From an uncultured Bacteroidota bacterium (GTDB lineage Bacteria > Bacteroidota > Bacteroidia > Bacteroidales > WCHB1-69), in assembly GCA_902786595.1 (NCBI GenBank), contig CADADB010000021.1:1-37665 (forward strand): a stretch of DNA of 37,665 nucleotides, written 5' to 3'. The notes below the pieces were generated by a model that was not told where the DNA came from, searched no databases, and saw only the letters and a list, made by a program, of their open reading frames with translations. The translations under genes and the position numbers were made by a program. Positions 1-37,665 of this stretch are shown piece by piece; position 1 is the first letter of the stretch, and each line of letters begins with the position of its first letter.

Positions 1-2724
1 CTTGATGGTGAGGTGGAGGGTGACGGTGGAGTCGCATCCGGCGGCGTTGGTGGTGTGCCACTCGTAGTCGCCGCTCTCCGTGTAGGTCTCGTCGTGCCAC
101 TCGAAGCTCTCGCAGGCGTCCACCGTGGTGTCGCTCATTGGATATGGAGGATATGACGTGTAAACGCACTGCTCATTTTCAAGTCGATATAGTTGAATCG
201 AATCACCTGATGTGAAATATTTAAAAGTCGAAGAAAGAGTCTTATATTTTAATGATTCGTCTAAACAGCTAATGGTGACATTCTTAGAACTGTTGATGAA
301 TCCAATTGTGTTTGGATATGCAGTAAGATTGCTGGCCTCTAAACTTACGGTCGGACTTTTTCCAATAAAAAAACCACTTTTAGATTTGACGGAATAATTG
401 TCCTCTGAATTATCTAAACGAGCAAAGGTAAAAGTTGACGATTGTATGTCTGGATTGTTTGTAGGACTGATAATATTGTTGTCAATGATTACATCGACCT
501 TGTTATTGGTATTGCCAGTCAGATTTGAGGAATTAAGCGAACCATCTAAAGCTACGTTCTCTTGTGTGCAAACAATCAAATATTCTCCGCTCCAGTTTTC
601 TCTGTTTTCTGTCACTTTTTTGAAAATGGTGTCAGAAGGAGTGCATTTTTTGTAAACTGCGTAAAGAGTCTCATTTGACGACAAAGGGAATGTCCCACCT
701 TTCGGATATAATGTTGGGGGATCGATGGTGAAATCTATAATAGGGGAGGTGGACCATCCCGCAAAGGTATAATCATCTGAGTAGGGATGAGCTTCTGGCA
801 AGTCTGAAACCTCGTGGCAACCTTCAAGGAATGTCTGTTCACAGTATCCTCGACAAAGGATTGGGTCAAAGAAGACCTTTGGTTTTGGCTTCACATTTAC
901 ATGGAAAGTGTCCACTCGAAAACAACTTCCTGAAGGCGGCGTGACAGTGACATAGTAGGTGCTGGAAGCAGTGGGAGTCACGTCAATCGAAATAGAAGTG
1001 GCATCTGAAGACCAACTGTAGGAACAATCAGCACTTTCTACATGTACGTAATCTAAAAAAGCTCGGCTCTCATAAACAGTTGTTTTAGGGGAAGTTTCAA
1101 TGGTGATTACGGAATTTGCGGTTGCGTTAAGAAATGATACAGAATAATCTTGATAGGCGCCAGGCCATGAAATGTAAGAATCGACGGTGAAGCTATCAAC
1201 CTGTTCCTGGTCTGAACCTTTGTCAATATAAACAAAGATTTTTGTGGGCTTGGGAGATGATGGATGACCCCAACCTTTGGCACCTATTTTCACGGAGAAT
1301 TCATCTGTCAGATTTAATGGTTTGGAAGCTATGCTGCCAAACACTTCTTCGTTTCCTAATTTTATCTTTCCGCCTGCTGAATAACCATGATTAACAGTCG
1401 GAAAATTTTCAATATCACCTTGATTAATTGATTGTGAACTTGGAATCTGGTCGTTGGAATAACCAGAAGCGTGTTGGTCTCCTCCATCAGTCAGCGAATC
1501 AAAATCCTCCATAAAAGGTGAGTTCCCGTTGCATTCCGCTGTCAACGTGATGCTCTCCCCCTCGCAGATGGTGTCATAATGGGCGACCCCTTCCGGTGCC
1601 AACACCGTAATTTTGAACAACGTGTCATACCGACGCCCCGTCACCGGATCGAACAACCGCAACGTGTCCGTGATGGTCGAGTCGTGTGAAACTACCGGCG
1701 CCTGGAACAAAAAGGTCGTGTCGCTATTGCTGTATGAGAAATACTGTTCGTCCATCTCACCGTTTGAATTTGGTATTATTACGGCTGCGCTGTCCACCGT
1801 GTTGCCGGCAGGGGTCCGTACGTTGTCGGCAAATTTGATTTCCCAGTCAAAAAGGTAGCCATTATAATTGTCGTTATAACCAAAATCGATAATCTCTATT
1901 TTCCAGGTTCCATTCACCGGACATCCATCCAATAGCGAAAAATCTTCATCAGGGCGATAGAATTGTGATGGTGTGAGTGAGTGAAGATTTGTTGAATCAA
2001 ATGAAGTTCCATTGTTGTTTGTGTTCATGGCTCCATCTTCTTTCCTGTAGATTTTTCCATCGCCAAGAGCGTATTGATAATCGCTGATATTGTTGTAAGA
2101 CCAACAGTAGTTCCATCCAGTACCTGGTAAATGCATAGATATATCACAAGGATTCTGATTGTTGTAGTCTGGTATAGGCACACCTAAATTTTTATGTTGA
2201 GGCGCACACGTTCCAGTCCATTCCCCTCCATCTGGAAGATCATTACAAGTTGACATCCACTCTCCGTGTTGGTACAAAATGTTCATAGCATTACCTGAGG
2301 GACAACGCAACTTGATATTAAGTTTGCCGACAAACTCATATTCAATATTTAATCTCACATATTTTATATCATTGTTGTTATGGATGGTGTCTCGATATCC
2401 AGAAAAGGTTATAGGAGAGGAGTAAACACAACTATTTCCATCGCATGGATAGCCGTCGGGTATGAATAGTGTATCCGCCTTTGTCACAGTCGTGTCTTGA
2501 GGAGCAATCACAATGGTGTTGCTTGAGTCGTATCCGATGGAGAAAGGCAAAGTCTGCCCTGCACATACGGTATCTGGAAATTTCCATGCAGAGAAAATTG
2601 GGTGCGAGTTGTCGGTGCAGTCCTGATAACTCTGCCCATAGCCCCATACGGCCATGAACAAACACAGAACCACCAGGACTGGGGTCTGGACAATTTGATG
2701 AAGAGTATGTTTGTTGTATCTCAT
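1..2724 (-). CDS. Large secreted multidomain surface protein (5' part, 908 codons, runs off left edge)
   Basis: Open from an ATG at 2722-2724 to position 1 without a stop, so the protein is longer than 908 residues and its C-terminus is not seen. It starts with a typical signal peptide (basic MRYNKH, hydrophobic core around residues 14-29, then GYGQS). Residues ~105-290 resemble a proprotein-convertase P domain (GTWKIEIIDFG, then YLFDWEIKF). Residues ~400-560 look like a jelly-roll/adhesion domain opening with FMEDFDSLTDGGD. A PKD/Ig-like stretch follows (~560-605), then a Listeria-Bacteroides-repeat-like piece ending in ETLYAVY (~620-690). Next is a beta-rich module with EYLIVCTQ (~695-830) and a repeat ending GCDSTVTLHLTI (~865-908). 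This architecture is common in Bacteroidota proteins exported by type IX secretion; the sorting signal would lie beyond the edge. The substrate is unknown, and a degradative or adhesive role is inference. Confidence 0.8.
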   Translation of the reverse strand, partial: MRYNKHTLHQIVQTPVLVVLCLFMAVWGYGQSYQDCTDNSHPIFSAWKFPDTVCAGQTLPFSIGYDSSNTIVIAPQDTTVTKADTLFIPDGYPCDGNSCVYSSPITFSGYRDTIHNNNDIKYVRLNIEYEFVGKLNIKLRCPSGNAMNILYQHGEWMSTCNDLPDGGEWTGTCAPQHKNLGVPIPDYNNQNPCDISMHLPGTGWNYCWSYNNISDYQYALGDGKIYRKEDGAMNTNNNGTSFDSTNLHSLTPSQFYRPDEDFSLLDGCPVNGTWKIEIIDFGYNDNYNGYLFDWEIKFADNVRTPAGNTVDSAAVIIPNSNGEMDEQYFSYSNSDTTFLFQAPVVSHDSTITDTLRLFDPVTGRRYDTLFKITVLAPEGVAHYDTICEGESITLTAECNGNSPFMEDFDSLTDGGDQHASGYSNDQIPSSQSINQGDIENFPTVNHGYSAGGKIKLGNEEVFGSIASKPLNLTDEFSVKIGAKGWGHPSSPKPTKIFVYIDKGSDQEQVDSFTVDSYISWPGAYQDYSVSFLNATANSVITIETSPKTTVYESRAFLDYVHVESADCSYSWSSDATSISIDVTPTASSTYYVTVTPPSGSCFRVDTFHVNVKPKPKVFFDPILCRGYCEQTFLEGCHEVSDLPEAHPYSDDYTFAGWSTSPIIDFTIDPPTLYPKGGTFPLSSNETLYAVYKKCTPSDTIFKKVTENRENWSGEYLIVCTQENVALDGSLNSSNLTGNTNNKVDVIIDNNIISPTNNPDIQSSTFTFARLDNSEDNYSVKSKSGFFIGKSPTVSLEASNLTAYPNTIGFINSSKNVTISCLDESLKYKTLSSTFKYFTSGDSIQLYRLENEQCVYTSYPPYPMSDTTVDACESFEWHDETYTESGDYEWHTTNAAGCDSTVTLHLTIK

Positions 2725-2784
2725 TGAAAGCAAATTTCTTACGTCAATACAAAGAGTGCTTGGTTTCCAAGCGGCATAAAAATG

Positions 2785-2792
2785 CAAAAATA
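2785..2792 (-). promoter_or_regulatory. Bacteroidota -7 promoter box for the surface protein gene
   Basis: On the minus strand the sequence reads TATTTTTG, a perfect match to TAnnTTTG, about 60 nt before the ATG. No good -33 TTTG is visible at the expected distance. The same A-tract plus box (GCAAAAAATGTATTTTTG) recurs before the dehydrogenase gene at 27316-27332. Confidence 0.55.
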
Positions 2793-2954
2793 CATTTTTT
2801 GCAGCACATAATAGTATTAAATATTTAGTATTGTCTTGACTCTTGTTATACATTGTTTTTTTTGTTTTCGTCCATCTATATGTTTTGTAAAAAAGCAAGG
2901 TGCAAAAATAACAAAAAATTTAATACGTAATAGCTGTATATTAATAATATGAAC

Positions 2955-2984
2955 AAAAAAAGAGATGCAATGTTTAGCATCTCT
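2955..2984 (-). terminator. Rho-independent terminator of the kam operon
   Basis: On the minus strand an 8-bp perfect stem (AGAGATGC / GCATCTCT, loop of 8) is followed directly by a run of seven T. It lies about 85 nt after the kamE stop codon and is oriented to end the kamD-kamE transcript. The rest of 2725-3068 is AT-rich and holds no convincing gene. Confidence 0.85.
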
Positions 2985-3044
2985 ACTCAATATCCATAAA
3001 AAATGAATGTACAACAGCTCAAACTGTCATACATTCATCATCCT

Positions 3045-3080
3045 TAATTATGCATTATGCATTATGAATTAAGAATTCAT
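3045..3080. repeat. Heptamer tract TAATKCA at the kamE stop
   Basis: On the minus strand the tract reads TAATTCA, TAATGCA, TAATGCA, TAATTAAG. The first TAA is the stop codon of kamE (3069-3071). The same heptamer family follows the stop of the prolyl oligopeptidase gene at 25451. Confidence 0.85.
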
Positions 3081-3857
3081 CCTCCGGTCAAGCTCCTGCG
3101 CGATGTATGAGGCCACATCGTCGGCGTAGGTGTTTGCACCGAAACCGGCATCGTAACCCAACTCCTTGGCTAACTCGTGCGTGATACGAGGTCCGCCGCA
3201 CACCACAATCAGCTTGTCGCGCAAGCCCTCGGCCTCCAACATCTCGATCAACTCGGTGAGGTTCTGGATGTGCACGTCTTTCTGCGTCACCGTCTGCGAC
3301 ACCAACAAAGCGTCGGCGTGCAGCTCCACGGCCTTGGCAATGAATTCCTCGTTCGGCACCTGACTGCCCATGTTCAACGCATCGAACATGTCGTAACGCT
3401 CAATGCCGTAGTGACCTGCATAGCCCTTCATGTTCATGATGGCGTCGATGCCCACCGTGTGCGCGTCCGTACCCGTGCTGGCACCCACCACCACGATCTT
3501 CCGTCCGATGTGTTCGCGGATGAAGTCGTCCGTCTCCGGCATCGACCACACCGTGGATTCCACCTTCGGCACGTGGATGGTCGTGTAATCCACCGTGTGC
3601 GTGCAGGCACCGTAGCAGTTTACAAACGTGAAGCCGTCTGTGAGCTCTTTGAAATAAACGACTTGAGGGTTGTCAAAACCCATCTTTTTCATCAATTGTT
3701 TTGCGGCCTCCACGGCTTCGTCACCGCAAGGCACCGGCAAGGTGAAACTCAATTGCGTCTTGCCGTCGTTCATCGTGTCGCCGTAAGGCTTCACCTTGGT
3801 TAAATCTAAGGTCTGATCAAAGTCCTTTTGATCCATTGAATATAATCCACCGCTCAT
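3069..3857 (-). CDS. kamE: Lysine 5,6-aminomutase, beta (cobalamin-binding) subunit
   Basis: 262 residues. It is the small subunit of the adenosylcobalamin- and PLP-dependent lysine 5,6-aminomutase, which moves the terminal amino group of D-lysine or L-beta-lysine to carbon 5 in anaerobic lysine fermentation. The B12-binding motif DxHxxG is D131-A-H133-T-V-G136, where H133 is the lower cobalt ligand. K144 (in NMKGYAG) is at the residue number known to form the PLP aldimine in the clostridial enzyme. A Rossmann-type B12 domain fills the C-terminal half (LIVVCGGPR, LGYDAGFG). The ATG start at 3855-3857 gives the expected length. It is last in the operon after kamD and an unknown gene. The other lysine-fermentation genes (kamA, kdd, kce, kal) are not in this window. 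The last residues and stop are shared with a heptamer repeat. Confidence 0.95.
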   Translation of the reverse strand: MSGGLYSMDQKDFDQTLDLTKVKPYGDTMNDGKTQLSFTLPVPCGDEAVEAAKQLMKKMGFDNPQVVYFKELTDGFTFVNCYGACTHTVDYTTIHVPKVESTVWSMPETDDFIREHIGRKIVVVGASTGTDAHTVGIDAIMNMKGYAGHYGIERYDMFDALNMGSQVPNEEFIAKAVELHADALLVSQTVTQKDVHIQNLTELIEMLEAEGLRDKLIVVCGGPRITHELAKELGYDAGFGANTYADDVASYIAQELDRRMNS

Positions 3858-3920
3858 AGTTTCGTTATTTTAATTGTTTGTTTTTAACTATTTGATAATT
3901 TGTATGTTTATGGGGCTGTT

Positions 3921-4062
3921 GTTAGAAGACTTGAGACTTAAGACTTGAGACTTTGGGGTTTTACGATTGTCCCTGATAATTTGTTGTTTCGTCCTTTGTT
4001 TTTTAACACATTGCTTATCGTATAATTTATCTTGTTATCTTACATCTTATCATCTCACGTCC
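3921..4062. repeat. Duplicated intergenic element, copy A
   Basis: About 140 nt, closely similar and in direct orientation to 4686-4825. It contains three TTGAGAC/TTAAGAC heptamers, a conserved core running from TTTGGGGTTTTACGATTG through CCTGATAATTTGTTGTTTCG, an AT-rich part, and the start of the ACGTC heptamer tract. The two copies flank the unknown gene 4104-4655. Copy A has two fewer heptamers than copy B. Confidence 0.85.
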
Positions 4063-4106
4063 CACGTCTTACGTCTTACGTCCAACGTCTCACGTCCTAC
4101 GTCTTA
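4057..4106. repeat. Heptamer tract ACGTCNN, seven units, at the stop of the unknown kam-operon gene
   Basis: Seven consecutive 7-nt units on the plus strand: ACGTC followed by CC, TT, TT, CA, TC, CT, TT. On the minus strand these are TAAGACG, TAGGACG, TGAGACG, TTGGACG and so on. The first TAA (4104-4106) is the stop codon of the upstream gene, and several later units supply stops in other frames. Confidence 0.9.
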
Positions 4107-4655
4107 GCTCTTCACTCCTACGAAGTAGTCCTCCTTGTCGTCGAAGAGCACGTTAAACGAGGTCATGCTGCCGTAGATCCGGGAGATGTACTGCTGGAGG
4201 TTGACTTTCTCCTCGTCGGTGAGCGAACTGCTGCTGTTGATGTTCTGTTCGAGCACACGCAGACGGTCGCGCATCATGACGATTTTGTGGAAGAAGGTCT
4301 CCACAGGAATCTCCTTGGGAGCCAGATCCTTGTTGGCGGGCTGCAGAATCATCGTGCCACCCTGCCATTTCTTGCCTAACTCGGCCTTGTATTCGATGCC
4401 GTTGTATTGGGTCAGAATCTGGGTCAGCACCTGCTTGAACTCGCGGATGTTGAGCTTCGGGGTGTCATCCTCCACATCGTTGGCCTCGACCACCTCCAAC
4501 TCTATGGCCGCCTTGGAGAACTCCAACTCGCCGCCGCGCACGAAGATGATCTTGTACGTCAACGCATTGTTCTGGCTGATGATGCCCTCACCGTACTTCT
4601 CGTGACTGACGCGGGTTCCTACCGGGAGGTTGTCTATGTCGTAGTTTGTATCCAT
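4104..4655 (-). CDS. Unknown protein encoded between kamD and kamE
   Basis: 183 residues from the ATG at 4653-4655; an in-frame TTG five codons upstream is the less likely start. I do not recognise a named family. The N-terminal ~45 residues (VGTRVSHEKYGEGII, KIIFVRGGELEF) look like the small SH3/Tudor-like barrel at the C-terminus of UvrD/PcrA helicases and in CarD-type proteins. The rest is predominantly helical and charged, with a heptad-like stretch around MRDRLRVLEQNI, and ends in YFVGVKS. There is no signal peptide, membrane segment or metal motif. Its place between the two aminomutase subunit genes suggests an accessory or regulatory role, perhaps in assembly or reactivation of the B12 enzyme; that is inference. 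It is flanked by direct copies of a ~140-bp spacer element. Confidence 0.75.
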   Translation of the reverse strand: MDTNYDIDNLPVGTRVSHEKYGEGIISQNNALTYKIIFVRGGELEFSKAAIELEVVEANDVEDDTPKLNIREFKQVLTQILTQYNGIEYKAELGKKWQGGTMILQPANKDLAPKEIPVETFFHKIVMMRDRLRVLEQNINSSSSLTDEEKVNLQQYISRIYGSMTSFNVLFDDKEDYFVGVKS

Positions 4656-4685
4656 TTCACTAATATGCAAAAATATAGGTTTTTC

Positions 4686-4825
4686 GTTAGAAGACTTGAG
4701 ACTTAAGACTTGAGACTTGAGACTTGAGACTTTGGGGGTTTTACGATTGTTCCTGATAATTTGTTGTTTCGTTCTTCGTTTTATAATTCATTTTATATCG
4801 TATATTATTTTATCATCTCACGTCC
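4686..4825. repeat. Duplicated intergenic element, copy B
   Basis: Direct repeat of 3921-4062, with five rather than three TTGAGAC-type heptamers, the same conserved core, and a shortened ACGTC tract (units TAGGACG and TGAGATG on the minus strand). The TAG of the first unit is the kamD stop codon. Confidence 0.85.
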
Positions 4826-6384
4826 TACCACCGTTCCTTCATCATCTTCACGAACGGGTTGAAGTAGTTGTCGCCTTTGGTGACCACGCCGGCGAGACCC
4901 TTGCCGCCGTCTTTCGGACGTTTCACGTCGCCGAAGATACCTTTCTCCAAAGCGGAGAAGAGACCTTCCTGGACGATCTGCTGCAACAGCTCGATGGCGT
5001 TGTTGAGGACGGTCTTGGCGCGCTCGCGGCAGATACCGCCTTCACGGAATTCCATCTCCTCACCGATGCTGCGCATATCGTTGAAGATGTAGCGGGCATT
5101 CTCGATGGAGAGGTAACGGTCGCTCATGAAGGGCGTGTGGATGGCCTCGGTGGGCATACCCAACAGCTGGATACCCTGGTGCGTCCAGATACCGATGATG
5201 TTGAAGAGCGCGTCCTGGATGTGTCCGCGGAAGATGTTGCCCGTCATGAACTTGGTCGGGGGCATGTACTTCAGCGTGGCCTTCGGGAAGATCTCGCGGG
5301 TCATCTGCGCCTGCGCGAGCTCCAACAGGAAGCCGTTTTCCAAGCCCGGATCCATCTCGAAGGCGTGACCCAAGCCCATCTGCTCCTCGGGCAAACCGGC
5401 TAACAATGCCAATTGCTCGTTGATAAGGTCTGAGGCGAGCACGGTGTGGGCGGCCTCCACGGCATCGGCGGTGGTGAGGTAGTTGTCCTCGCCAGTGTTG
5501 ATGATGACGCCGGCATAACCGTTGATGATACGGGAGAAATACTGGTCAATAAGGGTTCTCTGCGGGTTGATGTCGCGGAAAAGAATGCCGTAGAGGGCGT
5601 CGTTGAGCATCACGTCGAGACGTTCCAAAGCACCCATGGCCGCGATTTCCGGCATACAAAGTCCTGAACAGTAGTTACATAAGCGGATGTAACGGCCTTG
5701 CTCTTCGCCCACTTCGTCAAGGGCCTTACGCATGATGCGGAAGTTCTCCTGCGTGGCGAACGTGCCGCCGAAGCCCTCGGTGGTCGCGCCGTAAGGCACA
5801 TAGTCGAGCAAACTCTGACCCGTGGTGCGGATCACGGCGATGACGTCCGCGCCCTGGCGTGCACCCGCCTGCGCTTGGACGACATCCTCGTAGATGTTGC
5901 CCGTGGCGACGATAATGTAGAGGTACGGTTTCGGACCCTCGCCGATGGTGTTCAGATATTCGTTACGTTTGGCCACGTTGCCCTTGATACGGGTGAGGCA
6001 CTGTTCGATGTACGGCTGAACCGCCTTCTGGATGTCAGCCAGCGGATGCAACGGCAACGCGGTGACGTTCAGTTGGTTGTTGGTGATGCGCTCGGCAATC
6101 TCCTGCGGGTTCGCGCCTGTCTCCAAGATGGCGTTGCCCATGAAGTAAAGCACGCCCTGACTGAGCACGCCGGCCTCCAAGAGCGCATCCACGACTCGGT
6201 TGGGAAGCGGCACGCCGTTCTCATCGACTCCGTCAATGCCGATCAGTCGGCAGAGCGTGCGCTCCACCGTAACAGTCGTGTAACCATCGACAAACTCCTG
6301 AACCTGGTCCGCAATCTGCTTCGCCAACTGCTTCGCAGCAGCCACCTGGGTGAAATCCAGTCCAAGTTTTGATTTTTCTGCCAT
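4825..6384 (-). CDS. kamD: Lysine 5,6-aminomutase, alpha subunit
   Basis: 519 residues from the ATG at 6382-6384, close to the ~516 residues of the characterised clostridial subunit. This is the large TIM-barrel subunit that binds substrate and PLP phosphate and pairs with KamE. It aligns from the N-terminus (KLGLDFTQVAAAKQLA) through GEGPKPYLYIIVATGNIYED, QAGARQGADVIAVIRTTGQS, RLCNYCSGLCMPEIA and the C-terminal FGDVKRPKDGGKGLAG. The presence of separate D and E subunits argues against ornithine 4,5-aminomutase, whose OraE combines these domains in one ~730-residue chain. It is first in its operon, with a canonical promoter upstream, and is divergent from dnaK. The stop codon is the first triplet of a short heptamer tract. 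Confidence 0.95.
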   Translation of the reverse strand: MAEKSKLGLDFTQVAAAKQLAKQIADQVQEFVDGYTTVTVERTLCRLIGIDGVDENGVPLPNRVVDALLEAGVLSQGVLYFMGNAILETGANPQEIAERITNNQLNVTALPLHPLADIQKAVQPYIEQCLTRIKGNVAKRNEYLNTIGEGPKPYLYIIVATGNIYEDVVQAQAGARQGADVIAVIRTTGQSLLDYVPYGATTEGFGGTFATQENFRIMRKALDEVGEEQGRYIRLCNYCSGLCMPEIAAMGALERLDVMLNDALYGILFRDINPQRTLIDQYFSRIINGYAGVIINTGEDNYLTTADAVEAAHTVLASDLINEQLALLAGLPEEQMGLGHAFEMDPGLENGFLLELAQAQMTREIFPKATLKYMPPTKFMTGNIFRGHIQDALFNIIGIWTHQGIQLLGMPTEAIHTPFMSDRYLSIENARYIFNDMRSIGEEMEFREGGICRERAKTVLNNAIELLQQIVQEGLFSALEKGIFGDVKRPKDGGKGLAGVVTKGDNYFNPFVKMMKERW

Positions 6385-6442
6385 ATTTTTACCTTTTATA
6401 TTAATGTAATTCTTTATGTTTTATATTTAAGTCTCAAATCGG

Positions 6443-6476
6443 CAAAAATACAAAAAATACGGATATGCGGCAACAA
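6443..6476 (-). promoter_or_regulatory. Promoter of the kam operon (TTG - 20 nt - TATTTTTG)
   Basis: The minus strand carries a perfect -7 box TATTTTTG at 6443-6450. A TTGTTG at 6471-6476 lies about 20 nt upstream and fits the -33 element. The predicted transcript start is ~50 nt before the kamD ATG. Confidence 0.7.
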
Positions 6477-6486
6477 CATTGAAAAT

Positions 6487-6513
6487 GTAGAGACGCATCG
6501 CGCGCCTCTCTAC
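6487..6513. repeat. Palindromic repeat, GTAGAGACG family
   Basis: Arms GTAGAGACGC and GCGCCTCTCTAC around a short loop. One of six ~28-bp palindromes of the same general design in the window. It lies in the kamD/dnaK divergent spacer. Confidence 0.75.
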
Positions 6514-6538
6514 AACGAAACGGAATCCATACATGCCC

Positions 6539-6566
6539 GTAGGGGCGAATAATTATTCGCCCCTCT
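6539..6566. repeat. Palindromic repeat, GTAGGGGCGAAT family
   Basis: Positions 6541-6564 are a perfect 24-bp palindrome (AGGGGCGAATAA and its complement). It matches the element after dnaK at 8692-8719 almost base for base. Confidence 0.85.
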
Positions 6567-6568
6567 GC

Positions 6569-6592
6569 AGAGACGTGCCATGGCGCGTCTCT
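6569..6592. repeat. Palindromic repeat, GTAGAGACG family
   Basis: 24-bp inverted repeat, AGAGACGTGCCA against TGGCGCGTCTCT, with one mismatch pair. It directly adjoins the previous palindrome. Confidence 0.8.
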
Positions 6593-6603
6593 ACTGCCAC
6601 CCG

Positions 6604-6648
6604 AATGCCAAAATGTCAGTGGTTTTCTCCTTGAGAATCACTGGCATT
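6604..6648. promoter_or_regulatory. Imperfect inverted repeat immediately upstream of the dnaK promoter
   Basis: Three paired segments: AATGCC/GGCATT, AGTG/CACT and TTCTC/GAGAA around a CTT loop, separated by small bulges. It ends 6 nt before the sigma-54 -24 element. It could be a binding site for an activator or repressor. It also resembles a terminator (T run after it), but the upstream gene points the other way, so there is nothing obvious to terminate. Confidence 0.45.
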
Positions 6649-6654
6649 ATTTTT

Positions 6655-6670
6655 TGGCACAATTGTTGCT
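6655..6670 (+). promoter_or_regulatory. Sigma-54 (RpoN) type -24/-12 promoter of dnaK
   Basis: TGGCAC, five bases, TTGCT: an exact match to the sigma-54 consensus TGGCAC-N5-TTGCW, with the required GG and GC ten bases apart. The predicted start is ~12 nt downstream, giving a ~60-nt leader to the dnaK ATG at 6742. No TAnnTTTG vegetative box is visible in the leader. The match and spacing are seen in the sequence; use in vivo is inference. Confidence 0.7.
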
Positions 6671-6741
6671 AAGGAATGTCGCGTCCCGAAAAAAGGACAG
6701 TGTAAAATCAACGAATTAGTAACAATAAAAATTATAAAACA

Positions 6742-8676
6742 ATGGGTAAAATAATCGGAATAGACTTAGGAACAACCAATTCATGTGTTGCGGTGATGGA
6801 AGGCAGCGAGCCTGTCGTCATCCCCAACAGCGAAGGCAGAAGAACAACGCCTTCTATCGTGGCATTCGTGGGCGACAACGAGCGTAAGGTCGGTGACCCC
6901 GCCAAACGTCAGGCCATCACGAACCCCACCAAAACCATCTTCTCCATCAAGAGATTCATGGGCGAGACGTACGACCGCGTGACCAGCGAGGTGAGCCGCG
7001 TGCCCTACATCGTGGAACGCTCCTCCAACAACATGCCGAAAGTGAAGATCGACGACCGTTCTTACACGGCACAGGAGATCTCCGCCATGATTCTGCAAAA
7101 GATGAAGAAAACGGCTGAGGATTACCTCGGCCAGGAAGTGACGGAAGCCGTCATCACGGTGCCCGCCTACTTCAGCGACTCCCAACGTCAGGCCACCAAG
7201 GAGGCCGGTGAGATTGCGGGTCTGAACGTGAAACGTATCATCAACGAGCCCACCGCAGCCGCTTTGGCTTACGGTTTGGACAAGAAGAAAGCCGACTCCA
7301 AAGTGGCCGTGTTCGACCTCGGTGGCGGTACCTTCGATATCTCCATCCTCGAGTTGGGTGACGGCGTCTTCGAAGTGAAATCCACCAACGGCGACACGCA
7401 CCTCGGTGGCGACGACTTCGACCACAAGATCATCGACTGGCTGGCCAGCGAGTTCATGAAAGACTACAACGTGGATCTGCGTAAGGATGCCATGGCTTTG
7501 CAGCGTCTGAAAGAGGCGGCAGAGAAGGCCAAGATCGAGCTCTCCAGCTCCAACTCCACGGAAATCAACCTGCCGTACATCATGCCGATCGACGGTGTTC
7601 CGCAACACTTGGTGCGCACATTAACCCGTGCCCAGTTCGAGCAACTCTGCGACGACCTGATTCGCAAGACCATCGAACCGTGTAAAAAAGCTTTGGCCGA
7701 TGCCGGCTACAAGACCTCTGATATTGACGAGGTCATCCTCGTGGGTGGCTCTACCCGTATCCCCGCCATCCAGAAGGTGGTGGAAGACTTCTTCGGCAAG
7801 GTGCCTTCCAAAGGCGTGAACCCCGACGAAGTGGTGGCTATCGGTGCCTGCATCCAAGGCGGTGTGTTGAGCGGCGATGTAAAAGACATTCTGTTGCTTG
7901 ATGTTACCCCGCTGTCACTCGGTTTGGAGACCCTCGGCGGCGTGATGACCAAACTCATCGATGCCAACACGACCATCCCGACCAAGAAGTCGCAGGTGTT
8001 CACCACCGCGGCCGATAACCAGACCTCCGTGGAGATCCACGTGCTGCAAGGCGAGCGTCCCATGGCGGCTCAGAACAAGAGCATTGGTCGTTTCCACTTG
8101 GACGGCATTCCGGCGGCTATGCGTGGCATCCCGCAAATCGAGGTCACCTTCGACATCGACTCCAACGGTATCCTGAACGTGACGGCTCATGACAAGGCCT
8201 CCGGCAAGGAGCAGAAGATCCGTATCGAAGCATCCTCCGGTTTGAGCGACGATGAAATCAAGCGCATGAAAGCCGAGGCCGAGGCCAACGCTGACGCCGA
8301 CAAGAAGGCCAAGGAGGAAATCGACAAGCTGAACAACGCTGACTCGTTGGTGTTCAACACCGAGAAGCAGCTCAAGGAGTTCGGCGACAAGATTCCCGCC
8401 GACGACAAGGCCAAGATCGAAGCTGCGGCTGCGAAACTGAAGACCGCGCACGACAACAAGGATTTCAGCGGCATTGATACTGCCATGGCTGAGCTGCAAT
8501 CCGCTTGGAACGAGGCCTCACAGAAGATGTACGCTCAAGGCGGCGGCGCGCAACAGCAACCCGGCGCTGACTTCAACGGCGGCTTCAACCAACAGGCCGG
8601 TCCGCAAGGCCCGCAGGGCGGCAACGGCGGCAACGACCAAGAGGTGCAAGATGTTGACTTTGAAGAGGTTAAGTAA
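6742..8676 (+). CDS. dnaK: Chaperone DnaK (Hsp70)
   Basis: 644 residues, a full-length Hsp70 that refolds client proteins in the cytoplasm in an ATP cycle with DnaJ and GrpE (neither encoded in this window). The nucleotide-binding domain shows [13 protein letters not shown] at the N-terminus, the second phosphate motif [11 protein letters not shown] near residue 195, and the adenosine motif [11 protein letters not shown] near residue 335. The linker ([13 protein letters not shown]) leads into the substrate-binding domain, and the C-terminal lid ends in a G/Q/N-rich tail closing with DVDFEEVK, the usual EEVx end. It appears monocistronic: a sigma-54 type promoter precedes it and a strong terminator follows. 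Confidence 0.99.
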
Positions 8677-8691
8677 CGATATTGTTTGTCG

Positions 8692-8719
8692 GTAGGGGCG
8701 AATCATTATTCGCCCCTAC
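8692..8719. repeat. Palindromic repeat, GTAGGGGCGAAT family
   Basis: 28-bp near-perfect palindrome (GTAGGGGCGAATCA / TTATTCGCCCCTAC... with one mismatched pair) 15 nt after the dnaK stop and just before the dnaK terminator. Sister copy at 6539-6566. Confidence 0.85.
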
Positions 8720-8730
8720 ACAAACCCCCA

Positions 8731-8772
8731 AACGGGTGCTGATGATGAATCGGCACCCGTTTTTCTTTTTTT
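8731..8772 (+). terminator. Rho-independent terminator of dnaK
   Basis: 9-bp stem AACGGGTGC / GCACCCGTT followed by a T-rich tail (TTTTCTTTTTTT). Confidence 0.9.
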
Positions 8773-8805
8773 AAACAATGTCATCCAAGGTGTATGTATT
8801 TTGAC

Positions 8806-8813
8806 TATTTTTG
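8806..8813 (+). promoter_or_regulatory. -7 promoter box of queE
   Basis: TATTTTTG, a perfect TAnnTTTG, ~45 nt before the queE ATG. No clear -33 element is seen. Confidence 0.55.
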
Positions 8814-8858
8814 CCGTTGCATATATAAAGAACGTAATTGTTCATCAATTAAGATGTT

Positions 8859-9470
8859 ATGGATAAAAAAGGATTGTTGATTCCTGTAGTGGAGGAATTT
8901 TACTCGTTGCAAGGAGAAGGTTACCATACGGGTAAGGCGGCTTATTTCGTGCGCGTGGGCGGTTGCGAGGTGGGTTGCTCTTTCTGTGACGAGATGCGGG
9001 CGTGGAATGCTGAAAAGTACCCGAAGGTGGCGGTAGATGACATTGTAGAACGAGCGGCACAGAAGCCCTCAAGGGCAGTGGTCGTCACCGGCGGCGAACC
9101 CATGCTCTATAATATGGATTATCTCTGCAAAAGGATGCACGAACACGGAATCAAGTGCTTCTTGGAAACTTCTGGCTCCGAACCGCTCAGTGGCGACTGG
9201 GACTGGATTTGTCTCTCCCCGAAATACGGAGCGAGTCCAAAAGCGGAGTTTCTCTCCCGCGCTGATGAACTCAAAGTGGTCATCGGCAGCGAGGAGGATT
9301 TCGCGTGGGCAGAGGAAAACGCCAAAAAAGTCTCCAAAAACTGCCTTCTTTTCCTCCAACCCGACTGGAACCGCTGCAACGCCATCATCGGCCGCCTCGT
9401 GAACTACGTCCTCGAACACCCCAAATGGCGCGTCTCCCTGCAAACCCATAAGTATATGCAAATACTTTAA
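8859..9470 (+). CDS. queE: 7-carboxy-7-deazaguanine synthase (radical SAM)
   Basis: 203 residues. QueE converts 6-carboxytetrahydropterin to 7-carboxy-7-deazaguanine, a step toward queuosine and other deazaguanines. The radical SAM cluster motif is C36-x3-C40-x2-C43 (GGCEVGCSFCD), and the SAM-binding TGGEPM lies at residues 77-82. The N-terminal EEFYSLQGEGYHTGK is the substrate-loop signature of the family, and the C-terminus (VSLQTHKYMQIL) also matches. No other queuosine gene lies nearby. Its TAA stop is the first triplet of a TAACC-type repeat tract that fills the gap to the DUF721 gene. Confidence 0.95.
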   Translation: MDKKGLLIPVVEEFYSLQGEGYHTGKAAYFVRVGGCEVGCSFCDEMRAWNAEKYPKVAVDDIVERAAQKPSRAVVVTGGEPMLYNMDYLCKRMHEHGIKCFLETSGSEPLSGDWDWICLSPKYGASPKAEFLSRADELKVVIGSEEDFAWAEENAKKVSKNCLLFLQPDWNRCNAIIGRLVNYVLEHPKWRVSLQTHKYMQIL

Positions 9471-9538
9471 CCTTCTAACCCTCTAACCTATAAACTATAA
9501 CCCAGCTTCAATAACCCATAACCTATAACCCATAACCA
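9468..9538. repeat. TAACCYA heptamer/octamer tract after queE
   Basis: Units TAACCTTC, TAACCCTC, TAACC, TATAAAC, TATAACC, then CAGCTTCAA and TAACCCA, TAACCTA, TAACCCA, TAACC. The first TAA is the queE stop codon. The segment with AGCTTCAA plus TAACC units recurs, inverted, at 19287-19320 and 23231-23265. Confidence 0.85.
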
Positions 9539-9545
9539 TTACCAA

Positions 9546-9836
9546 ATGCGTGACGAACACGAAATGAACTTAAAGGAGCTGATTGGCCGGTTCGTGAGCC
9601 AGTCTGGAAAGCAACATCTGATGGATAAGCAGTTGCTGTTTGATCGTTGGCCGGAGTATGTCGGAGACATCTGTGCCCAGCTTTCAAAATGCGAGGACCT
9701 CCGCAATGGGGTTCTTTATGTGCGGGTGCAGAATGCCGCACTTCGCTTCGAACTTTTTGGACACAAATCCCAGATATTGAAGAAGATGCAATCCGATTTC
9801 GGCACATTAGTCCAAGACATCATTTTCAGGAATTAG
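9546..9836 (+). CDS. DUF721 (DciA-like) domain protein
   Basis: 96 residues; a start at the second ATG (residue 7, MNLKELIGRF) is equally possible. The pattern LIGRFVSQSG, LLFDRWPEYVGDICAQLS, GVLYVRVQNAALRFELFGHKSQILKKM is that of DUF721. Related proteins include DciA, the ancestral loader of the replicative helicase in bacteria without DnaC. Short single-domain forms like this one are usual in Bacteroidota. A role in replication initiation is inferred from the family. A bidirectional terminator follows. Confidence 0.85.
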   Translation: MRDEHEMNLKELIGRFVSQSGKQHLMDKQLLFDRWPEYVGDICAQLSKCEDLRNGVLYVRVQNAALRFELFGHKSQILKKMQSDFGTLVQDIIFRN

Positions 9837-9924
9837 ACCTGTAAGGGTCATATTACAACCTTCGTATAATCTTTTTCGCGTTAATCACATACCTACGGGC
9901 TTCTTCATAGGTGTTTAAAATACC

Positions 9925-9953
9925 AAGGGCTGGCACAACAAGTACCAGCCCTT
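9925..9953. terminator. Bidirectional terminator between the DUF721 gene and the ECF operon
   Basis: 9-bp stem AAGGGCTGG / CCAGCCCTT with an 11-nt loop and T/A-rich flanks on both sides, between convergent genes. Confidence 0.8.
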
Positions 9954-10006
9954 TATTATTCACCAAATCAAGTTGATTGTAAGATGTTTTCTTGTTTAGA
10001 CAAGAA

Positions 10007-10591
10007 CTATGCCTCTACACTGTCGCGTTGGAACACCAACGGGAAGGTGATAGTGGTGTCTTCGTCCTCGGCGTTGGCGAACTGCAGGTTGATGGTGATG
10101 GTGTCGTCGTTGTCGTTGTAGGTGAAGACAATTTGATAGTCAATGGGATTGCCGTTCTCGTCATTACCGACGGCCGTCAGGGTGCCGGTGTGGGTGGCGC
10201 CATTATAGACATAGGCGAGATCCATTTGCTCGATTTCTTCTGACGTGTATTCGCCGGCTAATTCAGCCACGTTGATGACACTGATGTTGTCGCCAAAGGT
10301 GATGTGGGCATATTCGTTGTCGAAGTTGAGGTGGAAAATCATGTTGGCATCAAAACCATCGGGGAATTGGCAACCATAGTCGCTGAGACTCATGCCAGTC
10401 ATGGCTTGGAGCAGGTCTTCGAGAGGCAGGGTAGCTGTCCAGTCGGTGCCGATGAGGTCGGAAGTGACCGTCACTTTGGGGGTGTTCGCAGGGTTTTCAC
10501 CATTTCCACCAGGGACGATGGGGTCTTTCTGACAAGATGCCATGCAGAGGGTGATGGCGATGAATGCGATTGCAAAAATGTTTTTCTTCAT
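10007..10591 (-). CDS. Putative lipoprotein, last gene of the ECF sigma operon
   Basis: 194 residues with a lipoprotein signal: MKKN, a hydrophobic core, then a lipobox ending in C20 (CMASC). A Gly/Asn-rich linker follows, then a beta-rich domain with TDWTATLPLEDLL, MIFHLNFDNEYAHITFGD and repeated acidic strands, reminiscent of lipocalin-like domains of Bacteroidota lipoproteins. I do not recognise a specific function. It lies 128 nt downstream of another lipoprotein gene and is probably co-transcribed from the sigma-factor promoter. The leader contains a 17-nt tandem repeat. Confidence 0.8.
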   Translation of the reverse strand: MKKNIFAIAFIAITLCMASCQKDPIVPGGNGENPANTPKVTVTSDLIGTDWTATLPLEDLLQAMTGMSLSDYGCQFPDGFDANMIFHLNFDNEYAHITFGDNISVINVAELAGEYTSEEIEQMDLAYVYNGATHTGTLTAVGNDENGNPIDYQIVFTYNDNDDTITINLQFANAEDEDTTITFPLVFQRDSVEA

Positions 10592-10605
10592 ACTGTTTGA
10601 ATTTT

Positions 10606-10651
10606 AATTTTGATTGTTAAATAATTTTGATTATTAAATTTGATTTTTAAG
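10606..10651. repeat. 17-nt tandem repeat in the leader of the 194-aa lipoprotein gene
   Basis: AATTTTGATTGTTAAAT and AATTTTGATTATTAAAT lie head to tail, followed by a partial third unit TTGATTTTTAAG. The units match at 16 of 17 positions. Function unknown. Confidence 0.7.
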
Positions 10652-10719
10652 CTTTCTTGCTTGTTTCAACTATAAAAACGTAAACTTTGATTGAAAAACT
10701 ACAGCCGTGGAATTTTTTT

Positions 10720-11517
10720 TTATTCTCTGTCGAATTGCAGCTGGTAGAGGAGGTCTCCTTCTTCGGTGCCGAGTTCAGCGCGGGAGATAATCATGGTGTT
10801 ATCCGTAATCCAGTTCACATTCCAGCAACCGCCGTTCGGCAGGAGCTCACAACATAGTTCGCCCTCGTTGTCGAGTGTCCAGGTGGAATTGTCTGTGGCC
10901 GTGGTGCCGTCCATTCCGGTGAAAGTCAGTGTCAAGGTGCCGTCGTTATAGAAGGTGTAGTGCATAGAGCCACCGCCATCTTCAGGCACGAAGAGATCAC
11001 TGCCCGTGAAACTGCCGTTCTGGTCAATGTGGTTAACCACCGAGCAAATGAAATGCCATGTGCCAATGATGTCCACCGATGTGCTCGCGGGTGGTGCGGA
11101 AGCGTATGCCATACCTTGCCACGTGCCGTTGTTATATGTGACCACCACGGTAAGTCCTTCTTTCTCCCTCTCTTTCATCCAGGCCTTCATTTCATCGCGA
11201 TTGGAGGTGGTGAATGTTTTTGCCGCCTTGGTGCCGCCCGCCTCCTTGTTTTGGTGGTATGTGATCTGGTTCATGTTGTAAAAGGTCACCGTCTGGCCGT
11301 TCTGCGCCTGGGTGCAGAGCACATCCAGCAAGGCATCCCATTCGCCTTCGGTATCCAGGTTTTGGCGATTTTCGGTTTGTCCCACCGTGTAAACGATGAC
11401 ACGCTCCTTGGGGTCATTGTTGCCTTCATTGCCCCCAGGAGTGGGCTGTCTTTCACATGCTGTGAAGATGAGTGCCAATACCGCTGCTAATGCGGTGAAT
11501 CTCAGTGTTTTTTTCAT
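10720..11517 (-). CDS. Putative lipoprotein with C-terminal lipocalin-like domain
   Basis: 265 residues. Signal MKKTLRFTALAAV then lipobox ending in C21 (FTACE), and a Gly/Asn linker. Residues ~40-135 form a domain with EWDALLDVLCTQAQNGQTVTF and a charged helix MKAWMKEREKEGLTVVV. Residues ~148-265 look lipocalin-like (DIIGTWHFICSV, HYTFYNDGTLTLTF, ISRAELG, YQLQFDRE). It starts 10 nt after the stop of the preceding exported-protein gene, so it is tightly inside the ECF operon. The ligand is unknown; an outer-membrane or periplasmic location is inferred from the signal. Confidence 0.8.
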   Translation of the reverse strand: MKKTLRFTALAAVLALIFTACERQPTPGGNEGNNDPKERVIVYTVGQTENRQNLDTEGEWDALLDVLCTQAQNGQTVTFYNMNQITYHQNKEAGGTKAAKTFTTSNRDEMKAWMKEREKEGLTVVVTYNNGTWQGMAYASAPPASTSVDIIGTWHFICSVVNHIDQNGSFTGSDLFVPEDGGGSMHYTFYNDGTLTLTFTGMDGTTATDNSTWTLDNEGELCCELLPNGGCWNVNWITDNTMIISRAELGTEEGDLLYQLQFDRE

Positions 11518-11527
11518 ATTCGAATTG

Positions 11528-11935
11528 CTATTTTTCTTGTTTCATATTATTCAGTTGATAATCGAGAAGAGCATCATATTGTGCCTCGGTGGTGATGCGG
11601 TAAAGGGCCACTGTGCGGCGTGCGTGGGAGGCCACCACCCGCAATACGGGGGCTCCGGTCCACTTCACGCGTCGCGCAGGGTTTTTGCTGTCCCCCAGCC
11701 AACTCACCGAACCATTTTCACCTTTGATGTTCAACTCCATGGCTAATTGTTGCCATGCTGCCTCGTCATCAGCGACGATGAGTACTACATCCACCCGTTC
11801 GCTTTCGTTGAGCTTGAATCCGCTCACTTGCGCCACGGTGAGTTCCTGTCGCGAGGCATAGCGCTTGTACAGCTCGCTTTGCGACATTGCTGCTATCGGA
11901 AGCAGCATCATGAGTATGATTAATAGTCTTTTCAT
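11528..11935 (-). CDS. Small exported protein in the ECF sigma operon
   Basis: 135 residues from the ATG at 11933-11935, which overlaps the stop of the preceding gene as TAATG; a longer reading would lack a proper signal at its start. Signal peptide MKRLLIILMMLLPIAAMSQS, then SELYKRYASRQELTVAQVSGF, a DVVLIVADDE strand and WQQLAMELNIKG. The organisation (short signal, YKRYA, V-Q-V-S) recalls the DUF4252 proteins often found in Bacteroidota ECF operons, but I cannot confirm membership. It may act with the membrane protein upstream in signal sensing (inference). Confidence 0.8.
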   Translation of the reverse strand: MKRLLIILMMLLPIAAMSQSELYKRYASRQELTVAQVSGFKLNESERVDVVLIVADDEAAWQQLAMELNIKGENGSVSWLGDSKNPARRVKWTGAPVLRVVASHARRTVALYRITTEAQYDALLDYQLNNMKQEK

Positions 11936-12204
11936 TATTCCATCAACATTTCTGCGGCCAAGGTGGCCCATTGCGCATCAGCGGTGCCGACGCGGTTACA
12001 ATATACTTTCTCGTAAGTTCGGATTTGGCGTTGCTGTATGGTAAACAGCGACACGGCCACAGCCAGCACGACCACCAAAGAGGTCACCACGGTGGCGATG
12101 CGGTTCTGCTTCCTTCGCCAAGCGGGGTATTCCTTTGCTAGCAATTGGCTATAGTTTTCGGCCTCAGCCCGTTGCCATAATTCGTCAAATTGATTTTCTG
12201 TCAT
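11935..12204 (-). CDS. Small single-pass membrane protein, candidate anti-sigma factor
   Basis: 89 residues. An N-terminal cytoplasmic stretch (ENQFDELWQRAEAENYSQLL, ending RRKQNR) is followed by one membrane helix at about residues 35-56, then a ~33-residue external tail. The ATG overlaps the sigma-factor stop by four bases (ATGA), implying translational coupling. Position directly after an ECF sigma gene and this topology suggest it tethers or inhibits the sigma factor. There is no zinc-finger (HxxxCxxC) motif, so it would not be a ZAS-type anti-sigma; the role is inference. Confidence 0.8.
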   Translation of the reverse strand: MTENQFDELWQRAEAENYSQLLAKEYPAWRRKQNRIATVVTSLVVVLAVAVSLFTIQQRQIRTYEKVYCNRVGTADAQWATLAAEMLME

Positions 12205-12674
12205 ATATCCATTGATTTTCTTAATTTTTCCTTGATTCTCACTAGTCTCACGCCTACATTCTTCTCTGTCATTCCTACTCGTTCGCCGATCTCTTTGTAA
12301 TCGTAACCTTCTAACTGCAAGCGCACGATGGATCGGTCAGGTTCGTCCAACAAGGCAATCCTTTCGTGCAGCTCGCGGAGCAGGGTGCGGTCTTCGTCGG
12401 CAATCTCATATCCCTCCGGTAACGACTCAGTCTCTTTCTCCCGTCGCAAACAGTCGATGATTTTGTTTCGTCCGATTTTCCAAATCAACGCTGTCTGTGA
12501 CACTGCGGAAAGTGAGAGCAACCGTTCGCGGTCGCGCCACAATGCCAAAGTGGTCTCCTGCAACAGGTCATCCACTTCAACCCCCCGACGGCTGTAATGT
12601 CGGCAGAGCGAGAAGAGCAACCCCCTATGGCGGTGGAGCATGGCTTCGAAAGGATCCTGTGGTCTCACAATCAT
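12201..12674 (-). CDS. RNA polymerase ECF sigma factor
   Basis: 157 residues. Region 2 contains HRGLLFSLCRHYSRRGVEVDDLLQETTLALWRDRE and the DNA-melting part WKIGRNKIIDCLRRE. Region 4 contains IVRLQLEGYDYKEIGERVGMTEKNVGVRLVRIKEKLRK, a classical helix-turn-helix for the -35 element. It heads a five-gene operon encoding a small membrane protein, an exported protein and two lipoproteins, so it probably controls an envelope response. There is no SusC/SusD pair or FecR-type anti-sigma nearby, so it is not a polysaccharide-utilisation sigma factor of the usual kind. It is divergent from the threonine aldolase gene, with a 78-nt shared spacer. Confidence 0.93.
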   Translation of the reverse strand: MIVRPQDPFEAMLHRHRGLLFSLCRHYSRRGVEVDDLLQETTLALWRDRERLLSLSAVSQTALIWKIGRNKIIDCLRREKETESLPEGYEIADEDRTLLRELHERIALLDEPDRSIVRLQLEGYDYKEIGERVGMTEKNVGVRLVRIKEKLRKSMDI

Positions 12675-12723
12675 AATAACGTAAAAATGAAGCCAAATAC
12701 TACAGCAGGGTGAAAAAAAATTT

Positions 12724-12731
12724 TACTTTTG
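12724..12731 (+). promoter_or_regulatory. -7 promoter box of the threonine aldolase gene
   Basis: TACTTTTG, a perfect TAnnTTTG, 21 nt before the ATG at 12753. Confidence 0.6.
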
Positions 12732-12752
12732 CCGACATAAATTCCTATCACA

Positions 12753-13763
12753 ATGAGATCCTTTGGAAGCGACAACCATTCGGGAGTGCATCCCGCTATA
12801 TTAGAGGCCATTGCGGCTTGCAACGGCAATCACGAGATCGCATACGGCGACGACACTTACACCGCCCGTGTTCGGGAGATTTTCAAGGAGCAGTTCGGTC
12901 CAAGAGCTGAGGTTTTCCCCGTGTTTAACGGTACGGGCGCCAACGTGGTAGCCCAGCGCGCTTGCGTGCGACCCTTCAACAGCATCCTCTGCGCCGAAAC
13001 CGCCCACATCGCCGTCGATGAATGCGGCGCGCCTGCCTTCATGACTGGCGCCTCATTGGTGACGATCTCCACGCCCGACGGCAAGCTGACACCGGAGCTC
13101 ATCCGCCCGCACCTCACCAACTGGGGCTTCGAACACCACTCGCAGCCCAAGTCCGTCTATATTTCGCAGTGCTCGGAACTCGGCACGGTCTATTCTTGCG
13201 AGGAGATTCGCGCCATCGCTGACCTCATCCACCCGCACGGCATGTACCTGCATGTGGATGGCGCGCGTATTGCCAACGCAACGGTAAAGCTCGGCAAGAC
13301 GTTCAAGGAGATGACCACCGACTGCGGCGTTGATGTCGTCAGCTTCGGAGGCACCAAGAACGGGATGCTGATGGGCGAGTCGGTGGTTGTTCTGAACCCC
13401 GAACTGGTGCCCGAGCTCAAGTACCACCGCAAGCAGTGCGCCCAGCTCAGCTCCAAGATGCGGTACCTCAGCGCCCAATTCATCGCCTACTTCGAAAACG
13501 AGCTGTGGAAGAAGAACGCCACGCACGCCAACGCGCAGGCACAAAAGCTCCGTCAGCGCATTATTGACATTCTCGGCGATGTTTTCACCCAACGCACCGA
13601 CTGCAACATCCTGCTGCTCAAGCTCCCGCGCCCCGTCGCCGACCGACTTGCGAAGACCACCTTCTTCTACTACTGGAACGAGCCCGAGGACGAAATCCGT
13701 CTTGTGACTTCGTGGGACACTACCGACGAGGACATCGAGAGCGTGGTTAAGGCGTTATCTTAA
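12753..13763 (+). CDS. ltaE: Low-specificity L-threonine aldolase (PLP-dependent, beta-eliminating lyase family)
   Basis: 336 residues; the family cleaves L-threonine or allo-threonine to glycine and acetaldehyde in the cytoplasm. Signatures: FGSDNHSGVHP near the N-terminus, the PLP-stacking H85 (AETAHIA), D169 and R172 in HVDGAR, and the aldimine lysine K202 in SFGGTKNGML. The length is normal for the family. The start follows a good -7 box by 21 nt. It is monocistronic and divergent from the ECF operon. Substrate preference cannot be read from sequence, and some relatives act on other beta-hydroxy amino acids. Confidence 0.93.
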   Translation: MRSFGSDNHSGVHPAILEAIAACNGNHEIAYGDDTYTARVREIFKEQFGPRAEVFPVFNGTGANVVAQRACVRPFNSILCAETAHIAVDECGAPAFMTGASLVTISTPDGKLTPELIRPHLTNWGFEHHSQPKSVYISQCSELGTVYSCEEIRAIADLIHPHGMYLHVDGARIANATVKLGKTFKEMTTDCGVDVVSFGGTKNGMLMGESVVVLNPELVPELKYHRKQCAQLSSKMRYLSAQFIAYFENELWKKNATHANAQAQKLRQRIIDILGDVFTQRTDCNILLLKLPRPVADRLAKTTFFYYWNEPEDEIRLVTSWDTTDEDIESVVKALS

Positions 13764-13880
13764 TGGCAATTGTGTTGGTCGTATCCCTTTGCATTTACAG
13801 CATCACAGATGAAAAACGAAAAAAAATCAGCTTGACTGCAACCATTCGTCTTTTTTGCGTCATATCTTCAGACAAATCCT

Positions 13881-13923
13881 TTTCCCAGTGATGTCAATCG
13901 GACTTCGCATCACCACCGGGAAA
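13881..13923 (+). promoter_or_regulatory. Hairpin in the spacer between ltaE and the FISUMP gene
   Basis: Stem TTTCCC/GGGAAA plus GTGATG/CATCAC with a small bulge and a 14-nt loop. There is no T run after it, so it is a poor rho-independent terminator. It may be a processing or attenuator structure, or chance. Confidence 0.3.
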
Positions 13924-13969
13924 GTGTAAATTATCTGAGATAGAAGTTCCGACAAAAAAAAACTAAAAA

Positions 13970-15343
13970 ATGAAAAAAGTTCTGTTTTTAACAATCTTGT
14001 TGACAACCTGTATTTCGACTTTTGCGCAAACAGTGTCATTGACTTTCTCCGGCAAGGATGAGTCGAATCGCTATGTGCGTATAGACAGCGTTATTGTGGA
14101 AAACCTCACAAAAGGCTGGCAAGAGGTGTTGGTCTATCCTGACACGACTTTAACGATGACTGTTTCCAGCGGCGATGGCATAGCCATATTGGATGCTCCC
14201 CTGACATTGTCGCCAAACAATCCGAACCCGTTTGACGGCACCACATTCGTGAATGTCAACTTGTCCGAATCGGACAATTTAGGGGTGGAGATCACGGATA
14301 TTGCCGGACGTGTCCTGTTATCGGAACAGTACAAGTCCGTACAGCCCGGTTCCCATCTTCTACGTATCACTCTCGCAAAATCTGGGGTTTACCTCTTGAG
14401 GGCACGCATCAAAGGCCAGACAGCAGCTGTGAAAATGATAAACCGCAGCGATGGCGGCGAGAACACGATTGCCTTTTCAGACAAAGGCGGCTTCCCTTAT
14501 GCCACCCTCCAAGAAAAAACAGGATTGAAAGGTGTCTCCAACAAGCCGTTCAACATCGGCGATGAGATGAAATTTCTCGCCTATGCCACCATCTACGGAA
14601 TGGGGCTGCAAAGCGGTCCAATCGTCCAAAATCAGGATGCCTCCCAAGATTTCCTTTTCACCTTCGTCTCCGGAATCCCGGCAGGCGATGGTTTGCCGTG
14701 CTCTTCCGAGGCCTCGGTGAGTGATTATGACGGGAATGTCTATAACACCGTTCAAATCGGGCAGCAGTGCTGGCTGAAAGAGAATCTGAAGACCACGCAC
14801 TTCAGCGATGGGACGGCTATCTCGCAAGGATCAACCTCCGTAAGCAGCACCTCGGCCCTGTATTATGATAATCAGTCATTAGGGCATTTATACAACTGGC
14901 CTGCTACGGTGCGCGGTGGAGCTGACACCTTGTCCGGCTACGTTCAAGGAGTGTGCCCGACTGGATGGCATGTCCCGAGTTATGGCGAATGGAATGCGCT
15001 TATTTCCTATGTAAAAACCCAACCCGCCTATTATTGCGACAGTGACAGCAACAATATTGCCAAGGCATTGGCCAGTACCAACTATTGGAACACAACCACA
15101 AACTCTTGCGCGGTAGGCAACAACCCGGAGTCAAACAATGCGACCGGGTTTTCAGCCCGTCCCGCAGGAGCTTTTGTCTATCAGATAGTTTATCTATGGA
15201 ACCAAACAAGCTTTTGGAGTTCAACGGAACACGAGGACGAGTCCATGGCCAGGCGCATAGGTATTTCGTATTACGTTCCCAATATATCATTAAGCGCGTT
15301 TGACAAATGGGCTGGTTTCAGTGTCCGCTGTCTCAAAGATTAG
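13970..15343 (+). CDS. Secreted FISUMP-domain protein with an internal sorting-domain-like module
   Basis: 457 residues. Signal peptide MKKVLFLTILLTTCISTFAQ. Residues ~80-160 (LSPNNPNPFDGTTFVNVNL, VEITDIAGRVLLSEQY, GVYLLRARIKGQTAAVKMI) have the form of a type IX secretion C-terminal sorting domain, although here it is internal. Residues ~245-457 are a FISUMP domain (Fibrobacter succinogenes major paralogous domain), opening YDGNVYNTVQIGQQCWLKENLKT, with CPTGWHVPSYGEWNALI and ending GFSVRCLKD. FISUMP proteins are outer-surface proteins of unknown precise role. It lies between ltaE and a glycosidase-like gene and is probably its own transcript. Confidence 0.85.
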   Translation: MKKVLFLTILLTTCISTFAQTVSLTFSGKDESNRYVRIDSVIVENLTKGWQEVLVYPDTTLTMTVSSGDGIAILDAPLTLSPNNPNPFDGTTFVNVNLSESDNLGVEITDIAGRVLLSEQYKSVQPGSHLLRITLAKSGVYLLRARIKGQTAAVKMINRSDGGENTIAFSDKGGFPYATLQEKTGLKGVSNKPFNIGDEMKFLAYATIYGMGLQSGPIVQNQDASQDFLFTFVSGIPAGDGLPCSSEASVSDYDGNVYNTVQIGQQCWLKENLKTTHFSDGTAISQGSTSVSSTSALYYDNQSLGHLYNWPATVRGGADTLSGYVQGVCPTGWHVPSYGEWNALISYVKTQPAYYCDSDSNNIAKALASTNYWNTTTNSCAVGNNPESNNATGFSARPAGAFVYQIVYLWNQTSFWSSTEHEDESMARRIGISYYVPNISLSAFDKWAGFSVRCLKD

Positions 15344-15377
15344 CACAGCATTTCCTGCTGCATATTGCTTAAAATTG

Positions 15378-15385
15378 TATTTTTG
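15378..15385 (+). promoter_or_regulatory. -7 promoter box of the phosphodiester glycosidase gene
   Basis: TATTTTTG, 24 nt before the ATG at 15409. Confidence 0.6.
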
Positions 15386-15408
15386 CCGCGTCCATATAGG
15401 AATGCGGA

Positions 15409-16290
15409 ATGATAAAACGAGTAGCCACAACCTTATTATCTCTCGCCTTCGCGCTCTGCCTCCACGCGCAGCGCGACTCCTTAGCGTTCGTGAACGGCAA
15501 CTGGAGAATCGACACCTTGGACGGAATGATGCTGAAACAGTGCCGGTTCGATGGACAGCAGCTGTTCGCCTCGAATCAGCAGATCTTTGTGCTGGAGATT
15601 CCTGATACAGTGCGCTATAAGTTGGCGTTCGCGCACGAGCCGCGCCGCACGAAGACCTCCGAAATGGCACGTAAGCATGGTGCAGTGGCGGCAGTGAATG
15701 GCTCCTTCTTCGATATGGACAAACATTTTCCGGTCTGCTACCTGCGTATCGACAGCGTGGAACTTGGGGAGAACACCCCCGGCAAGGACACCGTGAACCG
15801 CAAATACTACCAATACGGCACGCTTTGTCTTAACCACGACAGCGTTCTCATTCTCAAAACCGGTTCTTCGAGACATTGGGAGGAGGGTTTACCTTATCCG
15901 GATATTATGACTGCCGGTCCGCTGTTGATTTGGCACGACACGTTGCAGTACATGCGCGATGACCGTACTTTCGTCACAAATCGTCATAACCGCACGGCCG
16001 TGGGCATCCGCGAGGATGGCACGGTATTGCTGTTCGTGGCGGACGGTAGGGCGAAAGAAGCTGAAGGATTGTCACTTACGGAGTTGCAACAATTGTTGCG
16101 TTGGCTTGGTTGCCGTGATGCCCTCAACCTTGATGGTGGTGGCTCCACCACGATATGGCTGGATTTCAATGACTTCCAAGGTGTTGTCAACTGTCCTTCC
16201 GACAACGGCCGCTTCGATCATGAAGGCGAACGCGGCGTGTCGAACGCAGTGCTGATAATTAAGAATGCAGAATTAAGAATGCAGAATTAA
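15409..16290 (+). CDS. Secreted phosphodiester glycosidase family (NAGPA-like) protein
   Basis: 293 residues with a signal peptide ending in CLHAQ (residues 1-20). The core matches the NAGPA/phosphodiester glycosidase domain (PF09992): KHGAVAAVNGSFFDMD, PDIMTAGPLLI, NRTAVGIREDGTVLLFVADGR, LLRWLGCRDALNLDGGGSTTIW and a closing RGVSNAVLII. Family members cleave GlcNAc-phosphodiester or related bonds on exported glycans; the substrate here is unknown. The last nine residues (KNAELRMQN) are encoded by a 14-nt tandem repeat that the frame enters and leaves at the third unit's TAA. The ancestral protein probably ended near VLII. Confidence 0.88.
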   Translation: MIKRVATTLLSLAFALCLHAQRDSLAFVNGNWRIDTLDGMMLKQCRFDGQQLFASNQQIFVLEIPDTVRYKLAFAHEPRRTKTSEMARKHGAVAAVNGSFFDMDKHFPVCYLRIDSVELGENTPGKDTVNRKYYQYGTLCLNHDSVLILKTGSSRHWEEGLPYPDIMTAGPLLIWHDTLQYMRDDRTFVTNRHNRTAVGIREDGTVLLFVADGRAKEAEGLSLTELQQLLRWLGCRDALNLDGGGSTTIWLDFNDFQGVVNCPSDNGRFDHEGERGVSNAVLIIKNAELRMQN

Positions 16291-16298
16291 GAATGTCG
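16257..16298. repeat. 14-nt tandem repeat (AATTAAGAATGCAG) at the end of the glycosidase gene
   Basis: Three units: two identical, the third ending TCG. Each unit is two heptamers (AATTAAG and AATGCAG). The reading frame meets TAA out of frame in units one and two and in frame in unit three, where translation ends. Confidence 0.9.
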
Positions 16299-16309
16299 AA
16301 TGTTGCATT

Positions 16310-16351
16310 TAGCCAATAGCTAATAGCCAAAAGCTAAAAGCAAAAAACAAA
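16310..16351. repeat. TAGCYAA heptamer tract
   Basis: Six consecutive heptamers: TAGCCAA, TAGCTAA, TAGCCAA, AAGCTAA, AAGCAAA, AAACAAA. They decay toward A-rich sequence downstream. Confidence 0.85.
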
Positions 16352-16372
16352 ATCAACGTGCAATGTCAAATT

Positions 16373-16388
16373 TATTTTTGTACTTTTG
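16373..16388 (+). promoter_or_regulatory. Tandem -7 boxes before the GlsB/YeaQ gene
   Basis: TATTTTTG and TACTTTTG lie back to back, both TAnnTTTG; the second is 34 nt before the ATG. Confidence 0.6.
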
Positions 16389-16422
16389 CACCATCATAAA
16401 TGTTTAACCAAAATCTAAAACT

Positions 16423-16674
16423 ATGGACATTGTTAGCATTATCCTTTACTTGCTCTTCGGTGCAGTGGCTGGCTGGTTAGCTGGCAAACTGATGAAAGGC
16501 GGCGGCTTCGGGCTGATAGTCAACATCATCGTCGGTATTATCGGCGGATTCATCGGCGGATGGCTCATGAGTCTTGTCGGAATCCAGAAGGCCGGACTCC
16601 TTTGGGAGCTCATCGTTGCCGTCATCGGCGCATGTGTGCTGCTCTTTGTGATTTCCTTGTTCAAGAAGAAGTAA
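16423..16674 (+). CDS. GlsB/YeaQ/YmgE family small membrane protein
   Basis: 83 residues with three hydrophobic segments separated by glycine-rich turns: SIILYLLFGAVAGWLAGKLM, then IVNIIVGIIGGFIGGWLM, then LLWELIVAVIGACVLLFVI, ending in FKKK. This is the transglycosylase-associated protein family (PF04226), often stress-induced; the molecular function is not established. It is monocistronic with a strong promoter and a palindrome after it. It converges with recQ. Confidence 0.92.
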   Translation: MDIVSIILYLLFGAVAGWLAGKLMKGGGFGLIVNIIVGIIGGFIGGWLMSLVGIQKAGLLWELIVAVIGACVLLFVISLFKKK

Positions 16675-16696
16675 GGACCTCACCCTTGACATGGCT

Positions 16697-16724
16697 GTAG
16701 AGACGTTTCATGAAACGTCTCTAC
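16697..16724. repeat. 28-bp perfect palindrome, GTAGAGACG family, between convergent genes
   Basis: GTAGAGACGTTTCA and its exact complement. Read from the recQ side, the TAG in its arm is the recQ stop codon (16721-16723). It may act as a bidirectional terminator. Confidence 0.9.
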
Positions 16725-18601
16725 ATTTGATCTGCGAGGAACCGCATCACCTCTATGATTTGCGGTTCCTCGTATTTTTTTGACAGTTCAGACAATATTT
16801 CTTTCTGTGTTTTGCCTTGCTGTTGCAAATTTTTTATCTCTCTGGAAATCAGCTTAAAATCGGTATTGCGTACGCGATGGATTTGATTTCTTCTGCAAAC
16901 GTCGCATTCACCGCATGGGGTACTGTCCCATTCCCCGAAATACTGCAATAACAACTGACTGCGGCATACGTTGTCGGTTTTTACGTAATTTTCCACTGCT
17001 GCCAACCGCTCTTCCGCTTTCTCCTTCCGAAAGTCATAGATTTTTTTGTCGAAATAGAGATATTTCTCGTCAATTCTATCTTTCAAAAAGACGATTAACG
17101 GGATATTGCTCTGTGGCTGGTAGGAGAGAATTTTCTCGCTTCGCAACGCTTTAAGCTGCTCTATTACAGATTTTTCGGATGTTTCCAAACGGGAGGCCAA
17201 CAGCTGCTCGTCAATGTTGACGAATTGGGAGAATACGCCGGTATAGGAACGCAGAATTGTGGTGATCAGTGGTTCGTACTCGGGTTTTTCTTTTTGAAAT
17301 TTCAGCAATTGGTCGCCGGTAAGCCGGAACTGTAATTCGGACTTTTCGCGCAGGTGTTCGGATACGAGGATGGCGCCGATGTTGTTGAGCAGTTTCAACG
17401 CGCTAAAGTACTGTGTGGCGTTCATCTTTACAGCGCGGGCATGCTCTTCCATGGAGAATGGGAAGACCTTGTTCTGGCCTGTGCCGATTTCGATATGGTG
17501 TGACTGGCAAAGTTCGCGATAAACCTCTCGCACGCGGTCAAGTTCGGGGAAGGTGAAGGTGAAATTGCGCTTGAGCTGGGCCACGTCGTAGTTATCGTAC
17601 AGCAGGATAGCCACGGCGGGCTTTTCGTCGCGGCCGGCACGCCCCGCTTCTTGGAAGTAGGCCTCTAAGGTGTCGGGCAAGTCGATGTGTACCACGAACC
17701 GCACGTCCGGTTTGTCGATGCCCATGCCGAAAGCATTGGTGGAAACCATCACGCGGGTTTCGCCCTTCATCCAGCTCTGCTGCTTGCGGTCTCGCTCGCG
17801 AGGTTCCAATCCGGCATGGTAATAGTCGGCGGAGATGCCGTTATTGCGTAGGAAATCAGCTGTTTCCGCCGTTTTCTTTCGGTTGCGTACATACACGATG
17901 CCCGAGCCGGGATAGCGGTTCATAATCCGCAGCATTCGGCTGTTTTTGTCTTCCTCGTTGACTACAAAATAGGTCAGATTGCTCCGTTTGAAGCTCTTCT
18001 GGAAGACATTCTCGGTCTTGAAGTCCAGACGCAATTGGATATCTTTTACCACATCGGGTGTGGCGGTGGCAGTGAGCGCCAGCACTGGCACCTGCGGGAA
18101 AATCTTGCGTATCTGGGCGATTTCAAGGTACGGCGGTCGGAAATCGTAGCCCCACTGCGAGATGCAGTGTGCTTCGTCCACGGCAATCATGGAAACGGGC
18201 ATTCGTTCGAAGTTGACCTTAAAACTCTCTGTCTGAAGACGTTCAGGAGACACGTAAAGAAAACGGTATTCAAGGTCAAAGAGGCAATTGTCGATGGTGG
18301 CCTGGATTTCGCTCTGCCGCATCCCAGAGTAGATGGCTCCGGCCTTGATATGTCGTGCGCGGAGGTGCTCCACCTGATCCTTCATAAGGGCAATAAGAGG
18401 GGAGATGACGATGCAGAGACCGCCTTTCACGAGTGCAGGCACCTGGAAACAGATGGATTTTCCGCCGCCGGTGGGCAATAATGCGAGAGTGTCACGCCCC
18501 TCCAAAACAGATAGGATGATGTCCTCCTGCAGAGGCCGGAAACTGTCGTATCCCCAATGTTGCTTGAGAACGGCACGGGCATTCTGTCTAAAATCATTCA
18601 T
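16721..18601 (-). CDS. recQ: ATP-dependent DNA helicase RecQ
   Basis: 626 residues. A 3'-5' SF2 helicase in recombination and fork repair. Walker A is T44-GGG-K48-S49; the Walker B/aromatic loop is D142-E-A-H145-CISQWGYDFRPPY. Motif VI is QEAGRAGRDEKPA. A RecQ-C-terminal zinc region lies near residues 540-570 (CRSQLLLQYFGE, CGECDVC). The C-terminal ~50 residues are helical (KNLQQQGKTQKEILSELSKK) and there is no HRDC domain, unlike E. coli RecQ. It follows the BFN nuclease gene by 37 nt and is probably in one transcript with purL and that gene. Its TAG stop sits in a palindromic repeat. Confidence 0.95.
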   Translation of the reverse strand: MNDFRQNARAVLKQHWGYDSFRPLQEDIILSVLEGRDTLALLPTGGGKSICFQVPALVKGGLCIVISPLIALMKDQVEHLRARHIKAGAIYSGMRQSEIQATIDNCLFDLEYRFLYVSPERLQTESFKVNFERMPVSMIAVDEAHCISQWGYDFRPPYLEIAQIRKIFPQVPVLALTATATPDVVKDIQLRLDFKTENVFQKSFKRSNLTYFVVNEEDKNSRMLRIMNRYPGSGIVYVRNRKKTAETADFLRNNGISADYYHAGLEPRERDRKQQSWMKGETRVMVSTNAFGMGIDKPDVRFVVHIDLPDTLEAYFQEAGRAGRDEKPAVAILLYDNYDVAQLKRNFTFTFPELDRVREVYRELCQSHHIEIGTGQNKVFPFSMEEHARAVKMNATQYFSALKLLNNIGAILVSEHLREKSELQFRLTGDQLLKFQKEKPEYEPLITTILRSYTGVFSQFVNIDEQLLASRLETSEKSVIEQLKALRSEKILSYQPQSNIPLIVFLKDRIDEKYLYFDKKIYDFRKEKAEERLAAVENYVKTDNVCRSQLLLQYFGEWDSTPCGECDVCRRNQIHRVRNTDFKLISREIKNLQQQGKTQKEILSELSKKYEEPQIIEVMRFLADQM

Positions 18602-18607
18602 CTTCCA

Positions 18608-18656
18608 GTTTCAGGTTTCAAGTTGTAGGTCTTACGTCTCAAGTCTTACGTCTATC
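18608..18656. repeat. Seven-unit heptamer tract (GTYTYAV) at the BFN gene stop
   Basis: Units GTTTCAG, GTTTCAA, GTTGTAG, GTCTTAC, GTCTCAA, GTCTTAC, GTCTATC. On the minus strand the tract overlaps the last codons and TGA stop of the BFN gene and fills the gap to recQ. Confidence 0.85.
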
Positions 18657-19277
18657 GATCTCCTCCTGAATCTTCGCCGCCAGCTCATAATTTTCCTCCT
18701 CAATGGCGTTCTGCAACAAATCCTTTAACTCTGTCAGGGAAAGAGCGGCCCATTCTGATTGTGCAGTCGTGGCCTCAGGAGTGCTCCGCATAAAGTCGGA
18801 ACCTTCCGATTGCAAGTTCCCTTCTTGAATATTGGAAGATTTCACGGCAACCTGCATCTGCTCTTCAAACAAAACTTTATTGAAGTAGATCGGAACTCCG
18901 GCGCATAAGGCGATGGCTACGGCATCCGACGGGCGAGCGTCAACCTCAAAGTACGATTCGGTCGGCGTTTGGATAACGATGGAAGCATAGTAAATGCCTT
19001 GACTGAACTCGTTGATGGAGACAAACTCAATATTGTAGTCGGGAATGTTGTTCGCAATCAAATCAACGAATAAAGCATGGGTAAGTGGCCTTTGTGGAAG
19101 TCTTCCGTGCAGCTCGCCCAGAATTGCCCGTGCCTCGTTCAACCCGATGATGATGGGGACATAGTGGGTGAGATTCGACTTGTCCACCAGAATCATGGAG
19201 AACGCTTCCATGGCCTGTGTGGACGACCTGACGTCAAAAACCGTCACTTCAATATATTCTATATCGTTGATTCGCAT
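18639..19277 (-). CDS. Bifunctional nuclease (BFN/DUF151) protein with UVR motif
   Basis: 212 residues. Residues 1-~140 are a BFN domain (VPIIIGLNEARAILGELHG, RPLTHALFVDLI, FEVDARPSDAVAIALCAGVPIYF). Residues ~177-210 are a UVR motif (LTELKDLLQNAIEEENYELAAKIQEEIDRR), the helix pair that UvrB and UvrC use to interact. BFN proteins are proposed nucleases, but in vivo roles are uncertain. Its place between purL and recQ, with the same strand and short gaps, suggests co-transcription and perhaps a link to DNA repair. The final KT-stop is formed by a heptamer repeat. Confidence 0.92.
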   Translation of the reverse strand: MRINDIEYIEVTVFDVRSSTQAMEAFSMILVDKSNLTHYVPIIIGLNEARAILGELHGRLPQRPLTHALFVDLIANNIPDYNIEFVSINEFSQGIYYASIVIQTPTESYFEVDARPSDAVAIALCAGVPIYFNKVLFEEQMQVAVKSSNIQEGNLQSEGSDFMRSTPEATTAQSEWAALSLTELKDLLQNAIEEENYELAAKIQEEIDRRKT

Positions 19278-19282
19278 TTTTT

Positions 19283-19474
19283 GAATGGTTATAGGTTATG
19301 GGTTATGGGTTATTGAAGCTGGTGTATTGGTGAATAGTGATTAGTGAATAGTGATTGGTGAACAGTGAGTGAACAGATGGTATCGTATTTTATCTCATCC
19401 TTTCATCGCTTTTCATAGCTTCGTCGTTTCATCGTTTCATCGTCTCATCGCCTCATCGTCTCATCGCCTTTTAT
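19283..19474. repeat. Spacer made of three tandem-repeat tracts between purL and the BFN gene
   Basis: 19287-19320: GGTTATR heptamers ending TTATTGAAGCT. 19330-19364: five heptamers GTGAATA, GTGATTA, GTGAATA, GTGATTG, GTGAACA. 19421-19474: octamers TCATCGTT, TCATCGTC, TCATCGCC, which read GATGARRC on the purL strand, so each carries TGA. No gene is present. Confidence 0.85.
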
Positions 19475-22400
19475 CGTCCGAAATACGCCACCGCATTCGC
19501 AAAGATATCCTGTTCTTTGTTCCCGCTGATGTTCTTGTAGAGGTTGCGTCCCTTGCGTTCGCTGTGACCCATCTTGCCGAGAATCAGTCCGTTGTCGGAA
19601 ACGATGCCCTCGATAGCGTAGAAGGAGCCGTTGGGGTTGTCCTCGGGATCCATGCTTACCTGACCGTTTTCGTCGCAGTACTGGAACGCGACCTGACCGT
19701 TCTCAAAGAGCTGCTTGGCAAGCTCTTGCGATACTACGAACTTGCCCTCACCGTGGCTGACGGCAATCTGGTGGACATCGCCTTCCTTGAAGGAGGCGAG
19801 CCATGGGGAGTTGGTGCTGCCCACGCGGGTGCGCACGATACGCGAGATGTGGCGGTTGATGTTGTTACGGTAGAGGGTGGGGGAGTCGGGCGTGACGTCG
19901 CCGAGCTTGCCGAAGGGCAGCAGTCCCGACTTGACGAGTGCTTGGAAGCCGTTGCAGATGCCGAGCACCAAACATTTACGGACCAGCAGGTCCTCTACGG
20001 CCGCTTTGACTTTCGGACTATTGAGCACGTTGGCGATGAACTTGCCGCTGCCGTCGGGCTCGTCACCCAAGCTGAAACCGCCGGAGAGCGCGAGGATTTG
20101 TGACTCACGGATGGCTGCCGCCAATTCGTCGATGGAGTGCTCGATGGCTGCCTCGTCCAAGTTCTTGAAGACCAAGATGCGGGTTTCCGCACCGGCGTCT
20201 TCGAACGCTTTCGCTGTGTCGTAGTCGCAGTTGGTGCCGGGGAACACGGGCAAAATCACCTTCGGCTTGTTGACTTTCGTGGCAGGCGCGAAATTGTTGT
20301 TCTGCGCGTTGCGTGTGAACTCTGTTCCCACGGAAGCTGTCTCGTTCGGGGCGGTCTGCGGGTAGAGCTTGCCATAGAAGCCACGCCAAGCCGCCAACAG
20401 CGCCGCCTTGTCGAGCTTCTCGCCGTTAACGATGAAGTCGTCTGCGACTTTACCCAATTCGATGGCAAATGAAGCATCCAGTTTCTCGGTGGTTTCCACG
20501 ATGAAACTGCCGTAAGCATAGTCGAACAAATCCTTATCGGTCTGAATATCAAATCCTAAATCGTTGCCGAAGCTCATCTTGGCCAGTGCTTCCGCGATGC
20601 CGCCGAATTGCAATGTGAAGGCGGAGACTATCTTTTGGTCCAGAATGTTTTTGCGTATAAAGTCGAATATCTCGGAAGTGTGCTGGATATTCGGGATGTC
20701 GTTTTCTAACTTGTTTTCTATTAGGTAGATGTAGTTGCCTTTTTGTTTGAACTCCGGCGAAATGATGTGGTCGGAATTCTCCGTGGTGATGGCGAAAGAG
20801 ACAATGGTAGGCGGCACGTGCATGTCCTTGAATGTGCCGCTCATGGAGTCTTTGCCGCCCAAGGAAGCGAGTCCGAATTCTTTCTGCATCCAGAAAGCGC
20901 CCAACAACGCGGAAAGCGGTTTGCCCCAACGGGTGGCATCTTTGCCGAGCTTTTCGAAGTATTCCTGGAATGTGAAACGGATCTTATGGTAGTCGCCGCC
21001 GGCCGCCACGATTTTCGACATGGCTTCCAACACGGCCATTACCCCCGCATGATACGGGGACCGGATGGCGATGAACGGGTTGTAGCCGAACGCCATGATG
21101 GAGGCAAGGTTCGTATGTCCATGCAGCACCGGCAGTTTCTGTGCGCTCACCTGCGCTTCCGTCAGCTGGTCCTTGCCGCCGAACGGCATCAACACGGTGG
21201 AGGCACCGATAGTGGCGTCGAACATCTCGATGAGACCCTTTTGGGAAGCTACGTTCGGGTTGGTGAGGCAGCTATGCCATTTCTCTTGCATTGTTTTCCC
21301 TTGAATGTCAGCGGGTTTCAGCACCGCGTTATCTACAGGCGCGATTTTGGCGGTTACCTTTTGGCGCACGCCGTTGGTGTTGATGAAGTCGCGGCTGAGG
21401 TCCACGATGGTCTTGCCGCGCCAGGTCATCGTGAGGCGGTTGTCGTCGGTCACCTTGGCGATAATGTTGGCTTCGAGGTTTTCTTCGCGGCAGTATTGGA
21501 AGAAGGTCTCCACGTCTTCGGGCGCGACCACCACGCTCATGCGCTCCTGCGATTCGCTGATGGCGACCTCCGTGCCGTTCAGACCCTTGTATTTCGTGCG
21601 CACTGTGTCCAGGTTGATGACGAGACCGTCAGCCAACTCGCCGATGGCGACGCTGACACCGCCCGCGCCGAAGTCATTGGACTTCTTGATGAGCTTCGTC
21701 ACTTCAGGACGACGGAACAGGTGCTGGATTTTGCGCTCTTCGGGTGCGTTACCCTTCTGCACCTCGGCAGCGCACGTGTCGAGCGACTTTTCCGTGTGCT
21801 CTTTCGAGGAACCGGTGGCACCGCCGATACCGTCGCGACCGGTGCGTCCACCGAACATGATGATGATGTCGCCGGGCAGCGGACGCTCGCGGCGAACTTG
21901 GTTCTCGGGAACGGCACCCACCACGGCTCCGATTTCCAGACGTTTCGCTTGGTAATCAGGGTGATAGATTTCGCGAACGCAGGTGGTGGCCAAACCGATT
22001 TGGTTGCCGTAAGAGGAATATCCAGCGGCAGCAGTCTTGGAAATCACCGACTGCGGGAGTTTGCCAGGCAGCGTGGCAGAAATCGGGGCGTTGATGTCAC
22101 CTGCGCCCGTAACGCGCAGTGCCTGATACACATAGCTGCGCCCACTCAGCGGATCGCGGATGGCGCCGCCCACGCAGGTGGCTGCACCGCCGAACGGCTC
22201 AATTTCCGTCGGGTGGTTATGCGTTTCGTTCTTGTACATCAGCAGCCAATCCTCCTCTTTACCATCGACATCCACCTTCACGCGGATGCTGCAGGCGTTG
22301 TTCTCCTCGGAGATCTCCTTGTCGGGGAGGTTGCCGCGTTTGTACTCGTATTTGCCGTTGATGGAAGCCAGATCCATCAGCGTGACCGGACGTTGCGTCT

Positions 22401-23187
22401 CTTTGCCGTACATCTCATCGCGCACGGCGAGATACTCCCGCAACGCATTCTCTATCTGTTCTTTATAAACATTCTCTCCTTGAACATCAATATCCGTGAT
22501 AGCTGTCTCGAAAGTTGTGTGGCGGCAGTGGTCGCTCCAGTAGGTGTCTAACAGCTTGACCTCCGTGTCGGACGGGTCGCGTTTTTCGTCATTGGCGAAA
22601 TACTGCTGGATGAACTTCAGGTCTTCCAACGACATGGCCAACCCCATCTTACCGTGGAATTCGCGCAGTTGCTCCTCGGTCCATGTCCGGAATCCATCGT
22701 AAATCGGAACGTCTTGAACCTCAGGATTTTCTGTTAGCTCCAAACGGGACATGTCCTTTTCGCGAGCTTCCACCTCGTTGATGCAGTATTTCTTCACCTT
22801 CTGCCATTGCTCGGCCGTCAAATCCCCTTCAATGACAAATAGGTTCGCGCTTTTGATGACCGCTTCCGTCTTGGGATTCAGGAGCTTAAGGCACTGCATG
22901 GCGCTGTCGGCGCGCTGATCGAACTGTCCAGGCAGGAACTCTACGGCAAAGTATTTCAGTCCGTCCAATGAAAATTCGTGGAAGACCTCATCAGTCACGG
23001 GCTCGGAGAAAACCACGCTTTCGGCTTTCGCGAGCAAATCCTCCTCTATATTGAATATATCATAGACCTTCAAATGGCGAAGGTTTGTGATGTTAAGGTT
23101 AAAATTCTGATTCAAAGTGGCTTTCAAACTGTCTGCTTCGACTTGAAAACCAGGTTTCTTTTCTACAAAGATACGGGCGTCACGCAT
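19471..23187 (-). CDS. purL: Phosphoribosylformylglycinamidine synthase (long, single-chain)
   Basis: 1238 residues from the ATG at 23185-23187 ([18 protein letters not shown]); an upstream TTG twelve codons earlier is discarded because it overlaps the promoter box. The enzyme makes FGAM from FGAR, glutamine and ATP in purine synthesis. The synthase half shows [41 protein letters not shown] and [16 protein letters not shown]. The C-terminal glutaminase domain starts near [17 protein letters not shown], with the nucleophile cysteine in [14 protein letters not shown] and the His/Glu in SHGEGKF. The fused PurL/PurQ form is usual for Bacteroidota. It is first of a probable operon with the BFN gene and recQ, and divergent from the peptidase gene. 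Confidence 0.97.
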   Translation of the reverse strand: [1238 protein letters not shown]

Positions 23188-23212
23188 ATTTCGGATATTA
23201 TTTAAGACGGTG

Positions 23213-23220
23213 CAAAGATA
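23213..23220 (-). promoter_or_regulatory. -7 promoter box of purL
   Basis: TATCTTTG on the minus strand, 25 nt before the ATG. Its position supports the downstream ATG start. Confidence 0.6.
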
Positions 23221-23230
23221 CAATTTTTAA

Positions 23231-23265
23231 TGGTTATTGGTTATAGGTTATGGGTTATTGAAGCT
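23231..23265. repeat. GGTTATR heptamer tract in the purL/peptidase divergent spacer
   Basis: GGTTATT, GGTTATA, GGTTATG, GGTTATT, then GAAGCT. It shares an identical 27-nt segment with 9504-9537 (inverted) and differs from 19287-19320 by one heptamer. Confidence 0.85.
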
Positions 23266-23287
23266 ACTCACCGCTCACTAAAAAAAC

Positions 23288-23295
23288 TATCTTTG
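23288..23295 (+). promoter_or_regulatory. -7 promoter box of the prolyl oligopeptidase gene
   Basis: TATCTTTG, 28 nt before the ATG at 23324. Confidence 0.6.
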
Positions 23296-23323
23296 CACTT
23301 TCGAAATCATTAAAATCATATCA

Positions 23324-25453
23324 ATGAAAAAACTAACTATCAGTATTTTAGCATTAAGCACCATCATTATGCTTGCAGCTTGTCATAAGAAAAACAACCA
23401 GATTCCTAAGGTGGAATATCCCGAAACCAAGAAATGCGACACCGTGGATCATTATTTTGGTGTGGCCGTTCCTGACCCCTACCGCTGGCTGGAGGATGAC
23501 TATTCCGAGGAGACCGCCGCGTGGGTGAAGGCGCAGAACGAGGTGACTAACAAGTTCTTGGCGCAGATTCCCTATCGTGAGAAGATGAAGAAACATCTGT
23601 TGGATATCATGAATTACCCGAAGGAGGGTGCGCCGTGGAAAAAGGGCGACCGCTACTTCTTCTACCGCAACGATGGTCTGCAGAACCAGAGCGTGCTCTA
23701 CTACAAGAATTCCCTTGACGGTAAAGCCATTGAGCTGCTCGATCCCAACAAACTCTCCAATGACGGCACCGTGGCGCTCTCCACGCTCGACATCTCCGAT
23801 GACGGCAAGTATCTCGGTTACGCCATCTCCCGTAACGGCAGTGATTGGCAGGAAATTTACGTCAAGGACATTGCGACGGGCAAGGATTTGGACGACCATC
23901 TCGTGTGGGTGAAGTTCTCCGGCATCGCTTGGAAGGATGACGGCTTCTTCTACAGCCGCTTCCCGGAGCCCAAGAACGAACTCTCCGGGGTAAACGAGAA
24001 TGGCAAACTCTACTACCACAAAGTCGGCACCGACCAAAAAGAGGATAAATTAGCTTACGAAGATCGCACCAACCCGAACCTTAGCTTTAGCGCAGAGGTT
24101 GTCAACAAACGCTATCTGGTGATTTACGGTAGCGAATCCACATCGGGCAATTCGCTGTATTACAAAGATTTGAATGATCCGAAAGCACAGTTTATCAAGG
24201 CGGTGACCGACTTTACGGATGACTACAGCGTGATAGACGAGATTGACGGCCATTTCCTCGTGATGACCAACCACAACGCGCCCGAATACCAGGTCATTAG
24301 CATCCCGATTGGCAGTCTGACGACGATGGGATGGACCGATGTCATTCCCGCCACCAAGGGCGAAGTCCTCGCAGGTGTGAGCCATATCGGTAAAAGGTTG
24401 ATTGCCAACTATACCAAGGACGCCCATTCCGTGGTGAAGATTTTCGATGAGGGCGGCAAGTTCCTCGCCAATCTCGACAATGACCAGATCGGTTCCATTG
24501 GCGGTTTCAGCGGCGAGGCCGACGACACCGAGACCTTCTACACGGTCACCTCATACGTGACGCCCGCGACCATCTACCGCTACGATGTCTCGAACAACAA
24601 ATCGACGCTGTACAAGAAATCCGAAATCAAGTTCAACTCCGACGAATATGTGACGGAGCAGAAATTCTATACCTCCAAGGACGGCACAAAGATTCCGATG
24701 TTCATCACTCACAAGAAAGGCATCAAGTTGGACGGAAGCAACCCGACGCTACTCTACGGTTACGGCGGTTTCAACATCTCGCTCACGCCAAGTTTCAGCG
24801 CGACCCGTTTGGCCTGGCTGGAGCAGGGCGGTGTGTATGCTGTGGCCAACCTTCGCGGCGGTGGCGAGTATGGCAAGGAGTGGCACGAGGCCGGTACGAA
24901 GCTGAAGAAGCAGAACGTTTTCGACGACTGTATTGCTGCGGCTGAGTTCCTGATTGCACAGGGCTACACCAGCAAGGAAAAGCTTGCGGTGATGGGCGGT
25001 TCCAACGGCGGTCTGCTCGTGGGTGCGGTCGTGAACCAGCGTCCCGACCTCTTCGCCGTGGCCATCCCGGAAGTGGGTGTCATGGACATGCTGCGCTACC
25101 ACAAGTTCACCATTGGCCGCTACTGGGCCGTGGATTACGGCACCAGCGAGGACAGCAAGGAGATGTTCGAGTACCTCTACAAATACTCGCCACTGCATTC
25201 CATCCAGAACGGCAAGGAGTACCCTGCCATCTTGGTGACCACCGCCGATCACGACGACCGTGTGGTGCCCGCGCATTCGTTCAAGTACGCCGCGACTCTG
25301 CAAAACAGCGACATCGGGGACAAGCCGCACCTTATCCGCATTGAGAGCAACGCGGGTCACGGTGCCGGCAAACCCCTTGACAAGGCCGTCGATGAAATTG
25401 TGGATATCTACTCGTTCATGTTCTTTAACATGGGAGTGGAGCCGAAGTACTAA
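23324..25453 (+). CDS. Prolyl oligopeptidase (S9A), lipoprotein
   Basis: 709 residues. The signal MKKLTISILALSTIIM leads to a lipobox ending in C20 (LAACHKK), so it is probably a periplasmic or outer-membrane lipoprotein. An N-terminal segment (YFGVAVPDPYRWLEDDYSEET) and a seven-bladed propeller precede the alpha/beta hydrolase domain. The catalytic triad is S560 (MGGSNGGLL), D645 (DHDDRVVP) and H679 (NAGHGAGKP), almost the numbering of the mammalian enzyme. It cleaves proline-containing peptides of limited length, consistent with the amino-acid-fermenting lifestyle implied by kamDE. It is monocistronic. Its TAA stop opens a TAATTCA heptamer tract. Confidence 0.96.
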   Translation: MKKLTISILALSTIIMLAACHKKNNQIPKVEYPETKKCDTVDHYFGVAVPDPYRWLEDDYSEETAAWVKAQNEVTNKFLAQIPYREKMKKHLLDIMNYPKEGAPWKKGDRYFFYRNDGLQNQSVLYYKNSLDGKAIELLDPNKLSNDGTVALSTLDISDDGKYLGYAISRNGSDWQEIYVKDIATGKDLDDHLVWVKFSGIAWKDDGFFYSRFPEPKNELSGVNENGKLYYHKVGTDQKEDKLAYEDRTNPNLSFSAEVVNKRYLVIYGSESTSGNSLYYKDLNDPKAQFIKAVTDFTDDYSVIDEIDGHFLVMTNHNAPEYQVISIPIGSLTTMGWTDVIPATKGEVLAGVSHIGKRLIANYTKDAHSVVKIFDEGGKFLANLDNDQIGSIGGFSGEADDTETFYTVTSYVTPATIYRYDVSNNKSTLYKKSEIKFNSDEYVTEQKFYTSKDGTKIPMFITHKKGIKLDGSNPTLLYGYGGFNISLTPSFSATRLAWLEQGGVYAVANLRGGGEYGKEWHEAGTKLKKQNVFDDCIAAAEFLIAQGYTSKEKLAVMGGSNGGLLVGAVVNQRPDLFAVAIPEVGVMDMLRYHKFTIGRYWAVDYGTSEDSKEMFEYLYKYSPLHSIQNGKEYPAILVTTADHDDRVVPAHSFKYAATLQNSDIGDKPHLIRIESNAGHGAGKPLDKAVDEIVDIYSFMFFNMGVEPKY

Positions 25454-25478
25454 TTCATAATTCATAATGCATAATGAA
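25451..25478. repeat. TAATKCA heptamer tract at the peptidase stop
   Basis: TAATTCA, TAATTCA, TAATGCA, TAATGAA in direct succession. The first TAA is the stop codon. Confidence 0.9.
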
Positions 25479-25527
25479 GAATGACGTGAGATGTAGGACA
25501 TTTGGTTGAGAAGCGGACAAAAGAATG

Positions 25528-25555
25528 GTAGAGGCGTGCTGAGGCGCGTCTCTAC
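25528..25555. repeat. 28-bp palindrome, GTAGAGACG family, between convergent genes
   Basis: Arms GTAGAGGCGTGC and GCGCGTCTCTAC with two imperfect pairs. As at recQ, the TAG in its arm on the minus strand is the stop codon of the adjacent gene (25552-25554). Confidence 0.8.
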
Positions 25556-26673
25556 TTTGTTATAGAGGTGGCCGTTATTGCCGCTGACGCGAACGCGAAG
25601 AATAGGTTGTATCCTCCGCAAACGCCATCCACATCCAACATTTCGCCCAGAATGCAGAGGTTCTTGAATCTTTTTGCGGAGAAGTTTCCGTCAATCTCTG
25701 ACAGGTCGATGCCGCCGTGGCACACTTGCGCCCCTTCTAACGGATAGGTGTCATCGATTTGGAAGGCGAGGCGATGGATGTCAAAGGGCTTTTGATGGTA
25801 AAAGGCGGCCAATTTCGGATGTAAAAGTCCGGTGGTGTTGCGATTGTCGCGTAAATAAGTGTCTGTGTCGAAATTTTCGTCCCAGTAGGTGAGGTTGATC
25901 TCCAAACGGCAATTCTTCGTGGAAGGCAACCGGCGGTAGTAGGCCGACAAGTTCATGATGACAATGCCGGAGACCCCGTCATCCTTGAACGTGATTTCCC
26001 CAGACTCTTTGTGAATCAGTTTCTTATTTTGGTACAATGAAACGACAGCTTTCGTTCTGCAGCCCGATAGTGACTTTGGATAATCTTTTAGGATAAAACC
26101 TGACAAAGAAGATTCTAATGGGTTGATTTTCAGTGCTAAATCCTGCAAATAGTAATTGTAGTTCCGTTGGTTTTTTGGAATCATGCCTGCAGGAGATCCT
26201 GATGCCAGAACCAAAACGTCGAATGGGGTGGGGTAGTCGTTGATTACCCACTTATAGTTTTTATACTCAAGATGTTGGATGTCGTAATTTGTCTCTAATC
26301 GGACATTTTCATGGAGATATAGGGTCAGCACATCGACCACGGTTTGGGAGAATTGCGAAGCGGGATAGACGCGCCCTTCCTCATCGGTAATCGTCACTAA
26401 ACCCCATTCAGCGAACTGGCTTTCAAGCTGTTCCGGAGAATAATGATGTAGCAGTTCTGCGATAAATTCCGGTTGGTTGTAGTGTTCGGGACGGATATAG
26501 CGGTTGAAGATGTTGGCCTTGCCACCGCCGGAGGCACGCAGTTTCGCCCCCACCTGACGGTTTTTCTCGAAGACGGTGACATACATTTCTGGCGATTCGG
26601 AAAGCTTCTTCGCTAAGAAGAGTCCCGAGGCGCCCGCCCCGATAATGGCGATATGTTTTCGCTTACAACTCAT
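25552..26673 (-). CDS. FAD-dependent oxidoreductase, HI0933/YhiN family
   Basis: 373 residues. The N-terminal dinucleotide-binding motif is G12-A-G14-A-S-G17 (IAIIGAGASGLFLAK) with the FAD ribose acidic residue in VFEKN. The family signature GAKLRASGGGKANIFN follows, and the C-terminus has the conserved ending LCILGEMLDVDGVCGGYNLFFAFASA. Members of PF03486 (HI0933-like) are flavoproteins of poorly defined substrate. At 373 residues it is a little shorter than the usual ~400. Its ATG overlaps the gmk stop by four bases (ATGA), so the two are translationally coupled. Confidence 0.9.
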   Translation of the reverse strand: MSCKRKHIAIIGAGASGLFLAKKLSESPEMYVTVFEKNRQVGAKLRASGGGKANIFNRYIRPEHYNQPEFIAELLHHYSPEQLESQFAEWGLVTITDEEGRVYPASQFSQTVVDVLTLYLHENVRLETNYDIQHLEYKNYKWVINDYPTPFDVLVLASGSPAGMIPKNQRNYNYYLQDLALKINPLESSLSGFILKDYPKSLSGCRTKAVVSLYQNKKLIHKESGEITFKDDGVSGIVIMNLSAYYRRLPSTKNCRLEINLTYWDENFDTDTYLRDNRNTTGLLHPKLAAFYHQKPFDIHRLAFQIDDTYPLEGAQVCHGGIDLSEIDGNFSAKRFKNLCILGEMLDVDGVCGGYNLFFAFASAAITATSITK

Positions 26674-27239
26674 TCTTTGTCAAGGAATTCACGGATGGTT
26701 TGGAGCATCTCCTCCCGAGCGTCGTCAAGATTGTCGTTGAGGATGATTTTGTCGAATTGCGGGGCGAAGGAGAGCTCGTACTCGGCTTTCTCCACGCGTT
26801 TGCGCAAGGACTCTTCGGTTTCGGTGCCGCGTTTGCGAAGCCGGTTCTCTAATTCCTGTACCGTAGGGGGTTCCACAAAGATGGCTAACGCCTTGTCGCC
26901 GAAGTACTTCTTAATGTTCAGTCCGCCCTTCACATCCACGTCGAAAATCACGACCTTGCCTTCATCCCATATACGCTGGATTTCGCTCTTGAGAGTGCCG
27001 TAGAATTGGTTGGCATAGACCTCTTCCCATTCCAAAAACGCATCGTGGCGAATGCCTTTCTTAAAGTCATCGACCGAAAGGAAATGGTAGTCTTTGCCGT
27101 TGATTTCCCCTTCGCGCTTTGCGCGGGTGGTGGCAGAGGTGGAAAACCGAAGTTCGGGAAGAAACTGTAGCACATGCTTGACGATGGAGGTCTTTCCGGC
27201 TCCCGACGGCGCGGATACAATGATTACTTTGCCATTCAT
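26670..27239 (-). CDS. gmk: Guanylate kinase
   Basis: 189 residues from the ATG at 27237-27239 (MNGKVIIVSAPSGAGKTS); a longer upstream reading would run through the promoter. It phosphorylates GMP to GDP with ATP. The P-loop is residues 9-17 (SAPSGAGKT). The GMP-binding region has STSATTRAKREGEINGKDYHFLS, and the lid has NRLRKRGTETEESLRKRV. The length is standard. It is first of a two-gene unit with the YhiN-type flavoprotein. Confidence 0.97.
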   Translation of the reverse strand: MNGKVIIVSAPSGAGKTSIVKHVLQFLPELRFSTSATTRAKREGEINGKDYHFLSVDDFKKGIRHDAFLEWEEVYANQFYGTLKSEIQRIWDEGKVVIFDVDVKGGLNIKKYFGDKALAIFVEPPTVQELENRLRKRGTETEESLRKRVEKAEYELSFAPQFDKIILNDNLDDAREEMLQTIREFLDKE

Positions 27240-27258
27240 ATCAGGTTGTTTTAGGCGG

Positions 27259-27266
27259 CAAAGGTA
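27259..27266 (-). promoter_or_regulatory. -7 promoter box of gmk
   Basis: TACCTTTG on the minus strand, 19 nt before the gmk ATG. Confidence 0.55.
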
Positions 27267-27324
27267 CAAAAAAATCAAAAATGCACGTCGGGAGACTCAG
27301 GAACATTTCATAATGCAAAAAATG

Positions 27325-27332
27325 TATTTTTG
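27325..27332 (+). promoter_or_regulatory. -7 promoter box of the short-chain dehydrogenase gene
   Basis: TATTTTTG preceded by an A-tract; 44 nt before the ATG. The 17-nt context equals that of the promoter at 2785-2801 on the other strand. Confidence 0.6.
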
Positions 27333-27376
27333 TAATTGAAATCCTATTGAATTTATCACAGTTTAATATATTGATT

Positions 27377-28132
27377 ATGAATAAGATTGTAATGGTAACT
27401 GGTGCTACGAGCGGTATTGGGCTCGGATGTGCACGGAAATTCGCCGAGAATGGCGACAAACTGATTCTGACCGGACGCAATGAGCAGAAACTGGAAGAAA
27501 TCCGCAAGGAACTGACAGACAAGGGCACACAGGTGTTGACATTGGTGTTCGATGTCCGGGATCGCGAGAAAGCCACGCAGTGCATCAACGCACTTCCCGA
27601 GGAATGGAAAGACATCGATGTGTTGGTGAACAATGCCGGCTTGGCGCTTGGACTGGAACCTGAATATGAAGGCAGTTTCGAGGATTGGGAGACGATGATC
27701 GATACCAACATCAAGGGTTTACTGACGATGACCCGACTTATCGTGCCGGGGATGGTACAGCGCGACCGGGGGCACATCATCAACATCGGTTCGGTGGCCG
27801 GTGATGCCGCGTACGCCAACGGCAATGTCTATTGCGCCACCAAGTCGGCCGTGAAAACCATCACGGACGGATTGCGCATAGATGTGGCAAGCAGTGCCGT
27901 CAGGGTGACGAACCTCAAACCAGGACTTGTGGAGACTAATTTCAGTAACACCCGTTTCCATGGCGACACGGAACGTGCGGCCAACGTATATAAGGGCATC
28001 AAACCGCTTACCGGCGACGACATTGCGGACGTAGCTGTATATGCTGCTAACGCGCCCGCCCACGTGCAAATCGCCGAGGTACTGATCCTCGCCACTCATC
28101 AAGGCAGCGGTAGCGTTATTGTAAGAAAATAG
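27377..28132 (+). CDS. Short-chain dehydrogenase/reductase (YdfG-like)
   Basis: 251 residues from the ATG at 27377; an upstream TTG is ignored because it would add residues before the canonical MNKIVMVTGATSGIG. The cofactor motif TGATSGIG spans residues 8-15, NNAG 85-88, and the catalytic S139, Y152 and K156 are all present (YCATK). R34 after the second strand (LTGRN) suggests NADP. The closing EVLILATHQGSGSVIVRK resembles the NADP-dependent 3-hydroxy acid (serine/allo-threonine) dehydrogenases YdfG. The exact substrate is uncertain. Confidence 0.92.
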   Translation: MNKIVMVTGATSGIGLGCARKFAENGDKLILTGRNEQKLEEIRKELTDKGTQVLTLVFDVRDREKATQCINALPEEWKDIDVLVNNAGLALGLEPEYEGSFEDWETMIDTNIKGLLTMTRLIVPGMVQRDRGHIINIGSVAGDAAYANGNVYCATKSAVKTITDGLRIDVASSAVRVTNLKPGLVETNFSNTRFHGDTERAANVYKGIKPLTGDDIADVAVYAANAPAHVQIAEVLILATHQGSGSVIVRK

Positions 28133-28168
28133 AAGCAGCTGAAATCGCTTATTGTAGGACTGTTAGAT

Positions 28169-28187
28169 GGATCGAAACTGCCGATCC
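28169..28187. terminator. Possible terminator between convergent dehydrogenase and helicase genes
   Basis: 6-bp stem GGATCG / CGATCC with a 7-nt loop followed by TTTCATT. Weak but suitably placed. Confidence 0.4.
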
Positions 28188-28206
28188 TTTCATTCGGGCT
28201 CGGAAC

Positions 28207-30699
28207 TCAGTCCCGATTCATCCCTGCTTGTACCATGCGTAGTTCCCAAAACTCGAAGTCGTCACCTAAAACCTCTTTGGCTTTGCCTAACGACGGATCT
28301 TCGGTGTCGCGGAAATACTCTTCAATGATGTCGCATTTCTCCTTGTCAATAAAGTCAACTGCGTCATACTCACCATGTTCCACGAATCGGGCGATGTGCC
28401 CGTAAATGGTGGATAATGCGAGGTTCCGCTCGGAGGCAATTTCCTCTGCGGTCATACCTTTGTCCAACATCCGCTTGGTAATCAAGTATGTTTCCCCTTT
28501 CGGCTTCTTTGACTTTACGGGCTTGTCGTTCAGGATGTCCATTTCAGTAGCTTCGTTTTCAAGCATTTCCATGTCTGAATAGACTCTTACAATATTGACA
28601 ATGTCCCGGCCGAATGCTTTGATTCGTTTAGGTCCCATACCTTCAATTTGCTTGAGTTCGGCGATGGTAGTCGGTTTTTCCTTCGAGATGGCTTTTAGGG
28701 TTTTGCTTGGAATGATGCTATAGAGCTCGGTGTCCTCGTCGGCTGCCATGTCAGCTCGCCATTCGTTCAAGGCAGAGTACAAGCTGCTCTTGCTCATCAC
28801 TCCTGCTTTGATTGAATGAATGGATTTCGGGCCTTTTTCAGCTTCCAACATCTTGATTGCCTTTGTGTTATAATATTCATCCACACTAAACCCCTCATTA
28901 CAGATGCTTAAGCATCCGGTTTTTACAAGGGCTTCTTCTTTTAATAACCCTGTGAACTCTGTAATCTGCTCATTTACAGTCTTATTGTCGGTTTTGTAGG
29001 GCAGTTTGAGTAGCTGGTCAGTCAGATTCTTCAAATGCTCTGTGAAGTAGGTTGCACCCTTTTGCAGCCGCTCCTGTAGCTGCGGGTTGGCCTCATATAA
29101 CGCCGTGCTGTGCAACTTGCGGATCTGTTTCCCGAAAGTGTTTCCTACATCTACCAATTCGGATTTAACACAGTCGCGTAGGCGGACAAGTTCCGATACA
29201 ACCTCCTTCTCAAATAAAGATATGTTGGATGTGACCACTTTGGCAAGTTTTCCCGTATTGCCATAAAAATTCTGGAAATCTATTAATTCCAAGAGTGTCT
29301 TCAGCTCATAATCAGAACGAAGTCCATCGACTTTCTCTATTGATGGCTCTTTTTCGGGCATCTGCTCCACAAAGTAGTCCACGATGCCATCGTTGATGAG
29401 CGCCTGGGGGCTGATTCGGGTTTTCAGAACGAGACCTTCAAGGGAAGTGCAGCGGCTGAGTGCCACATAGACTTGTCCATGGGCGAAAGCTTGCTGTGCA
29501 TCTACAATCAGTTTGTCAAAGGTGAGACCTTGACTTTTGTGGATAGTCACAGCCCATGCAAGCCGTAATGGAATTTGTGCGAAACTACCGATTTCGACCT
29601 CTTCGATTTGTTGGTTCTCTTCGTTAAGGGAGTAATCGAAGTTCTGCCATACGACTGGCGATACATGAATGCGTTCCTCGCCGCAGGTTACTTCCAATTC
29701 ATCATTATCTTTGTCATAGTCGGTCAACCGGCCGATTTTCCCGTTGTAGTATGCTTTTTCGGGATTAGGGTCGTTCTTTACAAACATCACCTGTGCCCCG
29801 ATTCTCAGTTCAAGTTCCTCTTTGGTGGGGTAAAGTTGTTGCGGGAATGTGCCTTTAATGGTTGCCTTGAAATGGAGACTGTCACTTTTGATTGAACGCA
29901 GTCGCGTTTCATTGATCTCATCAGCTTGTGCATTGTGAGTGGTGAGTGTGATATACCCTTCTATAGGTTTGAAATTCGGAATATAACGACTATTCAGTAG
30001 GCGAATGCACTCATCATCCATTTGGTTGTCGCGTACTTTGTTGAGAAGAGTGATAAAATTGGTGTCATGCTGTCGATAAATATGGTCTAGTTCAACACAT
30101 TGATAATCGGTGCGTTGCAATACATGGCTACCGAAAAAGTAGGTGGTTTTATAATAGGGTGCGAGAACTTCCCACTCTTCAGGTTTGGCTACGGGAGCGA
30201 GCTGGTGAACGTCACCGATCATGAGAACTTGTACGCCGCCAAAGGGCTCAGACGAGTGGCGTGTGCGGCGCAGCACGGCATCTACAGCATCCAATACATC
30301 TGCGCGCACCATGCTGATTTCATCGATGATAAGTAGATTCAGCGTGCGCATGATTTTCAATTTTGTGCCCCGGATTTTTTGGAAATGGGCGGCCTGCTCT
30401 TTTTTGCTTTGTTGTAGCGGGGCGCTTGCCCCTTCGGGCAACTGCGGCCCGAAAGGCAGCTGGAAGAACGAATGGATCGTTTGCCCTCCAGCGTTGATCG
30501 CTGCCACGCCTGTCGGTGCCACCACCACCATCCGCTTGTGCGTTTTCGAGGGCAGACTTTTCAGGAATGTGGTCTTTCCCGTGCCCGCTCTGCCGGTTAA
30601 GAAGATGTGCGCGTTCGTGTGAAGCACAAGTTCTTCAACAAACTGAAGTTTCTGATTTACAAATGGTTGATTTTCTTTTAATGTCTTTTCACTGGTCAT
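28207..30699 (-). CDS. PIF1-type SF1 helicase with HRDC and HTH_40 tail
   Basis: 830 residues. The N-terminal helicase has Walker A G36-RAGTGK42-TT, Walker B LLIIDEISMV, the GDVHQLAPV motif, and the UvrD-C_2 motif WAVTIHKSQGLTFDKLIVD with GQVYVALSRCTSLEG. Residues ~450-630 are a mostly helical region. An HRDC domain follows (LYSALNEWRADMA, TIAELKQIEGMGPKRIKAFG), and a C-terminal HTH_40 domain (TYLITKRMLDKGMTAEEIASERNLALSTIYGHI). PIF1 helicases are 5'-3' and act on G-quadruplexes and stalled forks. The HRDC-HTH_40 tail is otherwise typical of RecQ proteins, and the RecQ in this window lacks it. Transcribed from its own promoter. Confidence 0.93.
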   Translation of the reverse strand: MTSEKTLKENQPFVNQKLQFVEELVLHTNAHIFLTGRAGTGKTTFLKSLPSKTHKRMVVVAPTGVAAINAGGQTIHSFFQLPFGPQLPEGASAPLQQSKKEQAAHFQKIRGTKLKIMRTLNLLIIDEISMVRADVLDAVDAVLRRTRHSSEPFGGVQVLMIGDVHQLAPVAKPEEWEVLAPYYKTTYFFGSHVLQRTDYQCVELDHIYRQHDTNFITLLNKVRDNQMDDECIRLLNSRYIPNFKPIEGYITLTTHNAQADEINETRLRSIKSDSLHFKATIKGTFPQQLYPTKEELELRIGAQVMFVKNDPNPEKAYYNGKIGRLTDYDKDNDELEVTCGEERIHVSPVVWQNFDYSLNEENQQIEEVEIGSFAQIPLRLAWAVTIHKSQGLTFDKLIVDAQQAFAHGQVYVALSRCTSLEGLVLKTRISPQALINDGIVDYFVEQMPEKEPSIEKVDGLRSDYELKTLLELIDFQNFYGNTGKLAKVVTSNISLFEKEVVSELVRLRDCVKSELVDVGNTFGKQIRKLHSTALYEANPQLQERLQKGATYFTEHLKNLTDQLLKLPYKTDNKTVNEQITEFTGLLKEEALVKTGCLSICNEGFSVDEYYNTKAIKMLEAEKGPKSIHSIKAGVMSKSSLYSALNEWRADMAADEDTELYSIIPSKTLKAISKEKPTTIAELKQIEGMGPKRIKAFGRDIVNIVRVYSDMEMLENEATEMDILNDKPVKSKKPKGETYLITKRMLDKGMTAEEIASERNLALSTIYGHIARFVEHGEYDAVDFIDKEKCDIIEEYFRDTEDPSLGKAKEVLGDDFEFWELRMVQAGMNRD

Positions 30700-30734
30700 A
30701 TTATTAAATTTTTTGTTTTAAAGTTATTAATGCG

Positions 30735-30742
30735 CAAATATA
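30735..30742 (-). promoter_or_regulatory. -7 promoter box of the PIF1-type helicase gene
   Basis: TATATTTG on the minus strand, 35 nt before the ATG. Confidence 0.55.
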
Positions 30743-30754
30743 TGTTTTTTTGTT

Positions 30755-30801
30755 TTACGATTTACGATTTTCGCAAACCGTAAATCGTAAATCGTAAATC
30801 G
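30755..30801. repeat. Inverted heptamer tracts TTACGAT and TAAATCG
   Basis: Two TTACGAT units, a spacer, then three TAAATCG units. The two arrays are inverted relative to each other and can form a hairpin, immediately after the ribosomal operon terminator. Confidence 0.85.
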
Positions 30802-30831
30802 AAAAAAGGGACATCCTTTCGGACATCCCTT
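30802..30831 (-). terminator. Terminator after rpsE
   Basis: On the minus strand an 11-bp stem with two G-U pairs (AAGGGATGTCC / GGATGTCCCTT) closes a GAAA tetraloop and is followed by six T. It ends the rplV-rpsE transcript. Confidence 0.85.
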
Positions 30832-30860
30832 ACTATAAAATTTGGAGTAATTCGTTCGGA

Positions 30861-31379
30861 TTAGCCGTTGAACACCTTGTCGAGGTTCACTCCGCGCACT
30901 TGAGCCACGGTGTAGGCGTCGCGCATCTTGGCGAGGGCACCGATGGTGGCTTTCACCACGCTGTGCGGGTTGGAGGATCCTTTAGACTTGGCGAGCACGT
31001 TCTTCACGCCCACGCTCTCGAAGACGGCACGCATAGCACCGCCGGCGATCACACCGGTACCGGGAGCTGCAGGTTTCATGAAGACATTGGCACCGCTGTA
31101 CTTGCCTTCGGCAGAATGAGGGATGGTTCCCTTCAGGATAGGCACCTGAATGAGGTTTTTCTTCGCGTCTTCCACACCTTTGGAAATGGCGGTTGAAACC
31201 TCGCGGGCTTTACCAAGACCATAGCCTACGATACCGTTCTCATTACCAACGACCACGATGACGGCGAAACTGAAGATTCGACCACCCTTGGTCACTTTAG
31301 TCACTCTGTTGGTGGCGACCACGCGCTCTTTGAGTTCGAGGTCAGCTGCTTTTACTTTCTTGATATTTTCGTTAGCCAT
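30861..31379 (-). CDS. rpsE: Small ribosomal subunit protein S5
   Basis: 172 residues. Binds 16S rRNA near the decoding site and contributes to accuracy. The N-terminal dsRNA-binding-like part ([35 protein letters not shown]) and the C-terminal fold ([10 protein letters not shown]-type strand, [19 protein letters not shown]) are complete. It is the last gene of the block: rpmD, which normally follows rpsE, is absent, and a strong terminator comes 30 nt later. Confidence 0.98.
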
Positions 31380-31390
31380 AGTTTTGATGT

Positions 31391-31750
31391 TTAAAATTTA
31401 AGACCACCTTCTCTGGCTGCGTCAGCCAAAGATTTTACTCTACCATGATATAAGTAACCGTTACGGTCGAACACCACTTCGGTAATGCCGGCTGCGAGTG
31501 CGCGTGAAGCGATTTCCTTGCCCACGAGTTTAGATTTCTCGCATTTGGTCATCTTCTGGGAGGCGATGTCGGGAAGTTTTGAGGATGCGGACACGAGGGT
31601 TACGCCGGCCTCATCGTCAATAACTTGCACATAGATGTCACGGTTGCTTCTGAAAACGGACAGTCTCGGGCGAACCGGAGTGCCGCTGACAATCTTGCGA
31701 ATGCGGTTTTTAATCCTTTTTCTTCTATATTCTTTTTTATTGTAAGCCAT
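31391..31750 (-). CDS. rplR: Large ribosomal subunit protein L18
   Basis: 119 residues from the ATG at 31748-31750 ([19 protein letters not shown]); a TTG three codons upstream is discarded. Binds 5S rRNA with L5. Typical motifs: [20 protein letters not shown], and the end [22 protein letters not shown]. Between rplF and rpsE in the standard order. Confidence 0.98.
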
Positions 31751-31768
31751 AATATCCAATTTTGACGA

Positions 31769-32329
31769 TTATTTTTCTGCCGACTTACCGGCTTTCTTTC
31801 TAACATACTCACCTTCGAAGCGGATACCTTTACCTTTGTAAGGTTCGGGTTTACGATAGGAGCGGATCTTGGTGGCCACTTGGCCCAACAGCTGTTTGTC
31901 GATGCAGTTCAGAATGATGATCGGGTTTTTACCTTTCTCATTGATGGTCTGCACGGTGATCTCCTTCGGGAAATCAAACAGGATGTTGTGGGAGTAACCC
32001 AGACCCATGTCGAGTTGATGGTCGCCTTTGGCTTCGGCTTTGTAACCGACACCGATGACTTCCATTTTCTTGGTGAATCCTTGGGACACGCCCGTGATCA
32101 TGTTGTTCAGCAAAGCTCTGTACAAGCCGTGCATAGAACGGTCACGTTTGGAGTCGGTAGGGCGTTTCACATGGAGGTGTCCGTCTTCAATTTCGAAAGT
32201 GATGCGTTCATCCACATACTGTTGCAGTTCGCCTTTCGGGCCCTTCACTGTCACGATGTTGGATTTTTCGTCTCTTTTCACTTCAACCCCTGCGGGGATG
32301 GCGATTTGTAATTTTCCTATTCTTGACAT
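31769..32329 (-). CDS. rplF: Large ribosomal subunit protein L6
   Basis: 186 residues, two tandem L6 folds. Start SRIGKLQIAIPAGVEV, the conserved MHGLYRALLNNMITGVSQGF, and the C-terminal signature KIRSYRKPEPYKGKGIRFEGE. Located near the sarcin-ricin loop and factor-binding site. A strong Shine-Dalgarno sequence precedes it, unusual in this phylum. Confidence 0.98.
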   Translation of the reverse strand: MSRIGKLQIAIPAGVEVKRDEKSNIVTVKGPKGELQQYVDERITFEIEDGHLHVKRPTDSKRDRSMHGLYRALLNNMITGVSQGFTKKMEVIGVGYKAEAKGDHQLDMGLGYSHNILFDFPKEITVQTINEKGKNPIIILNCIDKQLLGQVATKIRSYRKPEPYKGKGIRFEGEYVRKKAGKSAEK

Positions 32330-32331
32330 AA

Positions 32332-32343
32332 CTTCCTCCTCCT
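32332..32343 (-). promoter_or_regulatory. Strong Shine-Dalgarno sequence of rplF
   Basis: AGGAGGAGGAAG on the minus strand, ending 2 nt before the ATG (best core AGGAGG ~8 nt away). Most genes in this window have no such motif. Confidence 0.7.
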
Positions 32344-32344
32344 A

Positions 32345-32743
32345 TTAACTGATGTAACATACTACTTCGCCGCCAACGTTCTGGGCTTTGGCTTCCTTGT
32401 CGGTCATCATACCGTGGGAAGTGGAGATGATGGCGATGCCGAGACCGTTCAATACGGAGGGTAATTCTTTCACGCCCACGTATTTACGAAGACCGGGACG
32501 GCTAACGCGCTTGATCTCGCTGATGGCGGATTGTTTGGTTGCGGGATGGTACTTCAAAGCGATCTTGATCGTTTTGGGCATAGTTTCATCCTCAAATTTA
32601 TAGTTCAAGATATAACCTTTGTCGAACAGGATCTTGGTTATAGCTTTCTTCTCGTTGGAAGCGGGGATTTCCACCACTTCGTGATGCGCGCGGATGGCGT
32701 TTCTCAAACGAGTCAAATAATCTGAAATGGGATCGGTATTCAT
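32345..32743 (-). CDS. rpsH: Small ribosomal subunit protein S8
   Basis: 132 residues. Binds helix 21 of 16S rRNA and, in E. coli, represses the spc operon. Start DPISDYLTRLRNAIRAHH, middle KRVSRPGLRKYVGVKELP, and the closing ISTSHGMMTDKEAKAQNVGGEVVCYIS are all standard. Confidence 0.98.
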   Translation of the reverse strand: MNTDPISDYLTRLRNAIRAHHEVVEIPASNEKKAITKILFDKGYILNYKFEDETMPKTIKIALKYHPATKQSAISEIKRVSRPGLRKYVGVKELPSVLNGLGIAIISTSHGMMTDKEAKAQNVGGEVVCYIS

Positions 32744-32765
32744 AATTTAATCTTCTTCTTTTGGT

Positions 32766-33065
32766 TTACCAACTAGCTTTTTTAACTCCGGGAATCTTGC
32801 CGGCGAGTGCCAACTCTCTGAAGTCGATACGGGAAAGACCGAACTGGCGCATATAACCTTTCGGACGGCCGCTCAGCTTGCAGCGGTTGTGCATGCGGAT
32901 CGGGTTAGAATTCGGGGGTAATTTCTGAAGCGCGATATCGGCAGCTCTTTTGGCTTCGTAATCATCGCCTTTCATGATTTTCTTCAGTTCCGCGCGTTTG
33001 GCGGCATATTTAGCGACCATTTTCGCTCTTTTGATTTCTCTTGCTTTTAAAGATTCTTTTGCCAT
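32766..33065 (-). CDS. rpsN: Small ribosomal subunit protein S14 (zinc-free form)
   Basis: 99 residues. The C-terminal signature [26 protein letters not shown] is present. The zinc-binding CxxC pairs of the short form are missing, so this is the C-minus, long-type S14. In the normal spc position between rplE and rpsH. Confidence 0.97.
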
Positions 33066-33071
33066 GATTAC

Positions 33072-33626
33072 TTACTTTTGATTTTTGAAGGGTAAGCCAA
33101 ATTCTTTCAACAGGGCGAGACATTCCTTGTCATTGTGAGCGGTTGTCACGAAAGTGATGTCCATACCGTTGATTTTCAAAACTTTGTCGATGTCGATTTC
33201 GGGGAAGATGATCTGTTCGGGAATACCGAGCGTATAGTTGCCACGTCCGTCGAAGCCCTTGTCGCTGATGCCGCGGAAGTCGCGGATACGAGGGATGGAG
33301 ACGGTGACGAGGCGGTCGAGGAACTCGTACATGCGGTCGCCGTGAAGGGTCACGCGCACGCCGATGGGCATTCCTTTTCTCAACTTGAAGTTGGAGATGT
33401 CCTTCTTGGATTTGGTGGGCACGGCCTTCTGACCGGCGATGAGGGTCATTTCCTGAACACCTGCGTCAATGAGTTTCTTATCGGCGATGCCGAATTTGCC
33501 AAGACCCTGGTTAAGGCAAATCTTGGTGATTCTGGGCACGCGCATGACGGATTTGAATCCGAATTGTTCTTTCAGAGCGGGAAGAACCTCTTTCTGATAT
33601 TTTTCTTTATATCTCGGTGTGTACAT
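33072..33626 (-). CDS. rplE: Large ribosomal subunit protein L5
   Basis: 184 residues. Binds 5S rRNA and contacts the P-site tRNA. Signatures: [59 protein letters not shown]. The ATG overlaps the rplX stop as TAATG, so the pair is translationally coupled. Confidence 0.98.
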
Positions 33627-33940
33627 TACTTGATCTCCTCTCCTGATTTTTTAGAATATCTGACTAATTTACCTTTGTCGTTCAACTTTCTACCTACGCG
33701 GGTAGCGTTTCCTTTAGCGTCAACCACCATGAGGTTGGAGATGTGGATCGGGGCCTCTTTCTTGATGATGCCACCGTTGGGTGCTGCTGCACTGGGTTTG
33801 GTGCTCTTGGACACCATGTTGCAACCTTCCACCAAAGCTTTGTTCTCTTTGGGGAGAACTTCCAGCACCTTACCTTGAGTTCCTTTGTACTCACCGGTAA
33901 TCACTTTGACAGTGTCGCCTTTCTTGATTTTCAGTTTCAT
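33626..33940 (-). CDS. rplX: Large ribosomal subunit protein L24
   Basis: 104 residues from the ATG at 33938-33940 ([20 protein letters not shown], the KOW motif); an in-frame TTG nine codons upstream is not favoured. Assembly initiator protein of the large subunit. Confidence 0.97.
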
Positions 33941-34008
33941 TTCTTTTTTTGCTTTAATGTTTGTCAATTGGTCTTTGTCAATTGTATAATTAATGTTTAT
34001 TGACTTGA

Positions 34009-34377
34009 TTATAACACTTCGGGGGCCAAAGAGACGATTTTCATGAATTGTTTTTCACGAAGCTCACGGGCCACGGGTCCGAAGATACGGGTGCCGCGCA
34101 ACTCATCGGCTGCTGTCAGCAGGACCACGGCGTTGTCATCGAACTTGATGTAGGAGCCGTCGTTTCTGCGGACGTGGCGTTTGGTGCGCACCACGACTGC
34201 CTTGGACACGGTGCCGGCCTTGACCTGACCGGAGGGGATGGCACTCTTGATGGCGACCACAATCTTGTCGCCCACGCGTGCATAGCGTTTCTTGGTGCCG
34301 CCCAATACGCGGATGCAGAGCACTTCCTTTGCGCCGCTATTATCCGCAACTGCTAATCTGGATTCTTGCTGTATCAT
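34009..34377 (-). CDS. rplN: Large ribosomal subunit protein L14
   Basis: 122 residues, the standard length. Start [19 protein letters not shown], and the end [23 protein letters not shown] is diagnostic. Lies at the subunit interface. Confidence 0.98.
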
Positions 34378-34381
34378 AATG

Positions 34382-34636
34382 TTACTTAGCTTTTTCTACG
34401 ATTTCAATTAAACGCCAGCATTTGTTCTTGGACAAAGGTCTGGTCTCCATAATTCTAACTCTGTCACCGATGCGGCACTCGTTCTTCTCGTCGTGTGCCA
34501 TGAATTTGGTGGAGCGTTTCAGGAACTTGCCGTAAATGGGGTGTTTCATCTTGCGCTCGACTTTGATGACGATAGACTTGTCCATCTTGTCGCTCACGAC
34601 AATGCCTTCTCTGACTTTTCTGTTATTTCTTTCCAT
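34382..34636 (-). CDS. rpsQ: Small ribosomal subunit protein S17
   Basis: 84 residues. OB-fold protein; [39 protein letters not shown] and the conserved [13 protein letters not shown] are present. Four bases separate it from rplN. Confidence 0.98.
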
Positions 34637-34656
34637 AATGCTTTATCAGTGATAGG

Positions 34657-34857
34657 TTATTTATTTTCGTTCATTTCTCTCTTGCGGACCTCCGTCATCA
34701 GGCGGGCAATGTCTCTGCGTTGAGCTTTAATTGACTGCGGATTCTCCAGCGGGGAGATGGCATGATTGAGGCGCATCGTGACGAGTCTGTCTTTCTCGGT
34801 GGCCAGTCTTTCCTTCAATTCAGGAGTTGTCAATTCATTGATTTCTTGTTGTTTCAT
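34657..34857 (-). CDS. rpmC: Large ribosomal subunit protein L29
   Basis: 66 residues, an antiparallel helix pair at the peptide exit tunnel. Signatures INELTTPELKERLATEKDRL and QSIKAQRRDIARLMTEVRKRE. Preceded by a Shine-Dalgarno sequence. Confidence 0.97.
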   Translation of the reverse strand: MKQQEINELTTPELKERLATEKDRLVTMRLNHAISPLENPQSIKAQRRDIARLMTEVRKREMNENK

Positions 34858-34863
34858 ACTATT

Positions 34864-34871
34864 CTCCTCCT
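34864..34871 (-). promoter_or_regulatory. Shine-Dalgarno sequence of rpmC
   Basis: AGGAGGAG on the minus strand, 6 nt before the ATG; one of few clear ones in the window. Confidence 0.65.
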
Positions 34872-34872
34872 A

Positions 34873-35298
34873 TTAAATTTCTGCTGAATAATCTCTTCTG
34901 ACAATAAATTTCGTGTGCACGGGCAGTTTCTGTGCGCCGAGTCTCATAGCTTCGCGGGCGACTTCCAACGGAATGCCGTCGGCTTCGAAGAGAATGCGGC
35001 CCGGGCTGACGCGTGCTGCGTAGTATTCGGGAGTACCCTTACCTTTACCCATACGGACACCCAAACCCTTGGCGGTCACGGGGCGGTCGGGGAATATGCG
35101 GATCCAGAGCTGACCCTGACGCTTCATCTCACGGGTGATAGCCTGACGGGCAGCTTCGATTTGGCGGGCGCTGATCCAGTACATGTCCAGCGTTTTCAGT
35201 GCGAAAGAGCCGAATGCGATCTCCGAGCCACGCTTGGTGATGCTTTTCATTCTGCCCTTCTGCGGCCTTCTGTATTTGAGTTTTTTCGGTTGTAACAT
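34873..35298 (-). CDS. rplP: Large ribosomal subunit protein L16
   Basis: 141 residues. Near the A-site and peptidyl transferase centre. Start [18 protein letters not shown], middle [23 protein letters not shown], and the end [16 protein letters not shown] are standard. Confidence 0.98.
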
Positions 35299-35347
35299 TG
35301 CTTTTAATGTTTAAGGATTATTGATTTACCGGCATCTTGGCGTCGGT

Positions 35348-36103
35348 TTAATTATTGTGATTTCTATTGTTGTTGCGGTTGCGGTTGTCGCGGTCTCTGC
35401 GCGGTCCGCGGAACATTTTCTTTCCGCCGCCTGCAGGGCGTTGTTCCTTGGCTGCCTCGTTGGCGAAGAGGTCGCGTTTGCCATAGACGATGCCGCGGCA
35501 GATCCAAACTTTGATGCCGATGCAGCCGTAGGTGGTGTGGGCCTCCACGGGAGCGTAGTCGATGTCGGCACGAAGGGTGTGCAACGGGATACGGCCATCC
35601 TTGAAGTGCTCGGAACGGGCGATTTCAGCTCCGCCGAGACGGCCGGCCACGGTCACCTTGATACCCTCAGCTTGGGCGCGCATGGTGGCGGAGATGGCGG
35701 TCTTGACTGCTTTCTTATAGGTCACACGGCCTTCAATCTGGCGGGCGATGTTCTGCGCCACGAGTTGTGCGTCCAGATCAGGGCGTTTGACTTCCATGAT
35801 GTTGATTTGGATCTCCTTGCCGGTGATCACTTTCAGTTCCTCTTTCACGCTGTCGACTTCCGCGCCGCCTTTTCCGATGATGACACCGGGACGACCAGCG
35901 CTGATGGTCACCGTGACGAGTTTTAAGGTTCTCTCAATGTAGATTTTCGAAATGCCGGCTTTTGAGAACTTAGCATTTAAATACTTTCTAATTTTGTCAT
36001 CTTCGACGATTTTACCGGCGAAATTTTTGCCGCCGTACCAATTAGAGTCCCAGCCTCTCACAATTCCGAGGCGCAAGCCGATAGGATTAACTTTTTGACC
36101 CAT
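35348..36103 (-). CDS. rpsC: Small ribosomal subunit protein S3
   Basis: 251 residues. Start [20 protein letters not shown]; the KH domain has [21 protein letters not shown]; the C-terminal domain has [25 protein letters not shown]. It then carries a ~40-residue tail rich in Arg, Asn, Asp and Gly ([19 protein letters not shown] and on), longer than the E. coli protein's end. S3 lies at the mRNA entry channel and has helicase activity there. Bacteroidota S3 proteins often have such disordered tails. Confidence 0.97.
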
Positions 36104-36114
36104 ACTTTAATTTA

Positions 36115-36552
36115 TTATTTTTGTGATTCTTCAATATTTGCCACTTGTACATTCTCTTCGTTGCGGTCGCCGAGAATCAACGTAACATGGTTGGAACGTT
36201 TGCGGATGCGGGCGGCACGGCCTTGCGGGGCGGTGCGGATACGCTTGAGCATTCTGCCTCCGTCAACCATGATGGTCTTGACGTATAAATCGGCGTCCTC
36301 GAGGCGTTTGTCCTCGTTTTTCACCTGCCAGTTGGCAACAGCCGACTTCAACAGTTTCAGTAATTTTTCAGATGCCTCTCTGTGAGAGTACTTCAACACA
36401 TTCATAGCGTAATCTACGTTCTTGCCACGAATGACGTTGGCCATGATTCTGGTCTTGCGCGGTGAGGTCGGATTATCCACTAATCGGGCCAGGTACACCG
36501 TTTTCATTGCTTCTTTACGCGCGTTTGCTGCGTTTTTCTGTTTTACACTCAT
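36115..36552 (-). CDS. rplV: Large ribosomal subunit protein L22
   Basis: 145 residues. Reaches into the exit tunnel. Signatures KTVYLARLVDNPTSPRKTRIMANVIRGK, then AVANWQVKNEDKRLEDADLYVKTIMVDGG and the C-terminal hairpin RTAPQGRAARIRKRSNHVTLIL. It is the first gene of this block. rpsS, which precedes it in nearly all bacteria, is absent; a canonical promoter lies ~100 nt upstream. Confidence 0.98.
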   Translation of the reverse strand: MSVKQKNAANARKEAMKTVYLARLVDNPTSPRKTRIMANVIRGKNVDYAMNVLKYSHREASEKLLKLLKSAVANWQVKNEDKRLEDADLYVKTIMVDGGRMLKRIRTAPQGRAARIRKRSNHVTLILGDRNEENVQVANIEESQK

Positions 36553-36649
36553 TGTTATTTTTAACTTTTTATTACTTTATATTTATCTGATATTCAATCG
36601 TTTAACCTGTTGATAAGTGCCTCTTGAGCGTACATTATCAAATTGGCGG

Positions 36650-36680
36650 CAAAAATAGTCTTTTTTTGCATACAATCAAT
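36650..36680 (-). promoter_or_regulatory. Promoter of the rplV-rpsE operon (TTG - 19 nt - TATTTTTG)
   Basis: On the minus strand TTG, exactly 19 nt, then the perfect -7 box TATTTTTG (36650-36657). This is the best-spaced vegetative promoter in the window. The leader to the rplV ATG is ~90 nt. Confidence 0.8.
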
Positions 36681-36748
36681 AGCTTACGAAATTTTTTTTC
36701 AACAAAATAAAACGTCGTTTGTTGATAAGAGGAAACAGGCAATAACAA

Positions 36749-36777
36749 TTAAGGGGAACCTGTACGATTCCCCTTAA
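36749..36777 (-). terminator. Terminator at the end of the DUF4139 gene
   Basis: Perfect 10-bp stem TTAAGGGGAA / TTCCCCTTAA with a 9-nt loop. The TAA stop codon of the DUF4139 gene lies in the first arm. The T-rich tail is weak. Confidence 0.75.
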
Positions 36778-37665
36778 CTGCTCGTGCGTGTTTCGCCGGG
36801 ATTCAGTTCCACGTCCCAAGTCACCACGCCGATGTCCGTCTTGTCGTAGGTGGCCTTCGGGGTGACTGTAACATCTTTCACTTCGATGTCTTTGTCGTTG
36901 GAAATCGGGTACTGCTCCTTCAGCGTCAGCTTGGCGGCGCGGTTCAGGTTGTTCTTGACGGTGAGCAGGTACGACTGCGTGACGGTGGTGCTGTTGCCCA
37001 CGTGTTTGGTGCTGCAGAAGTCTTTCTGCTTCTCCCGTTTCACGGTCATGCGCGGCTCGGTGGTGAGAGTCAGTGTGATTTGGCTCTCCGTGTCGTTCGG
37101 GCGCAGGCGCGTACGTCCCACGAAGGTGTTGTTGAACGTCACCGTGGCCTCGCCGGGCAGCAGGTTGTACTTTTCGTAATCGGACAGCGTGGCGACAAGG
37201 TAGGTCTCATCCGACAGTTTCGGGATGCTGTAGTACTTGAAGTCAGCCTTGACATCGTAGCTCTTCAGGTCGATGAGTTTCTCCTTGCCGTTGCCAGGAA
37301 TGTCGTACGGAACTGAAATGGCGAAAGAGACTTGAATGTCTTGGTCTTCCACTTCCACGAAATCGTTCATCAGGATGGGAGCAGCTGTTTTTTGTGAGGC
37401 AATATAACCCATTGATGCGTCGCTTTCTTCCGCAATAGCATAACTTACGGAATTGCTGGTGCTGGGAGAACGCATTTTCATCCCATCGACAATGGTTTGT
37501 GGACGTTGGAATCTTAAGAACCAAGTGTTGAATACCGGCGCTACTGTGGAACGGTTCGGCGTGGCGTTGGAGAGCGTGAGCTTCACGTTGTTCCAGTCGA
37601 GGCCGGTGACCTGACGCACCTTCGCCTTGGATTGTAGCGAGATGGACTTATCCATCGACGGGATA
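36774..37665 (-). CDS. DUF4139 (mucoidy-inhibitor MuiA-like) protein, 3' part
   Basis: 297 visible codons; the frame stays open to the right edge, so the N-terminal part is missing. The visible part is the DUF4139 C-terminal domain: KARVRQ-type start (KAKVRQVTGLDWNNVKLTLSN), NTWFLRFQRP, a variable linker, then VDVPYDI-like strands (VSFAISVPYDIPGNGK) and NTFVGRTRLRPNDTESQITLTL. The final repeat has SYLLTVKNNLNRAAKLTLKEQYPIS and GVVTWDVELNPGE. Most relatives continue ~15-20 residues past this glutamate to a YPK-type end; here the chain stops after TRTSS, inside a terminator hairpin. Function is not well established; the family is exported and associated with the cell envelope. Confidence 0.85.
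   Translation of the reverse strand, partial: IPSMDKSISLQSKAKVRQVTGLDWNNVKLTLSNATPNRSTVAPVFNTWFLRFQRPQTIVDGMKMRSPSTSNSVSYAIAEESDASMGYIASQKTAAPILMNDFVEVEDQDIQVSFAISVPYDIPGNGKEKLIDLKSYDVKADFKYYSIPKLSDETYLVATLSDYEKYNLLPGEATVTFNNTFVGRTRLRPNDTESQITLTLTTEPRMTVKREKQKDFCSTKHVGNSTTVTQSYLLTVKNNLNRAAKLTLKEQYPISNDKDIEVKDVTVTPKATYDKTDIGVVTWDVELNPGETRTSS

Follow-up and report, generated by a model that had tools for sequence, protein, structure and literature searches.

Outwardly polarized heptamer arrays recur at gene borders in the genome of an uncultured gut Bacteroidales bacterium

Why do tandem arrays of 7-nt units stand at so many gene ends of one bacterium, and is the supply of stop codons the point of these arrays? 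The question was raised by a DNA stretch of 37,665 nt (the window), contig C21 of a 2.84-Mb, 40-contig metagenome assembly that represents an uncultured gut Bacteroidales bacterium. A sequence-only reading of the window had described intergenic heptamer arrays, many of them unrelated in sequence, which begin at stop codons and could act as translational fail-safes. In total, 838 of the 2840 kb of the genome (29%) were analysed with Tandem Repeats Finder and a separate self-match scan. Genes were called with a purpose-built dicodon caller, in which stops are firm and starts uncertain. The closest named relatives were Bacteroidales metagenome genomes, many of them ruminant-derived (loci L009-L040, 77-98% identity for the protein encoded at 23324-25453). 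Matches to Pfam and NCBIfam agreed with the gene names given earlier wherever a family was matched (lysine 5,6-aminomutase alpha and beta, a radical SAM protein at the queE position, phosphodiester glycosidase, BFN domain, phosphoribosylformylglycinamidine synthase and an oligopeptidase B-like protein); the gene at 4104-4655 matched no Pfam or NCBIfam family.

All 14 arrays located earlier in the window, which flank genes such as purL and kamE, were recovered by Tandem Repeats Finder and the self-match scan (Table 1). Eight genes had been named as ending in or at an array. This held for seven of them and failed for kamD (4825-6384), where just two or so degenerate units, called as an array by neither scan, come after the TAG. 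The statement that the arrays begin at stop codons was too strong, as seven of the 14 do not (those at 3927, 4692, 16310, 19287, 19326, 23227 and 30754).

Table 1. Repeat arrays and elements of the window and their relation to neighbouring genes
Array position	Extent	Strand	Unit or element	Relation to genes	Detected by
3046	3046..3077	-	TAATKSA array	TAA of the unit is the stop of the lysine 5,6-aminomutase beta (kamE) gene	both scans
3927	3927..3953		AGACTTG array	mid-spacer	both scans
4038-4106	4038..4106	-	GACGTNN array	directly at the TAA stop of gene 4104-4655	both scans
4692	4692..4732		AGACTTG array	gene 4104-4655 has its predicted start 36 nt downstream	both scans
9468-9544	9468..9544	+	TAACCYTC/TAACCYA array	holds the stop (TAA 9468-9470) of the radical SAM gene (queE of the sequence-only reading)	
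	9505-9540	-	GGTTATN element	part of the 9468..9544 array	
16257 (14 nt)	16257..16295	+	AATTAAGAATGCAG double-heptamer array	stop of the phosphodiester glycosidase gene inside	both scans
16310	16310..16352	+	TAGCYAA array (TTRGCTN family on the opposite strand)	19 nt past the stop	both scans
18603-18653	18603..18653	-	GACKTRA-type array	contains the TGA stop of the BFN-domain gene	Tandem Repeats Finder
19287	19284..19319	+	AATGGTTATNGGTTATNGGTTATNGGTTATTGAAGC element	at the start of the BFN-domain gene, pointing outward	
19326	19326..19368	+	GTGAWTA array		both scans
19395-19466	19395..19466	-	RRCGATGA octamer array	starts beside the purL stop	both scans
23227	23229..23264	+	GGTTATN element	upstream of purL	
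25451	25451..25484	+	TAATKSA array	TAA of the first unit is the stop of the oligopeptidase B-like gene	
30754-30805	30754..30805		inverted pair TTTACGA ... TCGTAAA	mid-spacer	both scans

The excess of heptamers that had been noticed in the window extended well past it. Among 224 intergenic arrays in the 838 kb, 189 had a period of 7, 14, 21 or 28 and 17 a period of 8 or 16; in coding sequences, the period was a multiple of 7 in 15 of 36 arrays. A shuffle control was run on the first 437.7 kb only, where 84 intergenic period-7 arrays were observed against a mean of 0.2 in five dinucleotide shuffles of the spacers. This portion also held arrays of period 14, 21 and 28 and a few of period 8 or 16, and no intergenic period other than those of the 7 and 8 series occurred in more than three arrays. 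This confirmed that the intergenic heptamer arrays are real.

The units are not simply unrelated to each other, as many of them had appeared to be: they come from a restricted set of families, which turn up again and again. With strand and rotation ignored, 46 classes were distinguished among 102 arrays from the first half; a few of these classes recurred often, and TAACTGA was not among the units of the 102 arrays. In the families, some positions are fixed and others free; examples are GGTTATN, TTTRCGR, GACKTNN, TAATKSA, TTRGCTN and the octamer RRCGATGA. The GGTTATN element was present in 35 copies at up to 5 mismatches in the 838 kb, with the consensus AATGGTTATNGGTTATNGGTTATNGGTTATTGAAG. 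Its unit cores were nearly invariant, and its three free positions were occupied by G in 50, T in 31 and A in 24 of 105 cases and never by C. It has the edges AAT...TTGA(AG), the last two letters being variable. Moreover, 34 of 40 GGTTATN runs of at least three units had exactly four units, whereas most other families form arrays of 3 to as many as 11 units. Because the same families recur and the GGTTATN element is usually four units long, pure slippage is insufficient to explain the arrays.

For 206 arrays belonging to the 7 or 8 series, placement was compared with random positions in the same spacers. Arrays with their midpoint within a called gene, or not flanked by called genes on both sides, were excluded from this and from the following counts of polarity and stop codons. 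As had been expected from the window, array ends were concentrated at stops: random placement predicted 46.7 ends in the interval from -60 to +3 nt around a stop, and 86 were observed. Array ends lying 0-10 nt upstream of a start were also enriched (40 observed, 17.1 expected), and arrays overlapping a start codon were depleted (6 observed, 32.4 expected). Repeats set gene ends in this genome: 60 of 693 genes with a stop in the 838 kb ended inside an array, and 86 of 693 ended inside an array or at most 3 nt from one. The coincidence with stops noticed in the window is nevertheless largely forced, because an array that overlaps a gene end must contain its stop. The frequent abutting of arrays on stops is the part that is not forced.

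If stop-bearing units were selected as fail-safes or 3'-UTR elements that halt read-through in all frames, an excess of stops would be expected in the sense strand. All three frames were indeed closed in 69 of 115 arrays on the sense strand against 42 of 115 on the antisense strand (arrays within 20 nt of a stop, overlaps included). Stop density was 0.147 in sense and 0.052 in antisense in the 58 arrays overlapping a stop, but the 46 arrays beginning 0-20 nt past a stop showed no such excess (0.084 and 0.089, respectively), and many arrays sit at starts. That the arrays exist to supply stops is not supported: the sense excess is limited to arrays overlapping the gene end, and starts are crowded as well. 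Because the excess is confined to overlapping arrays, a dedicated fail-safe was rejected as the main cause, and we regard it as unlikely. Start codons were rarer in the sense strand of start-proximal arrays (density 0.022, against 0.089 in antisense). Gene borders free of arrays showed no such bias in start or stop codons and no polarity of GC skew.

The palindrome GTAGAGACG...CGTCTCTAC, another dispersed repeat, was observed in the window (16697-16724) and in stretches of its own genome. In 8 of its 41 copies in the 838 kb, positions 2-4 of the element form the TAG stop of a gene, and one copy provides the TAG stop of both convergent genes.

Polarity proved to be a stronger rule than coincidence with stops. 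The same strand of a family points outward from the nearest gene end, at starts and stops alike, and the outward strand is G-rich. As the orientations of six families were named on the first half (437.7 kb), the count was split: within 20 nt of a gene end, 69 arrays pointed outward and 1 inward in the naming half and 48 outward and 5 inward in the held-out half (117 and 6 in both). Farther from gene ends, the ratios were 18:13 and 10:8, respectively. Since the outward bias is mostly gone at this distance, polarity is tied to the border. At stops, the mean GC skew of the outward strand was +0.41 in overlapping arrays and +0.62 in arrays 0-3 nt after the stop, of which 22 of 25 were G-rich outward and only 40% continued into the stop codon. 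It was +0.14 (not significant) at 4-20 nt and -0.15 at 21-60 nt. At starts, it was +0.64 at 0-3 nt, +0.75 at 4-20 nt and still +0.46 at 21-60 nt, where 25 of 27 arrays kept the polarity; the four arrays overlapping a start had a GC skew of -0.63.

G-rich strands pointing outward bring to mind G-quadruplexes. The four-unit GGTTATN element has four GG tracts, and parts of PMC4692102 describe the same polarity for heptamers discussed as quadruplexes. However, of the 150 arrays located at most 20 nt from a gene end, only 3 contained four GGG or CCC tracts, and the 90 that lack four GG or CC tracts still pointed outward by GC skew in a ratio of 75:13. Because arrays without G tracts keep the polarity, quadruplexes fail as a general cause, which we consider extremely improbable. 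The polarity might also be explained by loading of Rho, if the C-rich strand were transcribed into genes and the arrays ended untranslated or antisense transcription. At starts and at abutted stops, the strand read by transcripts entering genes would be rich in C and poor in G. Cyanobacteria are not known to possess Rho. Heptamers of the cyanobacterium Nostoc nevertheless have the same polarity according to parts of PMC4692102, and a role of Rho appears highly improbable.

Arrays of one family pointing outward from both ends of a spacer form inverted pairs (X...rc(X)), which may fold into hairpins or terminators. Such same-family pairs occurred 7 times against 1.4 expected, with a maximum of 6 in 2000 shuffles, and long stems were predicted in some spacers; the window itself holds the pair at 30754-30805. 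Spacers with arrays did not differ consistently from swapped spacers in inverted repeats (7.2% against 5.8% at score 14, 1.8% against 4.9% at score 18). Hairpins were dropped as a general cause because there was no overall excess of inverted repeats, just a subset of paired spacers, and we hold this explanation to be very unlikely.

We give about an even chance to the reading that these are dispersed repeats, similar to the short tandemly repeated repetitive (STRR) heptamers, which spread in this lineage and pass a selective sieve at gene borders. A restricted number of unit families (7 nt, in a few cases 8 nt) would arise and spread in the lineage, at least one of them as a complete element whose ends are defined; thereafter, copy number would often shift by whole units. 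Arrays would accumulate at gene borders, where they would have to pass the sieve. At 3' ends, an array overlapping a gene would survive only if its sense strand supplied a stop, and a stop-bearing 7-nt unit would close every frame within 21 nt. At 5' ends, an array would survive when its sense strand was poor in G and in start codons. Such a sieve would yield both the outward G-rich polarity and the coincidences with stops, and the arrays would need no function. Period, recurrence of families, polarity, stop overlap and turnover at orthologous sites are observed; spread by slippage plus copying or recombination, with the sieve as the cause of polarity, is what we infer. The fading of stop-side polarity with distance is as the sieve predicts, but the strong polarity 0-3 nt past stops is explained by a stop sieve only in part. 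Three further findings speak against this reading, namely the reach of the start-side polarity, a 25-nt length difference between orthologous spacers and the failure to find a spreading enzyme.

Turnover was visible at orthologous sites. At the stop of the 23324-25453 gene, TAATKSA units were present in the window, L009 and L018. TTRGCTN units occupied this site in L012 and L013 and also rewrote the last codons (EPKY to EVSY in L012). A four-unit GGTTATN element was present in L014 alone among the window and 32 relatives. In 27 of the 32 relatives no array was found by eye in the stretch inspected, counting among them L015 and L017, which hold a degenerate remnant. The spacer at 19278-19470 is 193 nt long and largely filled with repeats in the window, and the aligned coding sequences end 5 nt apart in L011. 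L018 carries about three GCCAATA-like units at the site of the inverted pair 30754-30805 and GCCTATT units at the site of the 18603-18653 array. In the spacer before the oligopeptidase B-like gene, the GGTTATN element (23229..23264) is shortened in L009 and L018, with about 900 nt inserted beside it. By eye, this insert may hold a small toxin-antitoxin-like gene pair. Block alignments, which cover the spacers at 23223-23324 and 25453-25552 in part, gave, for example, a length difference of 16 nt in L009 (octamer) and one of 21 nt in L018 (heptamer); a further difference in L009, of 25 nt, does not correspond to whole units.

Occurrence in other genomes was assessed with patterns that hold all but the named free positions fixed and therefore cannot prove that only those positions vary. 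The three-unit GGTTATN form had 62 matches without mismatch in its own genome and was present in 18 of 39 other genomes of the same genus, and it was absent at zero mismatch from 20 genomes of other genera of the family and from 40 genomes of other families. Three TTRGCTN units in a row were found in 34 of 40 genus genomes (own genome included), with 0 to 336 matches each. Among 296 Bacteroidota including this one, the pattern occurred in 20 genomes and 17 of 140 genera (424 matches, 231 of them in the own genome), against 11 genomes and 26 matches (2 in the own genome) for the reversed control. Match numbers of GGTTATN and TTRGCTN in the 40 genus genomes were correlated (Spearman 0.58, uncorrected for relatedness), which suggests a shared cause.

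Polarity was also found outside the genus. In 40 stretches chosen for TTRGCTN matches (six genomes of other families, three of them also of other classes), arrays between called genes pointed outward in 43 cases and inward in 6. Of the 31 arrays no farther than 20 nt from a gene end, 27 pointed outward and 4 inward, and 29 were at stops. Polarity was weakest in G391 (only 6:4 at stops within 20 nt), and many arrays of G110 and G115 ended in TTAGGTA, a lineage-specific edge. By eye, TTRGCTN arrays at both ends of a spacer faced each other in three other Bacteroidota loci (L199, L202 and L195), an arrangement known from the Xanthomonas heptamers. A locus of lower GC from another genus of the family (L170) showed a different repertoire of heptamers (AAGGCGG, AAAGTCG and CGGATTT).

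Fixed edges would be expected if the families were mobile elements of REP or MITE type, moved in trans by a transposase for which the heptamers served as recognition arrays. The edges of the GGTTATN element, the frequent TTAGGTA end in other classes, the restriction of the three-unit form to the genus and the presence of the element at an orthologous stop in L014 alone are consistent with this explanation. Most families vary in unit number, however, and no target duplication was established. The single neighbourhood of a Y1 transposase gene that was inspected has GC-rich palindromes, not heptamers. We therefore consider mobile elements of this type possible but doubtful. By eye, many GC-rich palindromes with AGCTCGGTAG flank this gene (C1:270036-270500, within C1:269400-271600), an arrangement that we take to be typical of REP/RAYT pairs.

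Candidate enzymes for spread were searched for in the 40 genus genomes. Addition at break ends with Ku-type joining was rejected because Ku was matched in none of them, and reverse transcriptase because RVT_1 was matched in only 9 and in none of the repeat-rich genomes G020, G026 and G036. A Y1 transposase was present in 36 and correlated only weakly with repeat number (Spearman 0.38 with TTRGCTN and 0.37 with GGTTATN, p about 0.02 in both cases, neither corrected nor adjusted for relatedness). None of the three explains the heptamer load.

Period-7 arrays were also scanned for in cyanobacterial loci (L076, L078 and L087). The 7 series made up 10 of 14 intergenic arrays in the Moorena locus L087 and 5 of 5 in the Saprospiraceae locus L049. 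Many of the Bacteroidota loci scanned held no 7-series array, and other periods equalled or exceeded the 7 series in L030, L057 and stretches of G036 (a 14-kb sample of G036 held no 7-series array and five others). It is conceivable, though improbable, that Bacteroidota, cyanobacteria and xanthomonads share one writing process, by which about four 7-nt units are added outward, G-rich strand first. Its units would come from a few families in which variable positions are built in, and the polarity would resemble telomere addition beginning at gene borders. Writing would begin, or be tolerated, at stops and starts, and some families would form quadruplexes as a by-product. The range of 0 to 336 TTRGCTN matches over the 40 genus genomes makes a writing or spreading process mappable by comparison.

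STRR heptamers of cyanobacteria are dispersed families of tandem 7-mers between genes. The likeness to them that had been suggested for the window was borne out by the dispersed families of tandem heptamers in the spacers of this genome; STRR belong to another lineage.

Mrazek et al. (2007), as reported in parts of PMC4679880 and PMC4692102, found heptanucleotide repeats to be the most abundant in most prokaryote genomes and proposed slippage. Such an excess alone leaves the recurring families, the defined ends and the polarity unexplained. The tandem repeats of Borgs were dropped as a parallel because their units are longer and perfect, according to parts of PMC9879509. Phase-variable contingency repeats are tied to surface or antigen genes, whose expression they switch; the genes beside the window arrays include purL and kamE.

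The sequence-only reading knew of no description in this group, but for one unit there is one. Parts of MacGregor (2015; PMC4679880) describe TAACTGA direct repeats in Beggiatoaceae, cyanobacteria and five Bacteroidetes, which face start codons and are accompanied by other heptamers in a few Bacteroidetes. As far as these parts go, both systems consist of intergenic heptamers placed by starts in a fixed orientation, with a stop-bearing sense strand and a patchy distribution, and in both some Bacteroidetes spacers hold several heptamer families. They differ in the unit, and the array ends described here are favoured at stops as much as at starts. In the literature searched, mostly outside subscription journals, no description of many-family polarity without quadruplexes was recognised.

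The closest known system is that of the G-rich heptamers of Xanthomonas and Nostoc. Parts of Rehm et al. (2015; PMC4692102) describe GGGAATC and GGGGA(T/C)T units, discussed as quadruplexes, whose G-rich strand points outward from the nearest ORF whatever the direction of the ORF. These repeats are intergenic, prefer four units, overlap stop codons and form convergent pairs in Xanthomonas. As in the parts of that description, the arrays analysed here consist of intergenic 7-nt units with free positions, occur genome-wide, overlap stops, form convergent pairs and expose a G-rich strand outward. Four units are the usual length of the GGTTATN element; arrays of the other families have 3-11. Unlike those heptamers, as far as they are described there, many families here are AT-rich and most arrays lack G tracts capable of forming quadruplexes; an octamer series and different families at one orthologous site are further differences. 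This genus offers a dense example with many families, whose polarity follows the rule of that system although most arrays fall outside its quadruplex explanation.
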